A stretch of 64,000 nt of DNA from Clostridium sp. BJN0013 (GTDB lineage Bacteria; Bacillota; Clostridia; Clostridiales; Clostridiaceae): NCBI RefSeq assembly GCF_040939125.1, contig NZ_CP162495.1:3162001-3226000 (forward strand). The letters are read 5' to 3'. The notes under the pieces were generated by a model that was given only the letters and a program-made list of their open reading frames with translations, was not told the DNA's origin and made no database searches. The position numbers and the translations under genes were made by a program. This document shows positions 1 to 64,000 of the stretch, in pieces; positions within the stretch are counted from its first letter, which is position 1, and each line of letters begins with the position of its first letter.

Positions 1-477
1 CAGGAAAGAATTATTTCATTATGTAGGGATAAAAAAATCACACCTGTAATTATTGTAGATGAGGCACAATACTTGAAAACAGAGGTTTTAAATGACCTTA
101 AATTACTATTAAATTTTGATATGGACTCTAGAAATTATGCTGTGCTAATACTTTGCGGACAACCTCTTTTAAACAACATACTTTCAAAACAAATCCATGA
201 AGCCTTAAAACAAAGAATTGTAATTAACTATAACTATGAAGGAATATCCAAAGAAGAAGTTATTGAGTATATTTCTTCAAGGCTAAAGCTTTGTGGAGTG
301 TTCACTGAAATATTTAACGATAACGCTTTAGAAGCTGTAAATTCTTGTTGTAATGGTTCTACAAGAATACTAAATTTTCTTATTGAAAAATGTTTAATGA
401 TAGGCTATCAAAAAAACTTAAAAGTTATTGATACAGAAACAGTAATGTTAGCGCAAAATGAGATAAATCTTATTTAA
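1..477 (+). CDS. ExeA/TnsC-like AAA+ ATPase, transposition helper (5'-truncated by window)
   Basis: The frame is open from the first base, so the gene starts upstream. The first 24 visible codons encode a Walker B strand, VIIVDEAQYL, followed by a sensor-1-like segment (LILCGQPLL) and a C-terminal lid (CNGSTRILNFLIEKCL). This layout fits the ExeA/TniB/TnsC ATPases that sit beside DDE transposases and choose target DNA. Walker A must lie outside the window. Its + orientation is opposite to the neighbouring phage packaging genes, and a terminator follows at 553. I am confident of the family and less so of the partner transposase. Confidence 0.75.
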   Translation, partial: QERIISLCRDKKITPVIIVDEAQYLKTEVLNDLKLLLNFDMDSRNYAVLILCGQPLLNNILSKQIHEALKQRIVINYNYEGISKEEVIEYISSRLKLCGVFTEIFNDNALEAVNSCCNGSTRILNFLIEKCLMIGYQKNLKVIDTETVMLAQNEINLI

Positions 478-552
478 TTGAGGAATTCGTAAATAAAGTA
501 CCTTTGTTTCCATAATAGATATATTAAACTTTGAAGAAATACACAATTTATT

Positions 553-577
553 AGAGCAGTTATCTGCTCTTTTTCTT
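553..577 (+). terminator. Intrinsic terminator of the ATPase gene
   Basis: A 7-bp perfect stem (AGAGCAG/CTGCTCT) with a 4-nt loop is followed by TTTTCTT on the + strand, 75 bp after the ATPase stop. Confidence 0.75.
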
Positions 578-646
578 ATATAGGTTAAATTTGCTTGCAA
601 AAGTTGGTTAATTTATTGTGATTAAAGGATATTCTATTGTGAAAAT

Positions 647-2347
647 CTATATTGGGCCAGGATAAAATAGTTTGAAAAAAGTAGGAGAAAACAAAGTGTA
701 AATCAACACCTCACCACTGTCCTCAAGCTCAACTCCACCACTACAAAACGCTGCTATCATAGCCATAAAACCATCTGTTTTTCTACTTTTAGGTTCTATT
801 TTACCATAGGTCATATTGTCATATTTCTCTGCACATCTACAGGCGTTATTCGTATACCAGCGCATTAAAGGACTATTTCCATATACAATATTATGATTTA
901 CAAACAAACTGTTTATAGTTGGAGCGACAAGCATCTGGTCGGATGGTCTTGTAAGTTTTACATTATTTACTCCCTGCTTGTCTGTATCAAAACCTTCTTC
1001 CCTAAGAGCTTTGGCAAGCAACGTGTGCCTATATTTATCTATCCCAAGAGTAGTTATATTATACTTTTGCCCTTGTTCAGCTAACCAGCGGGCAGGAATA
1101 TATGGAAATACTTCCACATCATCAACAAAGGTCAATAGCTTGCCGCCTTTTTCACTCGCCCATTCTTCAAGTGGTGCTTTAATTCTTCCTAAATCTTTAC
1201 AATTTCTACATACCCATGTATGACTTATCCAATAATATTTACCTTTATATTTGAAGAGTAATCCGGCCACGACAAAGTCTGTTGTACTTGCATAGTCAAT
1301 TCCAGCCATACAAGTACAGCCCGTTAAATCCGGTATGGATTGATTAGTTGCAAGTATATTGTCCCAGGAGGTAACTTCAACATCTTTATTCCCCATAGGA
1401 ATATTCATCCTCTTAGTCATAAAAGCAGAGTTACTTACAGGGTCTTCTTTATAGTCAATATACTCTTTCTGTATCTCTCTAAAAAGTTCTTCATTGTATT
1501 GTAAAGAAGGATTGGCTTTATGCCACATTTTAGGATTATCTGCTTCTTTTTCATTATCAAGGCGGCAGATAAAAGGCAGCATCCCGTTGTCGCCGCCCTG
1601 CTCATTTAATATCCTAAGCCCCCTGGCTTTAATACTATCAAGTGGTCCGCCCCTAACATCCCCATCTGTTGTGGTTATTGTGGTGCGGGGGTTCTTCTTT
1701 TTACCAAGGCCAGTCTTAAATACATTTATAAGCTTATAGTCTTCATATTGATGGTATTCATCAAAATCTATTTTACCCGGCCTACCTCCATCTTTGGATT
1801 TTGCATTGCTGGTCCTAAACCTTAACTTAGACTTGGTTTTAAGATTTTCAATAAGTTCTTTATTCCAACTAAAATGTTTTTTAAGCTTCTGTTCATTTTC
1901 CTCCAAGACATTATACACATCTTCAAAAGAAGTCTTGGCCTGGTCTTCTGCATTGGCACATATGTCTATATCATAATGTTTTATTTTGTTATATTCGGAT
2001 ATCAGACAAAAATCTTCAAAACTTAAATAGCCATTCTTTCCCGTACCTCTTCCGACATACATAAATAAATCTGGCCATCTTAAAATGCCAGGTTTGGAAT
2101 AAGTACAATTATGGAGGGTAAAACAAAAAATCTCCCATTCATATAAATCAAAGGGGAAATATTTTTGGAGACTTAAATATTTACGGAGCAGCTCTTCATC
2201 AACAAATAGATTTTCTTCTCTAAAACACTTTTCAACATAATCACATAACATGAATTGCTCTTTGCATATTTCTATGGTTCCACTACGAACTAAATCAATA
2301 TAGTTTTGTATTTCAGGTATCAGCTTAGAGCTCGTCATCATCATCAT
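647..2347 (-). CDS. Phage terminase large subunit (TerL), C-terminus rewritten by a mobile element
   Basis: TerL is the packaging motor: an N-terminal ATPase drives DNA into the procapsid and a C-terminal nuclease cuts concatemers. The 566-residue protein has a Walker A-like loop (GRGTGKNG, about residue 99), a Walker B region (KIDFDEYHQYED), the coupling motif TITTTDG, and acidic nuclease residues at GIDYAST and FVDDVE. It overlaps the small subunit by 23 bp. The last residues (about PGPI) and the stop codon appear to come from the mobile-element end at 659, and the preceding hydrophobic tail is not typical. Portal, protease and capsid genes should follow but do not. The ATPase core is intact; whether the protein works is unknown. 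Confidence 0.88.
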   Translation of the reverse strand: MMMMTSSKLIPEIQNYIDLVRSGTIEICKEQFMLCDYVEKCFREENLFVDEELLRKYLSLQKYFPFDLYEWEIFCFTLHNCTYSKPGILRWPDLFMYVGRGTGKNGYLSFEDFCLISEYNKIKHYDIDICANAEDQAKTSFEDVYNVLEENEQKLKKHFSWNKELIENLKTKSKLRFRTSNAKSKDGGRPGKIDFDEYHQYEDYKLINVFKTGLGKKKNPRTTITTTDGDVRGGPLDSIKARGLRILNEQGGDNGMLPFICRLDNEKEADNPKMWHKANPSLQYNEELFREIQKEYIDYKEDPVSNSAFMTKRMNIPMGNKDVEVTSWDNILATNQSIPDLTGCTCMAGIDYASTTDFVVAGLLFKYKGKYYWISHTWVCRNCKDLGRIKAPLEEWASEKGGKLLTFVDDVEVFPYIPARWLAEQGQKYNITTLGIDKYRHTLLAKALREEGFDTDKQGVNNVKLTRPSDQMLVAPTINSLFVNHNIVYGNSPLMRWYTNNACRCAEKYDNMTYGKIEPKSRKTDGFMAMIAAFCSGGVELEDSGEVLIYTLFSPTFFKLFYPGPI

Positions 2348-2633
2348 AACCTACATTATCAGTCGTCAACTCCAATTGTTTTAAAATGGCTAACTTTTGC
2401 TTATTATACACTACCGCGTTTTTTACAGAGGGATTCTCTTTTTCAATTGGATATCCGGATGCAGACAATGCCTTATATGTTCGTCCTCTTTCCTTTATGT
2501 CCTTTTGCATCTCTTTTTCTTCTTTAAAATACCAGATATAATCATCAATTAAACCCAAAAAATGTTCAACATTTGCACTTTTATTTTCAAGCTGCTTAAT
2601 TAAAGATTCCTTGATTTTTCTTGCGTTAGCCAT
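2325..2633 (-). CDS. Phage terminase small subunit, P27-like
   Basis: TerS binds the packaging site and recruits TerL. This 102-residue protein begins with a helical DNA-binding segment and contains a coiled middle and the P27-type GYPIEKENPSVKNAVVYNKQ segment. It lies directly upstream of terL on the same strand and overlaps it by 23 bp, which suggests translational coupling. The ATG is preceded by GGAGGGATG-like Shine-Dalgarno sequence. The acidic tail (YDDDDEL) falls in the overlap. Confidence 0.82.
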   Translation of the reverse strand: MANARKIKESLIKQLENKSANVEHFLGLIDDYIWYFKEEKEMQKDIKERGRTYKALSASGYPIEKENPSVKNAVVYNKQKLAILKQLELTTDNVGYDDDDEL

Positions 2634-2756
2634 ATTTTCATCCCTCCTTTCACACTATTTTTTCTCACACGCGCGAGATTTCTGTTTTGTCTTCCCTGCT
2701 ACCCGTTCTCCCAATATGATAGAATTTTCTCATTTTTTAGGTGGGGGGTATATAAA

Positions 2757-3245
2757 TTATCCTGTAAAGCTATATTCACCATGATAATATTCTGAGGCCT
2801 TACAATAAGCTAGATGCGCTTCAAATGCTGTATTAAAATGACCTAGTTCTATCCTTTTACCTCCTACGCTTATTCTCGCCCTCCATCTTCCTACCCTTCT
2901 ATGGAACTCTACACCTTTGTAGCCACTCGTATTACTGCTCTGTATCGGCATATTATAGCTATTTTCAAGACGGCTACATATCCTTAGATTACGCTTGCGA
3001 TTATCATATCTTTTATGGTTGATGTGATCTACTTCTTTATTGCCTTTATAATTTAAAAGATATCTATGCAACCTTACTTCATTCTTATTTACATATCCTG
3101 TTACATATCTGTGTAATTATACCGCCCAATAAAAATCTTTTATTCTGTCATAATCTTCTAAATCAAAATAAAATATATTTCCCTTCGCATCATATCCTAT
3201 ACCATATTCTCCAGTTAAATCATAAGTATTATATTTGTATTTCAT
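2757..3245 (-). pseudogene. HNH endonuclease with AP2-type DNA-binding domain, broken by an in-frame stop
   Basis: Reading from the ATG at 3243-3245 gives a continuous 162-codon homing-endonuclease frame with a single internal TAA at 3117-3119, after the residues DFYWAV. Downstream the frame resumes without a shift into the HNH core (LHRYLLNYKGNKEVDHINH then NRKRNLRICS) and an AP2/ERF-like domain (GYKGVEFHRRVGRWRARI). The two parts join seamlessly in the family alignment I expect, so one nonsense mutation is the simplest reading. A TTG-initiated 104-residue fragment from 3071 could still be made. Free-standing HNH genes of this type are phage parasites; this one sits upstream of the terminase genes. 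Confidence 0.8.
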
Positions 3246-3332
3246 TTTTAACCTTACCCTCCTTATTATTCTGCATAATAAAAAGAGTAGGATTTATTAC
3301 TGTCTCACGACATGTACCTACTCTTAATGGTA

Positions 3333-3653
3333 TCACCACCTTTCAATATTCAACTGCGGCTTATTCTCTGCTCTATGGTGCATTGCATAATGACACTCCT
3401 TACACAAGCACATCAAATTGCTTTTAGTTAAAGCTAATTCTGGATGCTGCCTTAAAAACTTAATATGATGTACCGCCTCTGCAGGAGAATACATACCCTT
3501 AGACTTGCACATCTGACATTCATAATGTTGTTCTTCTAATACTTCTAGTCTCACATGTTCCCACAACGCAGAATTATAAAAAGCTTTTATATTATGATGT
3601 CTTATTAAATTACTAATCCATTGTACTAATTGCTGAGTGTTTAATATACCCAT
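3333..3653 (-). CDS. Phage HNH endonuclease near the terminase genes
   Basis: The 106-residue protein has a typical HNH core: paired cysteines (CQMCKSKG), the catalytic AVHHIKFL, and a second zinc pair (LMCLCKECH) followed by MHH. Small HNH nucleases beside terS/terL are common in siphoviruses, and in the HK97 system the equivalent protein stimulates terminase cleavage, so a packaging role is likely. I chose the ATG at 3653 because the upstream extension is hydrophobic and unlike the family, and AAAGGAG lies directly before this ATG. That spacing is unusually short. Confidence 0.8.
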   Translation of the reverse strand: MGILNTQQLVQWISNLIRHHNIKAFYNSALWEHVRLEVLEEQHYECQMCKSKGMYSPAEAVHHIKFLRQHPELALTKSNLMCLCKECHYAMHHRAENKPQLNIERW

Positions 3654-3759
3654 CTCCTTTAAAATATAAGAAAATAAGACCTTTAAAATTACTAAGTATC
3701 TTATTTGTAGTATAATTTGTACATACATAATAAAATTTTTAATCTAAGAGGTGTTAAAA

Positions 3760-4383
3760 TTGCTAAATAAACATAAGAAAAACCCCAAAACCAGACAATA
3801 CCACGTACAAATTACCAATTTCCCTAAAAATAAATTTGCATTGATAGCCTCCATAATATCTGCAATAGTATCTCTAACTTCACTTGCATTTTCAATTGGA
3901 CAATACTATCAAAATTACCAGATTACTAAAGAACAAGCCTTAAAATCACAGGCTCAAACTATATCGGCTTGGATTAAAGAAGATCAAGATAATCAAGATA
4001 ACAACACTGTAGCATTAAATAACTTATCAAATGAACCGGTATATGATGTCGTAGTTACTGTAGTAACTATAGGGAATAGTGGTTCATATGCAGAAAATGG
4101 ATTACAACTTAGAAAATACCCTAACGAAACTGAGGAACAATTATCTACTAATAGAAATGGCGTAGCTCTTAGTATACTTCCACCTGGTAAATATAAAGCT
4201 AAAATGCCTTATATTTCTCATGGTATGTCACGTAAGTTTGGAGTAGAAGTTGCATTTAGAGATTTTCAAAACAATTGCTGGGTTATATCTGGAAATGGTC
4301 ATTTATCACAAATTAGTAAAGATCCTTTTAAATATTACGATCTTCCATCTCCAATTGATTTTGGAAGTATACAAAATCAATAA
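3760..4383 (+). CDS. Membrane-anchored protein of unknown function, probable moron
   Basis: I do not recognise this gene. It encodes about 207 residues: a basic N-terminus, one hydrophobic segment (FALIASIISAIVSLTSLAF), a short polar linker, and a beta-rich soluble domain. It points against all surrounding phage genes. I start it at TTG 3760 because AAGAGGTG at 3745-3752 gives normal spacing; GTG 3751 would overlap that site. Its 3' end lies over the stump of a terminase small-subunit gene, so it seems to have arrived by replacement. An N-anchored, opposite-strand prophage gene could be a lysogenic-conversion or superinfection-exclusion factor; this is inference. The + strand gene at 17893 has the same architecture. 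Confidence 0.65.
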   Translation: MLNKHKKNPKTRQYHVQITNFPKNKFALIASIISAIVSLTSLAFSIGQYYQNYQITKEQALKSQAQTISAWIKEDQDNQDNNTVALNNLSNEPVYDVVVTVVTIGNSGSYAENGLQLRKYPNETEEQLSTNRNGVALSILPPGKYKAKMPYISHGMSRKFGVEVAFRDFQNNCWVISGNGHLSQISKDPFKYYDLPSPIDFGSIQNQ

Positions 4384-4429
4384 GATATTCTTCACAAAAT
4401 GCTTTCTGTTTTGGTGTAAGCTTAGCCAT
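4376..4429 (-). pseudogene. N-terminal stump of a second terminase small subunit (Terminase_2 type)
   Basis: On the minus strand GAGGTGG precedes ATG 4429 and encodes MAKLTPKQKAFCEEYLID, the classic start of Terminase_2-family small subunits. After YLID homology stops abruptly within the 3' end of the oppositely oriented membrane-protein gene. Only about 18 codons remain. The window already has an intact P27-type terS, so this is a scar of an older or alternative packaging module. Confidence 0.75.
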
Positions 4430-4489
4430 TAATGCCACCTCGCTTTCTTTAAATTTATGGTACGAAAAAAGAGCCCTAATTATAAGGCT

Positions 4490-4843
4490 CTATCTACTTA
4501 ACTTATACATTGCATATTGATTTAATGATACTCCCTCTCTCTGTGCTTCAATAGCTAATTGCCTATGCAAACTCTTTGGCACTCTAAGAACAAACTTACC
4601 ACTGTAATTTTCATCTCCTGTTGGTTCAGGAATAGGATCTCCATATTGTAATTTTACTTCAAGCCATCCCTTCATAGCTTCCCTTAGACTTTTATATGCT
4701 TCCTCAAAAGTTTCTCCTGTACTTTGGCATCCATCAAGTTCCAATACTTTACCATAATAATAGCTACCACTTTCATCTGTAACCTGCTGTATTAAATAGT
4801 TATAAGGTAAACTCATGTAATAATTAATATCTTTTTTATCCAT
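4490..4843 (-). CDS. hicB: HicB-type antitoxin
   Basis: HicB neutralises the HicA ribonuclease and represses their shared promoter. The 117-residue protein has the partly degraded RNase H-like fold (YYYGKVLELDGCQSTGETFEEAYKS begins the core, about residues 28-52) and a C-terminal ribbon-helix-helix/HicB segment (GKFVLRVPKSLHRQLAIEA, then EGVSLNQYAMYKL). It follows hicA by 44 bp on the same strand. Orphan HicAB pairs are common stabilising cargo in prophages. Confidence 0.9.
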   Translation of the reverse strand: MDKKDINYYMSLPYNYLIQQVTDESGSYYYGKVLELDGCQSTGETFEEAYKSLREAMKGWLEVKLQYGDPIPEPTGDENYSGKFVLRVPKSLHRQLAIEAQREGVSLNQYAMYKLSR

Positions 4844-4887
4844 ATCTAAAAGGTAGGAGCCATTACACTTGGAAGATTTAAGGAGGA

Positions 4888-5109
4888 TTATCTCCCTATT
4901 CTTCTAAGTACATCTTTAACATACACAGCCTTCAAAGGGTTTTCTTCTTTTATAGTTATCACATCCCCTTCTTTATTTCTAAAGTGTCTATGTGAACCGT
5001 TCTTCCTTACTAATTCATATCCATACTCATTTAATACCTTCGTTATTTCAGTAAACTTTATTCCATTCGGCTGCCTTTCCATTTTACTTATTATCTTTTC
5101 GACCCCCAC
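4888..5109 (-). CDS. hicA: HicA-type mRNA interferase toxin
   Basis: HicA is a small double-stranded-RNA-binding-fold ribonuclease that cleaves mRNA. This version has about 73 residues with the hallmark GSHRHF containing the catalytic histidine and the family tail NPLKAVYVKDVLRRIG. I start it at GTG 5109: GGAGGTG lies about 10 bp upstream, and the longer frame (to 5193) would translate the promoter and operator. Transcription should begin at the promoter at 5132-5160 and continue into hicB. Confidence 0.88.
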   Translation of the reverse strand: MGVEKIISKMERQPNGIKFTEITKVLNEYGYELVRKNGSHRHFRNKEGDVITIKEENPLKAVYVKDVLRRIGR

Positions 5110-5130
5110 CTTGTACTCACCTCCTATAAT

Positions 5131-5160
5131 TATAGTACCATATATAGTACTATAAGTCAA
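5131..5160 (-). promoter_or_regulatory. hicAB promoter with overlapping palindromic operator
   Basis: On the minus strand TTGACT (5155-5160), a 17-bp spacer and TACTAT (5132-5137) form a sigma-A promoter. An 8-bp perfect inverted repeat, TATAGTAC (5131-5138) and GTACTATA (5147-5154), covers the -10 and spacer. A repressor bound here, most plausibly HicB, would block RNA polymerase. The sites are visible; the binding protein is inferred. Confidence 0.75.
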
Positions 5161-5367
5161 GAGTATATTTACATTTTTAAAAAATTTACCCAACTAAAAA
5201 TATTTATTAAAATAAGACACCTATAAACTAGATGCCTCTCTAAATATTTCCCATATTGATTAAACTTTTCTTCATACCTCTTATTTCCCCTGACTTATTA
5301 TTTTATGCACTATTTCTACAAATTATCCACAAGTTATCCACAATATTCAAATAATTCGACTTTTCCC

Positions 5368-5538
5368 AACAAAAATAAGCGCTCTAAATGACGGGTGCTT
5401 ATTTTCATACAATATTATTTTTAAAGGAGTCTAAACTTATACTATCCTGTGGCGGTTGCATTTAAGTTTAGGGTGCCCTGCAACCACAGACACTGGGTTA
5501 AATTTATATGTCTTTGGTGTTATTATGAATGGTATTTG
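5368..5538 (-). ncRNA. Putative small RNA, tandem copy 1
   Basis: Minus-strand unit ending in a terminator-like hairpin at 5372-5404 with a T-rich tail. Its core is a long stem-loop in which CTGTGGTTGCA (about 5476-5486) pairs with TGCAACCGCCACAG; the loop begins GGGCAC. A TATAAT at 5545-5550 precedes it, but no good -35 is visible. The core is shared with copies 2 and 3, while no peptide frame is conserved among the three. Confidence 0.5.
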
Positions 5539-5587
5539 AACATTATTATATTCACTAATTGTTATGATGGCATTATGCTTGTGTTAA

Positions 5588-5745
5588 AAAATATAAAAAT
5601 AAGCACCCTAAATAACGGGTACTTATTTCTTTTATTGTTATATTGGATTTAGAGTGGTGGTTGCATCCATATTTAAAGTGCCCTGCAACCACAGACACTG
5701 GCTTAAATTTATATGTCGTGGGATACTAATTTATAATCTGTTATA
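5588..5745 (-). ncRNA. Putative small RNA, tandem copy 2
   Basis: Same core as copy 1 (CTGTGGTTGCAGGGCAC ... TGCAACC), with its own hairpin terminator at 5597-5628 followed on the minus strand by a U-rich run. A promoter is visible: TTAGAT at 5774-5779, 16-bp spacer, TATAAT at 5752-5757. The predicted transcript is about 155 nt. Its 5' region (AACAGATTATAAATTAG) is identical to copy 3. Confidence 0.55.
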
Positions 5746-5807
5746 ACACTTATTATATACGGTACTTGTTACAATCTAATGTCCTATGTAATAACTATTT
5801 GTAAATA

Positions 5808-5984
5808 ATATAAAATAAGCACTCTAGATGACGAGTGCTTATTTTTAACAATATTATTTTGAGAAGGGCTGCAATTTTAATATACTAGCTCCTGGCGGTT
5901 GCATTTTAAGTTTTAAGTGCCCTGCAACCACAGATACCGGGTTAAATCTTCATACAATAGGGAACTAATTTATAATCTGTTATA
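5808..5984 (-). ncRNA. Putative small RNA, tandem copy 3
   Basis: Third unit with the conserved stem-loop and a terminator hairpin at 5814-5842 (AATAAGCACTC/GAGTGCTTATT). The promoter is the best of the set: TTGGAT at 6014-6019, 17-bp spacer, TATAAT at 5991-5996. The predicted transcript is about 175 nt. Function is unknown. Confidence 0.55.
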
Positions 5985-6052
5985 ACATTTATTATATATG
6001 GGTACTTGTTACAATCCAATGTCCTATATAACAACTATTTGTAAACAATATA

Positions 6053-6085
6053 AAAATAGGCACCGATTTAACAGCACCTATTTTC
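6053..6085 (-). terminator. Terminator of the late-regulator gene
   Basis: A stem AAATAGGTGC/GGCACCTATTT-like hairpin at 6054-6083 lies downstream of the minus-strand gene ending at 6248 and resembles the terminators of the small-RNA-like units. Confidence 0.55.
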
Positions 6086-6247
6086 AGATATACACGCAAT
6101 ATCAATTTTTATAATTTTACTCAATACCATATTATACTATTATAAAAGGTACGTCAATGCCATGTAAAAGGACACTATTTTAAAGCTATATTTAATAGAT
6201 TTTAGCCTTATAACTAACATTGACGCTATCTTGACAAGGACATATTT

Positions 6248-6799
6248 TCACAGTTTTATTCCATCTATCCCGAAAAATAATATACTTAAATCTTCAATAC
6301 CTTGTCTAATATCTCTACCTACAGTTCTAACATTAAGATCAAAATGTTCTGCTGTCTCCTCATAGGTTGGTATTATATTGTCTTTAGTCGGCTCCAAATA
6401 CATGTATTTAATAATGTCATATCTTCTTTTCTTGACATTACCATCCTTCTCACATATAGCTTTATAATACTCCATGGATTTATTTATATGTGCTACTATA
6501 ATTGAAGTTCTTATTTTAGTTCTACTTATAGCCTGTATATATTGTTCTTCATCATTAATTGGATCAATATCATCTAAAATATCTATTGCATTATTTTCAT
6601 ATATCCTACTGCTTGATTTACCGGCAAGTTTATCATGCACCTGTAAATTCCTGTAATGTTTAAGAAGCAACCTTGTATTTCTTAATCTTCTGTCATATCT
6701 TTTCTTTGTCTTATAATATTCCTGCTCCTTAATATATTTTATACCTTCTCTTACTCCTATTTTTACAGCTTCTTCATAATCTATATTTCTTTTAGCCAC
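6248..6799 (-). CDS. Phage late-gene transcription regulator, ArpU/sigma-like HTH
   Basis: The 183-residue basic protein ends in a sigma-region-4-like helix-turn-helix: IIKYMYLEP ... TYEETAEHFDLNVRTVGRDIRQGIEDLS. It lies between the replication and packaging modules on the same strand, the usual place for the ArpU-type late activator of Gram-positive siphoviruses. I start at GTG 6799: AGAGGAGGT lies about 9 bp upstream, inside the longer frame that begins with ATG 6823. The upstream small gene overlaps that longer frame. Confidence 0.68.
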   Translation of the reverse strand: MAKRNIDYEEAVKIGVREGIKYIKEQEYYKTKKRYDRRLRNTRLLLKHYRNLQVHDKLAGKSSSRIYENNAIDILDDIDPINDEEQYIQAISRTKIRTSIIVAHINKSMEYYKAICEKDGNVKKRRYDIIKYMYLEPTKDNIIPTYEETAEHFDLNVRTVGRDIRQGIEDLSILFFGIDGIKL

Positions 6800-6815
6800 G
6801 ACTTCAATACCTCCT

Positions 6816-6968
6816 CTAGCCAAGCAGTTTTAAAAGTTTATCCTTTTCAGATAACAATTTATGGACTTTATACTTGTCCTTTCTTTTACCTTTTCGGAAC
6901 TCTTTTTTTAAGTCTATTTCTATTTGTTGAATTCTACCTTTATTAATTTCATCTATATTAAATTTCAA
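6816..6968 (-). CDS. Small basic phage protein, 50 residues, unknown
   Basis: TTG 6968 follows GAGGGGAT and opens a 50-codon frame, MKFNIDEINKGRIQQIEID then a lysine-rich helix ending KLLKLLG. It stops 17 bp before the GTG of the late regulator, so the two are probably cotranscribed. I do not recognise the family; high lysine content and predicted helices suggest nucleic-acid or protein binding. Confidence 0.5.
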   Translation of the reverse strand: MKFNIDEINKGRIQQIEIDLKKEFRKGKRKDKYKVHKLLSEKDKLLKLLG

Positions 6969-7000
6969 ATTATCCCCTCACTACTTCCATTTTTTAGGGG

Positions 7001-7290
7001 TGACAGCTTTTTAAAAGATGACAACTTTAATTTAAAACCTGTCATCACTCTAAACCATTAGTATATCTACGTTTCGCTATTTAGGGTGACAGAAATGACA
7101 ACTTTTATCTATATTGTTATATATACATATTTATATATTCTATTTTTTTATTTTTCTATACGTATAGTATATAAAATTCTTGTCATTCCTGTCATCATTA
7201 TTAATAAATATAGTCATATCAACGCTTTAAGGTATGACAACTTTTAAAAATTCCTGTCATCTTCTTGTCATCTTTTTTTAATTCCTGTCA
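7001..7290. repeat. Cluster of eleven TGTCA/TGACA repeats, possible replication origin or regulator-binding array
   Basis: TGACA or its complement TGTCA starts at 7001, 7019, 7040, 7087, 7096, 7181, 7190, 7234, 7255, 7266 and 7286. Many sit in longer repeats such as ATGACAACTTTT and TTCCTGTCATC. The stretch is very AT-rich (notably 7100-7180) and carries no gene between 6969 and 7354. With a phage primase-helicase gene about 1 kb away, an iteron-type origin is plausible. This is inference. Confidence 0.5.
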
Positions 7291-7354
7291 CCTTTCTGTA
7301 AAATTATTACTTACTTGAATTAAGTTAGCAATAAATTTGTATTGTGACGTAAAA

Positions 7355-7393
7355 AAATACCGTAAAATTCATTCCATGAATAATACGGTATTT
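7355..7393 (-). terminator. Hairpin terminator after the HEPN-like gene
   Basis: A 9-bp perfect stem AAATACCGT/ACGGTATTT encloses a 21-nt loop just downstream of the minus-strand gene that stops at 7401. It separates that gene from the repeat cluster. Confidence 0.55.
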
Positions 7394-7400
7394 AATGTAT

Positions 7401-8117
7401 TTATTTTTCATTTTTATGATCAATTGGTCTTCTGATGAACCCTCCACACAATTCAATAAATGTTGCTAAGTCAAAGGTAACTTTTTCAAGATAACCATTT
7501 CTATTAATTTCAGTTATTCTATTTGAATTTGGATCAACTTTTAAAAAGTCTATTGTTTTCGAAAGGGTATCTTTAAAATATTTACCACCTTTATCTTGAT
7601 GTAGAAGTTCACCATCATAATGCACTAGACAGTTTCTTAAACTTCCTAATTCAAGAACTAATGGTGATAAGTATGATGGATATTTTATTTTGTATCTTTC
7701 CTGGATAACAAATACTGAATATCTTATATTCATAAATGATTTTGAAGTATTAATAGGCTCATTATGGTTTGTACAATATCCATCCCATATTTTTCTTTCT
7801 GTTTCTAAATATGTTTCCCAAAATCTTTTTTGGTTCATTTGTGATTCATTTAAACCGTCCTTTTCTCCTATAAAATCATGCATAAATGATTCAAACAAAT
7901 TTACTAAATAAACTATTTCCATCCTATGGGCTGAACGTTCTGCTTGTTCATTCAATTCTATAACGCCAAATACTGATACTGGATCTGAGGCTATAATGCG
8001 AGACTGAAAAGCTTTAATTCCTTCTTGAACAATTTGTTCTAACCACCCTACTTCATTTCCTATTCTCTTTGAATAATTAGCACATGTTGCTGAATTTATA
8101 GCCACCCTTTTACTCAT
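7401..8117 (-). CDS. HEPN-like protein (Rx4H motif), possible defence cargo
   Basis: A 238-residue protein with no membrane segment. An N-terminal helical region (MEIVYLVNLFESFMHDFI, about 66-83) and a second helix ending LGSLRNCLVHYDGEL place R161-N-x3-H166, the Rx4-6H signature of HEPN ribonucleases, in the expected position. It resembles the MAE_28990/MAE_18760 type in layout. It has its own promoter and terminator and lies between the putative origin and the primase, which is typical of an acquired cargo gene. The ATG abuts AAGGGG with no spacing; GTG 8105 is a possible alternative start. The family call is moderate, and an antiviral or toxin role is inference. Confidence 0.55.
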   Translation of the reverse strand: MSKRVAINSATCANYSKRIGNEVGWLEQIVQEGIKAFQSRIIASDPVSVFGVIELNEQAERSAHRMEIVYLVNLFESFMHDFIGEKDGLNESQMNQKRFWETYLETERKIWDGYCTNHNEPINTSKSFMNIRYSVFVIQERYKIKYPSYLSPLVLELGSLRNCLVHYDGELLHQDKGGKYFKDTLSKTIDFLKVDPNSNRITEINRNGYLEKVTFDLATFIELCGGFIRRPIDHKNEK

Positions 8118-8134
8118 CCCCTTGTTAACATTTT

Positions 8135-8168
8135 ATTGTGCTTATATCACAATATATTATAATTTCAA
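8135..8168 (-). promoter_or_regulatory. Promoter with ATTGTG/CACAAT dyad for the HEPN-like gene
   Basis: Minus-strand TTGAAA (8163-8168), 16-bp spacer and TATAAG (8141-8146) precede the gene. The -10 is framed by the inverted repeat ATTGTG (8135-8140) and CACAAT (8148-8153), a likely repressor site. Confidence 0.5.
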
Positions 8169-8303
8169 CTTACTATTTATGAAAATTATAGCACAATTTA
8201 CATTAAATTTTCTTTTTTAGGGTAGCAAGTAATTATATTTTTATACCGCATTATTCAATTTTCAAAGAGCATTTTAGTTACTATTAATCAATTAGTATAT
8301 ATT

Positions 8304-10604
8304 TTATTTACTATCAAACGGGAGTATATTGTCATGCACCTCCGTAAATTCTTCTTGATGTTCAGTATCTACAATTCCAATACCTTGCCAATATCTACCG
8401 TGTTTATTTCTCTCTTTTTTAAATCCTTTTTCTACCAGCCTTTTACTCAATTTAATAGTTGACAATACATATTCCTTATTCTCATGGCTCCAATCAGTGT
8501 AACAAGTATAGAGCTCTGATATTTTAACTTTACAGGTTTCACTAACAATGCACTCATCATCAATGAACCTCTGCACAGGGTCCATTTCATTTTTATAATC
8601 ATCAATAGCATATTTTACATCATCAGGTACCTTCATACCCTCCTTTTGCCATTTCAAGCAGCCTTCAAGTGCCCAGTTCAAAATCCCACTCATTTCAGGC
8701 ATTAATTTATTTTCAAAGAAATGTTCATCCTTCTCCGGATCATTTTCAAAGTTATATTCAAAGGGTATTTTCCTCACCCTTCGCCATATACCATTATCGG
8801 TTCCTTTAATCCTCGGCAGCTTATTTGTAGTCATCCATAGTTTAAAAGTTGGATGTAGATCAAATTCTTCCTCGTACATTCTACGTACAGGAACGACCTC
8901 ATCAGCCCCAGAGGTCAAGCTCTTTACTAAAGCTTCATCAAAACATTTTCTTTCTTCCAGTTCATTTACACATACAAAATATTTTCCTTCTAGTTTAGCC
9001 AAGTCTCCCCTGGCCCCTTCATCACCGATTTTCTCCATAAGGGAATTACCCTTCAATGTGGCTGAATAATCTCCTAATATTGTCATAACAGCTTTCATAA
9101 AAGTACCTTTACCATTGGAACCTTGTCCATGAAGAATATAAAAACATTGCAGGTTTGCATCTCCTGTCATAGAGTAACCAATAGATTTCTGAATATATTC
9201 AATTAACTCTTTATTACCCATGAAAATTTTATCTACAAACTCTACCCAATTAGGGCATGTAGCTCCTGGCTTAAAATCCACATTTACAAGCCTGGTTATA
9301 TAATCTTTTCTATTGTGTTCCTGCAGCTCTCCAGTTTTTAAATTTAAGGTTCCATTTCTAAGATTTAATAAATATACATCCTTATTCATTTCACTTAAAA
9401 CAATATTATGTTCTGTCCTTGCCTGATTTATCATTGCCCTTATATGATTGTCATTTTCGGACCTTAATACAAATTTTGACACTTGTTTTTTAATATCTTC
9501 CGTACTTTGGGGTAGTTCTTTTCCCTGTTGCTGCAGAGATTTAATTACACTTCGTGCCAATACTTCTATTTTGCCTACACAATCAGGCTGCCAGTATTTC
9601 CCTGACCATATAAACCACCATGATCTTTTTAGCCCTGGCTTATATCTAATTATCTTGTTATACATGGTAATTAATCTTTCAGCATTACCAACATCAGAGA
9701 AGTTAAAATTGATTAAATTTACATTTTCCGGCTCTAGTGCCGGATTCCATTTTTCAGCACTTTCAACAAGTTCCAGAAGTTCATCCCTGGTACCTCCAAA
9801 ATCAAGCCAGTCGCTCACATCTTCTTTTATTTCAATTCCAGGTAAATTTATGATCTTAATATCTTCTGTAATGGCCGATAACTTTTGTGCTATAAATTTC
9901 ATATGTGCCCTTCCCGGGTTGTCATTATCCGGAAGCAAAATCCCCCTGGCACCTTCAAAGTATTTATTATAGCTATCTCTCCATTTTTGATTTTGTTTTG
10001 ATTTACTGGCACCGTCAAAACTGGTCGTTGCCGCAAGACCTATTCTTATTAAGTTATCTGAATCCTTCTCACCCTCTACGATAAATACTGGCTCATTATT
10101 TTTCACAGCTTCAATAACACCTGGTAGATTATATACAACTGGTTCTATTCCTTCAAATTTTTTACTTTTTACATTTTTCCTCTCCTTCATGCTCCATGCA
10201 TTACTGCTATGAAAAGTCTCATAATAAATGCCTTCTTCAAGTCCCCATACTGTAGCACCATCAATAATTCTTCTCTGACTGAACTTTTTACCTTTAAACC
10301 TCACTTTTTCAAATAATACTCTCCCTGATTCATCTGTATATTTATACACTGCTTCAATGCTCATTTTCCCACTATCTTTATCCATAGGTTTGTCAAATAA
10401 ATCACTCATTTCAAGACCTGCAGCTTTTACAATTTCCTTTGTTTCACAACCTGCATGACACTTTAATATGGTTTTGCCCTGTACTCTATCATATTTAATG
10501 CTTAAACTTGCCTCCTTATCTGGATGAGATGGGCAGATGGCTTTACACGCATCTCCATGTTCCTGTTTTATCGTGAAATATGTTTTTATGTCTTTGTAAT
10601 TCAT
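8304..10604 (-). CDS. Phage primase-helicase (zinc finger, TOPRIM, D5/SF3 helicase)
   Basis: This enzyme opens phage DNA and lays RNA primers. The 766-residue protein has an N-terminal zinc-binding set (C25, H28, C50, C54), a TOPRIM domain with IVEGEKD (about 176-182) and DND (about 227-229), a D5_N segment (about 400-480), and an SF3 helicase with Walker A GQGSNGKGT (about 494-502), Walker B-like YFVCVNELEE and sensor TTNKLP. It follows the ERCC4 nuclease by 15 bp. ATG 10604 is preferred over GTG 10607 because AGAGGTG directly precedes it, although spacing is short. A stretch of about 185 bp downstream holds only the promoter of the next gene. Confidence 0.93.
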   Translation of the reverse strand: MNYKDIKTYFTIKQEHGDACKAICPSHPDKEASLSIKYDRVQGKTILKCHAGCETKEIVKAAGLEMSDLFDKPMDKDSGKMSIEAVYKYTDESGRVLFEKVRFKGKKFSQRRIIDGATVWGLEEGIYYETFHSSNAWSMKERKNVKSKKFEGIEPVVYNLPGVIEAVKNNEPVFIVEGEKDSDNLIRIGLAATTSFDGASKSKQNQKWRDSYNKYFEGARGILLPDNDNPGRAHMKFIAQKLSAITEDIKIINLPGIEIKEDVSDWLDFGGTRDELLELVESAEKWNPALEPENVNLINFNFSDVGNAERLITMYNKIIRYKPGLKRSWWFIWSGKYWQPDCVGKIEVLARSVIKSLQQQGKELPQSTEDIKKQVSKFVLRSENDNHIRAMINQARTEHNIVLSEMNKDVYLLNLRNGTLNLKTGELQEHNRKDYITRLVNVDFKPGATCPNWVEFVDKIFMGNKELIEYIQKSIGYSMTGDANLQCFYILHGQGSNGKGTFMKAVMTILGDYSATLKGNSLMEKIGDEGARGDLAKLEGKYFVCVNELEERKCFDEALVKSLTSGADEVVPVRRMYEEEFDLHPTFKLWMTTNKLPRIKGTDNGIWRRVRKIPFEYNFENDPEKDEHFFENKLMPEMSGILNWALEGCLKWQKEGMKVPDDVKYAIDDYKNEMDPVQRFIDDECIVSETCKVKISELYTCYTDWSHENKEYVLSTIKLSKRLVEKGFKKERNKHGRYWQGIGIVDTEHQEEFTEVHDNILPFDSK

Positions 10605-10619
10605 CACCTCTCAGCCCCT

Positions 10620-11282
10620 TTAATTTGCCCCTGCTGCTTTTATATCTTGAGTTTCAATAAATCCTCTATGGACTAATATATTTCTTACCCCATATCTTAA
10701 AGTATTATATATTTCGCTCCCCATAACTTCCTCACTGCATGGCCTTATGATTGTATGAAATTCTCTCTCAAGACCTTTGAGTCTTGCATATAAAGTTTTG
10801 GGGTCATACTGTGCTCTATAATTCCCATATCTAATATTTCTATCAAAGTTTTCATCTTCCAAGAAAATATAAAATTCAATATTATATCTGTTCATATTTG
10901 CAAACTCATATTTAAGCCTGTTATAATCAGTTTTTAACACTTTGGCTAAATACTCTTTTCCAAGCAAATCAATTGTTTCTTTCTTGATTTCATTTAAATT
11001 AGTCTTATTATCCTTAAGATTCATAGCCAATTCATCAATACAAAATTTTCTCTCTATAACCAATTCATCAGTAAACAGGATATCTCTTTGCTGCCCTTTA
11101 AAACTTCCTGCTGGAAGAAAGCAGCTGTAATCCCCATAATCAAGTTTTTGTACTTTGAAAGACTTCTTGTGTTTATCAAACCATTCTAAAATATGCGAAT
11201 TAGCTTGTTCTCTTGAATCAATGAGTATTATTATTTTGTTTAATAATTCATTCACTTCTTTATCAGTAAATTTATAACGCAA
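10620..11282 (-). CDS. ERCC4-family (XPF/Mus81-like) nuclease
   Basis: The 220-residue protein has the ERCC4 nuclease signature in order: ILIDSREQ near the start, LDYGDYSC, then VIERKFCIDEL, matching GDx(n)ERKx3D. Such single-domain phage nucleases cut branched or flap DNA during replication and recombination. It starts at TTG 11282 behind AGGTGA. It sits between ssb and the primase-helicase in the replication operon. The 185 bp between it and ssb hold no convincing gene. Confidence 0.88.
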   Translation of the reverse strand: MRYKFTDKEVNELLNKIIILIDSREQANSHILEWFDKHKKSFKVQKLDYGDYSCFLPAGSFKGQQRDILFTDELVIERKFCIDELAMNLKDNKTNLNEIKKETIDLLGKEYLAKVLKTDYNRLKYEFANMNRYNIEFYIFLEDENFDRNIRYGNYRAQYDPKTLYARLKGLEREFHTIIRPCSEEVMGSEIYNTLRYGVRNILVHRGFIETQDIKAAGAN

Positions 11283-11467
11283 CTCTAGTCACCTGCCTTT
11301 ATAATTAAACTTCCTGTATAATAAATCCAATTTTGCACATCCTATTTATATAAGAGTTTGTATGTTAATGTCTCCTGAATTAATATATTAATTATTTTTG
11401 TTTATACTGGGGATGGTAAATCTCCGGTATTTACTTTTATCCAAAGTATTCATTTTTCGCCCTTTTA

Positions 11468-11890
11468 TTACGCAGCTTGACTAACTGCTAAGTTAAAAGG
11501 GATATCACCATCATCTTCTACTTCTATATAATCAGCATTGTCATTATTATCTCGTTGCTGCTGTTGTTTCTTGTCGCCCCACTCTAAAAACTGAACTTCA
11601 TCTGCTACTACCTCAGTAATATATCTCCTGGTACCGTCCTTAGCTTCATAACTCCTGGTCTGGATTCTCCCAGCAACACCTGCAAGCTTACCCCTGCTTA
11701 AATAATTGGCAGAACTCTCTGCTATCTTATTCCAAACCACAATAGGTATAAAATCGGCTTCCTGCTGTCCATCCCTTGAAAATCTCCTATCTACTGCCAA
11801 TGTAAATTTTGTTACTGCTTTTCCACTACCAGGCAAAAACTGCAAGTCAGGGTCTTTGGTTAACCGGCCAATTAAAACAACTTTGTTCAT
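11468..11890 (-). CDS. ssb: Phage single-stranded DNA-binding protein, tail extended past DIPF
   Basis: SSB coats single-stranded DNA and recruits partners through its last residues. The OB fold spans about 1-105 ([18 protein letters not shown] ... [18 protein letters not shown]), followed by a glutamine/asparagine linker and the acidic tip EDDGDIPF. Unusually, eight more residues, NLAVSQAA, follow DIPF. One extra T in the CCTTTTAAC stretch would place a TAA directly after DIPF, so a small deletion may have extended the frame. It overlaps the sigma-factor stop by one base. Confidence 0.9.
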
Positions 11891-12918
11891 TATGCCTCAC
11901 CTACCTTGCTGATTTCTTGAAGCTCTTTTATAAGGTCCTGAACTTCCGAGAACTCCATTGGCATAACTGTTGTTCCGTTAGGTCTTTTCATATTGAAGCC
12001 ATTGCCATTATCATAGAGGTTGTAGCACATTATTTTTCCTCTTAACTCCATGGCCTGGAGAATTCCATTCTTGGGCTTGAAGTCCTTGACTTTTTCATAC
12101 GTTGTTTTCTTGGCTGAATTTATATTATTAACATTATTTTCTTTCGGTCTTACTTTTGGCATATCTTCATTCCCCATATATTTAGACTTCCACGCATAAT
12201 AATAATTTTCTGCTGTACCTTCCGTGCATCCATATTTTTTTACAACATCTTTTATCAATTCAGTTTTATTTTTAATATCATTTTCAGAAAAATATTTAAA
12301 ACATTCTTCTCTAGTATTGTTTTTAACATTCACATTTAATACCCCACTTTCATAATATTTCTTCAACTTCTTTAAAGAGGATTCTATCAACCTACTCACA
12401 TAAGACTGACTTAGATTAAGCCTTTGCCCTATTTCCTTATGTGTAAGTCCATCTATAAATCTATATCTTATAATCATTTCCTCTCCTGGCTTCAAGCACT
12501 TAAGTAACGTGATTAATTCTAATTTATTAACATTCTGAATTGCCACTTCTTCATAATCATTATCATCTGATATAAGATCCATTATTGTAAGTGAATTTCC
12601 GTTCTTATCTTCCTTAATGGTGCAATCCAAACTTCTGACACCTATATGTTTTTTATTTTTCCTGTTATACATTCTTATTTCATTGCTTACTATAGTAGCC
12701 AGATAGGTCATAAATAATATTCCTTTACCAATATCATAGGTGTTATAAGCCTTTGTAAGACCTATACCGGCTACTTGAATTAAATCATCAATATTATATT
12801 GGCCTGACCATTTATGTGCCATTTTGTAGAGAAAGTTTTTGAATTGGATAAATACTTCACTGCAGGTCATTTCCTTTGTGATGCCATTACTTAGTCTGAT
12901 TAGTTTTTTACATTCCAT
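11890..12918 (-). CDS. Phage-encoded sigma-70-family factor with a long C-terminal extension
   Basis: Sigma region 2 is clear at about 20-90 ([20 protein letters not shown], then [19 protein letters not shown]). Region 4 is at about 140-190 ([39 protein letters not shown]). It looks closest to the sporulation/general-stress branch (SigF/G/B-like) by region 2. About 150 residues follow, with a second possible HTH ([17 protein letters not shown]) and a conserved-looking end ([19 protein letters not shown]). This is not usual for sigma factors. Within the early recombination operon it could redirect host polymerase to later phage genes. That role is inferred. Confidence 0.8.
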
Positions 12919-12934
12919 AATTACAAACCAACCA

Positions 12935-13711
12935 TTAAAGATCCATATAAAATAAAACCTTGTCTAATTTTTTCGTAGCTCTACAATAATCACATTCTTC
13001 GCACCTTACGGGCTCCTCTTTACCTTTCCAAACTGCTTTTATATGGTCAATTAGTATTTCAACTTCTAACAGCTTGTCTCTTATAAAATCTGTTCCTAAG
13101 AATATCACTGCTTTATCTGGAATGTCTTCTCTCGAAACAGCTATGATATGTGGTTGAAAATAGTCCTCTGCTTTACGATTTATCCTATCTATTTCGCAGT
13201 AAACAGCCATCTGTAATAAGTAATCATAATGTGTTATAAAGTTTTCATTGCCACTGAATTTGGAATGTATGTTTCTTGTGGTCTTAATATCCACAATGGC
13301 TTTCCTATCTGGATTATATATATCAAACATAACTTTCCACGGCACTCCAAATAATTCTGCTGTCTGTATAACCTCTTTTTGTCCTTCTCTAGCTTCTTGT
13401 ACCAGCTTGTCATCTTTTAAAGTAGTAATCATTTTATCTGCAATTTGAAATGCAGCCTTTAACTGCCCTTTGGTAGCCCCTCTAGTAGAATACATTTCTG
13501 GATGATCTTTTTTAAATTCCTCTAATATTCCCTCACTCCATGCATGAACATAACTGCCTAGGAGAAATGCATCTTTATTCTCCTCTTCCCATTCTCCGTT
13601 AAGTTTAGCCATTGTTTTTGCTTCACATTTTATAAAGGATTTAAACAAACTAACTGACATATACTCTTTGTCAGTTTCAAGTGCAAAATAATTTTCCTTC
13701 GTTACTGTCAT
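12935..13711 (-). CDS. RecE-like 5'-3' exonuclease (PD-(D/E)xK, DUF3799 type)
   Basis: It degrades one strand of double-stranded ends to make substrate for RecT. The 258-residue protein shows LLGSYVHAWSEG (about 51-62), the metal-binding core VMFDIYNPDRKAIVDIKTT, and the LLQMAVYCE motif of RecE/Cas4-like nucleases. A C-terminal CEECDYCRATKKL could bind metal. It lies 3 bp after recT, the standard pairing. Confidence 0.85.
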   Translation of the reverse strand: MTVTKENYFALETDKEYMSVSLFKSFIKCEAKTMAKLNGEWEEENKDAFLLGSYVHAWSEGILEEFKKDHPEMYSTRGATKGQLKAAFQIADKMITTLKDDKLVQEAREGQKEVIQTAELFGVPWKVMFDIYNPDRKAIVDIKTTRNIHSKFSGNENFITHYDYLLQMAVYCEIDRINRKAEDYFQPHIIAVSREDIPDKAVIFLGTDFIRDKLLEVEILIDHIKAVWKGKEEPVRCEECDYCRATKKLDKVLFYMDL

Positions 13712-13714
13712 TGT

Positions 13715-14521
13715 TTATTCACTCTCCTTAAAAGCATATTCCCTATTATCTTCCTTAACCTCTGTCTCTGTGTCAGCTTCAACTATTTTATCCTCATCAA
13801 TACTGCCCTTATCAAAATTTGAAATCTCTTTATTAGGTTCATGTTCAAACTGAAAATCAGAAGCTTCATCGTAAGTCTTTTTGCTCTCAATGCTGTTAAA
13901 ATCCAATTCTATGAACTTACAAAGCCTTCTTAAAACTGTCTTTTTGTACATCTCTCCTGGAGTTTTAACCCACGCAGGACTATTTTTAGCCTTTGAAAAA
14001 TTGTTCCGTATATCTTCAATTTCTTGCTTTGTCATGGTTTCATATATCATGCTACCATCTTGAAATAAACATACTGCAAAAGCACCAATTATTTCATCAT
14101 TATTAAACGGTAATGGTTTGAAATTTACAGTCTGATGACCATTAACAATACTTTCTTGGAATTCGTCACCTTTGCGAACAACTTTTGCATAAATATCCTT
14201 TATAGGATTAATACTGTATTTTTTAGCAAGTTTGATTTCTCCCTTATAATCTGTTTGAAATTGCAGATTGCCGTTATAAGGTATTGCATAACACTCTCTA
14301 TTAAAGAAATCCAAACCTAGAAATGCACCTTTTAGCATTGTCCTTGCCACACTTATAGGCTGGCATTTATCTATATCCTTAGTATCCTGCAAAATCGTCA
14401 TACAATTTTGTAAGAATCGTGATTTGTTAAAATCCTTCGGTAATGCTTCTTTTTTTGTTTCCAGTAATTTATTTAACGCTTTGTGGCTTTCACTCAACAC
14501 CACCATTTTTTTATCTGGCAT
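13715..14521 (-). CDS. recT: RecT single-strand annealing protein
   Basis: RecT anneals complementary strands during phage recombination. The 268-residue protein has the family core: CQPISVARTMLKGAFLGLDF, ECYAIPYNGNLQFQTDYKG, and SPAWVKTPGEMYKKTVLRRL, then an acidic tail. It starts with ATG behind GAGGAC-type Shine-Dalgarno sequence and is directly followed by the RecE-like gene. The 157 bp upstream (14522-14678) are AT-rich and show no gene I trust. Confidence 0.92.
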   Translation of the reverse strand: MPDKKMVVLSESHKALNKLLETKKEALPKDFNKSRFLQNCMTILQDTKDIDKCQPISVARTMLKGAFLGLDFFNRECYAIPYNGNLQFQTDYKGEIKLAKKYSINPIKDIYAKVVRKGDEFQESIVNGHQTVNFKPLPFNNDEIIGAFAVCLFQDGSMIYETMTKQEIEDIRNNFSKAKNSPAWVKTPGEMYKKTVLRRLCKFIELDFNSIESKKTYDEASDFQFEHEPNKEISNFDKGSIDEDKIVEADTETEVKEDNREYAFKESE

Positions 14522-14678
14522 TATTTGTCCTCCTCAAAAATAAATTTAAATCTATAATCTCTACCTTATAAAAAATTTTTTATATACTACTTAGGATTAT
14601 CCGTATCATAAATTTTATACTCTGTAATATTCAATATTTTCAGTTGGTTATCAATACCAATTTTTATATTTTAAAAAA

Positions 14679-14909
14679 TTAATTATTCGTCTTCTTCAGC
14701 TCCTCTTTCTCTACTTCATATCCCTCTGTATTGAATCTTAATTCTTTATCAAAAATTTCAATTTCTATGCTTATTTTAGCTGGACAATCCCCATCTGTTT
14801 CGGGCAATCGATTTCTTATAATATCCGTTAAATTCTCACCATTCACATAAGTTCCGTAGCTTTTGTTATTTATAAAGCAGTTATCCGATTTTATACTTAA
14901 CTTTTTCAT
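14679..14909 (-). CDS. Small phage protein, 76 residues, unknown
   Basis: ATG 14909 is preceded by GGAGGTAAAAA, a strong ribosome-binding site. The protein starts MKKLSIKSDNCFINNKSYGT and is acidic, with a beta-rich first half and a charged C-terminal helix. No family recognised. It belongs to the leftward early operon by position and strand. Confidence 0.6.
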   Translation of the reverse strand: MKKLSIKSDNCFINNKSYGTYVNGENLTDIIRNRLPETDGDCPAKISIEIEIFDKELRFNTEGYEVEKEELKKTNN

Positions 14910-14999
14910 TTTTTACCTCCACATTTGACTTATTTTCAATCTTGTATTAAGATTGAAGTGACTAATTTTGCTTTTGGACCCTCTGCAAAGGGTTCTTTT

Positions 15000-15158
15000 T
15001 TATTCGATTATCAACACTCCTAAAGGGTTTATATAAACACCTGGTTCAATATCTACATGAATATTTTTCCCATCAGTCGCAGTTAAAGTAATTCCGAATT
15101 TTCTGTTAAAACTTATACATTCATCTAGCGTCAGATTTTCAGCAGCACCTTCTATCAA
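15000..15158 (-). CDS. Small phage protein, 52 residues, unknown
   Basis: TTG 15158 lies behind GAGGAGGAAGAAAG. The frame encodes MIEGAAENLTLDECISFNRK and continues to PLGVLIIE. Its start overlaps the end of the upstream 65-residue gene by 20 bp, suggesting coupled translation. It is short, but the ribosome-binding site and operon position support it. Confidence 0.5.
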   Translation of the reverse strand: MIEGAAENLTLDECISFNRKFGITLTATDGKNIHVDIEPGVYINPLGVLIIE

Positions 15159-15336
15159 CTTTCTTCCTCCTCTCCTTCTCTTTCCTTATTGCACTAATCT
15201 TGGCTGTTACCTTCTGTCCTTCCAGCTGCCTTTTTCTAAAGACACCCAGTAAGCTCCTAAGTTGAAATAAATCTGCACCCTTCAAACCTGTTTTAAATTC
15301 TTTAGAGCTTACAGAGTGGTTGTACCAATCATTCAC
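15139..15336 (-). CDS. Small basic phage protein, 65 residues, unknown
   Basis: GTG 15336 follows GGGAGG with 8-bp spacing. The product is strongly basic (RKRQLEGQKVTAK, RKEKERRKKVDRR), which suggests nucleic-acid binding. The start region GATACAAAGTGAATGA is repeated at the start of the gene at 15632, hinting at an old local duplication. Confidence 0.6.
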   Translation of the reverse strand: MNDWYNHSVSSKEFKTGLKGADLFQLRSLLGVFRKRQLEGQKVTAKISAIRKEKERRKKVDRRCC

Positions 15337-15349
15337 TTTGTATCCCTCC

Positions 15350-15463
15350 CTATAGTAAAAATCTCAATATCGCTAGCAGTGATATTATTGCCACCCAAAA
15401 TTCTCCCTTGTTCTGGTCTGCTTTTTCTTTGGTGGACATGTTATAAACTTTCTTATAATTCAT
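15350..15463 (-). CDS. Small membrane protein, 37 residues
   Basis: ATG 15463 opens MNYKKVYNMSTKEKADQNKG followed by one hydrophobic helix (WVAIISLLAILRFLL) at the C-terminus. It overlaps the upstream gene by 11 bp and ends just before the ribosome-binding site of the next. Tail-anchored micro-proteins are common in phage early operons; function unknown. Confidence 0.5.
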   Translation of the reverse strand: MNYKKVYNMSTKEKADQNKGEFWVAIISLLAILRFLL

Positions 15464-15632
15464 CTAACCACCTTTTCTCCGGCCAATCTTCCTCTGACTC
15501 ACATAATAGAATTGGGCGGCCAATTTCTTTTCTGAATTTCTTTTTAGCAGCTTCTTCACTCTCTGCTGTTATATATGTCTCCCTAAATATGCCAGTTATA
15601 CTATCTTCATATACAATTACATATTCATTCAC
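15453..15632 (-). CDS. Small acidic phage protein, 59 residues, unknown
   Basis: GTG 15632 is preceded by AGGTGAT at 6-bp spacing. The protein starts MNEYVIVYEDSITGIFRETY and ends EEDWPEKRWLDEL; the EAAKKKFRKEIG segment looks like a small alpha-beta domain. It is coupled to the gene at 15350-15463. Confidence 0.55.
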   Translation of the reverse strand: MNEYVIVYEDSITGIFRETYITAESEEAAKKKFRKEIGRPILLCESEEDWPEKRWLDEL

Positions 15633-15642
15633 TTTGTATCAC

Positions 15643-16047
15643 CTACTTAAAATTCTCAATATCTTTAATGGATAGCTGACCAGACAGTACTTGCTTTCTT
15701 AAAGCTACTTTCTTTTTGGAGGCATTCAGCCCCTTATATTTCTTATTTAACTGACTTTCTATGTCCTCAAGAGCTTTCAAATTTTTAGTTTTATCCACAT
15801 TTACATACTTGGAAACTCCATTATCTTTATAATTAAAGCAAGTTCTTATACCTTTATCATCCTTGTATCTTCGCATCAAACTGTTTGCTGTACGTCTAAG
15901 TGCTTGATTTCTAAGTTTACGAATATCAAAAATATAATGTGGTCTTATGAGTTCCATTACGGCATCTGTAGTAATTTCTCCGAGTTCATCCATTTGTTGC
16001 AATATGGTTTCTCTTGCTTCCTTTTCAAGGTTGCTATAATTACCCAT
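15643..16047 (-). CDS. Phage protein, 134 residues, possible winged-helix
   Basis: I do not recognise a named family. The N-terminal part (ILQQMDELGEITTDAVMELI ... RRTANSLMRRYKD) looks like a winged helix-turn-helix, and the C-terminal half is lysine-rich. It overlaps the end of the ParB-like gene by 8 bp, so the two are probably translated together and may act in the same process. Confidence 0.6.
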   Translation of the reverse strand: MGNYSNLEKEARETILQQMDELGEITTDAVMELIRPHYIFDIRKLRNQALRRTANSLMRRYKDDKGIRTCFNYKDNGVSKYVNVDKTKNLKALEDIESQLNKKYKGLNASKKKVALRKQVLSGQLSIKDIENFK

Positions 16048-17020
16048 CTTTTTTTACCCCCTTAAAGTAATTTTGAATCTTTATTAAATTCTTGATAGCA
16101 AGACTTATATCTGATAATTCCATATCAATAATTTCTGCTGTATCTGATACACAGTTCCATGCCCTCAATGAATCATTATCCGTATTTAGTAGTACAACTT
16201 TGGATATAGCATCCTCATATTTTTTTGAATGTTTTATACAGCTATTAAGCTGTTCTTCAGTTAGATTGTTAAAATCAGTTATTCCGAAAATATGAGTTTC
16301 TTTTGGCTTCCTGAATTTATCAATGAGAACTGCATTTTCAGGTAATGTCTTTTCAAGCTCCTCCTGTTTTTTCTTTTCCTCTTGTTCCTGCTTTTCTTTC
16401 TTGAGTTCTTCCTGATACTTTTTTTCTAACTGCTCATTTTTCTTTTTAGTTTCTACAGCTGACTTTGTGAGAACATAAGCATTATTGATTGTCAAATCTC
16501 CTGCCTTTACTTGCCTTTTAATATCCTCCGGAGCTTGATTCTCTATAACTTCAACTTTGTGAATTGTGTCGTGGCTTACCCCTGCTATTTTAGCCAGTTC
16601 CTTTTTAGTATCTATAGGTTCTGTAGCCTCGGTTTCAACATTTGTCAGATTTCTGACAGAAGTTAAATCATTCCTTTTACCCTGATTTCTCTTTGCCTTT
16701 TCCTCTATTACAGGCTTGAATTTCAAGGCTACCTGTGCTAGTTCATATTTGTTCAAGTTTCTTCTGTTCTTCTGATTACTCCAAATCCATTGCATAGCCT
16801 CCAACTTATCTTTAAAATGCATTTCTGTTAGGTCAAATGGTATATTGTTTTTAGTGCAAATATCATATCTGTGGTGACCATCAATTAAAATGTTGTTCCA
16901 TACTGCCAAAGGAGTTAGACAACCATTTTTTATAATGTCTTTTTCAAGCTCTGTTTTCTGCTCCTCTGTTAGTGGCGGTAATAAATGTTTAAATTCAGAT
17001 TCAATTTTTATATCACTCAA
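16040..17020 (-). CDS. ParB/Srx-domain protein with coiled coil
   Basis: The N-terminal 60 residues form a ParB-like domain: FKHLLPPLTEEQKTELEKDI, then the nucleotide-binding box ILIDGHHRYDIC. An HTH follows (KKELAKIAGVSHDTIHKVEV, about 140-160), then a long lysine/glutamate coiled coil (about 185-235) and a helical C-terminus. In phages such proteins act in replication control, plasmid-like partition or transcription; no ParA partner is visible here. It starts at TTG 17020 behind GGTGAG. It heads the largest uninterrupted part of the early operon. Confidence 0.75.
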   Translation of the reverse strand: MSDIKIESEFKHLLPPLTEEQKTELEKDIIKNGCLTPLAVWNNILIDGHHRYDICTKNNIPFDLTEMHFKDKLEAMQWIWSNQKNRRNLNKYELAQVALKFKPVIEEKAKRNQGKRNDLTSVRNLTNVETEATEPIDTKKELAKIAGVSHDTIHKVEVIENQAPEDIKRQVKAGDLTINNAYVLTKSAVETKKKNEQLEKKYQEELKKEKQEQEEKKKQEELEKTLPENAVLIDKFRKPKETHIFGITDFNNLTEEQLNSCIKHSKKYEDAISKVVLLNTDNDSLRAWNCVSDTAEIIDMELSDISLAIKNLIKIQNYFKGVKKDG

Positions 17021-17112
17021 TTTTATTTATCTCACCTTCCTTACATATTTTTCTAAAGGTATTTACAGTATTTTGTTGAACTTATATCACCATAAAAGGT
17101 AGGTGATAAATT

Positions 17113-17325
17113 ATGCAAAAAGATTTTAATGATTTTCTAAAAACTTTAGATCAGGATGAATTAACTAAAATGACAGACAATGTCAATAGTCGAAACATGG
17201 AAGTACATTTTTCATTAACTCCAGAAGGCATTAATGATCTTATGACTAAGTCAGCTTCGGCTAATTTACTTCTTACTCTTCAAGTACTTCAGAAGTATCA
17301 TGATTGGTTACAATCCGGGCAATAA
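17113..17325 (+). CDS. Small protein, 70 residues, opposite to the early operon
   Basis: ATG 17113 lies behind AAGGTAGGTGATAAATT. The product MQKDFNDFLKTLDQDELTKM ... is acidic and helical with no membrane segment. It points against its neighbours and its last 53 bp overlap the minus-strand gene at 17273-17413. The start context closely resembles that of the + strand gene at 17893 (GGTGATaAATTATG), so both could be expressed from the lysogen. Function unknown. Confidence 0.5.
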   Translation: MQKDFNDFLKTLDQDELTKMTDNVNSRNMEVHFSLTPEGINDLMTKSASANLLLTLQVLQKYHDWLQSGQ

Positions 17326-17413
17326 CTTTACCATCTATTAAAACTTTAATTACTTTTTGGGGTTGTTCATGAACTGGTACTTCTTGAGCAACTTTCTTTT
17401 TATTTTTACTCAT
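17273..17413 (-). CDS. Small phage protein, 46 residues, unknown
   Basis: ATG 17413 follows GGAGGGAGGAATATAA, one of the best ribosome-binding sites here. The product begins MSKNKKKVAQEVPVHEQPQK and ends TNHDTSEVLEE, small and mixed-charge. Its 3' end is antisense to the + strand gene ending at 17325. Confidence 0.5.
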   Translation of the reverse strand: MSKNKKKVAQEVPVHEQPQKVIKVLIDGKVIARIVTNHDTSEVLEE

Positions 17414-17428
17414 TTATATTCCTCCCTC

Positions 17429-17569
17429 CTATTTCCTAAAAGCTTTCTTGTATTCTTCAACTACCATAGTCTTTAACTTCCTAGCATACTTTTCAGCATC
17501 CGCGTGCGACATACTAAAAGAATTAGCTATAGTCCGAGTAAGTTCGTACATTGCATTGTACTGTTGCAT
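17429..17569 (-). CDS. Small phage protein, 46 residues, unknown
   Basis: ATG 17569 follows GGCAGGTGTTAAAG. The product MQQYNAMYELTRTIANSFSM ... ADAEKYARKLKTMVVEEYKK is helical. It ends 15 bp before the next start, in line with the early operon. Confidence 0.5.
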   Translation of the reverse strand: MQQYNAMYELTRTIANSFSMSHADAEKYARKLKTMVVEEYKKAFRK

Positions 17570-17593
17570 CTTTAACACCTGCCTTGTAAATTG

Positions 17594-17818
17594 CTATGTA
17601 GACACCTCCTTAAAATCAATTTCCTTGATGTTATCCAAATCGCTTAAATCCATGCCCTGATATACTTTTACGAAACGATTTATTTCTGAATTGCTTATTT
17701 TAAAGCTCCTTATTTTTAAGGCTTTTAATAACCCTCTTTTTATAAGCTCATACACCGTAGCTTTATCCGTTTTTAGTCTTTTAACTGCATCTGATACAGA
17801 CATTAAGTAATCGTCCAC
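17594..17818 (-). CDS. Excisionase-like DNA-binding protein
   Basis: The 74-residue protein has a MerR/excisionase-type HTH: SVSDAVKRLKTDKATVYELI then KRGLLKALKIRSFKISNSEI. This layout is typical of Xis or of AlpA-like regulators. It starts at GTG 17818 behind GGAGG. It is the second or third gene of the leftward early operon, a normal place for xis. Confidence 0.7.
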   Translation of the reverse strand: MDDYLMSVSDAVKRLKTDKATVYELIKRGLLKALKIRSFKISNSEINRFVKVYQGMDLSDLDNIKEIDFKEVST

Positions 17819-17892
17819 TTATTTCAGCCTCCTTTCTTGTTTTATTTCTCCCTTTCATGGTAAAATTTTGTTGAAAAGGGAGGTGATTAATT

Positions 17893-18450
17893 ATGTCAAA
17901 TTTTTTTAAAATTAATATTCTGTCAATATTTGCATTATTAATTTCATTAATCAGCATAACTATTTCAATCAAAGTCTATCTAAGGTCAAAAATAGATTTG
18001 AAAATATCTTCAAATTCTGAGGATAATTTTTCCATCGGATTTAATTTGTACAAAGAATATAAATTAATAATCTTATATTTATCCATAAGCAATAACTCAA
18101 CTAGCGCTGTAGATATAAGCCAAATTAGATTAGTACATAGCAATAAATTTTATTTAGCAAGTAAGATAGAATTAGCTGACTATTATAACTCAAATGGTAT
18201 AACATTAATTAATAGCAATAGCTCTGAGCATATGCTTTTTGATATAACAACCGATAACATCTTAAACAATCCAAGAATACAATCGTATGGAACTATACAT
18301 GGTTTTGCAGTATTTGAGAACGTCAATTTAATTCAGCATCCACAAAAATTCAAACTTATAGTAGATACTCCATCAAAATCTTTTAGAACTCTTGTTACAG
18401 TTAACCCATGTCCAGACAACTTTCATCCAATTAACCCTTTAAAATCATAG
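17893..18450 (+). CDS. Membrane-anchored protein of unknown function, second probable moron
   Basis: ATG 17893 follows GGGAGGTGATTAATT. The 185-residue product has a single N-terminal hydrophobic segment (ILSIFALLISLISITISIKV) and then a beta-rich soluble domain. It points against the early operon, between the excisionase-like gene and cro, where lysogenic-conversion and superinfection-exclusion genes are often found. Its architecture copies the gene at 3760 although the sequences are not obviously related. The last 20 bp overlap the small minus-strand gene at 18431. No family recognised. Confidence 0.65.
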   Translation: MSNFFKINILSIFALLISLISITISIKVYLRSKIDLKISSNSEDNFSIGFNLYKEYKLIILYLSISNNSTSAVDISQIRLVHSNKFYLASKIELADYYNSNGITLINSNSSEHMLFDITTDNILNNPRIQSYGTIHGFAVFENVNLIQHPQKFKLIVDTPSKSFRTLVTVNPCPDNFHPINPLKS

Positions 18451-18526
18451 CTACTACAGAAAGAACTACTCCCGCTAATCCTAATATTATTGAAATTAGT
18501 AGTTCTTTTTGAGTCTTTTTATCCAT
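18431..18526 (-). CDS. Membrane micro-protein, 31 residues
   Basis: AGGAGGACTGAAA precedes ATG 18526, which opens MDKKTQKELLISIILGLAGV then VVLSVVAMILKG: a polar head and one transmembrane helix. It directly follows cro in the early operon. Function unknown. Confidence 0.5.
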   Translation of the reverse strand: MDKKTQKELLISIILGLAGVVLSVVAMILKG

Positions 18527-18541
18527 TTTCAGTCCTCCTTT

Positions 18542-18790
18542 CTAAGTTTTTAGCTTATTATTTGTCGCATTTCGTGCGACAAACTGGTTAAAAAAAATTG
18601 CATTAGCTTCTTCTACAGATAAATCTAATCTATCAATTATTCCAACTGCCTCTTTAATAGAAATATTTTCACCATTATTTTTTAGTTTTCTATACAAAGT
18701 AGACTTATTTATACCTAAAGACATTGCTAAATCACTAATGTTTATACCCTTTTCAACTATTTTGCCTTTCAACTTATTAATGTTAGGCAT
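18542..18790 (-). CDS. Cro-like HTH regulator, first gene of the lytic early operon
   Basis: The 82-residue protein is a lambda-type HTH: INKLKGKIVEKGINISDLAM, SLGINKSTLYRKLKNNGE, then SIKEAVGIIDRLDLS. ATG 18790 is chosen because GAGGTG lies 6 bp upstream; the longer frame from 18850 would include the operator and transcription start. It is transcribed away from the CI-like gene. A perfect palindrome identical in core to the operator before the gene lies inside its own 3' end. Confidence 0.82.
   Translation of the reverse strand: MPNINKLKGKIVEKGINISDLAMSLGINKSTLYRKLKNNGENISIKEAVGIIDRLDLSVEEANAIFFNQFVARNATNNKLKT
18561..18583. promoter_or_regulatory. Operator-like palindrome within cro 3' end
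   Basis: TCGCATTTCGTGCGA with flanking TTTG/CAAA makes a palindrome with 9-bp perfect arms and a 5-bp centre. The 15-bp core is identical to the one at 18812-18826. Confidence 0.7.
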
Positions 18791-18810
18791 GTTTTCACCT
18801 CTTATCCTTT

Positions 18811-18867
18811 GTCGCATTTCGTGCGATTTATTAATTAAATAATAACCCACATTTTATTAATAGTCAA
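18811..18867 (-). promoter_or_regulatory. Early lytic promoter with operator at the start site
   Basis: Minus-strand TTGACT (18862-18867), 17-bp spacer, TATTAT (18839-18844). The palindrome TCGCATTTCGTGCGA (18812-18826) lies just downstream, over or next to the start site, where a bound repressor would block the early operon. Confidence 0.75.
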
Positions 18868-18877
18868 TACTTTTTTT

Positions 18878-18945
18878 GCATATAAAGCGATTTTTTTATT
18901 TTTTATTATATTTGTTATTGCATATTTGCGAAAACCATGTATAAT
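18878..18945 (+). promoter_or_regulatory. Lysogenic promoter region with degenerate operators
   Basis: On the + strand TTGCAT, a 16-bp spacer and TATAAT (near 18940) precede the CI-like gene. Half-site-like TTGCATATTTGCGAAA overlaps the -35, and TTGCATATAAAGCGAT lies about 40 bp further left. These resemble degenerate forms of the TCGCA half-site, so the switch probably has three or four operators. Confidence 0.6.
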
Positions 18946-18978
18946 ATATAATATAAATACAAAGAAAGGAAAAATAAA

Positions 18979-19425
18979 ATGAACATAGGTGAAAGAATAA
19001 AACAAAGAAGAAAAGAACTTAATTTGTCAGTGGATGATGTCGCTGATAAATTAAATAAAAATAGAGCTACTATATATAGATATGAAAGTAATGATATAGA
19101 AAATCTTCCAATAACTATACTAGAACCTTTGGCTCAAATTTTACAAACAACTCCTATATATTTGCTAGGATTAGAAGATAAGAAAGATGGTTCTATAAAA
19201 GTTAAATTATCAAATGAGGAATCTACAATAATAAATAAATACAGAAGCTTAGATGGTAAAGGTAAACATACGGTAAATACTGTTTTAGATATGGAATATA
19301 GTAGATGCCATAATGTGTTATTAGCAGCGCATGAAAAAGAAAATATTGACAAAAATAGTCCTACATATGAAGAAGACTATAAACACGACTTAGACATAAT
19401 GATGGATGATGATGAGTGGAAGTAG
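18979..19425 (+). CDS. CI-like XRE-family prophage repressor
   Basis: The 148-residue protein starts MNIGERIKQRRKELNLSVDD with a clear HTH_3 (VADKLNKNRATIYRYESNDI) ending about residue 65. A short linker and an acidic C-terminus (DLDIMMDDDEWK) follow. There is no LexA/S24 peptidase domain, so it cannot self-cleave. Release probably depends on the ImmA-like protease encoded next, as in ICEBs1 and related phages. RBS AAAGGAAAAA; 21 bp separate it from immA. Confidence 0.85.
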   Translation: MNIGERIKQRRKELNLSVDDVADKLNKNRATIYRYESNDIENLPITILEPLAQILQTTPIYLLGLEDKKDGSIKVKLSNEESTIINKYRSLDGKGKHTVNTVLDMEYSRCHNVLLAAHEKENIDKNSPTYEEDYKHDLDIMMDDDEWK

Positions 19426-19446
19426 TAAAGTAAGGAGGATGGTCAT

Positions 19447-19905
19447 GTGAGCTATGAGGACTTACTCAAAGAAGCTGAAAACTTAAATGTAATTATAAAA
19501 GAAAAAAAGCTAAAGTTAGGGGCTGGGTTATGCCGTGGTAATAGAATCGCAATTAACAAAGATCTTGAAACACTTAGAGAAAAAAACGGAGTGCTAGCTG
19601 AAGAATTAGGTCATTACTATACATCAAACGGTAATATACTAGACCAATCAGATATAAGTAATAGAAAGCAGGAAAAACGTGCTAGAAATTGGGCTTATGA
19701 GAAATTAGCAGGAATAATTTCGATTGTGAATGCATTTGAAAAAGGTATTAAAAACAGGCATGACTTAGCTGAATACTTAAACATAACAGAAGATTTTTTA
19801 GAAGAGGCTATCCAACACTATAGAGAAAAATATGGCGTGTACTACGAAATAGATACATATGTTATATATTTTGAGCCTAATTTTGGAATCGTTAAAAAGT
19901 TTTAA
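19447..19905 (+). CDS. ImmA/IrrE-family metallopeptidase, anti-repressor
   Basis: ImmA proteins cleave the phage repressor after DNA damage. The 152-residue protein has the zinc motif region VLAEELGHYYTSNG, here EELGH rather than HELGH, so the first histidine of HExxH is replaced. A downstream RARNWAYEKLAG helix could supply other ligands. It starts at GTG 19447 behind AAGGAGGATGGTCAT. It pairs with the CI-like gene, the standard ImmR-ImmA arrangement. Confidence 0.82.
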   Translation: MSYEDLLKEAENLNVIIKEKKLKLGAGLCRGNRIAINKDLETLREKNGVLAEELGHYYTSNGNILDQSDISNRKQEKRARNWAYEKLAGIISIVNAFEKGIKNRHDLAEYLNITEDFLEEAIQHYREKYGVYYEIDTYVIYFEPNFGIVKKF

Positions 19906-19983
19906 AGGAGGTGGTACATATGTGAAGTACTATAGATAATCAATTTAAAATAGGTTATTGTAAATATTAAAGGAGGATTTACT

Positions 19984-20328
19984 ATGAGCAATGAAGAAAA
20001 AATATTAAAAATTCTTGAATCAATGCAATCTCAAATGAATGAAATTCAATCTCAAACGAATGGGCTTCAATCTGAAATTAACGGGCTTCAATCCCAAACA
20101 TCTGAAAATACCCAAATTCTTAAAGCCCTTGAACACAACTCGCAGATGCATAAAGCCGAAATTGATAAATTAAATCACCAGGTTGCAGAGCTACAAGGTA
20201 CAATGAAAAATATATCTAACAAAATGGATGAAAACTTTTCCGAATTAAAAGAAACAAACAAATCTCTATTGGAGATGTATGGGTCTCACGAAGCCGAAAT
20301 AAGAACCTTAAGACGTAAACCAATTTAA
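19984..20328 (+). CDS. Coiled-coil protein with QSQ/E-NGLQ repeats
   Basis: The 114-residue protein is almost all heptad repeat: MQSQMNEIQSQTNGLQSEIN, repeated NGLQSxxx units, then HQVAELQGTMKNISNKMDEN. AGGAGGATTTACT precedes the ATG. Such short coiled-coil proteins commonly follow immA in clostridial prophages; function unknown. A terminator follows. Confidence 0.65.
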   Translation: MSNEEKILKILESMQSQMNEIQSQTNGLQSEINGLQSQTSENTQILKALEHNSQMHKAEIDKLNHQVAELQGTMKNISNKMDENFSELKETNKSLLEMYGSHEAEIRTLRRKPI

Positions 20329-20335
20329 AATATTT

Positions 20336-20372
20336 AAGAGAGCAAAGATGATAGTTCTCTTATATATTTTTT
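20336..20372 (+). terminator. Terminator of the repressor operon
   Basis: AAGAGA (20336-20341) pairs with TCTCTT (20356-20361), followed by a U-rich tail. Confidence 0.6.
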
Positions 20373-20415
20373 GACCAAATAATAGAACATAAGTTCTGAA
20401 AGAAGGAGGAATAAC

Positions 20416-20502
20416 TTGAAAGAAATTCAGGTGTTTTTGAACATGACAAAAAGACCTATTAAAATGAGGTCAAAAAAAGAGACTTATATTATTTATAATT
20501 AA
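20416..20502 (+). CDS. Very short frame, 28 residues, possibly cut by IS110 insertion
   Basis: TTG 20416 lies behind GAAGGAGGAATAAC and opens MKEIQVFLNMTKRPIKMRSK, ending TYIIYN within a few bases of the IS110 stop codon. The strong ribosome-binding site suggests a real gene whose 3' part was replaced by the insertion. It could equally be noise. Confidence 0.35.
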   Translation: MKEIQVFLNMTKRPIKMRSKKETYIIYN

Positions 20503-20505
20503 AAA

Positions 20506-21777
20506 TCAACTTATTTTCGGTGATATCTCTTGACTTACTTTTGTTACTTCAAAGCCTTGAGCTTGAAGAAATAAAATAATTCTATCTATATCAGGTTGAA
20601 AATGTCGAGAAGTGTTTTCTCTTTTTAGATATTTTTCATAAATAGAATTATCAAAGGCTTCATTTTTTAAAAGCATATTATAAATACAGGTTAAAAGCAT
20701 TCTTGCTATAGCAATAATTGCTCTTTTGTGCCCACGTCTTTTCTTTATACTTTCATAACGATATTTAAAGTATGGGCAGGACTTGTTTTTTATTGCTGCA
20801 TTAGCACACTGAATAAGTATTGGCTTTAAATAAGCTCCGGCACGGCTTATACGAACACTTTTCTTTTTGCCAGCACTTTCATTATTTTGTGGTGTAAGAC
20901 CTGCCCAAGAACACAGATGTTTAGCATCTGGAAAGACTGACATATCCACTCCAATTTCAGAAATTATAGTTGTAGCAGATTGTGTAGTTATCCCAGGGGC
21001 AGAAGCAATAAGCTCAATTTGTGACTTAAATTCACTTGAAATTAATGAAATGGCAGTATCAAGTTGAGAAATACAATTGTTAATATAATCATAATGATTC
21101 AAGCATACAGACATCTTTGCTGTTTGATTTTTAGAGATGCTTCCTTGCATAGCAATCTTAATTTCGTCAGCCTTAGATAACATACTCTTGTGTAGAAATT
21201 GAGTATAGTCTATATCTAATTTATCAGGATGCTCCATGGCATATTTAATTATAGCTGATGATGATTTACCAAAGGTATCTGATACTACGCTTGAAATCAT
21301 GATATTTGAAACTGTTAATGAATTTTGGAATCTGTTTTTCTCACTTGAACGGAAATTTGTAAGTTTAAAGCGATAGCGCATAAGGTCTCGTAGTTCTCTT
21401 ATGGCCTTTGGAGGAATAAAACTTCCTTTAACTAATCCATGCTTATGTAAGTCTGCAAGCCATAGAGAATCTTTTTTATCAGTTTTTTTGCCGGGAATGT
21501 TTTTAACGTACTTTGGGTTAGCCAGAGTAATATTACAGGAATCTTCAAGTATGTTATAGATAGGTATCCAGTACTTTCCGGTGCTTTCCATACAAACTTC
21601 TTTACAGTTATGCTCAGATAACCACTCTTTTAAATGGAAAAGATTCTTTGAGTAAGTACTGAATTGTTTGGTTGCATAGGTAGTGATGTTATTCTCATTG
21701 GTTGATGTTACAGTTGCAACTACAAATTTTTTGTGAACATCAATACCGCAACAAATAGAATAAACGATTTTTAACAT
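20506..21777 (-). CDS. IS110-family DEDD recombinase (transposase)
   Basis: The 423-residue protein has the RuvC-like DEDD domain (ICCGIDVHKKF near residue 10, CMESTGKYW, and TDKKDSLWLADL) and the C-terminal transposase_20 domain with the serine region SAPGITTQSATTI, CSWAGLTPQNN and VRISRAGAYLKPIL. It is full length and looks intact. Members of this family are directed by a noncoding bridge RNA from the element's own end. Confidence 0.93.
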   Translation of the reverse strand: MLKIVYSICCGIDVHKKFVVATVTSTNENNITTYATKQFSTYSKNLFHLKEWLSEHNCKEVCMESTGKYWIPIYNILEDSCNITLANPKYVKNIPGKKTDKKDSLWLADLHKHGLVKGSFIPPKAIRELRDLMRYRFKLTNFRSSEKNRFQNSLTVSNIMISSVVSDTFGKSSSAIIKYAMEHPDKLDIDYTQFLHKSMLSKADEIKIAMQGSISKNQTAKMSVCLNHYDYINNCISQLDTAISLISSEFKSQIELIASAPGITTQSATTIISEIGVDMSVFPDAKHLCSWAGLTPQNNESAGKKKSVRISRAGAYLKPILIQCANAAIKNKSCPYFKYRYESIKKRRGHKRAIIAIARMLLTCIYNMLLKNEAFDNSIYEKYLKRENTSRHFQPDIDRIILFLQAQGFEVTKVSQEISPKIS

Positions 21778-21779
21778 TT

Positions 21780-21936
21780 ATATCACCTACAAATAAAAAA
21801 ATAAAGTACACAGGTGTTGACTGAATACTCATACTTTTAAACGGTCTTTGTTTAAACAAAGATTAACTTACGTGCCCTAGGGCACACTTATTTGTACTTA
21901 AAAGAGTAATCGGCACATGTTATTATACGGATTACA
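21780..21936 (-). ncRNA. Predicted IS110 bridge RNA region
   Basis: The noncoding end upstream of the transposase contains two perfect palindromic stems: TCTTTGTTTAAACAAAGA (21845-21862) and GTGCCCTAGGGCAC (21872-21885). In IS110-group elements the bridge RNA that pairs with target and donor DNA is transcribed from this position and strand. The location and structure fit; the guide loops were not identified. Confidence 0.55.
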
Positions 21937-22077
21937 GTGAAGTGCAATCACACTCACCCCGCCGTGCTCTGTAGTACACCTGTATACTTGTCTATATTAT
22001 TCACAGTAATTGGTAATTTTAATCACTCTTTCATTAATTTTTGTGCCTTGAGCACAGCGAAAGGAATGAATGTTATT

Positions 22078-23241
22078 ATGAAAGGCGGGGTTAGAAAGCG
22101 TGGAAAAACATGGAACTATTATTTCTACGTTGGAGAAATAAACGGAAAAAAGAAGATGAAAGAAAAAAGTGGCTTTAAGAGTAAGCCAATAGCGGAAAAA
22201 GCAATGCGTGATGCTCTATATGAATACGAACATGGGAACTATATTGAACCTAAGAAGATTATACTTACTCAATTCGCCCTAGAATGGCTAGATGGGTATG
22301 TTAAACCCCTTCGGAAGATAACAACATATAATAATAAAGAACTAATAAATAAGTATTTATCCCCTTCTATAGGGCATATAAATATAGTCGATATCCAACC
22401 TATTCATATTGAAAAAATGTTACTTGATATAAAAAAGGAAAATAGTATCGGTAATTCTACTCTACAGTCTATTTACACAATAACCAATACAATAATGAAT
22501 AGGGCATTAAAATTAAAGCTTATAAGGGACAACCCTTGTAAATATATAGAACGTCCTAAAAGGTCAAATTACAGAGCTGAAATTTTGGATGCAGACGAAA
22601 TTCCAAAATTATATAATGCCTTAGACCTTAATAATATGTATGACTATATGTTTAATATAGCTTTAAGATTGACACTGGAGCTTGGTCTTAGACGTGGGGA
22701 ACTCGGAGGTCTTGAATGGAAAGATATAAATTTCAAAGATAATTTAATCACAGTAAGAAATAATTTGATTTATACTGAAGGGCATGTTTATATGATTGAC
22801 CCTAAAACAGACGAAAGTAACAGAGCTGTTTACATTTCAAATGAGGCATTGCATTTGTTAAAAGAACTCCATAAGAAGCAAGCGAAAAATAAGCTTAAAT
22901 ATGGTCAATTTTATACAGATAAAAACATATTTAAGGATAACGATAATAAATATGATCTTGTAATGGTGTGGCAGGATGGTAAATATATTCACCCCATGTA
23001 TTACCTAAACAAATTGAAAAAAGTTCTAAAGAAAGCCAACATAAATAAAAATGTAACATTTCACAATTTAAGACATACTAATGCAACTCTTTTGCTTCAA
23101 GAAGGAAATGACTTAAAAGTTATCCAGGAACGTCTTGGACATAAAGACATTTCTACTACTGCGAATATATATTCCCATATAAATAAAAAAATGCAGAAAC
23201 AAGCTACTGATAGCATTTCAAATTTGATAAACGGTAATTAG
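22078..23241 (+). CDS. int: Phage tyrosine integrase
   Basis: This enzyme catalyses integration and excision. The 387-residue protein has an N-terminal arm-binding domain (MKGGVRKRGKTWNYYFYVGE), a SAM-like core-binding domain, and a catalytic domain with LELGLRRGELGGLEW (first Arg), FHNLRHTNATLLLQ (HxxR), LGHKDISTTANIYSH (His and the nucleophile Tyr). I start at ATG 22078, since the longer frame to 21937 runs into IS110-flanking sequence; AAAGGA lies 12 bp upstream. It ends 60 bp from the 3' end of rnpB. Confidence 0.92.
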   Translation: MKGGVRKRGKTWNYYFYVGEINGKKKMKEKSGFKSKPIAEKAMRDALYEYEHGNYIEPKKIILTQFALEWLDGYVKPLRKITTYNNKELINKYLSPSIGHINIVDIQPIHIEKMLLDIKKENSIGNSTLQSIYTITNTIMNRALKLKLIRDNPCKYIERPKRSNYRAEILDADEIPKLYNALDLNNMYDYMFNIALRLTLELGLRRGELGGLEWKDINFKDNLITVRNNLIYTEGHVYMIDPKTDESNRAVYISNEALHLLKELHKKQAKNKLKYGQFYTDKNIFKDNDNKYDLVMVWQDGKYIHPMYYLNKLKKVLKKANINKNVTFHNLRHTNATLLLQEGNDLKVIQERLGHKDISTTANIYSHINKKMQKQATDSISNLINGN

Positions 23242-23300
23242 TATGGCAAGAGTATGGCAAAAATAAAAACACCAAGCCACAAGCCTAGTGTTTTCAATGG
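23242..23300. other. Probable right prophage boundary (att region) beside rnpB
   Basis: Between the integrase stop and rnpB lie two direct copies of AGTATGGCAA and a hairpin. Integrases commonly lie next to their attachment site, so attR should fall here or in the 3' end of rnpB. The matching left site is outside the window, so the core cannot be defined. Confidence 0.4.
23266..23294. terminator. Bidirectional terminator between integrase and rnpB
   Basis: AAAACAC (23266-23272) pairs with GTGTTTT (23288-23294), with partial inner pairing of AAGCC and AGCCT. A-tracts and T-tracts flank both sides. Confidence 0.55.
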
Positions 23301-23660
23301 GTAAGTAAGTCTATAAGCCGAGTTCTGTATTAGACAATCATCTATCTAGGCCTATTGTTACCAATAGGCTCCAGCGATACTACCCGAAAGCAAAGCGGGC
23401 CACTTTTCAATGCTTTCCTATTCGATCTTGCTTCAGGTGGGGTTTACATAGCCGCAAAGTCACCTATGCGCTGGTGAGCTCTTACCTCGCCTTTCCATCC
23501 TTACTAAAGCAATAAATTTTTATTGCTTCAGCGGTATATTTCTGTTGCACTTTCCTTCAGGTTACCCTGACTGGGTATTACCCAGCACCCTGCCCTATGA
23601 AGCTCGGACTTTCCTCTCCTATAATTCTACAGCAGCGATTGTCTGGCTTACTTACGACTT
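23301..23660 (-). ncRNA. rnpB: RNase P RNA (type A)
   Basis: This is the catalytic RNA that matures tRNA 5' ends. On the minus strand the conserved blocks appear in order: GAGGAAAGTCCGAGC, GGGTAACCTGAAGGAAAG, ACAGAAATATACCGC, GGTAAACCCC-like TGTAAACCCCACC, and the 3' block AGATGATTGTCT then ACAGAACTCGGCTTATAG. The ends pair as P1 (GTAAGTAAGCC with GGCTTATAGACTTACTTAC). The presence of P6/P16-P17-type segments suggests the ancestral A type rather than the Bacillus B type. Ends are approximate. Confidence 0.95.
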
Positions 23661-23662
23661 AC

Positions 23663-23691
23663 ATAATATCATAATTAATAATATATTACAA
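23663..23691 (-). promoter_or_regulatory. rnpB promoter
   Basis: Minus-strand TTGTAA (23686-23691), 17-bp spacer, TATTAT (23663-23668), which places the start near the predicted 5' end of rnpB. Confidence 0.65.
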
Positions 23692-23741
23692 TAAAAATCT
23701 GAAATAAATATCAGGTTAAATTAAATAATAATTCAAAATAT

Positions 23742-24464
23742 CTATTGATTTTGAGATATTTTATTATAACTTATTATTCTTCCACAATTATCACAGCAAA
23801 CTATACCTCTATGATTTTTTACATTATCTATAGTCATAGCAGCTACTTTCATTTTACAACCCAAACATACTCCCTGTGATAATCTGGCAGCCCCTGTTCC
23901 TTTAATAGAAGATAGTCTATTAAATTTATCTAATAATTCTTTTGGCACACGCTTCTCACAATTTAAAATATTTTGTTCTGCTTTTTCTATATTTTGTTTG
24001 ATTTTAATTATTTTTTCATTACTGTTTTTTTTAATCTTATGGAAATCAGCTTTAATAGTAATTAGCTTTTTTCCACTGCACTCCTTTTGTTGTGATAACT
24101 CTTCCTCCTCATATAAAAGTTTCAAATTTTCTTCCTCTAATTCTTTCATTTTGCTTACTTTTGATTCAATAGACTTTTCCAATGAATTAATTAATTTTAA
24201 ATCATATTTTAAATTTTTATATAATTTATTTTCTTCAGAAATTATCTCTTGCTTAATAGTATTCAGTTTATTTTCAATATTTTCTATTTCTATTTGATTT
24301 TTTTTCAGTTTAATATCTATAGATTTATATTTTTCCTTTTCCTGTTCAAACTCATCTTTTATTTTTTTCATGGAATAAATACCTGAATGAGTTTTTAATT
24401 CTCTTTTACATTTTTTTATTATTTCTTTATTATCTTGAATTTCAATAAGCAAATCCAACATCAT
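23742..24464 (-). CDS. Coiled-coil protein with C-terminal C4 zinc ribbon
   Basis: The 240-residue protein is a long charged coiled coil (about 10-170) followed by a zinc ribbon with CLGCKMKVA and CCDNCGRIISY. This is the CT398/DUF-type zinc-ribbon family found beside the NIF3-like gene in many Firmicutes and Actinobacteria, with a suggested role in secretion or as a chaperone adaptor. An AAAATATCT/AGATATTTT hairpin spans its stop codon. Confidence 0.8.
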   Translation of the reverse strand: MMLDLLIEIQDNKEIIKKCKRELKTHSGIYSMKKIKDEFEQEKEKYKSIDIKLKKNQIEIENIENKLNTIKQEIISEENKLYKNLKYDLKLINSLEKSIESKVSKMKELEEENLKLLYEEEELSQQKECSGKKLITIKADFHKIKKNSNEKIIKIKQNIEKAEQNILNCEKRVPKELLDKFNRLSSIKGTGAARLSQGVCLGCKMKVAAMTIDNVKNHRGIVCCDNCGRIISYNKISQNQ

Positions 24465-24552
24465 ATAATACTACCCTCCCTATTAAACTTAACTTCAAAC
24501 ATATAAAATCATTAATAAATTAAAAAAGCAGAAATGAAGTCAACTCTCATTC

Positions 24553-25368
24553 CTACTTATATTTATACGGACTTCTATTTACTTTTGATAAAATTACAGT
24601 ATTACAAAATCCATTGGATTTTATCTCATGCATTAAAATTTCTGCTATTTTTTCCATAGCAGGCCATTCCGTTTCAAAGTGACCAGCATCAATTACAGCT
24701 ATTCCCTCCTCTTGAAAATCACTTACATAATGATAGGTAGTATCTCCAGTAATTATACAATCTACACCTAATAACTTTGCAGAATTAAAATAGCTTTCTC
24801 CACTTCCATTTATAACTGCTATTTTATTTATAATTTTGGATTCACTTCCTGAATATCTTAACATGGAAATATTTAAATTACTCTTTACTTTATTGCAGAG
24901 TTCTCCCAGTGTAATAGGAACTTTAAGTTCACTAATCCTTCCTATACCACAGTGATCTCCTCTATAATTTTCAACTTCTGAAGGATCAATAATATGGCAA
25001 CAAGTTAACTCAAGTAAATTCATAATAATATCATTAATTCCTCCTTTTACAGAATCAAGATTAGTATGGGAAGAATATAAATTTATATTATTTTTTATTA
25101 ACTCTATTATCTTCTTACCAATTAAAGTGCCTGTAGTTATACTATCCGGCCTTCTAAACAACAAGGGGTGATGGGTAAGTATAAGATTACACTTGTTTTG
25201 TTTTGCCTCTTCTATTACTTCTAAAGTACAATCTAAGGCCATTAATATAGAAGTTACTTCACTCTTCATGTCCCCTACCATAAGCCCTACATTATCATAA
25301 CTTTCTTTAAGTATAGAAGGAGTATATTTTTCCATTATATTGTGTATATCTTCTACTCTTAAATACAT
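24553..25368 (-). CDS. NIF3-like dinuclear metal-centre protein (YqfO family)
   Basis: The 271-residue protein has the family motifs: LMALDCTLEVIEEA, NLILTHHPLLFR (metal-binding His), SSHTNLDSVKGGIND, and the C-terminal AGHFETEWPAMEKIA. The molecular role remains debated; related proteins bind two metal ions and have been linked to GTP cyclohydrolase-like folds. It lacks the long PII-like insert of B. subtilis YqfO. Its start overlaps trmK by 10 bp, a conserved pairing. Confidence 0.9.
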   Translation of the reverse strand: MYLRVEDIHNIMEKYTPSILKESYDNVGLMVGDMKSEVTSILMALDCTLEVIEEAKQNKCNLILTHHPLLFRRPDSITTGTLIGKKIIELIKNNINLYSSHTNLDSVKGGINDIIMNLLELTCCHIIDPSEVENYRGDHCGIGRISELKVPITLGELCNKVKSNLNISMLRYSGSESKIINKIAVINGSGESYFNSAKLLGVDCIITGDTTYHYVSDFQEEGIAVIDAGHFETEWPAMEKIAEILMHEIKSNGFCNTVILSKVNRSPYKYK

Positions 25369-26048
25369 TCTATCAACTCCTGTAATTTTTCTATTTTAAT
25401 CTGCAAATCTATCTTTCTTTTTTTAGCTAGTTCCGTATCTTTATTTATATTTAAAATTATCTTATTGTAATTGTGAATTTTATTCTTTAAAAACTTTAAA
25501 ATAAGACTGTGTTTCTTTTTTATTAATACTTCTCCCACCTCATAAAATATACTATCTACATGTTTAATATTTTCATCATATTTTACTTTTATTATCTCAT
25601 AAAATTTATTTTCGTCAATACATAGTTCTTCATCTAATATTTTAAATCCATTGGTATATATATACTTTCTCAATACCTGTGAATGCTGCATAGGTTGAAG
25701 TATTAAGGATTTCGCTCCCTTAAACACTTCCAAATCTTCTTCTATTATATCCTTTATAAGATTTCCTCCCATACCTGCAATTACTATTTCCTCAGCTTCT
25801 CCCGGACTTATAGTTGAAAGCCCTCTACCTAATCTACAATCTATTTCATGTTCCAATTTATGAAGTTTTATATTAAACTCTGCCTTTTTTATAGGTCCTC
25901 TATTTATATCAGAAGCTATAGCTCTCCTACAAATTCTATTCTTTACCAGATAAATGGGCACATACCCATGATCTGTTCCTATATCAGCTATGCATTGGCA
26001 GTTATCCACCATATTTAATAAAGTTTTAAGTCTTAAACTAATCTCCAT
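25359..26048 (-). CDS. trmK: tRNA (adenine22-N1)-methyltransferase TrmK
   Basis: TrmK makes m1A22 in tRNA using S-adenosylmethionine. The SAM-binding loop is CIADIGTDHGYVPIYLV, followed by ASDINRGPIKKAEFN and the catalytic-region IVIAGMGGNLI. I start at ATG 26048 because GGAG lies 7 bp before it; ATG 26060 would lie upstream of that site. The order rpoD ... trmK-nif3 matches B. subtilis sigA-yqfN-yqfO. Confidence 0.9.
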   Translation of the reverse strand: MEISLRLKTLLNMVDNCQCIADIGTDHGYVPIYLVKNRICRRAIASDINRGPIKKAEFNIKLHKLEHEIDCRLGRGLSTISPGEAEEIVIAGMGGNLIKDIIEEDLEVFKGAKSLILQPMQHSQVLRKYIYTNGFKILDEELCIDENKFYEIIKVKYDENIKHVDSIFYEVGEVLIKKKHSLILKFLKNKIHNYNKIILNINKDTELAKKRKIDLQIKIEKLQELIECI

Positions 26049-26099
26049 ATAATTCTCCATTCTAAAGTGCTTCTATTAAAGATCAAGTGATTATAAAAT

Positions 26100-26987
26100 T
26101 TATTTAAATGTATAAATTACTTTCATTTGCATAACTAAAAAAATTAGTGAAACTATTAATGCTATATATAAAAACCTATAAGAATACTTCTCATCATATT
26201 TAGAATAAATATATCCTGCATAATACATACAAAATAGTACTCCCATATTCAAAAGTCCATAACTCATCTGTTTAAATGCAAACTGCCTACCTGTCCCAAA
26301 TTCTACAACCGTAAAATTTGGTCGGAAGCTAAGTGGCATTTTATCAGGCAAATTTCCATTAAGATACAATATAATTGGATTTAAAGTAAGTATAATTACA
26401 ATTATAGCTGTAATTATAAGTGGCATAAAGAATTTTTGTTTTCTATTTAGATTAACAATTTTACTTAATTTATTCTCCCATTCTGAATAAAATATATTTC
26501 TTTTATTCAACTCCATTTCAAATTCATAAAAATTTTCTGGAGATAGAGCATAACTTACATTACCTGCTTTCAGGTATATAACATTTTCAGTTGAAGTAAC
26601 AAACATTTGCGTATTTCCGATTTTATGAATAAAAGATTTACCTATGGCAAATTTATTTCTACCACATCCTGATACCTTTACCCCCTTGATTCTCCCCTTT
26701 GACTTTTGATACATTTGAATATCATCAAAAGAAATTCTTTCATTTTTAAGTTTTAACATACTAGTTATGTATAAATTTTCTTCATCCGTAAAATATTTTA
26801 GTGTTCCACAGACTATAATATAATATAACTGATATAGATTAATGGCTATTAAAGTGAATTTCAAAAGAATGGATATCTCATAAGAATCTACATAACATAT
26901 TAAAAATATTAATAGACTATTATATAGAATAGATACACCCAATATAAGATATATACCTATCCCCTTTGCAGATTTATAAGTTTTCAC
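26100..26987 (-). CDS. Membrane protein with bacterial PH-like and DUF1648-like parts
   Basis: The roughly 295-residue protein has two N-terminal membrane helices (about 8-55), a soluble PH-like middle (YFTDEENLYITSMLKLKNER ... GKSFIHKIG), a third helix (FFMPLIITAIIVIILTL), the LPDKMPLSFRPN loop typical of DUF1648, and two final helices. GTG 26987 is preferred because AAGGTGG lies 8 bp upstream, inside the longer frame. It is an insertion in the rpoD-trmK gap and may be a sensor or envelope protein; function unknown. Confidence 0.6.
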   Translation of the reverse strand: MKTYKSAKGIGIYLILGVSILYNSLLIFLICYVDSYEISILLKFTLIAINLYQLYYIIVCGTLKYFTDEENLYITSMLKLKNERISFDDIQMYQKSKGRIKGVKVSGCGRNKFAIGKSFIHKIGNTQMFVTSTENVIYLKAGNVSYALSPENFYEFEMELNKRNIFYSEWENKLSKIVNLNRKQKFFMPLIITAIIVIILTLNPIILYLNGNLPDKMPLSFRPNFTVVEFGTGRQFAFKQMSYGLLNMGVLFCMYYAGYIYSKYDEKYSYRFLYIALIVSLIFLVMQMKVIYTFK

Positions 26988-27059
26988 ACTATTCACCACC
27001 TTTTTAATAACCATTATAACATAACCATACTTTACACTAAAATATTGACCAATTATATA

Positions 27060-27087
27060 TTAAAGCACCCTAAAAATGGTGCTTTAA
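27060..27087 (-). terminator. rpoD terminator overlapping its stop codon
   Basis: TTAAAGCACC (27060-27069) and GGTGCTTTAA form a 10-bp perfect stem, followed on the minus strand by TATATAATT. The stem includes the rpoD stop. Confidence 0.7.
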
Positions 27088-28148
27088 TCTAGGTAATCTT
27101 TCAATTTTTTACTTCTACTTGGATGTCTCAACTTTCTAAGTGCCTTTGCTTCTATCTGTCTTATTCTTTCTCTAGTTACATTAAACTCTTTTCCTACTTC
27201 TTCTAAAGTTCTGGCCCTTCCATCATCTAATCCAAATCTTAACCTTAAGACCTTTTCTTCCCTTGGAGTTAAAGTATCCAGTACATTTATAAGCTGTTCC
27301 TTAAGCATAGTAAAAGCTGCTGCTTCCGCTGGAGCAGGAGCCTCATCGTCAGGTATAAAATCTCCCAGATGACTATCTTCTTCTTCTCCAATTGGAGTTT
27401 CTAAAGATACTGGTTCCTGTGCTATTTTCATAATTTCCCTAACCTTATCTACAGGCATCTCCATTATTTTAGCTACTTCCTCTGCATGGGGTTCCCTTCC
27501 AAGTTCCTGAAGTAACTGTCTTGAAACTCTTATAAGCTTATTTATAGTTTCCACCATATGAACTGGTATTCTTATAGTTCTCGCCTGATCCGCTATTGCC
27601 CTTGTAATTGCCTGCCTTATCCACCAAGTGGCATAAGTACTAAATTTATATCCTTTTCTATAATCAAATTTTTCTACTGCCTTTATAAGACCTAAATTTC
27701 CTTCCTGAATTAAGTCTAAAAAAAGCATTCCTCTTCCTACATATCTTTTTGCTATACTTACTACTAATCTTAAGTTAGCTTCTGCTAATTTTTTCTTGGC
27801 AACTTGATTTCCTTCTTCTATTTTTTTTGCAAGGGACACCTCTTCTTCTGGTAAAAGCAGGGGTACTTTACCTATTTCCTTCAAATACATTCTTACTGGA
27901 TCATCTATAGCAATGCCTTCTGGAACTGACAAATCTAAATTTTTTTCATTTAACTCCATATCGTGCATATCTCCATTTACTTCTATTCCCATAGATTCAA
28001 GTACCTCATATATTTTTTCTATTTGCTGTGGACTTAAATCTACTTCCTCCAATTCATCCATTATTTCTTTATAGGTTAAAGTGCCGTTTTTTTTACCTTT
28101 TTCTATGAGCTTCTTAACTAATTTTACTTTTGCACTTTTATCTTTCAT
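27084..28148 (-). CDS. rpoD: Primary sigma factor RpoD/SigA
   Basis: This is the housekeeping sigma factor. The 354-residue protein has region 1.2 ([17 protein letters not shown]), region 2 ([20 protein letters not shown] then [16 protein letters not shown]), region 3, and region 4.2 ([20 protein letters not shown]). Region 1.1 is short, as usual in clostridia. It follows dnaG by 20 bp, the classic macromolecular-synthesis operon without rpsU, which lies near 53,600. Confidence 0.97.
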
Positions 28149-28168
28149 TTACTTGCCTCCCTTGACCA

Positions 28169-29935
28169 TTACTGTATTTCACCAATTCTTTTTTGTATTT
28201 CAATCAACTGTTGTGCAAACTCTAGAGATTCTTCCAAATTTCCTTTAGATTCACATTCCCTTATTTTTCCAATAATATTTTTTTTATATTCTTCCAATTT
28301 ATATTTTTTTATTCTATTTATAAAATTATGCAACATATTTATCCATTCTTCATCATTATATTGAACTTCTGTTTCCATAATATTTATCCATTCTTTAGAT
28401 GTATCTATATCTATACATTTTAATTCTATATACCTTTTTCTTTTTTCTACATCACCATATTTCATATTTTCAGCTATATATTGATATATTTTTTTATGAC
28501 TTTCTAGTATAAGTTCATCATCTTTTATTTTATTCAAACTATATATAAAAGCTTCATCATTTTCTAATATAAGCTTTAAAAAAGCTCTCTCTGCCTTTAA
28601 ATATGCGGGTTCTAAATATAATTTTTGTCCAAAACCCATATCTATATTCACATTCACATCTTTTTTTACATTTTTTTGTATATTTAACATGTCATAGAGT
28701 GTCTGTTCCTTTATACCTGTGTCCTCCCATAATTTTTTTATGTATATTTCTCTTTCTATGGGATCTAACTCAACTAATATTTTTAATACTTTTTCCGTAT
28801 ACCTTACGATATCCTGAGGATTGTTGAAATCTATATCCTTTTTTATATTTTTAATTCTGTAATCTATTAAATCATCAGCTTTTTGTATAAGCATTAAAAA
28901 TGCCTCTCTGCCATTGTTTCTAATAAACTCATCTGGATCCTTTCCCTGAGGTATAGATAGAACCTTCACCTCCAAGCCTACACTTTTTAGTATACTCATA
29001 CTTCTTAATGTAGCTATTTCGCCTGCCCTATCTGCATCATAGGATAATATTACTTTATCTGCATATCTTGCCATAAGCTTTGCCTGATTTATAGTAAGAG
29101 CTGTTCCTAAAGAAGCTACAACATTTTTTATACCATATTGATGAAGGGCTATACAATCCATGTACCCTTCTACAATTATAAGAGTCCTAGATGTATTATT
29201 TTTTATAGCAAAATTTAACCCGTAGAGATTTACACCCTTTTTAAATAAAGGGGTTTCTGGTGAATTTAAGTATTTTGGCTTTGAATGGTCTAATACCCTA
29301 CCTCCAAATCCTATTATTTTTCCCCTATAATCAAATACTGGAAACATTATTCTATTTCTAAATCTATCATAATAATTTCCTTTTTCACTCTTAATTATAA
29401 GTCCATTTGAAACCATATCTAACTCAGTAAATCCTTTATTTTTTAGGAAACTTAACATATGATTCCAGCTGTCAATAGAATATCCAAGGCCAAACTTTAT
29501 TATGGTATGCTCCGTTATTCCTCGGTTTAATAGATATGATTTAGCTGATTTATTCTTATTTAGAGAATAAAAAAAATATCTAGCTGCCTCTACATTTAAC
29601 TTATATAAATTTTCAAATGTACTTTTTTTATTATTTTTATTTTTACTTAAGTCTATATCTATATTTACTCTATCTGCTAACAATTCTACTGCTTCTAGAA
29701 AGTTTAAATTTTGTGACTTCATTATAAAAGTTATTACATTGCCTGCCTCTCCACATCCAAAACATTTATATATTTGCTTATCTCTAGATACACTAAAAGA
29801 GGGAGTTTTTTCATTATGAAAGGGACATAGTCCCAAATAGTTTTTACCTGATCTTTTTAACTTTACTTTTTCAGATATTATATCTACTATGTCATTTTCC
29901 TCTTTAATCTTTTGAATGACATCTTCCGATATCAC
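28169..29935 (-). CDS. dnaG: DNA primase DnaG
   Basis: DnaG makes RNA primers at the replication fork. The 588-residue protein has the zinc finger (CPFHNEKTPSF and YKCFGCGEAGN, about 41-68), the primase core (FRNRIMFPVFDYRGKIIGFG), TOPRIM with LIIVEGYMDCIAL and SYDADRAGEIA, and a helicase-binding C-terminal helical region. It starts with ATG behind GGGGGG-type sequence and leads the dnaG-rpoD operon. Confidence 0.97.
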   Translation of the reverse strand: MISEDVIQKIKEENDIVDIISEKVKLKRSGKNYLGLCPFHNEKTPSFSVSRDKQIYKCFGCGEAGNVITFIMKSQNLNFLEAVELLADRVNIDIDLSKNKNNKKSTFENLYKLNVEAARYFFYSLNKNKSAKSYLLNRGITEHTIIKFGLGYSIDSWNHMLSFLKNKGFTELDMVSNGLIIKSEKGNYYDRFRNRIMFPVFDYRGKIIGFGGRVLDHSKPKYLNSPETPLFKKGVNLYGLNFAIKNNTSRTLIIVEGYMDCIALHQYGIKNVVASLGTALTINQAKLMARYADKVILSYDADRAGEIATLRSMSILKSVGLEVKVLSIPQGKDPDEFIRNNGREAFLMLIQKADDLIDYRIKNIKKDIDFNNPQDIVRYTEKVLKILVELDPIEREIYIKKLWEDTGIKEQTLYDMLNIQKNVKKDVNVNIDMGFGQKLYLEPAYLKAERAFLKLILENDEAFIYSLNKIKDDELILESHKKIYQYIAENMKYGDVEKRKRYIELKCIDIDTSKEWINIMETEVQYNDEEWINMLHNFINRIKKYKLEEYKKNIIGKIRECESKGNLEESLEFAQQLIEIQKRIGEIQ

Positions 29936-30036
29936 TAAATACCCCCCTATCTTAAATTATTATACTCAAGAATAAATATATTCGACATAAATTACTATAT
30001 TCCTTCCTTAAAAATAAATATTTTTCTTTTTTTAAT

Positions 30037-30132
30037 AAGAATATATTATATATAATATATTCTTTATAAAAATCAAATATCCTTCCATGAATATAAATAA
30101 TTAATTTAATATTAAACTAATTATTTATATTC
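30037..30132. repeat. Two long AT-rich palindromes between dgt and dnaG
   Basis: The 230 bp between the dnaG start and dgt stop hold a 28-bp perfect palindrome (about 30037-30064, centre TATATA) and a near-perfect 44-bp palindrome (about 30089-30132, centre AATATT). Both may be dgt terminators or cruciform-prone sites in front of dnaG. No gene is seen. Confidence 0.6.
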
Positions 30133-30165
30133 GTATTTTGCCCATATAATAGCAAAAATTATTCC

Positions 30166-31191
30166 TCAATATATAACAAATTTAGGCATATATATATTAT
30201 TAAACTGCATAATACAATAATCATCACTCATACCAGCTATATAATCCGATACTCCCCTATAAAGTCCCTCATTTTCAACAATACTTATATAAAATTCAGG
30301 CATTTTATCTGGATTTTTTAAAAAATAATTAAATACCTGCTCCAGTACAAATTTGGCTTTATTTCTCTCATCTTTAAGTATATTGCCTCTATAGATTTTT
30401 TTAAACATAAATTCTCTTAATATGCTTAGAGCTTTAAATACTTCCTCACTTAGAGATACTTCCCTCACTCCTTTTTCAATGTTTTCTATAGTAGTATAAA
30501 TACAGTCTTTTACCAGTGTATCTATTCTTTCACTATTAGTATTTCCTAATATTTTTACTGAATATGAAGGTATCTCTTCAGTCTTTAACAGTCCTGCTCT
30601 TATGGAATCATCTATATCGTGATTTATATAAGCTATTTTATCACTGTACCTAACTACCTGCCCTTCTAATGTTGAAGCTTTTGATTTACTTGAAAAGCCA
30701 CTGTGATTTAATATTCCGTCTAAAACTTCTTCAGTTAAGTTTAACCCTGACCCTAGTTTTTCTATTTTGGTAAGTACCCGTACACTATTTTCATTATGCT
30801 TAAATCCTTTAGGTAAAAGCTTATCTAATACTTCTTCTCCACTATGGGCAAAAGCTACATGACCTATATCATGTCCCATTGCTATAGCTTCTATTAAATC
30901 TTCATTTAATCCTATCCCTTTACCTATGCTCTTACCTATTTGATCTACTTCCAATGTATGAGTAAGTCTGGTCCTATAATGATCCCCTGGAATTTTTATA
31001 TATACTTGAGTTTTATGCTTAAGTCTCCTAAAAGACTTGCTATGTATTATTCTATCTCTATCTATCATATAATCAGTTCTAATATCGTCTTTTCCTTCAT
31101 TTATATTTCTCCCCCTTGTGTTAGCAGAAAAAGAAGCTTCATTTATTAACATCAGTTTTTCTTTATTTTCTATTTTTTGTCTTACATTCAT
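30166..31191 (-). CDS. dgt: dNTP triphosphohydrolase, dGTPase-like HD protein
   Basis: It hydrolyses dNTPs to nucleosides and tripolyphosphate. HD-domain residues are visible: [32 protein letters not shown], and later [16 protein letters not shown]. At about 341 residues it matches the short Firmicute form. ATG 31191 is preferred since AGGAG lies 9 bp upstream; ATG 31200 touches that site. It lies upstream of dnaG in the same direction, the common clostridial order. Confidence 0.9.
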
Positions 31192-31304
31192 ATGAATCAT
31201 CTCCTAAACTTTATTATTTAAGATTGCTTTTTTAACAAGAAATGTATATTGTAAAAAACTTTCTAATATTATTATAAAGAAAGAACTTTTTAAGGAGTTT
31301 TTAT

Positions 31305-32345
31305 ATGGATTTATTGTCTGAGGAAAATGTAAAAGAACATGTACTTCCTGAATACAATATGGCAAGTGCAGATATAACTAGAATTAAATTTAAAGATACA
31401 AACAAACAAAGAGCAGTATATAAAATATCCCATTTAAATAAAAATTATTGTTTAAAAAAAGTATACTTTGATGAAGGAAATTTACTCTTTGTATACTCTG
31501 CAATAGAATGGTTATTTAGAAATAACATAAATGTTCCAAGAATATTACCTACAATTCATAATGAACGCTTTGTAAAATACAATAATATGTTTTTCATATT
31601 AACACCATGGATAGATGGTATAAAATGTGACTATGACAACAGTTCCCATTTGTTTAGTACTACTTTAAATCTAGCAAAAATGCACAATAGATCTAAAAAT
31701 TTTATTCCAATAGAGAAAAGTTATAAAAGGACTAATTTTCAAAATATATATATATCCTTTGAAAAACATTTTAGACAACTTCTAAATTGTTCAAATTTAT
31801 CTTTTAGATATCAAGACAAATTCTCTAAACTATTTTTAAAGAATTTTGAAGTCAACTCCACCTTAGCAGAAATAGCCCTTAAAGTATCTTCTGCTATAAA
31901 CTATGATAATTTAACTACTTCCCTCTGTCACTTAGATTATGTAAATAAAAATATAATATTCGATAACAATAGTAAAGTTTGGGTAATAGATTTTGATAAA
32001 TGCAGCATAGATTATTGTTCTCATGATTTGTCTTACTTCTTAAGAAGATTTCTAAAGAGAACTAATAGTAATTGGAATTTAAATACAGCTATAAAATGCT
32101 TGACTCTTTACGAAAAAGTCTCTACTTTAACTTTGGATGATTATAAGTATATCATTTCTTATCTATCTTTTCCCCAAAAATTTTGGAAAATATCTAGAGA
32201 TTATTACAATAATATAACGAAATGCAATACGAGTTCTTTTTTTTATTTATTAAAAAAAGCTTCTAATAATAATATTAATCAATTAGAATTTATAGTAGGA
32301 CTAGGAAAATATACAGAAAAAAAATTTGATACCTTAATTACTTAA
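31305..32345 (+). CDS. CotS-family spore-coat kinase-like protein
   Basis: The 346-residue protein has the aminoglycoside-phosphotransferase-like fold: YCLKKVYF (ATP lysine), FILTPWIDG (hinge), LCHLDYVNKNIIFD (catalytic HxDxxxxN) and VWVIDFDKC (metal-binding DFD). CotS/YsxE/YutH proteins of this type are attached to the spore coat. It is a single gene, divergent from dgt, with AAGGAG before the ATG. Regulation by a mother-cell sigma factor is likely but no such promoter was identified. Confidence 0.78.
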   Translation: MDLLSEENVKEHVLPEYNMASADITRIKFKDTNKQRAVYKISHLNKNYCLKKVYFDEGNLLFVYSAIEWLFRNNINVPRILPTIHNERFVKYNNMFFILTPWIDGIKCDYDNSSHLFSTTLNLAKMHNRSKNFIPIEKSYKRTNFQNIYISFEKHFRQLLNCSNLSFRYQDKFSKLFLKNFEVNSTLAEIALKVSSAINYDNLTTSLCHLDYVNKNIIFDNNSKVWVIDFDKCSIDYCSHDLSYFLRRFLKRTNSNWNLNTAIKCLTLYEKVSTLTLDDYKYIISYLSFPQKFWKISRDYYNNITKCNTSSFFYLLKKASNNNINQLEFIVGLGKYTEKKFDTLIT

Positions 32346-32370
32346 TTAATTATTATGAAATAACTAAACC

Positions 32371-32396
32371 GGCCTCCTCATATTTATGAAGAGGTC
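32371..32396. terminator. Shared terminator between converging cotS-like and bioA genes
   Basis: CCTC-TCATA and TATGA-GAGG form a stem with one bulge between the + strand gene ending at 32345 and the minus-strand bioA ending at 32438. Poly-U is weak on both sides. Confidence 0.5.
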
Positions 32397-32437
32397 GATA
32401 TTATCAAATAATTTTTAATAGACTTAAAGTATACTTT

Positions 32438-33793
32438 TTATAATTTATTTTCTACAAAATACTTTTCTATACTCTGGAAGCATTTATTTACCATAAATTT
32501 TATTTCCTCTTCATTAATAATGTATGGAGGAATAAAATAAAGAACATTTCCAATAGGTCTTAATAATAACCCTTTACTAAGTGCAATCTTATAAATCTCA
32601 TACCCTACTCTCATTTGCCAAGGATAGTCTTTTTTAGTCAACTTATCTTTTACTATTTCAATAGCTGTTATCATGCCTATGTTTCTAACTTCACCTATAT
32701 GCTTTGATACTTTTGCTCTTTCCAATGTAAGTTTTTTTATCAGTTTACCTTTTTTTCGATTGTTCTCAATAATATTATCCTCTTCGAATATTTTTAAACT
32801 TTCTAAAGCAATGGCACAACTCATGGCATTACCTGCATAGGTATGGCTGTGAAGAAATGCTTTTTGTTCATTATAATCACCATAGAAACAATCATATATT
32901 TCACCCGTTGTCATAACTACGGACATAGGCATATATCCTGCAGAAATTCCTTTTGAGAGGCACATAAAGTCTGGGCTTATCTGGGCATGATTACAAGCAA
33001 ACATCTCTCCAGTTCTACCAAAACCGACTGCAATCTCATCTGCAATAAGATGTACATCATATTTATCACAGATTTTACGCAGCTTCTCTAGATAATTAGA
33101 TGAATATATCTTCATACCTGCAGCTCCTTGAACCATTGGTTCAACTATTACAGCACTTATTTCATCATGTTTCTCTTCCATACACTTCTCCATATTTGCA
33201 AAGCACTCTGCGTTACAATTATCTCTAGTACAACCATATTTACACCTATAACAATCTGGCCCCTCTACTCTTATAGTATCTAAAAGAAGAGGGTTGTATA
33301 TCTTATTGTACTCATCAATATCACAAACAGACAGAGCACCTAAAGTTTCTCCATGGTATGCATCACTCAAAGCTGCAAATCTTTTCTTTTTAGTGTTTCC
33401 CTTCTGCATATGATAATGAAAACTCATCTTTAAAGCTATTTCTACCGCTGAAGAGCCATTATCAGAAAAAAATACTTTTGTTAACCTATCTGGCGTTATA
33501 TTTACCAGCTTTTCTGATAAATCTATTGCAGGCTTATTCGAAAAATTTGCAAATATAACGTGTTCAATATTATCTATCTGTTCTTTTATAGTCTCGTTAA
33601 TTCTTTTATTGCTGTGACCCAAGGTGTTTGTCCACCAAGACGATACACAGTCTAAATATTTATTTCCCTCAATATCATAAAGCCAAACCCCTTCTCCCTT
33701 TTCTATAACTATTGGATTAAACTCCTCATAATCCTTCATTTGTCCACAAGGATGCCATATGTATTTTAAATCTCTTTTTACATAGTCATTCAT
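32438..33793 (-). CDS. bioA: Adenosylmethionine-8-amino-7-oxononanoate aminotransferase BioA
   Basis: BioA converts KAPA to DAPA in biotin synthesis, using SAM as amino donor and PLP. The 451-residue class III aminotransferase shows WHPCGQMKDYEEFNP, SSWWTNTLGHSN, the LIADEIAVGFGRTGEMFACN aspartate region and PLP lysine in LSKGISAGYMPMS. It follows bioD by 19 bp. bioB and bioF are not in this window. Confidence 0.95.
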   Translation of the reverse strand: MNDYVKRDLKYIWHPCGQMKDYEEFNPIVIEKGEGVWLYDIEGNKYLDCVSSWWTNTLGHSNKRINETIKEQIDNIEHVIFANFSNKPAIDLSEKLVNITPDRLTKVFFSDNGSSAVEIALKMSFHYHMQKGNTKKKRFAALSDAYHGETLGALSVCDIDEYNKIYNPLLLDTIRVEGPDCYRCKYGCTRDNCNAECFANMEKCMEEKHDEISAVIVEPMVQGAAGMKIYSSNYLEKLRKICDKYDVHLIADEIAVGFGRTGEMFACNHAQISPDFMCLSKGISAGYMPMSVVMTTGEIYDCFYGDYNEQKAFLHSHTYAGNAMSCAIALESLKIFEEDNIIENNRKKGKLIKKLTLERAKVSKHIGEVRNIGMITAIEIVKDKLTKKDYPWQMRVGYEIYKIALSKGLLLRPIGNVLYFIPPYIINEEEIKFMVNKCFQSIEKYFVENKL

Positions 33794-33812
33794 AGCCGCA
33801 CCTCAATTTTTA

Positions 33813-34538
33813 TTATAATTCTTCCATATGCTCTATTATATTCTCAGCACTAAAAGCTTTTTCAGAATTTATTCTTATAGTTTTTATCTCGTTATTATTA
33901 ATATCCTTTATGTTTTCAAGCTTTCCTATAATAGGTAGTTTAGTGATTTTTTCTATCATCTTAATATTATCATCATAAAATAAATCCTTTTCATATTTGT
34001 TTATTATAATGCCTTTGATTTTAATCCCTAAGTTTTCTATGTATTTTGCTGTAAGCACCGTATGATTTATTGTTCCAAGCCCAGCACTTGCCACAATAAT
34101 AACGCTCATATTTAAATCCTTAATAAGATTTCCAATGGTATATACTCCTCTTTCATCATCTATCAATGGACACACTATTCCACCACTGCCCTCAGCAATT
34201 ATGAAATCATACTTTTCCTTTAAATAAACATATTTTTCTTTTACTACATCTAAATCTATGGGGTTGTTTTCTAACTTCGCTGCAAGGTGAGGAGATACTC
34301 CATTCCTATAAACATAGGGCGTAATATTTTCATAGGGTTCTTCTAATTTACTCACGTCACTTACAAGTTTAGTATCACCTGGAATAAGTTCATTGTCTAT
34401 TTCTAAAGCACCACTTAGGGCTGCTTTAAAGTAAGCAGCATTATAACCCTTACTCTTCAGAACATACATAAGTCCAGCAGTTACAACAGTTTTACCAATA
34501 TCAGTATCTGTTCCAACTATAAATATACCCTTAGCCAT
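33813..34538 (-). CDS. bioD: Dethiobiotin synthetase BioD
   Basis: BioD closes the ureido ring of dethiobiotin with ATP and CO2. The 241-residue protein has the P-loop IVGTDTDIGKTVVTAGL, the FKAALSGA region and IAEGSGGIVCPL. It lies between bioY (53 bp upstream) and bioA on the same strand. Confidence 0.95.
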   Translation of the reverse strand: MAKGIFIVGTDTDIGKTVVTAGLMYVLKSKGYNAAYFKAALSGALEIDNELIPGDTKLVSDVSKLEEPYENITPYVYRNGVSPHLAAKLENNPIDLDVVKEKYVYLKEKYDFIIAEGSGGIVCPLIDDERGVYTIGNLIKDLNMSVIIVASAGLGTINHTVLTAKYIENLGIKIKGIIINKYEKDLFYDDNIKMIEKITKLPIIGKLENIKDINNNEIKTIRINSEKAFSAENIIEHMEEL

Positions 34539-34591
34539 TTTTTCTAGCCTCCAATTCTAATTTACATATCTCTTTTACTTAAGGAACTTTT

Positions 34592-35149
34592 TCATATGTT
34601 AATATATCCATTTTTCCTCAATGCAGGTAATATTTTTATTGAAATATAGGCTGTAAATATCGTTAGTACCAAATCTCCAGCTATACAAACTACAAAACCA
34701 TAAAAAAATGCAAAATAAAAGGAAATGTTTTTCCCTAAGTACAAATTATAACTAATATATAAATATACCACTCCAAACAGGTATATAAAAAACAAACCTG
34801 AAAGCAGCATAAATATTGCCTTGATAAAAGTTAGTTCTTTAATATTTTCTCTTATTTTACCTATGACATAAGCCGCTATAATAAAACCTATAAGATACCC
34901 AAAAGTAGGTTTAAATATATAATTAAATCCACCACCTTCAGTAAACACAGGTATACCAATAAGTCCAATAACAATATAAACTATTTGTGATAAAGCACCC
35001 AGTTTTGAGCCTAAAATAACAGCTGCTAAAGCACAAAATAGATATTGCAGAGTAAAAGGTACATATGGTATTGGTATCTTAATAAATGCTCCAATTGCTG
35101 TTAAAGCTGCAAACATAGCCACTAAAATTAAATTCCTTGTATTTCTCAT
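34592..35149 (-). CDS. bioY: Biotin transporter substrate-binding subunit BioY
   Basis: BioY is the S component of an ECF transporter, or works alone. From ATG 35149 it has about 185 residues with six hydrophobic segments and the family motif IPIPYVPFTLQ, followed by LAAVILGSKLGALSQIVYI and GGGFNYIFKPTFGYL. I chose this start because GGGGAG lies 8 bp upstream and the family begins MRNTR-like; the frame to 35218 would cover the promoter. It leads the bioYDA operon, so uptake and late synthesis are controlled together. Confidence 0.93.
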   Translation of the reverse strand: MRNTRNLILVAMFAALTAIGAFIKIPIPYVPFTLQYLFCALAAVILGSKLGALSQIVYIVIGLIGIPVFTEGGGFNYIFKPTFGYLIGFIIAAYVIGKIRENIKELTFIKAIFMLLSGLFFIYLFGVVYLYISYNLYLGKNISFYFAFFYGFVVCIAGDLVLTIFTAYISIKILPALRKNGYINI

Positions 35150-35189
35150 GAAACATTCTCCCCACTCCAATATTTGCTTGTACGTATCA

Positions 35190-35243
35190 ATAATACTAAA
35201 TGATCTCCTTATAGTCAACCCTTATTTTAAATTTGGTTTACAA
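35190..35243 (-). promoter_or_regulatory. BirA-type operator overlapping the bioYDA promoter
   Basis: Minus strand: TTGTAAACC (35235-35243), 14-bp spacer, GGTTGACTA (35212-35220), matching the TTGTNAACC-N14-GGTTNACAA form of Gram-positive BirA boxes. The -35 TTGACT (35213-35218) lies in the right half-site and TATTAT (35190-35195) is 17 bp downstream. Biotin-bound BirA should shut off the operon. Confidence 0.85.
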
Positions 35244-35320
35244 TTTACTTGCAGCTAAATATTTTCACCTATCAGACCATAAAAACCTAAAACTTATTAT
35301 AAAAACATAAAGAAAGTCAA

Positions 35321-35515
35321 CAAAAAAAGGTATTGCACTTAAAACCAATAATAATTTTAAATCGCAATACCTTATACTTTTTGTAGTTTGAATAGCTTGA
35401 AATACTCATTGTATAAGCTTTTTTAAGTTATGCTTGTATTATCTCGTTTCATCATTTACTATATTTCAGATTTTTTACCTGTTCTTGTGCAGCAGCCATC
35501 TTAATAGGCCAAATA
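35321..35515 (-). pseudogene. Relic of a ppdK 3' end with its terminator
   Basis: From 35452 to about 35508 the minus strand encodes PIKMAAAQEQVKNLKYSK and a stop, clearly matching the end of the intact PpdK (PVARLAAAQAQVKHPRPSK). The following 130 bp are also about three-quarters identical by eye to the ppdK downstream region, including a hairpin (GGTATTGC at 35328 with GCAATACC at 35363) and the TTATACTTTTTGT block. Homology ends near 35515. It is a direct repeat of 41527-41710. Confidence 0.85.
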
Positions 35516-35880
35516 CTGTTTTTCACTATGTAGAGTTTATAAATCCATATATGGAAGGTTAAATGAAAAAGTAAATCCATCTTTTCACTCAGCCGTTGAT
35601 AATGCAGAACTTACGTCAGATTTTTTCTAATTACCAGAGCTGGAACTGGCAGTATAATAAGTAAAAGATGTCTGTTTCTATGAGTGCAAACATGGCAAAC
35701 AGACATCTAAAATAGTGTGTAAAACTAAATTCCACTAACACCACCAAAATTGGACTTCAGATTTCATTTAAGGAGGGCATTGTAGCAAATATCGTGTAAG
35801 ACTAAAATCACGAAACACGAATTAAGTAGTGCAAACAACAAATTACCTTTTCATTTTACAAAAAAAGTTTATAAAACCTC
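35516..35880. other. Gene-poor stretch with a 12-bp hairpin
   Basis: No gene is seen. AGATGTCTGTTT (35666-35677) and AAACAGACATCT (35697-35708) form a perfect 12-bp stem with a 19-nt loop. An isolated AAGGAGGGC near 35770 leads no open frame of note. The stretch may be decayed mobile-element sequence. Confidence 0.5.
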
Positions 35881-35911
35881 TTGACTTAGAGTTAACTCCA
35901 AGTGGTAAAGT
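35881..35911 (+). promoter_or_regulatory. MerR-type promoter of the flavodoxin gene
   Basis: TTGACT (35881-35886), a 19-bp spacer and TAAAGT (35906-35911). The spacer carries the palindrome GAGTTAACTC (35889-35898). An overlong spacer with a central dyad is the mark of promoters activated by MerR-family regulators through DNA distortion. No merR gene is in the window. Confidence 0.75.
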
Positions 35912-35966
35912 ATAAATAGTTATATTTTTTTATAAATCTTATAAAAAAGAATAGGAGGATTTAAAG

Positions 35967-36446
35967 ATGTCAAAAAGTCTTATTGCATTTTTTTCATATT
36001 CGGGAAACACAGAGGTTATTGCAAATATCATAAAAGAAAATGTTGGTGGTGAACTTTTACAAATAAAAACAGTTAAATCTTATCCAACTAATTATGATGG
36101 AGTTGTGGATAAGGCTAGACAGGAACAAAATACCGAATATAGACCGGAACTAACAGTAAAAGTCACTGATATGGATTCTTATGATATAATTTACATTGGT
36201 TATCCTAATTGGTGTAGTACAATACCAATGGCAGTATTTACATTCTTTGAGTCATATGATTTTTCTAGAAAAACAATCATACCATTCTGCACACATGGTG
36301 GAGGTGGTATGGGCAGAAGCACAACAGATATCAAAAAACTTTGTCCAAATTCAAATGTCTTAGAAGGCTTAGCAATCAGAGGAAGTAGTGTTAATAAAGC
36401 AAGAAAAGATGTGTCAGCATGGTTGAGTAAAATTGGTGTTATTTAA
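35967..36446 (+). CDS. Flavodoxin
   Basis: This FMN-binding electron carrier has 159 residues. The phosphate loop is FFSYSGNTEVIAN; the flavin loops are IGYPNWCSTIPMAV (with W and C near the ring) and CTHGGGGMGRS. It is the short-chain 'flavodoxin_4' style seen in anaerobes. AGGAGGATTTAAAG precedes the ATG. It shares an unusual promoter type with the DUF362 ferredoxin gene downstream, so the two may form one redox response. Confidence 0.9.
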   Translation: MSKSLIAFFSYSGNTEVIANIIKENVGGELLQIKTVKSYPTNYDGVVDKARQEQNTEYRPELTVKVTDMDSYDIIYIGYPNWCSTIPMAVFTFFESYDFSRKTIIPFCTHGGGGMGRSTTDIKKLCPNSNVLEGLAIRGSSVNKARKDVSAWLSKIGVI

Positions 36447-36488
36447 GAACGCTAAGTCAAACCTTTGAAAACTTTTCTATAGGACCTC

Positions 36489-36519
36489 TTAACTTGGAGT
36501 TAACTCCAAATAGTAAGAC
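36489..36519 (+). promoter_or_regulatory. MerR-type promoter of the DUF362 gene
   Basis: TTAACT (36489-36494), 19-bp spacer, TAAGAC (36514-36519), with a 16-bp perfect palindrome TTGGAGTTAACTCCAA (36494-36509). The dyad core equals that of the flavodoxin promoter, so one regulator probably controls both. Confidence 0.75.
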
Positions 36520-36577
36520 TTGGATATCAAAATTGAATTTATTAAATCAATATTTTTTAAAACAGGAGTGATTAGAT

Positions 36578-37708
36578 ATGGAAAAATCAAAAGTTTATTT
36601 TACAGATTTTCGTACGAAACTTGGAGAGGGTCTACCTACCAAACTAAAAAGGCTGATTAAAGATGCAGGTATCGGACAAATCGATATGGATAATAAGTTC
36701 GTTGCCATCAAGATGCACTTTGGTGAACTCGGCAACTTAGGTTATCTTCGTCCAAATTATGCTAAAGCTGTAGCCGACATGGTGAAAGAACTGGGGGGTA
36801 AACCCTTTCTAACAGACTGCAACACTCTATACCCTGGCAGTCGTAAGAATGCCCTTGAGCATCTAGAATGTGCATGGGAAAATGGATTCACCCCCCTTAC
36901 AGTAGGATGCCCTGTTATTATTGGAGATGGATTAAAGGGGACTGATGACATCGCGGTACCTGTAATAGGTGGCGAATATATAAAAGAGGCTAAAATTGGC
37001 CATGCAATCATGGATGCTGATGTGTTTATCAGCTTAACTCACTTCAAAGGCCATGAAATGGCTGGTTTTGGTGGTACCATTAAGAACATTGGAATGGGCT
37101 GCGGTTCCCGTGCTGGAAAAAAAGATCAGCATATTAATGGCAAACCTCATATCATAGAGGAACAATGCCGAGGATGCCAAAGATGCCAGCGTGAATGTGC
37201 TAATAATGGTCTATTTTTTGATGATGTAAAAAAGAAAATGACTATCAACACAGAAAATTGTGTTGGTTGCGGTCGTTGCCTAGGTGCATGTAATTTTGAT
37301 GCAATCGAGTTTGCAAACTGGTCAGCCAGTGAAGAGCTGAACTGCCGTATGGCAGAATACACCAAAGCAGTAGTAGATGGTCGACCTTGCTTCCACATTT
37401 CTCTTGTGGTAGATGTTTCACCTAACTGTGACTGCCACAGCGAAAATGATGCTCCGATACTTCCCAATTTAGGTATGTTCGCTTCATTCGATCCTTTGGC
37501 ACTGGATCAGGCATGTGTGGATGCCTGTATGGAGGCTACCCCTCTAACTAATAGCCAACTGTCCGATAACATAGCAAAATCCGATTTTATTGATCATCAT
37601 GACCACTTCACTAATTCTACACCGGAATCAGAGTGGCGTACTTGTCTTGACCATGCAGAAAAAATAGGACTCGGTACTCGTGAATATGAACTGATTGTTG
37701 TTAAATAA
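36578..37708 (+). CDS. DUF362 protein with two [4Fe-4S] ferredoxin clusters
   Basis: The 376-residue protein has an N-terminal DUF362 domain (VAIKMHFGELGNLGYLRPNY, FLTDCNTLYPGSRKN, SLTHFKGHEMAGFGGTIKN, GMGCGSRAGKK) and a bacterial ferredoxin insert at about 190-235: CRGCQRCQREC and CVGCGRCLGAC. The C-terminal part returns to DUF362 (FASFDPLALDQACVDAC). DUF362 enzymes are poorly characterised, and redox or metal-site chemistry is likely. The gene is visibly richer in G and C than its neighbours, which suggests transfer. It is followed by a strong terminator. Confidence 0.85.
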   Translation: MEKSKVYFTDFRTKLGEGLPTKLKRLIKDAGIGQIDMDNKFVAIKMHFGELGNLGYLRPNYAKAVADMVKELGGKPFLTDCNTLYPGSRKNALEHLECAWENGFTPLTVGCPVIIGDGLKGTDDIAVPVIGGEYIKEAKIGHAIMDADVFISLTHFKGHEMAGFGGTIKNIGMGCGSRAGKKDQHINGKPHIIEEQCRGCQRCQRECANNGLFFDDVKKKMTINTENCVGCGRCLGACNFDAIEFANWSASEELNCRMAEYTKAVVDGRPCFHISLVVDVSPNCDCHSENDAPILPNLGMFASFDPLALDQACVDACMEATPLTNSQLSDNIAKSDFIDHHDHFTNSTPESEWRTCLDHAEKIGLGTREYELIVVK

Positions 37709-37776
37709 GCCAAGATGTACACAGAGATTACTGCAATCTTGAAAAGCAACAAATACTAAAAGCTAATAAACGACAA

Positions 37777-37818
37777 TCAACAAAATAGCCCCAAATAATT
37801 TGTGGGCTATTTTGTTGA
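37777..37818 (+). terminator. Strong terminator of the DUF362 gene
   Basis: TCAACAAAATAGCCC pairs with GGGCTATTTTGTTGA, a 15-bp stem with further A/T pairing inside. A second, shorter hairpin (AAGAGCA/TGCTCTT, 37869-37886) follows. Confidence 0.8.
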
Positions 37819-38126
37819 TAAAGTCCATGCCTCGAATAAACAGTTTATAAAAATCTAAAGAACAAAAAAAGAGCATTTCTGCTCTTAATGTTATACAATA
37901 TAAGAATATTCTGACTTAACTTTGCTTCAGATTGGATATATTAATGTCAACAATTATAAAATTGATGACACTAATATATCCAAACTTAGTCATCAAAGCT
38001 ATGCTTCCATCCTTATTTACAGTTATCAGCAGCTCCCAATCAATTTTCTACAATAAATAGTAGTTTTTGATATCTAATGAATTAAATATTCATTTCCTTA
38101 ACTTCCTATTATAAACACACTCAATT

Positions 38127-38338
38127 TATCAAGTGATTCTTAGGTTCAGGTGGGAGTTTGCTGTAGAGAATTGCTTATCTCCATCTGAACCTTATTAACA
38201 GTATTCTTAGTGTCTTTGGCACTTAGAATACGTTATCCTTTAGGGGAAGAACTTATCCAGGCGCGTAGCAGTGCTTATCTTCCTTTGGAGAAGATGGGAG
38301 TATTAGCAATGATAGCGTTCGAATAAATGATAGGAAGA
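38127..38338 (+). repeat. Dispersed structured element, copy A
   Basis: It starts TATCAAGTGATTCTTAGG and contains a long stem (TTAGGTTCAG ... CTGAACCTTA), the block GAACTTATCCAG then CAGTGCTTATCTTC, and the end GTATTAGCAATGATAGCG then TTCGAATAAATGA. Copies B (60,727-60,886) and C (56,425-56,550) share this order on the minus strand. Copy A also has an extra perfect 12-bp hairpin (GTATTCTTAGTG/CACTTAGAATAC, about 38200-38231). The rest of the 37,709-38,353 gap holds no gene. Confidence 0.75.
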
Positions 38339-38353
38339 TAAAAATTCCACCAC

Positions 38354-39737
38354 CTACTTTATACAATAAGCTAACCATCTAAAAAATCTTCCTACATTTT
38401 TAAAAGAAACTATATTGCATAATAATTCTGTCAGCTTTCCGAACTTCCTATAAAATAAATTAAATGCCAGAAATGGAATCCATTGCTTTTTAGATTTTGG
38501 CAGTCTTTTCATTATATTTTTAAACGTGTAAACTTCTTTGTATATCCATAGATAGCCATTATATAATTCTTCTGCTGTCATATTTTTGGGTTTATATACG
38601 ACATGTGCAGTATTGTAATTTGACAAATTAAAATCTACAATTCTATTTTCCTCCATTAATGATGAGTATAACTTTGTACCAGGATATGGTGTAAGGATAT
38701 GTGAGGTTACCGTTTCTATCTTATTTTTAACTATCCATTCTAACGTATTCTTAAATACAGATACATCATCTTCATCTAATCCGAAAACAAAACTTGCATT
38801 TATCATTATTCCCCTTTTATGAATTTCATCTGCAAGTTTCTCATATCTGTTTACACTATTTTGCACCTTATGGACACTATCTATTGACTTGCTATTTATA
38901 CTTTCAAAACCTATAAATAGACTTTGACAGCCGGCCTCCTTCATTTCATCTAAATAGACTTTGACAGCCGGCCTCCTTCATTTCATCTAATAATTCAGGC
39001 ATGTCCACTATATTAGAAGTAACCGCTGCGTTCCACTTTAGTTTAAGAGGTTTTATTTCCTCTAATAATTTTTTTGTCCATTTGGGATTTCCAATAAAAT
39101 TATCATCAATAAACATTATATGTCTTGTTTTTAGTGCATTTATATCTTTAATCACATCGTCTATTGGTCTATTAATATAAGTTTTAAGTACATTTTTACA
39201 ACTGTTATAGCAGAAATCACATTCAAAAGGGCATCCCCTGCTTGTACTAATTATATTAGTATATAAATACTTTTTACTATCAATAATGTAATAATTAGGT
39301 GACACTATTTCTTTCCCGGCAATATTTCCCATATCATAATATATCTTCTGAAGTGAATTATTTTCTTTATCCTTAAGGATTTTTGCCCAAACTCTTTCGG
39401 CCATTCCCACACATATTGCATCAAAACTATTAAGAGCACCTTCTGGATCTGCTGTAATATGTATACCCCCTGCAATTACTGTAACGTTGCGATTTTGGAA
39501 CTCCTTTGATATTTCCACTGCTCTATTCATAACATCTACAGTGACAGTTATTGCTACCAGATCTACAGATTCATCAAAATCTATCTTTTCAACATTTTCA
39601 TTCTCAATAATAACTTCATGCTCTTTCGGCGTAAGATTTGCTATTGTGAGTAATGCTAATGAAGGAGACATTCTTGTTTTTAACTTTGTATCCATAGGTC
39701 TTGACAGCATTGCAGGTTGAATTAATTTAATCTTCAT
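38354..39737 (-). pseudogene. B12-binding radical SAM protein split by a 37-bp tandem duplication
   Basis: The N-terminal frame (39737-38946) has a cobalamin-binding-like domain (LLTIANLTPKEHEVII, VTVIAGGIHITADPEGAL) and the radical SAM motif in STSRGCPFECDFCYNSCKN (CxxxCxxC). The second frame (38944-38354) continues the barrel (FIGFESINSKSIDSV, FVFGLDEDDVSVFKNTLEW) and the C-terminal domain. The residues DEMKEAGCQSLF occur at the end of the first and start of the second frame. Precise removal of one 37-bp unit restores a single frame of about 448 residues. Substrate unknown. Confidence 0.88.
38915..38988. repeat. Perfect 37-bp tandem duplication in the radical SAM gene
   Basis: The unit at 38915-38951 is repeated base for base at 38952-38988. 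As 37 is not a multiple of three, it shifts the frame. Confidence 0.95.
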
Positions 39738-39855
39738 ACATTACCTCCTCAAATAAACTTTACTCAACATTTAATTAGGGTGTGTCTGAAAACTAAATAT
39801 TGCGAAAGAACCGAGTTTTAGGTAAAATAAGATAAAAAACTTGGAGGGTGCAAAT

Positions 39856-40191
39856 ATGTCACAGAAGCGTTATGAAATATCAGATGAACAATGGGATCAA
39901 ATAAAAAACTTAATTCCAATAGCAAAAACAGGACGACCTCCAAAAGACAACCGACTTATATTTAATGCCATACTATGGATTGCAAGAAGTGGTGCAGCAT
40001 GGCGTGATTTACCAGAACGCTTCGGTTCATGGAAAACTGTATACAGTCGTTTTTGTAAGTGGCGTAACGATGGTACTTTATTAACAATTTTTAAAGAGTT
40101 AACCTCAGATGCAGATTATGAAAATTTAAGCATTGATTCAACATGTATAAAAGCCCACCAGCACAGTGCTGGTGCTAAAAAGGGGCTGTAA
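39856..40191 (+). CDS. IS5/IS427 transposase, first frame
   Basis: ATG 39856 follows GGAGGG. The 111-residue product MSQKRYEISDEQWDQIKNLI ... has the DUF4096/IS5 N-terminal domain and the first catalytic Asp in ENLSIDSTCIK. It ends at TAA after AKKGL. The run AAAAAGGGG at about 40177-40185 is the likely -1 frameshift site leading into the second frame. Confidence 0.85.
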   Translation: MSQKRYEISDEQWDQIKNLIPIAKTGRPPKDNRLIFNAILWIARSGAAWRDLPERFGSWKTVYSRFCKWRNDGTLLTIFKELTSDADYENLSIDSTCIKAHQHSAGAKKGL

Positions 40192-40625
40192 ACAGCGAAA
40201 CAAAACAGCATATTGGACTGAGTCGCGGCGGACATACAACAAAAATTCATGCAGTTGTTGATGGACTTGGCAATCCAATCTATTTTCAATTATCATCTGG
40301 CAATCTACACGACAGTACACAGGCCGTAGATGTTCTTTCCAACGTTGATATAGAAGGCAGCAATATCCTGGCAGATAAGGCATATGGCACAAATGAAATT
40401 AGAGAATATATTACTTCAAAGAAATCCTCATATACTATTCCACCAAAATCAAATGTAAGAGAACCATGGAATTGTGACTGGTGGCTGTACAAGGAACGTC
40501 ATTTAGTTGAATGTTTCTTTAACAAAATCAAACATTTTAGAAGAATTGCAACTCGTTATGACAAGCTTGCTGATTCTTTCCTTGCTTTTGTTTATATTGC
40601 TGCTATTTTTATTTTATCTAAGTAA
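40186..40625 (+). CDS. IS5/IS427 transposase, second frame (made by -1 frameshift)
   Basis: In the -1 frame, AVNSETKQHIGLSRGGHTTK follows directly on the first frame. It contains the second Asp (NILADKAYGTN) and the Glu (RHLVECFFNKIKHFRR), completing the DDE triad, and ends ATRYDKLADSFLAFVYI... at 40625. Both frames look undamaged, so the element may be active. Confidence 0.82.
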
Positions 40626-40684
40626 TTTATTGTTGCATTGTTTTCAGACACACTCTAATCTACTTACAGTATTCAACTTCCCAT

Positions 40685-40894
40685 TTATGTATCATTTCTG
40701 TATTCTAAAATATCACCTGGTTGGCATTCCAAAGCTTTGCATATTGCCTCTAAAGTTGAAAATCTAATAGCTTTTGCCTTTCCATTCTTTAGTATAGAGA
40801 TGTTTGCCATGGTTATTCCAACCTTCTCTGTAAGTTCTGTTACACTCATTTTCCTTTTAGCCAGCATCACATCAATATTGATTATAATTGCCAT
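40685..40894 (-). CDS. Small Cro/XRE-type HTH regulator (YozG-like)
   Basis: The 69-residue protein, MAIIINIDVMLAKRKMSVTE, is a single HTH (LTEKVGITMANISILKNGKA then FSTLEAICKALECQPGDIL). ATG 40894 is behind GAGGTG at 6 bp. YozG-like regulators are nearly always paired with a DUF2975 membrane protein, as here, 10 bp upstream. Confidence 0.85.
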   Translation of the reverse strand: MAIIINIDVMLAKRKMSVTELTEKVGITMANISILKNGKAKAIRFSTLEAICKALECQPGDILEYRNDT

Positions 40895-40904
40895 GTTATT
40901 CACC

Positions 40905-41357
40905 TCATATCGTTAAATCATTTTCTGATTTTATATCAATAGCATCTTGTAAAAGCCTTTGAAGAACAGCAGCAAAGACTCCAACCACAATTGAGGCAAA
41001 AATAAAAATAACTGGGAATCCCATGAAGCCTGGAGCGTCGTCTGCATCCGCTATAGGAACTACGAATGGTATGAGTACTGCATATATAATACTGATTGTG
41101 ATTGCACAGTATTTTATATTCTTTAAAGCCTTTATAGATAATTCCGAGAAAGCTTTGTTCTTGTCAATATAGCTTAAAAGCTTTAAAGCCTGATATAGAG
41201 CAAAGAAAAATGTTATTGCCGATGCATACACACCTATTAAAATGGGATAGTGCAAATAATCTGCAACTAAAGGCAACCAAAATATACACAAAGCAAGAAC
41301 CGGAATTCCAATAAGAAAAACAGCTATCCTTAAGAAAATTGTTGAACATCGTTTCAT
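40905..41357 (-). CDS. DUF2975 membrane protein
   Basis: The 150-residue protein has four hydrophobic helices (AVFLIGIPVLALCIFWL, IGVYASAITFFFALYQAL, ITISIIYAVLIPFVV, VIFIFASIVVGVFAAVL). ATG 41357 follows GAGGTG at 6 bp. Together with the small HTH gene it forms the widespread YoaS/YozG-type pair; function unknown, possibly membrane-linked control of the regulator. Confidence 0.82.
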   Translation of the reverse strand: MKRCSTIFLRIAVFLIGIPVLALCIFWLPLVADYLHYPILIGVYASAITFFFALYQALKLLSYIDKNKAFSELSIKALKNIKYCAITISIIYAVLIPFVVPIADADDAPGFMGFPVIFIFASIVVGVFAAVLQRLLQDAIDIKSENDLTI

Positions 41358-41537
41358 AAAAAGCACCTCACTTTTAATTTATGTATAGGATAACATATTT
41401 TTTACTGTTTATCAATAAATATTTATTGATTTTTATATAGAGTTAAAGGGTTGCAATCCGATTTACAATTGAGCTTCAAGAAAAAAACAGTCAGGTTCCA
41501 TCTTAATGTACTCAAAACACTAATTTATATATAAAAA

Positions 41538-41579
41538 GATATTACATTTAAAATTAATAATAATTTTAAATGTAATATC
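41538..41579 (-). terminator. ppdK terminator, 19-bp perfect stem
   Basis: GATATTACATTTAAAATTA (41538-41556) pairs perfectly with 41561-41579 around a 4-nt loop, followed on the minus strand by TTTTTATATAT. The related hairpin at 35328-35370 belongs to the relic copy. The rest of 41,367-41,658 holds no gene. Confidence 0.8.
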
Positions 41580-41658
41580 TTATACTTTTTGTGGTTTCAA
41601 TAGCCTCAAATACCCTTGTATAATCTTTTTTAAGCTATGATTATATTATCTTGTTTTA

Positions 41659-44298
41659 TTATTTACTTGGTCTTGGATGTTTTACCTGAGCCTGAGCTGC
41701 CGCTAATCTTGCTACCGGAACTCTAAAAGGAGAACAAGATACATAATCAAGCCCTACATTGTGGAAAAATTCTACTGAAGAAGGATCTCCGCCATGTTCT
41801 CCACATATTCCAAGATGTATATCTGGCCTTGTTTTTTTACCTAACTGTACAGACATTTCAACCAGCTTTCCTACTCCAACCTGATCTAATTTTTCAAATG
41901 GATCAAATTCATACACTTTTTTTTCATAATAATCATTTAGGAATTTACCTGCATCATCTCTTGAGAATCCAAAAGTCATTTGAGTTAAGTCATTAGTACC
42001 AAAGGAAAAAAATTCTGCTTCTTTGGCTATTTCATCTGCTGTAATGGCAGCCCTTGGAATTTCTATCATAGTTCCAATTTTATACTTTAAATCTACTTTT
42101 TCTTTTTGTATTATTTCATCTGCTATTTTTACAACTATATCCTTAACATATTTTAACTCTTTTATTTCTCCTACAAGAGGTATCATTATCTCAGGCACTA
42201 TATTATACCCTTTTCTTTTCTTAACATCTATAGCCGCTTCAATAATAGCCCTAGTCTGCATCTCTGCTATTTCAGGATATGAAACAGTCAATCTACAGCC
42301 TCTATGTCCCATCATAGGATTAAATTCATGCAGTGATTCTATAGTATCCTTTAATTCCTGAAAACTTATATCCATATCCTCAGCTAAATTTTTTATATCC
42401 TCAGTTTCACTTGGAAGAAACTCATGTAACGGCGGATCTAAAAATCTAATTGTCACAGGTTTATCTTCCATGGCTTCATATATCCCAATAAAGTCTCCCT
42501 TCTGTCTTGGAAGCAATTTATTTAACGCTTTTCTTCTTTGTTCTTCCGTTTTTGACACTATCATTTCTCTTACTTCCGATATTCTGTCTTCATCAAAAAA
42601 CATATGCTCTGTCCTACAAAGCCCTATTCCCTGCGCTCCAAATTCAATAGCCTGCTTAGCATCTTTTGGTGTATCCGCATTTGTCCTAACCTTTAAATAT
42701 CTTATATTATCTGCCCAATCCATAAAAATTTCAAAATATCCCGATATCTCAGGTGACACTGTTTTTATAGCTTCTCCATATACATTGCCGGTACTTCCGT
42801 CTAATGATATGTAGTCTCCCTCTTTATAAGTTTTATTTAAACTGCGGAGACTTTTGGTACTTTCATCTATGATTAAGCCACCACATCCAGCTACACAACA
42901 AGTTCCCATACCTCTAGCTACAACAGCAGCATGGGATGTCATTCCTCCTCTAATAGTAAGTATTCCTTCTGAAGCTGCCATTCCTTCAATATCCTCTGGA
43001 GATGTCTCAAGTCTTACAAGTATTACTTTTTCACCTTCATCATGGTGTCTTTTAGCATCTTCCGCTGTAAAATATATTTTACCACAAGCAGCTCCTGGAG
43101 ATGCTGGAAGCCCTTTAGCTATTACAGTTGCTTTTTTTAATTCCTCACTATGAAAATTAGGATGAAGCAAGGTATCTAATTGTTTAGGCTCTACTTTAAG
43201 TATAGCTTCCTTTTTAGTAATAAGCCCTTCTTCCACCATATCCACTGCTATTTTAAGAGCAGCTTGAGCTGTTCTTTTCCCATTTCTAGTCTGAAGAAAA
43301 TACAAAGTACCCTGCTCTATAGTAAACTCCATATCTTGCATATCCTTATAGTGACTCTCTAATTTTTGAGCTATATCCATAAATTCAGAGTAACACTCTG
43401 GAAGATCCTCTTTTAACTTAGTTATAGGTTCCGGTGTTCTTATACCTGCAACTACATCTTCTCCTTGTGCATTTATAAGATACTCGCCAAATATAGATTT
43501 TTCTCCTGTAGCAGGATTCCTGGTAAAAGCAACTCCTGTACCTGAAGTTTCTCCCATATTTCCAAATACCATAGATTGAACATTTACTGCAGTTCCCCAT
43601 TTACCTGAAATATCATTAAGTCTTCTATAAACTACAGCCCTTGGATTTTCCCAAGAGTTAAAGACAGCTGTAACAGATTGAATCAGTTGTTCCTGTGGTT
43701 CTTGTGGAAAATCTTTTCCTATTTCATTTTTATAAAGATCTTTAAACTTTTTAATTATATTAATTAAATCAGATGAATCTAAATCCTTATCAAATTCAAC
43801 ACCTTTTGCATCCTTGGTACTTTCTAGTATATCTTCAAATTTCCTCTTTTCAATGCCCTTAACTACATCGGAAAACATCTGAATAAATCTTCTATAGGAA
43901 TCATAAGCGAATCTTTCATTACCTGTTAATTTAGCCAGTCCTTTTACAGTATCATCATTCAGTCCTAAATTCAATATAGTATCCATCATTCCAGGCATAG
44001 AAACTCTGGCCCCTGATCTTACTGAAACTAAAAGCGGATTTTCTATACTTCCAAATTTTTTACCTGTAGTCTCCTCTATACCTTTTAATGAAGCATAAAT
44101 TTGATCTATAATATATGATGATATTACTTTTCCATCTTCATAGTATTTAATACATGCTTCTGTAGATATAGTAAATCCAGCTGGAACAGGTATTCCCAAA
44201 TTTGTCATTTCAGCTAAATTAGCCCCTTTGCCCCCTAACAAATTTTTCATGCTAGCATTTCCTTCATTAAAGAGATACACATACTTTTTATTTTCCAT
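41659..44298 (-). CDS. ppdK: Pyruvate, phosphate dikinase
   Basis: PPDK interconverts pyruvate + ATP + Pi with PEP + AMP + PPi, feeding gluconeogenesis or PPi-linked glycolysis in clostridia. The 879-residue protein has the nucleotide-binding N-terminal domain (LLGGKGANLAEMTNLG), the phospho-histidine domain (GGMTSHAAVVARGMG) and the PEP-binding barrel (GICGEHGGDPSSVEFF then SCSPFRVPVARLAAAQA). It is full length. A CBS-domain regulator lies 79 bp upstream, the common control pair. Confidence 0.96.
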   Translation of the reverse strand: MENKKYVYLFNEGNASMKNLLGGKGANLAEMTNLGIPVPAGFTISTEACIKYYEDGKVISSYIIDQIYASLKGIEETTGKKFGSIENPLLVSVRSGARVSMPGMMDTILNLGLNDDTVKGLAKLTGNERFAYDSYRRFIQMFSDVVKGIEKRKFEDILESTKDAKGVEFDKDLDSSDLINIIKKFKDLYKNEIGKDFPQEPQEQLIQSVTAVFNSWENPRAVVYRRLNDISGKWGTAVNVQSMVFGNMGETSGTGVAFTRNPATGEKSIFGEYLINAQGEDVVAGIRTPEPITKLKEDLPECYSEFMDIAQKLESHYKDMQDMEFTIEQGTLYFLQTRNGKRTAQAALKIAVDMVEEGLITKKEAILKVEPKQLDTLLHPNFHSEELKKATVIAKGLPASPGAACGKIYFTAEDAKRHHDEGEKVILVRLETSPEDIEGMAASEGILTIRGGMTSHAAVVARGMGTCCVAGCGGLIIDESTKSLRSLNKTYKEGDYISLDGSTGNVYGEAIKTVSPEISGYFEIFMDWADNIRYLKVRTNADTPKDAKQAIEFGAQGIGLCRTEHMFFDEDRISEVREMIVSKTEEQRRKALNKLLPRQKGDFIGIYEAMEDKPVTIRFLDPPLHEFLPSETEDIKNLAEDMDISFQELKDTIESLHEFNPMMGHRGCRLTVSYPEIAEMQTRAIIEAAIDVKKRKGYNIVPEIMIPLVGEIKELKYVKDIVVKIADEIIQKEKVDLKYKIGTMIEIPRAAITADEIAKEAEFFSFGTNDLTQMTFGFSRDDAGKFLNDYYEKKVYEFDPFEKLDQVGVGKLVEMSVQLGKKTRPDIHLGICGEHGGDPSSVEFFHNVGLDYVSCSPFRVPVARLAAAQAQVKHPRPSK

Positions 44299-44377
44299 AG
44301 GACATATTCTCCTTTATTTACAATATTTTACATATAATTTTATACATATGAGCAGATAATTAAACTGCTCACTGGCT

Positions 44378-45022
44378 CTATTTATTTTCCCCTATTTTTA
44401 CAAAAAGTCTTGTTATATTTGTCTTTGAAACTTTTCCTATAATTTTAAGAATTTCATTATTTGATTCGTCATAAGATCTTTCTACCACGGGAAGACTATC
44501 TACCTCATGTTCCATTATCTTCTGAGCTGCCAAATATGCAGCATCTTCTTTTTCTACAAACACTATGTTGGGCATTCTAGTCATTATTATACCCACTGGT
44601 ATTTTATGCATATCACTACTTCCTATAGCTATCTTTAAGAAATCCTTTCTTGAAACAGCTCCTGTAAGAATCCCTTTATTCTCTATAAACAAAGTTCCTA
44701 CATCATTTAAAAACAAATATACTATGGCATCATACACTGTAGTATTCTCATCCAACATTACAGGTTTTGACATTATATCCTTTACTTTTATATTCATAAT
44801 ATAATCATATACTAAACTGTATGAAGGTTTTTTAGAATATATATATCCTACCTTAGGTTTTGCCTCTAATATACCTGTCATAGTAAGTATAGCTAAATCC
44901 GGTCTGAGTGCCGCCCTTGTAACATTTAATTTATTTGCAAGCTGTTCACTAGTTATAGGCGCATGTTCCTTTACCAATTCTATTATTTTCTCTTGCCTTG
45001 ATGATAGTTTAATGATGTCCAC
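44378..45022 (-). CDS. CcpN-like regulator: HTH plus two CBS domains
   Basis: The 214-residue protein begins with a winged HTH (SRQEKIIELVKEHAPITSEQ, LANKLNVTRAALRPDLAIL) followed by paired CBS domains (VKDIMSKPVMLDENTTVYDA and IMTRMPNIVFVEKEDAAYLA). CcpN in Bacillus represses gluconeogenic genes and senses adenine nucleotides through the CBS pair. Its place before ppdK suggests control of that gene. GTG 45022 is the start, behind GAGAGAGG. Confidence 0.83.
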   Translation of the reverse strand: MDIIKLSSRQEKIIELVKEHAPITSEQLANKLNVTRAALRPDLAILTMTGILEAKPKVGYIYSKKPSYSLVYDYIMNIKVKDIMSKPVMLDENTTVYDAIVYLFLNDVGTLFIENKGILTGAVSRKDFLKIAIGSSDMHKIPVGIIMTRMPNIVFVEKEDAAYLAAQKIMEHEVDSLPVVERSYDESNNEILKIIGKVSKTNITRLFVKIGENK

Positions 45023-45258
45023 CCTCTCTCTCTATAGTAAATTAAATAATTGTGCAAGCATTTACTAAGAGGAATTTAGTATAAGTTTCCAAAGTTATAT
45101 TCCCTATAAGTTATTATACCATATATATGTGGGTGAATAGTATATGATTTCATTCTTTACTGAAAATTGTCATTATAATTAAAACTATTACTATCCATAT
45201 TTACACAAACAATAGTCTTTAATACAGCTGTCTTTGATATATATTATAAATATAATAT

Positions 45259-45858
45259 TTACTCTTTGTGTTCCTTATTATCCCTGCCATACTCTTTTTC
45301 TTCCTCATCTATATCATCAAACTTTACAGTATATTTATATGTGTTCTTATCCTCTTCTTTTTCTTTATTGGAGAATTTATCCTTAACTGAAGAGGCTGCA
45401 TCATATACCTTATCTTTCATGTCATTTACTGTATTTCTAACCCCATTTTTTATTATCTTATTCACTACTTCTACTGTCCCATCATCTTTCGTTATTTCTA
45501 TAGTTACTTTAGTAATTACAGCGGTCAATATACCTATAGCTATCAGTGGTGGCCATATGAGAGCTGTTAAAGTTGCTGCAATGCCTGCATTTACAGGAAT
45601 ATCTACTACTACTCTGTCATCTTTTTTTATTTTTATCCTATTTACATTTCCCTTATTCACTAAATCTTTTAGCCATTGTAGAAATTCATCCTTTGTTGTA
45701 TACAAATTATCTTTATAAGATTTTTTATTCTGTTCTATATATATAAGTGCATCAACTACATTGGCATCACAAAATTCCAATGCCTCTTTTGCCTCGGAAT
45801 AGGTTACTCCAGTTCTTTCTCTTATAATATCAATTTTTTCTAATGTTACTTCACTCAT
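45259..45858 (-). CDS. UBA-like/DUF4342 protein
   Basis: The 199-residue protein has an N-terminal UBA-like helical part (KIDIIRERTGVTYSEAKEAL, EFCDANVVDALIYIEQ), a DUF4342 middle with a glycine/alanine hydrophobic stretch (IAATLTALIWPPLIAIGI) and a charged tail. ATG 45858 is chosen since AAAGGAGAG lies upstream; the longer frame runs into recO. The role is unknown. The 236 bp before ppdK's regulator contain no gene. Confidence 0.75.
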   Translation of the reverse strand: MSEVTLEKIDIIRERTGVTYSEAKEALEFCDANVVDALIYIEQNKKSYKDNLYTTKDEFLQWLKDLVNKGNVNRIKIKKDDRVVVDIPVNAGIAATLTALIWPPLIAIGILTAVITKVTIEITKDDGTVEVVNKIIKNGVRNTVNDMKDKVYDAASSVKDKFSNKEKEEDKNTYKYTVKFDDIDEEEKEYGRDNKEHKE

Positions 45859-45874
45859 ATTTTTCTCTCCTTTT

Positions 45875-46648
45875 TTAGACTTTATTCTTTTCAAAACTTA
45901 TAAGATTCCTTAAAATATTTAAACTTTTAGGTTTCCTAAAATAATTTTGAGAAATAATAAGTGTCAAAACTTTATATAATTCTTCTTTCACTTCTTTAGT
46001 TAAAACAACCCTATACACATTTTCCATAGAAATATTAGACAGGTACTTTAATGCACTACAGGTAGGATAACTTATATGCATGCTGTTTTTTTTATCACAT
46101 TCCCTACAAATCCCTCCTAAATACTGAAGATGTAGATATTCAAAAGATGTAATTTTTTTTCTGCATAAAGCACAATAATCAAAATTAAGTCCATATCCTG
46201 TAGTTTTTAAAATTTTCAACTCAAAAGTTCTTGCTAAAGTTTCAATATCTACTGCGTGACTCCTTATAAGATAAAAAGAAGTAGCTAAATACCTAAAAAG
46301 TTCCCTGCTACTCTCCCCATCATCCATTGCTATATCTGTAAGTTCACAAAAATAAGAAGCATAAGTTAAGTCAGTTAAATCATTCAATAAATCTTGAAAT
46401 GAATCTATTAAACTGCTCTCATTTATCACATACAAACTTTTTCCTTTATAAACCACATAATCTCCATAACAAAATTGAAGAGTAGTAGAAAATAGCGGAC
46501 TTCTGGTCTTTTTAGAACCTTTAGCTATAGTAGATATTTTACCAAGTTTTTCAGTAAAAAGCCATACTAACTTATCTGATTCTTTTATATCCTGTGTCTT
46601 TATAATTATAGCTCTAGTTTTAAATATAGCCAGAAAATCATCCCCCAT
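45875..46648 (-). CDS. recO: DNA repair protein RecO
   Basis: RecO helps load RecA at gaps together with RecR. The 257-residue protein has the OB-fold start ([20 protein letters not shown]) and a C4-type zinc finger (CALCRKKI and CRECDKKN). It follows era by 46 bp in the conserved era-recO order. No clear ribosome-binding site precedes ATG 46648, so the start is less certain. Confidence 0.93.
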
Positions 46649-46694
46649 TTTAATTTAGTATATCCTTTATTTAAAAATAAATTTCTATATTAAC

Positions 46695-47576
46695 TTATTT
46701 ATATCCTAACTCTTTTAACAACCTATCACTGTCTCTCCATTCTTTTTTAACCTTAACCCAAACCTCTAAATAAACCTTTGAATCCAAAAATTTTTCAATA
46801 TCTTCTCTGGCATAAGTAGATATTTTTTTTAACATAGTTCCTTTTTTTCCTATTATTATTCCCTTATGAGATTCTTTTTCACAAAGTATAGTAGCCTCTA
46901 TATTATACAATCCCTTAGAATTTTTTTTCATAGAGAGTATATCTACAGCTATACCATGAGGCACTTCTTTTGAAAGAAGTCTAAGCGCTTTTTCTCTTAT
47001 AATCTCGCTTACTACAAATTTTTCCTGTTTATCTGTAATCATATCATCCGGATAATATTTAGGTCCCTCCGGCATATACTTTACCATAAGTTCTACAAGT
47101 TCCTTCACATTTTTTTGTTTTAATGCAGATATTGGTATAATTTCAGCAAAATCAAAAATCTCTGAATAATTTTTTAAAGTCTCAGCTACTTTTTCCTGTG
47201 GATTTTCGTCTATCTTATTTACCACTAAAAATACAGGTATATTTTCTTTTTTAAGTTGTTCTAAAATATATCTGTCTCCTTTTCCAACTTCTACATCAGG
47301 AGTTATTAAAAAGAGTATTAAATCCACATCCTTAACAGAATTTTCCGCAATTTTCACCATATAATTTCCAAGCTTATGTTTAGGTTTATGTATACCTGGC
47401 GTATCTACAAAAATCAGCTGAAAATCATCTCTAGTCAAAATAGTCTGTATACTATTTCTGGTAGTCTGTGGTTTACAAGATACAATAGATAGTTTTTCTC
47501 CCATAATACTGTTTAACAATGTAGATTTTCCTACATTAGGTCTTCCTACGATTGTAATAAATCCTGATTTAATCAT
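46695..47576 (-). CDS. era: GTPase Era
   Basis: Era assists 16S rRNA maturation and 30S assembly. The 293-residue protein has G1 [13 protein letters not shown]3 [11 protein letters not shown]4 NKID, G5 SALK, and a C-terminal KH domain ([17 protein letters not shown]). It overlaps cdd by 8 bp. Confidence 0.97.
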
Positions 47577-47985
47577 AAACTTTCTCCCTATTTTCCAAAT
47601 GTTTTTTTATAAATGCATATGGTAAAATTTCTTCTAACTTTTTTACTATATACTCATTCTCATTCTTCACCAATATAATTTCCATATCTTTCTGCGCGAA
47701 CTCTGAAATTACTTGTCTGCATATGCCACAGGGATAAGTATAGTCTTTATTCGATCCTACTATTGCAATAGCCTTTAAATCCCCATGTCCTTCCGAAATA
47801 GCCTTAAATATAGCAGTTCTCTCTGCACAATTAGTAGCTCCATAAGAGGCATTTTCTATATTGCAACCCGTATATAAACTTCCATCTCCCGTTAGTACAG
47901 CTGCTCCAACTTTAAATTTAGAATAAGGAGCATAGGCAAGTTTTTTCGCAGCAACAGCTTCAGAAATCAACTTCTTATAATCCAT
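47569..47985 (-). CDS. cdd: Cytidine deaminase
   Basis: It deaminates cytidine and deoxycytidine in pyrimidine salvage. The zinc site is [12 protein letters not shown] and PCGICRQVI, with the substrate loop [14 protein letters not shown] and [11 protein letters not shown] 47985 follows GGGAGGAATAAT; the extension to 48039 lacks family similarity. About 138 residues, the normal homotetrameric type. Confidence 0.95.
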
Positions 47986-48031
47986 ATTATTCCTCCCTGA
48001 AAATATAGACTTTACACTTAAATAAACCTTC

Positions 48032-48730
48032 CTATCCAAATATCCTAAAAAGAAAGACCGTTATTAAAGTTCCAAATATTCCTCCATAAATCACCTCCAT
48101 TACAGAATGGGCTTCCGAATCTACTCTGCTCTGTGCTACTATAAAAGCTAAAAGGTAACTTAAAATAACTACTGCTAATTGTCCTGTTATTAAAGCTATG
48201 ATAGTAGCTATGGAAAAAGCTAGGGCACTGTGTCCACTTGGCATGCCTCCTTTAAGGGGAGTACCCTCTCCAAAGACAGCTTTTACACCTATAGTAGCTA
48301 TACATACCACTGTCAATATTATAAATATAGTATAAGGACTTGTACTTTTAACTTTTTTCATAACTATAAAATTGATATACTCTAATTTATCTCCAAATAC
48401 TATATATCCTACAGCTATAGCATTTGCCGCAGTAATCAGTACTGCTCCTGCCGCTACATTTTTTGCAATTTTCACCAGTGGGTGATAATAATTGGTAGTA
48501 GCATCTATTGCAAATTCTACCGCTGTATTAAAAAGTTCAGCTGTAATAACCATACTTATAGTTATTATTATGGCTAGTATTTCTGATTTACTTAGGTCAT
48601 AAAAAAAACATATAATCAACACTAAAAGAGCTACTGTCATGTGTATTCTCATATTTCTCTGGGTTCTAACAGAATATATTATACCCTCAATAGCATAGTT
48701 AAAACTATCCAATAACTTTTTTACCTTCAT
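48032..48730 (-). CDS. Undecaprenol/diacylglycerol kinase fused to PAP2 phosphatase
   Basis: Residues 1-120 form a DgkA-type kinase (SFNYAIEGIIYSVRTQRNMR, MVITAELFNTAVEFAIDATT). Residues 130-232 form a PAP2 domain (MPSGHSALAFSIA, SRVDSEAHSVMEV). The fusion puts opposing activities on lipid carriers in one membrane protein, presumably to recycle undecaprenyl phosphate. In the last PAP2 motif the usual Asp after His is Glu. It lies between ybeY and cdd, the normal dgkA slot. Confidence 0.9.
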   Translation of the reverse strand: MKVKKLLDSFNYAIEGIIYSVRTQRNMRIHMTVALLVLIICFFYDLSKSEILAIIITISMVITAELFNTAVEFAIDATTNYYHPLVKIAKNVAAGAVLITAANAIAVGYIVFGDKLEYINFIVMKKVKSTSPYTIFIILTVVCIATIGVKAVFGEGTPLKGGMPSGHSALAFSIATIIALITGQLAVVILSYLLAFIVAQSRVDSEAHSVMEVIYGGIFGTLITVFLFRIFG

Positions 48731-48777
48731 GACTACTCCTCATTTTATCAAATTAAAATTTACATAGTGCTACATAA

Positions 48778-49272
48778 TCATAATTTAACCTTCTTTAGAA
48801 TGTATTCTTCCCTTTGCCTCATAATTTTTTTATCAATATGCTCTATATGATCATATCCTAAAAGATGAAGCACTGAATGCACTATTAAATAACAAGTCTC
48901 TCTAAAAAATGAATGTCTAAATTCTTTACTTTGTTCTTCACATTTTTCAAGGGATATAACAATATCTCCCAGTACTAAATTTCCATCATTCATATCATAT
49001 TCAGGAAATTTATGATTTAAGTAAACCTCTTTAAATACTTTGCCTTCTGGATATTCCAACATAGGAAAGGACAAAACATCAGTTATTTTATCTATACTTC
49101 TATTTTCTCTATTTATATTTTTTATATTCTCATTATCTACAAATACAACACTTATTTCACAGGGAAGATTCACTTTCTCTTCCTTTAAAGCACATTCTAT
49201 ACTACTTGTAACAATCTTTTCAAGCTCTTCCGTCACTTCTATTTTATCCTGTCTGTTATCTAAAAAAATCAT
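48778..49272 (-). CDS. ybeY: Endoribonuclease YbeY
   Basis: YbeY matures 16S rRNA and acts in ribosome quality control. The zinc site [14 protein letters not shown] (H-x3-H-x5-H) and the core [15 protein letters not shown] and LGDIVISLE are present in 164 residues. It overlaps pgpH by 4 bp. Confidence 0.95.
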
Positions 49273-51395
49273 TTTTTTCCTCCCTGTCTTAATACGTTAA
49301 ATTTTTGTAATTGTGCCACATGTTTTTTAGAAAACTTATCCTCCGGGTATTCTATTCTATGGTGATATATACCAATTAGCACTGTCAAAAAAGCTTTTTT
49401 TATTCTACTTATATCTCTTAAAGTAAGGTCACAATCATCAAGCTGTCCCTCATTTAACCTATCCTTAAATATATTATCTATCATCTGTGTAATTTTAGCC
49501 TCATCAGGTTCATTTATAGATCTTACCGCCGCTTCCACTCCATCAGCTAACATTATTATACCTGATTCTTTTGTTTTAGGGATAGGTCCTGAATATTTAA
49601 AATCCTCTTCATTTATATTTTCAATTTCTTTGCTTGAATTTTTCATAGTTAAATAAAAATACTTTACAATAGACGTACCATGATGTTCTTCTATAATATC
49701 TTTTATTATCTTAGGTAGTTTATACTCTTTGGCCATCTCAGAACCATCTTTCACATGAGATATTATTATTAAAGTACTCAGATTAGGTGTTAATTTATCA
49801 TGTGGATTATCTTTGCCTAATTGGTTTTCCTTGAAAAAATAGGGCCTTTTTATTTTACCTATATCATGATAATAAGCTGCCACTCTAGCTAAAAGAGAAT
49901 TACCCCCTACTTCTTCTGCAACCACTTCTGCTAAATTCCCTACCATTATACTGTGATGATAAGTTCCAGGTGCCTCCATGAGCAATCTTTTTAAAAGCGG
50001 TGCATTAGGATTTGAAAGTTCTAGAAGTTTTATAGTGGTTACTATATCAAATGCACTTTCAAATAAAGGTAAAAATCCTATAACTAAAATTCCAGAAACT
50101 ATACTTGCACTTCCAGTATATATACCTTTTTGAACCACATCCAGTATATTACTACTAAGCAAAAATCCCATGGAAAAAGTAAGTGTAATATTTATAATAA
50201 ATACATACAAAGAAGCAATTAATATATCATTTCTCTGCTGCATTTTCTTAAGTATAATAGAACCTACTACTGAATTCACAATAGCTAGCATAGTTATATC
50301 TAAATTGAAGCCTAATGCCACATTTATCAAAACACAATTCAATACACTTAAGGTTAAAGATATTCTATGATTAACTAATAACGCCATTATCATGGGTATA
50401 AAGGTAATAGGCATCAAAAATGGAGAAATCATTACTACAATTCTAGATAATAATATAGCTATACAATTTAACATATTTATCATGATAATCATTTTTACAT
50501 CTTCAAAAACTTTTTTATGATATTTATAAATATAAATCCACTGTAATAATAGCACCAATACTACCAATACCGCTAATGATAAATATATATGCCACTGGAA
50601 ATAAGGGCTATTGTTTAAAAGGCCTAAATCTTTCAATATTTGTATTTGATGTTCTGTTACCGGTTCTCCTTCTTTTACTATGCTCTGATCTTTTTTTATC
50701 ATAACATAAGAAACTTTTTTTTCAGCTTCTTTTCTTAATTCTTCGGTTTTTTCCTTGTCATAAAAAAAATTAGGTGAGATCTGAGAATATCCTATATCAG
50801 TAGCCAACGTTCTTAAATCTTTAGACAAGTCAGAAGTGGTTACCTTTAACAATATGTTCTCCTGGGCTTTTTTAATATCTTCCTGGTTATCACTTTGCGT
50901 ATTATCACTTATATTGCTATTATCATATATATCGCTTAGGGTTTTCTGCAGGAAATCCTGAAGTTTTTTCATATCATCTTTATCAAGTGCTATTACAGCT
51001 TTATAGGTATCATCTGTTACATTCATACTATATTCACTCTTTAGTTTTTCTAATTTATCCTTGTCTTCTAACTGTGAATCTTTTAATTGACTTGCTTTTG
51101 TAAAAAACCCACTTAGATTGTTCAATATGCTAGTCTTCACTTCAGGATTTTTATTATATTGAATAGGTACAGAATCAATAGTTTGCTGCAATTTAGTCTC
51201 TGTGGATAATTCATCCTTTACTTCCCTTGGAGCTTTTATATCAACTTTTGGAATATCCCCTACCTTCAAATTATATCTTTTTGCTGTAAGTCCAGTGACA
51301 AGTAAAGAATAAATAAATATAAAGCTTACTATAAAAACAATTATCTTATTAATATTTTTACCTAAAAAAAATCTTTTCAATGATAATTTTTTCAA
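49269..51395 (-). CDS. pgpH: Cyclic-di-AMP phosphodiesterase PgpH (7TM-HD)
   Basis: It degrades c-di-AMP. The 708-residue protein has an N-terminal membrane helix, a large extracellular 7TMR-HDED domain (about 45-270), seven membrane helices (about 275-460) and a cytoplasmic HD domain ([43 protein letters not shown]). In Bacillus phoH lies just before it; here yqfD does. Confidence 0.94.
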
Positions 51396-51441
51396 TGAAA
51401 ATCACCCTTTGTTTTCTATATTTATCTTCTAAATGTTAGTT

Positions 51442-52608
51442 TTATTCTTTATCCGTATCTTCAATCTTATCCTGAACTGCTATATTTTCTTCTGCTATAA
51501 CCTGGACTTTAACTTTACAGGAATCTCCTTGCTCATAAGTAACTATTTTATCTAAAATATTTATAGATTTATCTAAATTAGAACATATTTTCTTATACAA
51601 CTTATCTCCAGTATCTTTCACTATTTTTTGTGAGTCACCTTTTACCGTAATTTCTTTAACTTCAAAATAAGTTTCTTTCCTTAACATGAATTTACTTTCC
51701 TCTATTTTATCATAATTATTAAATTTGTTATCATTTTTTTTTAAATACAGTTTTTTATTCCCCAGACTAATATAATAATTTTGTATTTTCTTACCTGTTC
51801 TTTGTTTCTTTATACTATTTATATTTACTGTTTCTGTATCTTCATATAGGGTTCTACATATGACATATCCTCCCGCAGCAACGCTATAAGTGGCGGATTC
51901 TTGTCCTTGTTCTCCTTTTACAAGTATCTGTCCTTTTTTTACATCATCTCCTATTTTTACAACTGGAGTACCTAGTGTAGTATATATTCTTAATACCTTT
52001 CCATCCTTCTTAGCCACTAAATTACATGGGTTGTCTTCTTTAATTATATTAGGTGGAGATTTTCTTTCTACCGCTTTTACACTTAATTTAGAACCCTCTA
52101 TCCTTACTTTTACCCACATTATACTATCATTATTTTTCATAAGCTCTTCTTCTATTTTATATACATCTACTTTATTCTTATTAATTCCAGGTTTTACTCC
52201 ATAATTCTTAAGTTGGTGCCTTATTATGTAAGGTGGAAGGCCTTTATCAGAAGTAATTTTTATACTCCATATGAATGTAGACAAATAATATATTATTGCT
52301 ATAAATAGAATTGCTCCTGTTACCAAGGTTATTCTTTTCTTAAGCTTAATTATTAGAAACACAATCCCTCTTCTTTTAATAATTTTCACTTTAGTGCTCG
52401 TTTTTTGGGCTATATCCTCTATATCATAGTAATCTTTTAAATTTATTTCCATAGTCATAGTAGTAATACTTTTCTTTTTTATATTTTTTATATAAATATT
52501 ATTTTTCCACATAAGGTTAATAAACTTTTCAGGTATTAGTGATTGTATCTCAATTAAAACAATTCCTTTTCTACAGTACCTTAGACTAAATTTACTAATT
52601 TCCCTCAT
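51442..52608 (-). CDS. yqfD: Sporulation protein YqfD
   Basis: YqfD is a membrane protein required for forespore development in SigE-dependent sporulation. The 388-residue protein has a basic N-terminus, one central membrane segment (LVTGAILFIAIIYYLSTFIW, about 95-115), the POTRA-like PPYIIRHQLKNYGVKPG, and the VKVGDDVKKGQIL barrel-like region. It overlaps yqfC by 14 bp. Confidence 0.92.
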   Translation of the reverse strand: MREISKFSLRYCRKGIVLIEIQSLIPEKFINLMWKNNIYIKNIKKKSITTMTMEINLKDYYDIEDIAQKTSTKVKIIKRRGIVFLIIKLKKRITLVTGAILFIAIIYYLSTFIWSIKITSDKGLPPYIIRHQLKNYGVKPGINKNKVDVYKIEEELMKNNDSIMWVKVRIEGSKLSVKAVERKSPPNIIKEDNPCNLVAKKDGKVLRIYTTLGTPVVKIGDDVKKGQILVKGEQGQESATYSVAAGGYVICRTLYEDTETVNINSIKKQRTGKKIQNYYISLGNKKLYLKKNDNKFNNYDKIEESKFMLRKETYFEVKEITVKGDSQKIVKDTGDKLYKKICSNLDKSINILDKIVTYEQGDSCKVKVQVIAEENIAVQDKIEDTDKE

Positions 52609-52876
52609 AAACTATAGAATTAAACCTCCCTCCTATGGTTATAGTACTTCCCCCCATAAAAAGTACTTCAAATCTACTACCATATATAGATATTAAACCT
52701 ACACCTGAATTAATTTTTATTTGATTTTCATCGAATAATATAATGCCTCTATGATTTTCTATTATTATTTCACTATTTCCCGTAACTTTAATTTGAGGCA
52801 TATTTAAAATTATATCCCTTGGCAAATCTAACTTATCTGCAATATTCCGCTTTGTATTGTACATTTTGTCTCCCAT
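52595..52876 (-). CDS. yqfC: Sporulation protein YqfC
   Basis: The 93-residue YabP/YqfC-family protein has the characteristic RNIADKLDLPRDIILNMPQI and GNSEIIIENHRGIILFDENQ segments. It forms a conserved pair with yqfD. The upstream 150 bp should hold a mother-cell promoter; I did not identify one with confidence. Confidence 0.93.
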   Translation of the reverse strand: MGDKMYNTKRNIADKLDLPRDIILNMPQIKVTGNSEIIIENHRGIILFDENQIKINSGVGLISIYGSRFEVLFMGGSTITIGGRFNSIVYEGN

Positions 52877-53029
52877 AGTATCACCTCTAAAAATTTATCT
52901 ATATTAAATACATAGTCTCTACTAATTTATGAAATATATATATAATAAATTCCTTAAAGGTTAAACTACATTTAAGAAGTACACTGATTTATTTTCTCTT
53001 TAATCATGTAAATTTCAGATAAATAAAAA

Positions 53030-53053
53030 AAGCTGAGAATAAACTCCCAGCTT
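53030..53053 (-). terminator. Terminator after the YqeY-like gene
   Basis: AAGCTG/CAGCTT stem with partly paired interior, followed by TTTTTTTATT on the minus strand. It ends the rpsU-yqeY transcript before yqfC. Confidence 0.7.
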
Positions 53054-53118
53054 CTTATATTTATTTAAATATTTTTTACTATTTGACTCACAAGCCTACC
53101 ATCTCATAGCTTTAGTTC

Positions 53119-53490
53119 TTAAGTACAACAATTGCCATAATATTTTTCACTTTTTATGCTTTCTGCACCCACTTTGTCAACTGCTTTCCTAAAAATTTCG
53201 GAAAGTTTTTTCTCACTTAACTGCTGAGGAAGGTAATTCAACAAAATCCCTATTTCAGATCTCATCTTACGAATCAAATCCCATTTTTCGCCTTTTTTAA
53301 ATTTAAGCATACATTTGCATCTTTCCTTAACTTGTCTTAATAACACATCTGCAACTTTTTTATCATCAAGTTTTCTTCCATTAGCTTTTTCCACTAATAA
53401 AATAATCAATTTAGCCATACTCATAATATCTAATTTAAGCTTATCTATCAATTTAAAATCATATTTCTGGCATTTTTGTTTAAGGGACAT
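53119..53490 (-). CDS. Divergent, shortened YqeY/GatB-YqeY-domain protein
   Basis: It sits directly after rpsU, the normal place for yqeY. The middle matches the family (LDDKKVADVLLRQVKERCKC and ILLNYLPQQLSEKKLSEIFR, VGAESIKSEK). It is about 25 residues short: the MGKVM...KGRADGK end is missing and replaced by YYGNCCT. The first part is also unusual. It may be a decaying or specialised paralogue. YqeY's general function is itself uncertain, linked to tRNA amidotransferase-like domains. Confidence 0.7.
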   Translation of the reverse strand: MSLKQKCQKYDFKLIDKLKLDIMSMAKLIILLVEKANGRKLDDKKVADVLLRQVKERCKCMLKFKKGEKWDLIRKMRSEIGILLNYLPQQLSEKKLSEIFRKAVDKVGAESIKSEKYYGNCCT

Positions 53491-53518
53491 ATTGTTTAAT
53501 ACCCTCTTTCAAAAAATT

Positions 53519-53695
53519 CTACTTAAACTTTCTCTTTCTTGCAGCTTCTGATTTTTTCTTTCTTTTTACACTTGGTTTTTCATAATGTTCTCTTTTTCTG
53601 ACTTCTGAAAGAACACCAGCTCTTGCACATTTTCTTTTAAATCTTCTCAATGCACTCTCTATAGTTTCATTTTCTCCAACTTTTATTTCTGACAT
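53519..53695 (-). CDS. rpsU: Ribosomal protein S21
   Basis: The 58-residue small-subunit protein, [20 protein letters not shown], continues [20 protein letters not shown] and ends with a basic tail. ATG 53695 lies behind GGAGGGAGGGATATAAT. Confidence 0.96.
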
Positions 53696-53861
53696 ATTAT
53701 ATCCCTCCCTCCGCTAGCTCAATTTAATTTAAAAAATTAAATACAGTTAACATGGGTCAAATAGCACATAGCCATTATACAATAAATCTTTAGACACTGT
53801 CAACAATTTCATAGTGGTTATATTAAACATAATTGTACTCTCAACTTTTTTATAATGAATA

Positions 53862-54206
53862 TTAACCTGGAGGCCATTTCAAAGTTCTTCCTCCCAGCAT
53901 ATGGAAATGAACATGTGATACTGTCTGTCCCCCTTCTTTTCCACAGTTAGTTACAATTCTATATCCTTTATTTGATATACCCAATTTAACTGCAATTTGT
54001 TTTGCAATTAAATATATATAAGCAATGAGTTTAGCATCCTCTTCAGTAATGTCATTTATACTATCTATATGCTTTTTAGGTATCATAAGTACATGTACTG
54101 GTGCACCTGGCTCTATATCCTTAAAACATAATACCTTGTCATCTTCATATACTTTTTCAGAAGGTATGTCACCCTTTATTATCTTACAAAAAATACAATC
54201 TTCCAT
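53862..54206 (-). CDS. HIT-family nucleotide hydrolase (HinT-like)
   Basis: It hydrolyses adenosine phosphoramidates. It has CIFCKIIKGDIPSEKVYEDD at the N-terminus and the triad HVHFHMLGGR at the end. ATG 54206 is behind AAAGGAGGTG. About 114 residues, normal length. Confidence 0.94.
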   Translation of the reverse strand: MEDCIFCKIIKGDIPSEKVYEDDKVLCFKDIEPGAPVHVLMIPKKHIDSINDITEEDAKLIAYIYLIAKQIAVKLGISNKGYRIVTNCGKEGGQTVSHVHFHMLGGRTLKWPPG

Positions 54207-54266
54207 AAATTTCACCTCCTTTAACTGTATAATATTCAATAGTTTATAATCAATATCCTTCTAAAA

Positions 54267-55658
54267 TCACATAAAACTTTTGATCTTCCCCGAAATATAT
54301 CCCTCTTTTAAACTTTCAAGTTTTGTACTTAAAATTTTTCCCTCCAAATTTTCGCCCTTTACAGTTTCTGCAATTATCTTTATATAATTGGGTGTATACC
54401 CTTCATAGCATATCTTTTCCCCTGGAACTTTCTGTTCATACAATACATTCATATTATTGCCTAAAAATCTATTCATAAATTTATTTTCCAGTTTTTCATT
54501 TAACTTTATAATCCTAATGCTTCTTTCATCTTTTATCTTGCCATCTATTTGATCTTCCATATTTGCAGCTTTGGTACCTTCTCTTCTGCTATATTTAAAC
54601 ACGTGAATTTTTGAAAGTGCTATCTTATTTAAAAAATTATAAGTTTCACAAAATTCTTCCTCTGTTTCACCAGGAAAACCAACTATAATATCAGTGGTTA
54701 TAGATACATTTTTTATACTCTCTCGAAGTTTATATACTATTTCTTCATATTCTGAAGTAGTATACTTTCTATTCATTCTTTTTAAAGTAGAGTTACATCC
54801 ACTTTGAAGTGAAAGATGAAAATGAGGACATAATTTTGTTAAATTTGCCATCCTATTTATAATATCTTCTGTAAAAAACTTAGGATCTATAGAACCTATT
54901 CTAACTCTATCAATACCTTTTATTTTATCTATCTCTTCCAATATTCTAATCAAGTTCCAATTTTCATTAATATCTAAACCATAGGAGGCAATATGTATGC
55001 CTGAAAGTACTATTTCTTTAAAATTATTAATTTCAAGTTTTTTAACTTCTTCTATAATTTTATCAGGTTCTTTACTGCATACAGGTCCTCTAGCAAAGGG
55101 TATCAAACAATAAGAGCAGAATCTATTGCATCCATCTTGAATTTTTAAAAAGGCTCTTGTTCTATTTTGATATTCACTTATATTTAAATCTTCAAATGTT
55201 CTATTTTTTAAGATATCATTGACTTCTACTATTTTTTCTTCATCTCTAAAGGCTCTATTCACCCAGTGCAATATATCACCCTTATTTTTAGTTCCTAGAA
55301 CCACATCTACTCCTTCTATTTTAGATACTTCATCTGGAGCAATTTGAGAATAACATCCTACTACAGCAATTATGGCGCTGGAATTTCTTCTTTTAGCACG
55401 ATGTATCATCTGTCTAGACTTTTTATCCCCCATATTTGTTACCGTACAAGTATTTATTACATACACATCCGCATATTGTCTAAAATTCACAAGTTCATAC
55501 TCTTCCCCAATAAATTTTTCAGCCATAGCTTCAGTTTCATATTGATTTACTCTACATCCAAGAGTAGCTATAGCCACTTTTTTCTTCCTACCATATAAAT
55601 GAAAAAATTCCTCACCTGAAAGTGTTAAATCCACTTTATTTGCATTAACTGGTTCCAC
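54267..55658 (-). CDS. mtaB: tRNA t6A37 methylthiotransferase MtaB
   Basis: MtaB converts t6A to ms2t6A at position 37 using two [4Fe-4S] clusters. The N-terminal MTTase domain has TLGCRVNQYE, NTCTVTNMGD and VVGCYSQI; the radical SAM cluster is QDGCNRFCSYCLIPFARG; a TRAM domain closes the protein. 463 residues, slightly long at the N-terminus (about 28 residues before the core). GTG 55658 directly follows the rsmE stop; a GTG at about residue 29 is an alternative start. Equivalent to B. subtilis YqeV. Confidence 0.95.
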   Translation of the reverse strand: MEPVNANKVDLTLSGEEFFHLYGRKKKVAIATLGCRVNQYETEAMAEKFIGEEYELVNFRQYADVYVINTCTVTNMGDKKSRQMIHRAKRRNSSAIIAVVGCYSQIAPDEVSKIEGVDVVLGTKNKGDILHWVNRAFRDEEKIVEVNDILKNRTFEDLNISEYQNRTRAFLKIQDGCNRFCSYCLIPFARGPVCSKEPDKIIEEVKKLEINNFKEIVLSGIHIASYGLDINENWNLIRILEEIDKIKGIDRVRIGSIDPKFFTEDIINRMANLTKLCPHFHLSLQSGCNSTLKRMNRKYTTSEYEEIVYKLRESIKNVSITTDIIVGFPGETEEEFCETYNFLNKIALSKIHVFKYSRREGTKAANMEDQIDGKIKDERSIRIIKLNEKLENKFMNRFLGNNMNVLYEQKVPGEKICYEGYTPNYIKIIAETVKGENLEGKILSTKLESLKEGYISGKIKSFM

Positions 55659-56414
55659 CTAACAAAAACCTCCTAAATCTCCTAATTCATACATAAGAAG
55701 TGCTACACAGACAAATCCCGCCGTTTCCGTTCTAAATATTCTAGGGCCAAGAGTTACTATTTTGGAATTAATATCCTTAAGTTTTTCTATTTCCTCTTTT
55801 TCAAATCCTCCCTCTGGACCAATTACAATGGCTACTTTATTTATAGCCTCTCTACATTCTATAGAATTTATTACTTTCTTTATTCCAATAGATTTTTCCA
55901 TTTCATAAGGAACTACAATTAAGTCCACATTAGATAAACATTTTAAAAGTTCTTCAAAGTAAATAGGAGTATTCACAGGAGGTATTATACTTCTTTTACA
56001 CTGTTTACAGGCTTCCAATGCAATTTTATTCCATCTATCCACTCTCTTGAGTTCTTTAAAATCACCTTTTATTACCACTCTATTAGTAATTATAGGGGTT
56101 ATCTCCGAAACTCCAAGTTCAGTAGCCTTTTGTACAATTAAATCCATTTTACTGGATTTAGGCAATCCTTGGAATAAATATAATTTAAGGGTACTTTCAT
56201 TATATACTTTAAGTTCTTCTACAATATTTATTGTAACTTTTTCCCTGTCTATATTGTCTATTAATCCTAAAAATTCTTTTCCATGGCAGTTGTTTACATT
56301 TACTTTGTCTCCTATCTTTAACCTAAGCACTTTATTTATGTGTTTTAAGTCATCCCCTGTAATATACACTGTATTAAAATTTATATCCGCCTGGGGTACA
56401 AAAAATTTATTCAT
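55659..56414 (-). CDS. rsmE: 16S rRNA m3U1498 methyltransferase RsmE
   Basis: The SPOUT-fold enzyme has a PUA-like N-terminus (GDDLKHINKVLRLKIGDKV) and the knotted SAM site VAIVIGPEGGFEKEE followed by LGPRIFRTETAG. 251 residues, full length. It directly follows prmA, with structured element copy C between them. Confidence 0.95.
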   Translation of the reverse strand: MNKFFVPQADINFNTVYITGDDLKHINKVLRLKIGDKVNVNNCHGKEFLGLIDNIDREKVTINIVEELKVYNESTLKLYLFQGLPKSSKMDLIVQKATELGVSEITPIITNRVVIKGDFKELKRVDRWNKIALEACKQCKRSIIPPVNTPIYFEELLKCLSNVDLIVVPYEMEKSIGIKKVINSIECREAINKVAIVIGPEGGFEKEEIEKLKDINSKIVTLGPRIFRTETAGFVCVALLMYELGDLGGFC

Positions 56415-56424
56415 ATTAAATCAC

Positions 56425-56550
56425 CTTTTTTATCCAAAGGCGGCAATTAGTTAATGCCCCCAGTTTTTTTAAATGAGTTCTTCTAAGATTAAGATGGAGA
56501 AAAGCACTCCTTATGAGAAAGCTCCATCCAAAGCTAAAAGTTACTTGATA
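56425..56550 (-). repeat. Dispersed structured element, copy C, overlapping the prmA stop
   Basis: Minus strand, same order as copies A and B but shorter: TATCAAGTAACTTTTAG, a stem (GATGGAGCTTT ... CTCCATC), AAGAACTCAT, then GCATTAACTAATTGCCGCC and TTTGGATAAA. Its first bases supply the last two codons and the TAA of prmA (ATC AAG TAA). It fills the prmA-rsmE gap on the transcribed strand. Confidence 0.7.
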
Positions 56551-57479
56551 GTTGATACTATACATACCCATTCTCCATCTTCATTTATTTCTTTTATTTT
56601 GAATCCGTTATTTTCCAAATTTTCAACCACTTCCTCTTTTCTATCTATTATTATACCCGAAGATATAAAAACTCCTTCTGGAACTAAAAATTCTTTAACT
56701 TCTTCTGTTAAAGACATTATCACATCTGCAATTATATTTATAACCAAAATATCTGCCTTTCCATGAATTTCTTCCATAAGATTTCCATGAACTACCTTTA
56801 TATTTTTTATGTTATTATATCCTATATTTTTCAAAGCGGATTCTATAGCTACAGGATCTAAATCCACCGCAGTAACTTTTTTTGCTCCAAGCTTTGAGGA
56901 AGTTATAGCTAGTATTCCTGAACCTGTACCTATATCAAATACATTTGATTCGGGCTTAACATATTTCTCCAGTGCCTTTATACACATTTTTGTAGTTTCA
57001 TGAGTGCCAGTACCAAAGGCCATACCTGGATCAATTTCTACTACTATATCATGTTTTTTATTTTCATACTTTTCCCAAAGTGGCTTTATTACTATTTTCT
57101 CTCCAGCCCTATAGGGCTTATAGTACTTTTTCCAATCATTCTCCCAATCCTGTTCATTTACTTTATTTACTACAACCAAACCTTTTCCTTTATCTATACC
57201 GAAATTTTCTAAATTATTTATATTATGTTTTATGTATTCTAGATAACTGTCAAAGTTTTCATTTTCTCTATAGTATGCTTTAATTACTGCTCCCTCTTTC
57301 ACTTTCAATAGACTTTCATCAAAATAATCCCAGTCTCCAGAATGTTTTTTCTTGAATTCTATATCCTTTGTATCTTCTATGGATATACCTTCAACTTCCG
57401 TATTATATAATATTCCTGAAACAGCTTCTACCGCTTCACTACTTACAATTATGGAGACCTCTATCCATTCTTTACTCAT
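56541..57479 (-). CDS. prmA: Ribosomal protein L11 methyltransferase PrmA
   Basis: PrmA trimethylates L11. The 312-residue protein has the N-terminal substrate-binding domain and the SAM site [19 protein letters not shown], preceded by [14 protein letters not shown] and followed by NIIADVI (NPPY-like motif). Its stop codon lies in structured element C. Confidence 0.95.
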
Positions 57480-57494
57480 ATGCTTCCTCCTATA

Positions 57495-57546
57495 TAAGTA
57501 AATATACTGACAGCTATAATATGAAAACTGTCAGTATATTTACTTA
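57495..57546 (-). terminator. 19-bp perfect hairpin between prmA and dnaJ
   Basis: TAAGTAAATATACTGACAG (57495-57513) pairs perfectly with 57528-57546 around a 14-nt loop. It follows the dnaJ stop and comes just before the prmA ribosome-binding site, so it could be a terminator or a processing/attenuation site. Confidence 0.7.
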
Positions 57547-57563
57547 TTATAATTTTGAAGATT

Positions 57564-58703
57564 CTATTTGGAATCATTTTTAAAAATTTTATCGATAAAT
57601 GATTTTTTTTCTACATCTCTTGGTTGAATTTCTCCACTAGCTTCCATGAACATTATAACAGCTTCTTTTTGTTTTTCATTTAAACTTTTAGGTATATCTA
57701 CAATTATATTCACGTATTGATCTCCTCTACCTCTTCCATCAACTTTAGGAACACCTTTTCCTTTTAATCTAAATACAGTTCCCGGCTGAGTTCCAGGTGG
57801 AATATCATATTTAACATCTCCATCTATAGATGGAACTTTTAAACTAGTTCCAAGTGCTGCTTTTCCAAAACTAATATGAGCATCTAGATAAATGTCAAAT
57901 CCCTTCCTTTTAAATTTACTATGAGGAGAAACCCTCAAATTTACATAAAGATCTCCTGGAGGTCCTCCATTTTTACCATGTTCTCCTTGTCCTTTTATAG
58001 GTATTATATTGCCATTATCCACTCCCATAGGAATTTTCACTTTTATTTTTCTATGCTTCCTTACTGTACCCTTACCTCTACATTCTTCACATTGATTTCT
58101 TATTATAGTACCTTTACCGCCACATTTATCACAGGTAGTCATGGTAACGAAATTTCCAAGTGGAGTACTTCTCTGATGTCTAACCTGACCTGTACCACCG
58201 CATTTATCACAGGTGTGAGGATGACTTCCTTTTTTTGCACCTGTCCCATTACAAACTTCACATCTTTCATCTCTAGTTACAGGTATTTCCTTTTCCACAC
58301 CAAAAACTGCTTCTTCAAAGGTCAAACTCAATGTATATTCAAGATCAGAACCTCTTTCTGGTCCATTTTTTCTTTTTCCAGAAGAAAATCCACCTCCAAA
58401 GAAAGAGTCAAATATATCTCCAAACCCCCCCAGATCCGAAAAATCAAATCCTCCAAAACCACCTTGAAATCCTCCACCATTAAAATCAGTGGTACCAAAC
58501 TGATCATACTGGGTTTTTTTCTGAGGATCTGTAAGTACTTGATATGCTTCATTTATCTCCTTAAATTTCTCTTCTGCTTTCTTATCATTTGGATTTCTAT
58601 CTGGGTGGTATTTTAATGCTAATTTTCTAAAAGCCTTTTTTATATCCTGATCACTGGCTCCTTTCTCCAGTCCCAAGATTTCATAATAATCTTTTTTTGC
58701 CAT
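57564..58703 (-). CDS. dnaJ: Chaperone DnaJ
   Basis: DnaJ is the Hsp40 partner of DnaK. The J domain ([16 protein letters not shown]), Gly/Phe-rich region (about 75-120), four CxxCxGxG zinc repeats ([32 protein letters not shown]) and C-terminal substrate domain are all present in about 379 residues. ATG 58703 matches the usual MAKKDYYE start, although a GTG 18 bp upstream is closer to AGGTGG. Confidence 0.97.
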
Positions 58704-58757
58704 TTTTATGTTTTTCACCACCTAAAACAAAAGTATAAATTACAATTTCTACTTAAA

Positions 58758-58788
58758 TTAAGGGAAGAGCCAGAAACTCATCCCTTAA
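58758..58788 (-). terminator. Hairpin between dnaK and dnaJ
   Basis: TTAAGGGA-GAG (58758 on) pairs with CTC-TCCCTTAA (to 58788). There is no long U tract, so it may be a stabilising or processing hairpin rather than a full terminator. Confidence 0.55.
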
Positions 58789-58834
58789 CTATTATTATTA
58801 TACACATTTATTATATAATCGTGAAGAGAAAATA

Positions 58835-60679
58835 TTATTTATCATCATCTACTTTATAATCTGCATCAACTACATTGTCATCTTTAGAATCTGTATTTCC
58901 TGTTGTTCCCCCTGGGTTTGCTCCTGCATCCGGTCCAGGCTGGGCATTTTGACTATATATTTTTGATGTAATTCCATAGAAAGTCTGTGTTAAATCTTCT
59001 GTAGCCTTCTTAATTGCTTCAAGATCATCTCCATCTTTCACTTTCTTAACAGCTTCAACTTTTTCTTCTATAGCTTTTTTATCTTCACTTGAAACCTTAT
59101 CTCCTAAATCTTTCAAAGTCTTCTCTGTCTGATATACCACCTGATCTGCATTATTCTTTATCTCTATGGATTCTTTTCTCTTCTTGTCTTGCTCTTCAAA
59201 CTTTTCAGCTTCCTTTACAGCCTTATCTATTTCATCATTACTTAAATTAGTAGAAGCTGTAATTGTAATATTAGCTTCCTTGCCAGTTCCCTTATCCTTG
59301 GCAGATACATTTACTATGCCATTTGCATCTATATCAAAAGTAACTTCAATTTGCGGCACTCCTCTTGGAGCTGGAGCTATACCTGACAGAGTAAATCTTC
59401 CAAGGGTCTTATTATCTGCAGCCATTTGTCTTTCTCCTTGAACTACATGGATTTCCACAGAAGTCTGACCATCTGCTGCAGTTGAAAATACTTGACTCTT
59501 CTTAGTAGGTATTGTAGTATTTCTCTCAATTAAAGGAGTAGCAACTCCTCCTAAAGTTTCAATTCCAAGAGTAAGCGGAGTTACATCAAGAAGCAATACA
59601 TCTTTTACATCCCCAGTTAAAACTCCTGCCTGGATAGCTGCACCCATAGCCACACATTCATCAGGGTTAACCCCTTTAGATGGTTCTTTACCTGTAAAAC
59701 TTTTTACTGCTTCTTGAACAGCAGGTATTCTTGTAGATCCACCTACCAATATAACTTTATTTATATCATTTATTGTAAGCCCTGCATCATTTAATGCTTT
59801 TCTCATAGGTTCTATTGTTCTGTCAACCAAGTCCTGTGTAAGTTCATTAAATTTTGCTCTTGTTAAACTCATATCTATATGTTTTGGTCCTGTAGCATCT
59901 GCTGTAATAAACGGTAAGTTTATATTGGTTTGAGTTGAAGATGATAACTCAATTTTAGCTTTTTCGGCACCTTCCTTTAATCTTTGAAGTGCCATTTTAT
60001 CATTTTTTAAATCTATGCCATTATCAGCTTTAAAAGTATCTGCTATATAATCTATTATTTTTTTATCGAAATCATCTCCGCCTAAATGGGTATCTCCATT
60101 TGTAGCCTTAACTTCAAATACGCCATCTCCAAGTTCCAATATGGATACATCAAAGGTACCTCCCCCTAAGTCATATACAAATATTCTCTGATTTGTATCC
60201 ATTTTATCCATTCCATAGGCAAGAGCTGCAGCCGTAGGTTCATTTATTATCCTAAGCACTTCAAGTCCTGCAATTTTTCCTGCATCTTTAGTTGCCTGTC
60301 TCTGACTATCATTAAAATATGCAGGTACTGTTATAACTGCCTGTGTAACAGTTTCTCCTAAATAAGCCTCTGCATCTGCTTTTATTTTCTGAAGCACCAT
60401 TGCAGATATCTCCTGTGGTGTGTATTGTTTTCCATCTATATTAACTTTATGATTTGTTCCCATTTCCCTCTTTATTGAAATTATTGTTTTATCAGGATTT
60501 GTTATTGACTGTCTTTTAGCAACCTGACCTACCAATCTCTCTCCGTTTGCCTGAAAAGATACTACAGAGGGAGTTGTTCTTGCACCTTCTGAGTTTGCTA
60601 TTACTACCGGGTCTCCACCTTCCATAACTGCAACACAGGAATTTGTTGTTCCTAAATCAATACCTATTACTTTTGACAT
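58835..60679 (-). CDS. dnaK: Chaperone DnaK (Hsp70)
   Basis: The 614-residue protein has [47 protein letters not shown] and a substrate-binding domain with [14 protein letters not shown]. The Gram-positive deletion in the nucleotide-binding quadrant is present. It ends with an acidic tail ([16 protein letters not shown]). Structured element copy B lies in the leader between grpE and dnaK. Confidence 0.98.
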
Positions 60680-60726
60680 GTTAATTTACCTCCTAAATTT
60701 AACTCAGTTGAGATTTATCTTGTATA

Positions 60727-60886
60727 CCTCTTATTTATTCGAAGACGGCAATTGGCTAATGACCCAGCCTTTTCAAAGTGAGAAATTAAGCACTGTTGCG
60801 CCCTCTGGATAAGTTCTCCTAAGGTTCAGATGGCGAAAAGTATTATTTATTAACAAACTTCATTTGAACCTAAGAGTCACTTGATA
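60727..60886 (-). repeat. Dispersed structured element, copy B, in the grpE-dnaK gap
   Basis: Minus strand: TATCAAGTGACTCTTAGG, stem (TTAGGTTCAAATG ... CATCTGAACCTTAG), GAACTTATCCAGAGGGCGC, CAGTGCTTAATTTC, then GTCATTAGCCAATTGCCG and CTTCGAATAAATAA. It closely follows copy A. It is on the transcribed strand of the heat-shock operon, 26 nt after the grpE stop, and fills most of the 232-bp gap. Confidence 0.75.
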
Positions 60887-60911
60887 TAATTTAGCTTTAT
60901 ACATTAAAAAC

Positions 60912-61571
60912 TTAATTAGCCACTTTAACCATACTATACCTTATTACTTTATCTTCCCTTTTATATCCTTTTTGAAACACCTCTACAATAGAATTTTTAT
61001 CATATTTATCATCTTCTATGTGCATAACTGCATTATGAATATTAGGATCAAACTCCCCTTCTGTAGAGATTTCTTCTACATTTAATTTTTCAAATGCAGT
61101 TTTAAATTGTTTAATTGTCATTTCCACGCCTTTTTTTAAGTCATCTATATTCCCTTCTACTTCCACTGCTCTTTCCAGATTATCTAGAACAGGTAATATA
61201 TCCTTTAATATATCTTTACAGGCATCAGAATAAATAGCTTCTTTCTCTTTAGCTGTTCTTTTTCTAAAATTGTCATATTCTGCTGCAGTTCTTGCTAGTC
61301 TATCTTGTAAAGTTTTAAATTCATTGTGTATTTTTTCATTTTCAGATTTCAATTTAATATTTTCACTTTTCAACTCTTCTTCTGGATTTGACTCTAAAGT
61401 TTCATCCTCTTCTATATTTTCTGCTTCTTCCTTTTCTTCATCTACTTCTGTTTCTAAATCAGTGTCTTTATCATTTTCTAAATCCTCATTACTCTTAAAG
61501 TCCATATTTTCTTTTTCCTGTTCTACATCACCATGAAAATCTGATGTATTTTTATCTTCTTCCTTTAACAT
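60912..61571 (-). CDS. grpE: Nucleotide exchange factor GrpE
   Basis: GrpE releases ADP from DnaK. A long acidic N-terminus precedes the coiled coil (KLKSENEKIHNEFKTLQDRL), the AAEYDNFRKRTAKEKE motif and the beta wing (GEFDPNIHNAVMHIED, VVEVFQKGYK-like). ATG 61571 is chosen since GGAGG lies 11 bp upstream; the longer TTG frame begins at that site. Confidence 0.95.
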   Translation of the reverse strand: MLKEEDKNTSDFHGDVEQEKENMDFKSNEDLENDKDTDLETEVDEEKEEAENIEEDETLESNPEEELKSENIKLKSENEKIHNEFKTLQDRLARTAAEYDNFRKRTAKEKEAIYSDACKDILKDILPVLDNLERAVEVEGNIDDLKKGVEMTIKQFKTAFEKLNVEEISTEGEFDPNIHNAVMHIEDDKYDKNSIVEVFQKGYKREDKVIRYSMVKVAN

Positions 61572-61681
61572 TTTAGAAATTTCCTCCAATCTAATATTTT
61601 ATCACCACTTACACAACTAGTTTATACTACTATGCTAGGCAGTTTAAAACCCTATTAGAAATCAAAAGGTTAATCACTTTT

Positions 61682-62722
61682 CTACTTTTCCTCTGAATAA
61701 ATATGACTTAATATATAATTCATTTCCCTCACTACATTTTCTAATATTGATATAACTTTTGAATAAGGCATCCTAGTAGGTCCTATTACACCAATTTCAC
61801 CTATAGGTCTTTCATTGAGACTATAGACTGCACAAACTACACTGCAATTTTCTGCACCCTCTATATAGTTCTCTTCACCTATCTTCACTGAAATATTTGA
61901 AGCACTGTTTAATAGTCCATTTACCTTATCCTTGTTATCCAGCATAGATAAAAATCCTTTTGCTTTTTCTATATCTTTATACTCTGGATAATTAAATATA
62001 TTAGTAGTACCCTGCATATATATTTGGGAATTATCTACACTGTTTAGACTATCATATAAAGCAGATATTATATTATTAAATATATCTTCATAGCCTTTTA
62101 AATCTATCCTCAAGTTATTTATAACTTTTAAATTTATTTGCTCTGCAGTTAGATTTTTCAGTCTGGCATTTAATATATTGCTTAACTTATTAAGCACATC
62201 ATCTGAAATAGCTTTTCCTACCTTTATCAAATTGTTTTTTATAATTCCACTGTCAACTATTACCACTAATAATATATTTTTACTGGATTCAATATTTATT
62301 AGTTGCACATGTCTTATATACCCCTTTTTAATGGATGGTGCCTTTACTATGGAAGTAAGTTTTGTCAACTGTGACAAAAGATTGATAGCTTGCTTTATTA
62401 TCTTATCAACTTCAAATAAAGTGACATCTATTATCTGGCTTTTTATTATATAAAGTTCTTCAGGAGTTAAATTGGGTATTTGCATTAATTCATCTACATA
62501 TAGTCTATAACCTTTATTTGAAGGTATTCTCCCTGAAGAGCTGTGAAGCTGTTCCAAATACCCCATATCTTCCAGATCAGACATTTCATTCCGTATAGTA
62601 GCTGAACTTACACCTAAATTATATTTTTTAGCTATGGTTCTAGATCCTACAGGCTCTGCCGTATTTATATAATCATTTACTATGGCCTGAAGTATTTTTA
62701 TTTTTCTCTCATCTATTTCCAT
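61682..62722 (-). CDS. hrcA: Heat-inducible transcription repressor HrcA
   Basis: HrcA binds CIRCE and represses the operon with GroEL help. The winged HTH (ILQAIVNDYINTAEPVGSRT, YNLGVSSATIRNEMSDLEDM) and the HrcA domain (RPIGEIGVIGPTRMPYSKVI) are clear in 346 residues. It is the first gene behind the CIRCE element. Confidence 0.97.
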   Translation of the reverse strand: MEIDERKIKILQAIVNDYINTAEPVGSRTIAKKYNLGVSSATIRNEMSDLEDMGYLEQLHSSSGRIPSNKGYRLYVDELMQIPNLTPEELYIIKSQIIDVTLFEVDKIIKQAINLLSQLTKLTSIVKAPSIKKGYIRHVQLINIESSKNILLVVIVDSGIIKNNLIKVGKAISDDVLNKLSNILNARLKNLTAEQINLKVINNLRIDLKGYEDIFNNIISALYDSLNSVDNSQIYMQGTTNIFNYPEYKDIEKAKGFLSMLDNKDKVNGLLNSASNISVKIGEENYIEGAENCSVVCAVYSLNERPIGEIGVIGPTRMPYSKVISILENVVREMNYILSHIYSEEK

Positions 62723-62737
62723 AATATCACCTCTTTA

Positions 62738-62764
62738 TTAGCACTCGTTAGCATTGAGTGCTAA
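62738..62764. promoter_or_regulatory. CIRCE operator
   Basis: TTAGCACTC (62738-62746), 9-bp spacer, GAGTGCTAA (62756-62764): a perfect match to the CIRCE inverted repeat, just upstream of hrcA. Confidence 0.97.
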
Positions 62765-62777
62765 TTACCATGATTAA

Positions 62778-62806
62778 AAAATATCACTCATAATTTTTTT
62801 TGTCAA
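62778..62806 (-). promoter_or_regulatory. Heat-shock operon sigma-A promoter
   Basis: Minus-strand TTGACA (62801-62806), 17-bp spacer, TATTTT (62778-62783). CIRCE lies immediately downstream, covering the start region. Confidence 0.8.
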
Positions 62807-62912
62807 CATCATATAAATTATATTATTTAAGTAAATAGTTTAGTTTACCCGGTTTAAAACTGAATTCATAATCTTTTCTCATGTTTTCTCAAAATATCTA
62901 ATACAATTGATA

Positions 62913-64000
62913 TTAGTTTAGTATAAATTCACACATTATACTGTTAGATACCTCCATTCCTCTATTACTTAGGTATAGTCTATTATCCTTTAATATTAAC
63001 ATTTCGTTATTTACATATTTAGTTATTACCTTTCCATATACTGAATAAATATTTTTATTAAATCTATTATTAAAATCAATTATAGAAATTCCTTTCACTT
63101 TTCTAAGACCCATAAACATAAATTCTTCCATATCGTTACAAATGGAATTTTTATGCCTATCCAATTTTAGAATTTTTCCCCTGGTGCCTTCTAAAATATA
63201 TTGTTCTATATTTTCTGTGTTTCTATACCTGTATCCCCCTGCATAGGAATGTGCACCTGCGCCACAACCTACATACTCATTTAAATCCCAGTATACCAGA
63301 TTATGCCTGCACATATTATCCTCTCTGCAAAAATTAGATATTTCATATTGTTTGTAACCTTTTTTCAAGAGAAATTCCAAGGTAAAATCATACATTGCTC
63401 TCTCTTCTTTTTCCGAGGGAAGATTTAATTTGTTTTCTCCATATAGATTATAAAAAGGTGTACCTTTTTCCAGGATAAGACTATAACAGGATATGTGCTC
63501 TGGTGAAATTTTAACCACATTTTCCAGGCAATCTTTCCATATCCCTAAAGTTTGTTCTGGAAGTCCAAATATAAGATCTACATTTATATTTGAAAATCCA
63601 AAATTTCTCGCCATTTTGTATCCTTCTAAAAAATCCTCTAAGGTATGGATTCTCCCTAAATTTTTAAGTATATCATTTTGCCAGGCTTGAAGTCCTATGC
63701 TTAATCTATTAACTCCCATATTCTTTAGGAATATAAGTTTTTCTTTTGTAAATGTACCTGGATTCCCCTCTACTGTGAATTCTAAATCTTCAGTGGTATT
63801 TAATTTTTGTATAGACTTATATATATTATACCACGCATCTAAAGATAAATAGGTGGGAGTTCCCCCACCTATAAATATAGTGTTTATTTTTCTACTTCCT
63901 ATAGTTTCTATATCTTTAGCCAATATTTTTGAATAATCTATCATAAGCTTTTCTTTTCCACTATAAGAAGGAAAATCACAATAGAAGCACTTTTTCTTGC
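62913..64000 (-). CDS. hemW: HemW-like radical SAM haem chaperone (5'-truncated by window)
   Basis: HemW, often annotated as oxygen-independent coproporphyrinogen oxidase, delivers haem. The frame remains open to 63998, where KKKCFYCDFPSYSGKEKL supplies the last two Cys of CxxxCxxC. Then follow TIFIGGGTPTYLSL, VEGNPGTFTKEKL, RLSIGLQAWQNDIL, NVDLIFGLPEQTLG and GCGAGAHSYAGGYRYRN. It precedes hrcA, the conserved order. The start lies outside the window. Confidence 0.93.
   Translation of the reverse strand, partial: KKKCFYCDFPSYSGKEKLMIDYSKILAKDIETIGSRKINTIFIGGGTPTYLSLDAWYNIYKSIQKLNTTEDLEFTVEGNPGTFTKEKLIFLKNMGVNRLSIGLQAWQNDILKNLGRIHTLEDFLEGYKMARNFGFSNINVDLIFGLPEQTLGIWKDCLENVVKISPEHISCYSLILEKGTPFYNLYGENKLNLPSEKEERAMYDFTLEFLLKKGYKQYEISNFCREDNMCRHNLVYWDLNEYVGCGAGAHSYAGGYRYRNTENIEQYILEGTRGKILKLDRHKNSICNDMEEFMFMGLRKVKGISIIDFNNRFNKNIYSVYGKVITKYVNNEMLILKDNRLYLSNRGMEVSNSIMCEFILN

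Follow-up and report, generated by a model that had tools for sequence, protein, structure and literature searches.

Analysis of a 64,000-nucleotide stretch of DNA from Clostridium sp. BJN0013 (the window) revealed three copies of a mobile element that is non-coding and measures about 151 nt, or about 202 nt when it carries an additional hairpin module, P2. The element inserts precisely beside the pentanucleotide ATAAA, without target duplication. After insertion its copies drift, and they are not found within genes.

Copies, distribution and fold of the element

A sequence-only reading of this DNA had pointed to three copies of a structured repeat sharing an ordered set of blocks. The copies proved real and lay nearly where that reading had placed them, and the order of blocks was as claimed in all three. 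The search used profile R1, which was generated from 44 own-genome copies, window copy C among them. The fourth-best place in the window scored 20.5 bits, compared to 146, 95 and 140 bits for copies A, B and C, and with an HMM version of this profile three second-order Markov controls (464 kb) never exceeded 9.5 bits. The features are as follows.

38128..38327, + strand: copy A, 200 nt, long class including the P2 module (146 bits with model R1)
38195..38245, + strand: P2, a 51-nt extra hairpin module within copy A, lacking in the 151-nt class and near identical in the 200-nt class
38323..38327, + strand: ATAAA at the 3' junction of copy A, the target pentanucleotide (TTTAT on the opposite strand)
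55659-56414, - strand: rsmE (NCBIfam)
56429..56549, - strand: copy B, 121 nt, shortened and decayed (95 bits)
56429..56433, - strand: target ATAAA of copy B, at its 3' junction
56541-57479, - strand: prmA (NCBIfam)
57564-58721, - strand: dnaJ (NCBIfam)
58835-60679, - strand: dnaK (NCBIfam)
60734..60885, - strand: copy C, 152 nt, short class, inside the grpE-dnaK gap (140 bits)
60734..60738, - strand: target ATAAA of copy C, at its 3' junction
60912-61589, - strand: grpE (NCBIfam)

Copy A is positioned between an ORF on the + strand (36578-37708) and an ORF on the - strand (38354-38944). The NCBIfam gene calls agree with the earlier placement of copies B and C on the sense strand of the prmA-rsmE and grpE-dnaK operons. 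Copy B overlaps the end of prmA: its first nine bases supply the final two codons of that gene and its stop codon. Length was said to change by gain or loss of whole hairpins, and this was seen both in the window, where copy A has the 51-nt module and copy C does not, and at orthologous sites.

The sequence-only reading would have taken a genome with no further copies, and copies with no compensatory changes, as signs of chance similarity. Neither was the case. The own genome yielded at least 150 matches, each of at least 98 bits, and the copy total by extrapolation is about 265. The element was found in 23 of 59 genomes, a set that includes the own genome. Its hosts include the gas-fermenting species C. 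ljungdahlii, C. ragsdalei, C. carboxidivorans, and C. drakei, which are used industrially. Matches numbered at least 51 in genome G003, 52 in G004, 46 in G015, and 37 in G025. Rfam 15, applied at gathering thresholds to the whole window, gave no match to the element and detected only RNase P RNA; with copy A and E values up to 10, one chance match was obtained (E 1.9). By blastn the element had no match in a phage collection or in a plasmid collection, for the latter even when E values up to 10 were allowed, and one exact pattern had no match in IMG/VR.

Comparison between subfamilies revealed a two-domain fold that is kept between genera. A long left hairpin is closed by AGT:ACT and the right domain by TATCC:GGATA; subterminal hairpins are present at both element ends. 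One central strand, ACTTATCC, is complementary to both element ends and to part of the target. Several subfamilies share a conserved internal loop (GTAGCA / TGGTA), and GTAGC adjoins the inner helix of the right domain. Compensated changes amounted to 139 cells in 41 sequences from four genera, against 57 ± 9 after shuffling and no more than 35 in a slid alignment; in G048, for example, the closing pair AGT:ACT is replaced by GGT:GCC. RNAalifold on a MAFFT alignment of 44 own-genome copies gave 8 pairs only, with almost no covariation. This weak signal is explained by the drift of inserted copies, which hides a structure that appears between subfamilies. Alignment A1 comprised 39 of 40 short-class and 5 of 40 long-class copies, and alignment A2 comprised 16 own-genome copies together with 8 of 10 from G034, 9 of 10 from G048, and 8 of 10 from G025. 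An AAC:GTT pairing considered for the left end in G025 was absent from the RNAalifold result and is not claimed.

The divergence of P2 was about 1-2%, whatever the decay of the host copy. This low divergence, even in decayed host copies, indicates that P2 spread later. In the sample of 147 elements, 51 belonged to the long class and 73 to the short class, and 23 were excluded by length or undecided class, including copies with truncated P2.

Insertion beside ATAAA and fate of inserted copies

Comparison of empty and filled sites between species revealed the change from N|ATAAA to N|ATCAAG...CGG|ATAAA, without target duplication. ATAAA was present at the 3' end in 72 of 81 copies. The ends are sharp, with no conservation detected upstream of the element (no more than 0.21 bit at any of 20 positions), and conservation of the target is one-sided. 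Terminal inverted repeats were absent as judged by eye. AT adjoins both junctions, which makes the exact cut point ambiguous. In head-to-tail tandems the 3' ATAAA is reused as a target.

In 136 element-by-genome comparisons, 53 sites were called empty; in 22 of these calls the residual gap measured exactly 5 nt, and in 31 it was 4-6 nt (21 distinct elements). Direct reading of the sequence showed a single ATAAA left at clean empty sites. The proposed comparison of the grpE-dnaK gap revealed a clean empty site for copy C in the two nearest genomes, G011 and G004, and this copy was missing at the dnaK locus in all 29 other genomes scanned there. In the prmA-rsmE gap, both nearest relatives have only a 22-nt remnant of copy B. 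The orthologous site of copy A was absent from the compared stretches. When G004 was compared with its sister G011, 11 of 25 copies were called empty, 8 of them with a gap of 4-6 nt. These 11 copies had a mean score of 133 bits, compared to 92 bits for the 9 called present, a call that rests on gap length. The higher score of the copies that are empty in G011 indicates that activity in G004 was recent. Two G004 copies (841052 and 880589) called present in comparison with G000 proved upon reading to face unrelated sequence, and the G011 counterpart of G004 1072315 was ruled out as a clean empty site, as it retains TTCGGATAAA.

The sequence-only reading had described a mobile, structured, intergenic repeat that might tune mRNA stability or expression. 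The description is upheld by the empty sites, by the covariation across four genera, and by the finding that none of 68 copies was inside an ORF; mRNA tuning as a general role was not supported, though single copies may affect their own mRNA. If every copy were a transcribed structured RNA that tunes the stability or expression of its mRNA, this would be consistent with the covariation across genera, with the sense placement of copies B and C within operons, and with the stable RNA folds of copy C (z of -2.4) and copy A (z of -3.5). However, 20 of 200 shuffles folded at least as well as copy B, and the sites in both operons are empty or deleted in the nearest relatives. Copies between co-directional genes were placed 14 times in sense and 25 times in antisense orientation, although ATAAA sites, examined for comparison, lean slightly to sense. 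The changed stem pairs of the 44 own-genome copies, read on the supposed RNA strand, comprised 74 G-U and 83 A-C pairs, and the element diverged more than both 80-nt flanks in 13 of 19 orthologous pairs. A functional RNA of this kind is highly improbable. The avoidance of ORFs, the lack of sense bias and of G-U preference, and the divergence in excess of the flanks indicate neutral mobile DNA, not maintained regulators; the element has the look of a genomic parasite, not of a switch in regulation.

Candidate mechanisms of mobility

We infer, with about an even chance of being right, that an IS200/IS605-like mechanism acting on single strands moves the element in trans. The insertion 3' of a fixed pentanucleotide (TTTAT|element) without target duplication argues for it, and the short target on one side and the subterminal hairpins agree with the IS200/IS605 scheme (PMC6006769), as would the putative pairing of a guide. 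The working strand would read TTTAT|CCGAA...CACTTGAT|, and an enzyme would recognise its folded ends. The left cut would fall after TTTAT and the right cut after TTGAT, at sites picked through base pairing by an internal guide (GGATAAGT on the TTTAT strand), and the excised piece would enter 3' of another TTTAT. By reading, an AAGT guide would fit ACTTGAT at the right end, and the putative guide GGATAA would pair with TTTATCC at the left end, yet this left guide is 3' of the left hairpin, whereas the guides of IS200/IS605 are placed immediately 5' of their hairpins (PMC6006769).

Searching for a mover revealed no family (PF01797 [Y1], PF01548 [IS110], or PF07282 [TnpB]) that tracks the distribution of the element. 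No Y1 transposase (E up to 0.001) was detected in G003, G004, G015, or G025, all element-rich, and this absence counts against an IS200/IS605-like mover; G004 was recently active. TnpB was not detected in the carriers G007, G031, and G048. None of 43 scanned Y1 or TnpB loci had the element's ends as its own ends; the one full copy at such a locus (L095) is outside the part shared with L096. The ends of own-genome IS200 and TnpB elements, considered as partners, do not match. A further 20 TnpB loci gave one weak partial match (21.5 bits). No convincing split, ORF-bearing version of the element was found in 228 loci (2.23 Mb); the three candidates were two pairs 70 and 110 nt apart and one pair of weak pieces 2.5 kb apart. 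Lagging-strand orientation showed a weak bias (88 of 150, p = 0.04, with the terminus set at 2.05 Mb), and when the copies were ranked by score, the best, middle, and lowest thirds, 50 copies each, contributed 25, 33, and 30. No mover was found; either several element-rich genomes now lack it, or it belongs to another kind of enzyme.

An enzyme of the host, or some other undescribed one, as may hold for orphan repeats like bcr1, is a somewhat unlikely mover. Y1, IS110, and TnpB are each missing from some element-rich genomes (four, seven, and three, respectively), as such an enzyme would lead one to expect, but three families were profiled in one genome per species, and a plasmid-borne or recently lost transposase would look alike. 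The AT beside both junctions, with its ambiguous cut, would also fit the 2-nt core of a recombinase, either of the serine type or of the RNA-guided IS110 type, in which case the element would itself act as guide RNA. With such a recombinase, a circle junction GG-AT-CAAGT would recombine with N-AT-AAA. The central ACTTATCC, by eye, nearly complements such joined ends (GGAT-C-AAGT), and IS110 is abundant in G000 (34 matches) and G004 (22). Still, the target is conserved on one side only, no IS110 match was detected in the carriers G005, G007, G009, G025, G031, G034, and G048, and 30 IS110 loci gave one weak partial match (16 bits) and four below 7 bits. We consider a recombinase of this kind unlikely. 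Integration of the folded RNA after reverse transcription or reverse splicing is hardly probable: the RNA-like two-domain fold, the conserved internal loop, and the absence of target duplication would suit such a route, but no Rfam intron or ribozyme family was matched and insertions show no sense-strand bias.

A further reading, which we regard as doubtful, is that the element represents a class of self-splinting mobile DNA in clostridia that spreads without known dedicated transposase. In this class the central guide strand would join both ends and the target ATAAA, and the released strand would anneal to existing copies and rewrite them.

Comparison with known repeats and meaning of the element

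The closest known kinds of repeat are bcr1, with its TTTAT motif, and PATEs. bcr1 measures about 155 bp, has a double-hairpin fold, and is not known to have a transposase of its own. BOX elements of Streptococcus pneumoniae are likewise modular and intergenic and have an optional internal hairpin unit, whereas the ends, target, and second-domain fold of the clostridial element are its own. bcr1 (group A, bcr1-bcr3) is intergenic, with 11 to 130 copies per genome (average 39); its mobility is linked to the TTTAT motif and it is likened to MITEs (PMC6542083, PMC3446304). Its length is given as 147-167 nt (PMC2267715), and it is described as confined to the B. cereus group (PMC6542083), whereas the present element is clostridial. 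The two were compared by description only and share TTTAT at the insertion junction and many intergenic copies. The P2 module and the shared guide strand are features described from clostridial copies only.

PATEs (palindrome-associated transposable elements), IS605-related repeats of Haloquadratum, are described as transposase-free, without terminal inverted repeats, with near-terminal hairpins and a short oligonucleotide target, all of which the element shares (PMC3119063). Strain-specific insertions are reported there, even though in one strain every resident IS200-type transposase is a pseudogene, and PATE palindromes receive insertions of smaller mobile repeats, SMR-A (PMC3119063); the entry of P2 into the element may resemble the latter by analogy. 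PATE palindromes resemble IS605-type ends according to the same source (PMC3119063), whereas no IS with matching ends was found for the clostridial element, and PATE hosts are archaea, not Clostridia. REP/REPIN sequences with RAYT transposases are also many, intergenic, and structured, and the GTAGC of the element recalls the GT[AG]G tetranucleotide foot at the REP hairpin (PMC6006769, PMC3733652). REPs, however, are single palindromes of 21-65 nt (PMC6006769), whereas the element is of 151-202 nt and has two domains, ends that are precise, and a pentanucleotide target that is fixed; no Y1 match was obtained in several element-rich genomes.

These results place in gas-fermenting clostridia a highly repeated mobile element for which no prior description in Clostridium was found in the open-licence literature. 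They also carry a warning that a good fold and an operon location alone do not make an intergenic structure a regulatory RNA. P2 poses a second puzzle, that of a hairpin spreading among copies of another repeat; the self-splinting reading, if true, would account for its transfer between copies at a single fixed site, and would imply one mobility enzyme for these elements and the Bacillus bcr1-type TTTAT repeats. Clean empty sites, a fold that covaries, and activity in the recent past make the old question of what moves transposase-free TTTAT repeats such as bcr1 directly testable in tractable hosts.

Three copies of the repeat and their distribution

Searching the window with a covariance model made from 44 copies in the own genome, including copy C, revealed the following features.

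38128-38327, + strand: element copy A (146 bits), long class, ~202 nt
38195-38245: P2 hairpin module in copy A
56429-56549, - strand: element copy B (95 bits), shortened and decayed
60734-60885, - strand: element copy C (140 bits), short class, ~151 nt

The best non-element place in the window reached 20.5 bits with the same model (filters off), which bears out the three ordered-block copies described by the sequence-only reading. In three second-order Markov controls (464 kb), the HMM version of the model gave at most 9.5 bits; 35 bits was used as its working threshold for element copies. Length was also found to change by whole hairpins, as had been proposed: the 51-nt module P2 separates the long from the short class, and its presence differs between species at three shared sites. 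The last two codons and stop of prmA (ATC AAG TAA) lie inside copy B, at window 56541-56549 (-); the genomes G011, which we take to be C. kluyveri, and G004 have ATC AAG TGA at this place. An RNase P RNA (RF00010, 319 bits) is located at window 23298-23654 (-).

The proposed genome-wide covariance-model count revealed at least 150 matches in the single 4.10-Mb contig of the own genome, at 98-186 bits and spanning 120-206 nt; the model was aligned end to end, and its reported range of 1-151 is uninformative on the completeness of copies. The window and a further 400 kb (464 kb in all) contain 30 copies scoring 35 bits or more, which extrapolates to ~265 copies per own genome. The element was matched in 23 of the 59 genomes searched, own included, and ten others contained at least 46 matches each (at most 52 candidates scored per genome). 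Divergent subfamilies gave 56 matches in C. algidicarnis, 38 in G025, and 65 in G048 (150 candidates scored). An exact pattern with 23 fixed bases was found in 109 stretches of named genomes; the 80 matches listed belong to C. carboxidivorans, C. ljungdahlii, C. ragsdalei, C. drakei, C. muellerianum, C. algidicarnis, C. uliginosum, strains OS1-26 and BL-3, and two metagenome bins. This pattern had no match in IMG/VR, and the element had no blastn match in phage and plasmid collections.

Insertion sites and fold of the element

When copies are aligned, their ends are sharp and their flanks unrelated, with at most 0.21 bit at each position upstream of the element, and the 3' end is ATAAA in 72 of 81 copies. 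In syntenic stretches of the own genome, G011, and G004, an empty site N/ATAAA (slashes mark junctions) corresponds to a filled site N/ATCAAGTGATTC...TTCGG/ATAAA without target duplication; because both junctions adjoin AT, the cut can be placed only to within two bases. Each of 68 elements scoring 35 bits or more was compared with two other genomes (136 comparisons); 53 sites were called empty, 40 were called present, 16 were partial, and 27 could not be compared. Empty and present were called on gap length, and at least two of the 40 present calls turned out not to be elements. The residual gap at the 53 empty calls was 4 to 6 nt in 31 (exactly 5 nt in 22) and ranged from -50 to 19 nt in the remaining 22. 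Such clean empty sites between species confirm the suggested mobility.

The suggested comparison of the grpE-dnaK gap revealed a cleanly empty copy C site in the two nearest genomes, and the dnaK locus contained no element copy in any of 29 other genomes. At the place of copy B, G011 and G004 retain a 22-nt remnant; at the rsmE locus, C. ragsdalei and C. ljungdahlii ERI-2 have a partial copy at a different place, ~1 kb upstream. Judged from the remnant, copy B is older than copy C. Among 25 copies of G004, 11 were called empty in its sister G011 (eight with a 4- to 6-nt gap; mean, 133 bits), nine were called present (mean, 92 bits), and another 5 were not comparable, a pattern that shows recent element activity in this pair. 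The own genome likewise has clean empty sites for two of the 11 (G004 874397 and 1064820), so gain in G004 is the simpler reading for them; the others may reflect loss in G011 instead of gain. One site (own genome 3540634, G004 794014, G011 586178) is empty in G011 but filled in the first two genomes, where the copies belong to different classes (one long, one short); precise excision would account for it, as would insertion twice at a single ATAAA. In head-to-tail tandems of G048 and G025, the terminal ATAAA was reused as target. The minus strand carries 22 of the 25 copies scoring 35 bits or more within G004 760001-1160000 (400 kb); the rest of that chromosome half has no such skew among the matches listed (9 plus, 6 minus, by eye).

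The consensus on the strand originally read consists of two adjacent domains. TTCT:AGAA and AGT:ACT close the left domain, a long hairpin; in the right domain, the closing TATCC:GGATA is followed by an internal loop (GTAGCA/TGGTA) and then the inner hairpin. The first half of a single stretch, ACTTATCC, pairs with the left end (AAGT), and its second half pairs with the right end together with the target (GGATAA). G048 has GGT:GCC as its left closing helix, G-C having taken the place of A-U in four sequences; the left end of G025 is rearranged and not comparable. Both sides of a pair changed in 139 cells, versus 57 +/- 9 in shuffles and at most 35 with the partner slid (41 sequences, four genera), the structure being derived from sequences of the same element family. 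Some pairs score low (columns 103/133, 1/41) because alignment is imperfect in the left domain of G025 and in the inner right helices. With at least 150 copies and these compensatory changes, the chance similarity considered by the sequence-only reading does not apply, and a mobile structured repeat in the window is confirmed. Folding z-scores as RNA were -2.4 (C), -3.5 (A), and -1.2 (B), and the other strand of copy A folded as DNA gave -3.6; with values this similar, fold stability does not distinguish RNA from DNA.

Candidate mechanisms of transposition

IS200/IS605 elements insert without target duplication. The portion of PMC6006769 consulted describes them as having a one-sided target, subterminal hairpins, and internal strand pairing with the cut sites. 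The present element shares the one-sided pentanucleotide target, absent duplication, near-end hairpins, and internal pairing with cut sites, but its left guide lies 3' of the left hairpin, opposite to the IS200/IS605 arrangement; the other strand reads TTTAT/CCGAA...CACTTGAT/. Profile searches found no Y1 transposase (PF01797) in G003 (presumably C. ljungdahlii DSM 13528), G015, G025, or the recently active G004, no IS110 (PF01548) in seven element-carrying genomes, and no TnpB in three (G007, G031, and G048). No IS with the element's ends was found in 43 loci. Lagging-strand orientation was weakly favored (88/150, p = 0.04; 25, 33, and 30 of 50 by score third), with the origin placed near position 1 from the GC skew of loci. 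Given the enzyme gaps, the guide position, and the weak strand bias, the chances that IS200/IS605-like single-strand transposition moves the element are about evenly balanced, and both another or host-encoded enzyme and an AT-core recombinase are serious rivals. An IS110-family transposase gene (NF033542) is located at window 20506-21777 (-), and the own genome has 34 PF01548 matches. Two near-identical TnpB-bearing elements occur at own-genome 530795-533995 and 1091619-1094819; an element copy lies ~130 nt past the shared end of one and none beside the other.

Fate of inserted copies and the P2 module

The sequence-only reading had called the repeat intergenic and suggested that it tunes mRNA. 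The former stood: no ORF of 90 aa or more contains any of the 68 copies (orthologues in each genome counted separately), whereas 71-76% of sampled ATAAA sites fall within one, with ORFs defined mechanically here and in the orientation counts. Tuning found no general support. Between co-directional genes, 14 copies are sense and 25 antisense, whereas intergenic ATAAA sites lean to sense (0.32-0.35 versus 0.28-0.29). Changed stem pairs were G-U in 74 and A-C in 83 cases among the 44 own-genome copies (62 and 55 in the 41-sequence set); with such near-equal counts, the supposed RNA strand is not favored. The element was conserved less than both 80-nt flanks in 13 of 19 orthologous pairs, and nine G011-G004 pairs had identities of 0.86-0.96 versus 0.95-1.00 in flanks; own-genome 3552506 (0.97) is a counter-example. 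This pattern would be expected of unconstrained DNA, and constrained flanks could contribute. A regulatory role is thus unsupported as a general rule.

Median divergence from the consensus was 2% for P2 and 10% for the rest of the element in 51 long-class entries (50 copies, window copy A being present as two overlapping versions). P2 and host divergence were uncorrelated (rho -0.19, p = 0.18); P2 averaged 1.1% in the most decayed host half and 1.7% in the other, with single copies reaching 8%. Most long-class copies had been selected for their resemblance to a long-class query, and those with truncated P2 dropped out, which biases the set toward intact P2; ten copies taken from continuous stretches (HMM without P2) had 0-8% in P2 versus 7-18% in the host. 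P2 is present in one species and absent in the other at three sites compared between the own genome and G011/G004 (3245643, 3451772, and 3540634, the last possibly two separate insertions), and its state agrees in 9/9 G011-G004 pairs. In G025, which is of another genus, loci L288-L291 have a P2 in the corresponding internal position, its stem letters differing but compensating one another (by eye). Low divergence whatever the host decay, together with presence differing at shared sites, suggests that P2 spread later than its hosts, when these were already dispersed, through either insertion or copy-to-copy conversion. P2 thus looks like a second, younger mobile module, parallel to the small repeats that invaded PATEs (IS605-related, transposase-free elements) in the part of PMC3119063 consulted.

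In the way it works, the family resembles the bcr elements of the B. cereus group. According to the sections of PMC3446304 consulted, 84/165 and 62/155 bcr copies in two strains lie within mRNAs, and decay rate correlated with bcr3 alone among bcr elements. The literature consulted yielded no description of the present element in Clostridium. It is a clostridial family whose kind is known, though poorly understood, and which contains a nested mobile module.
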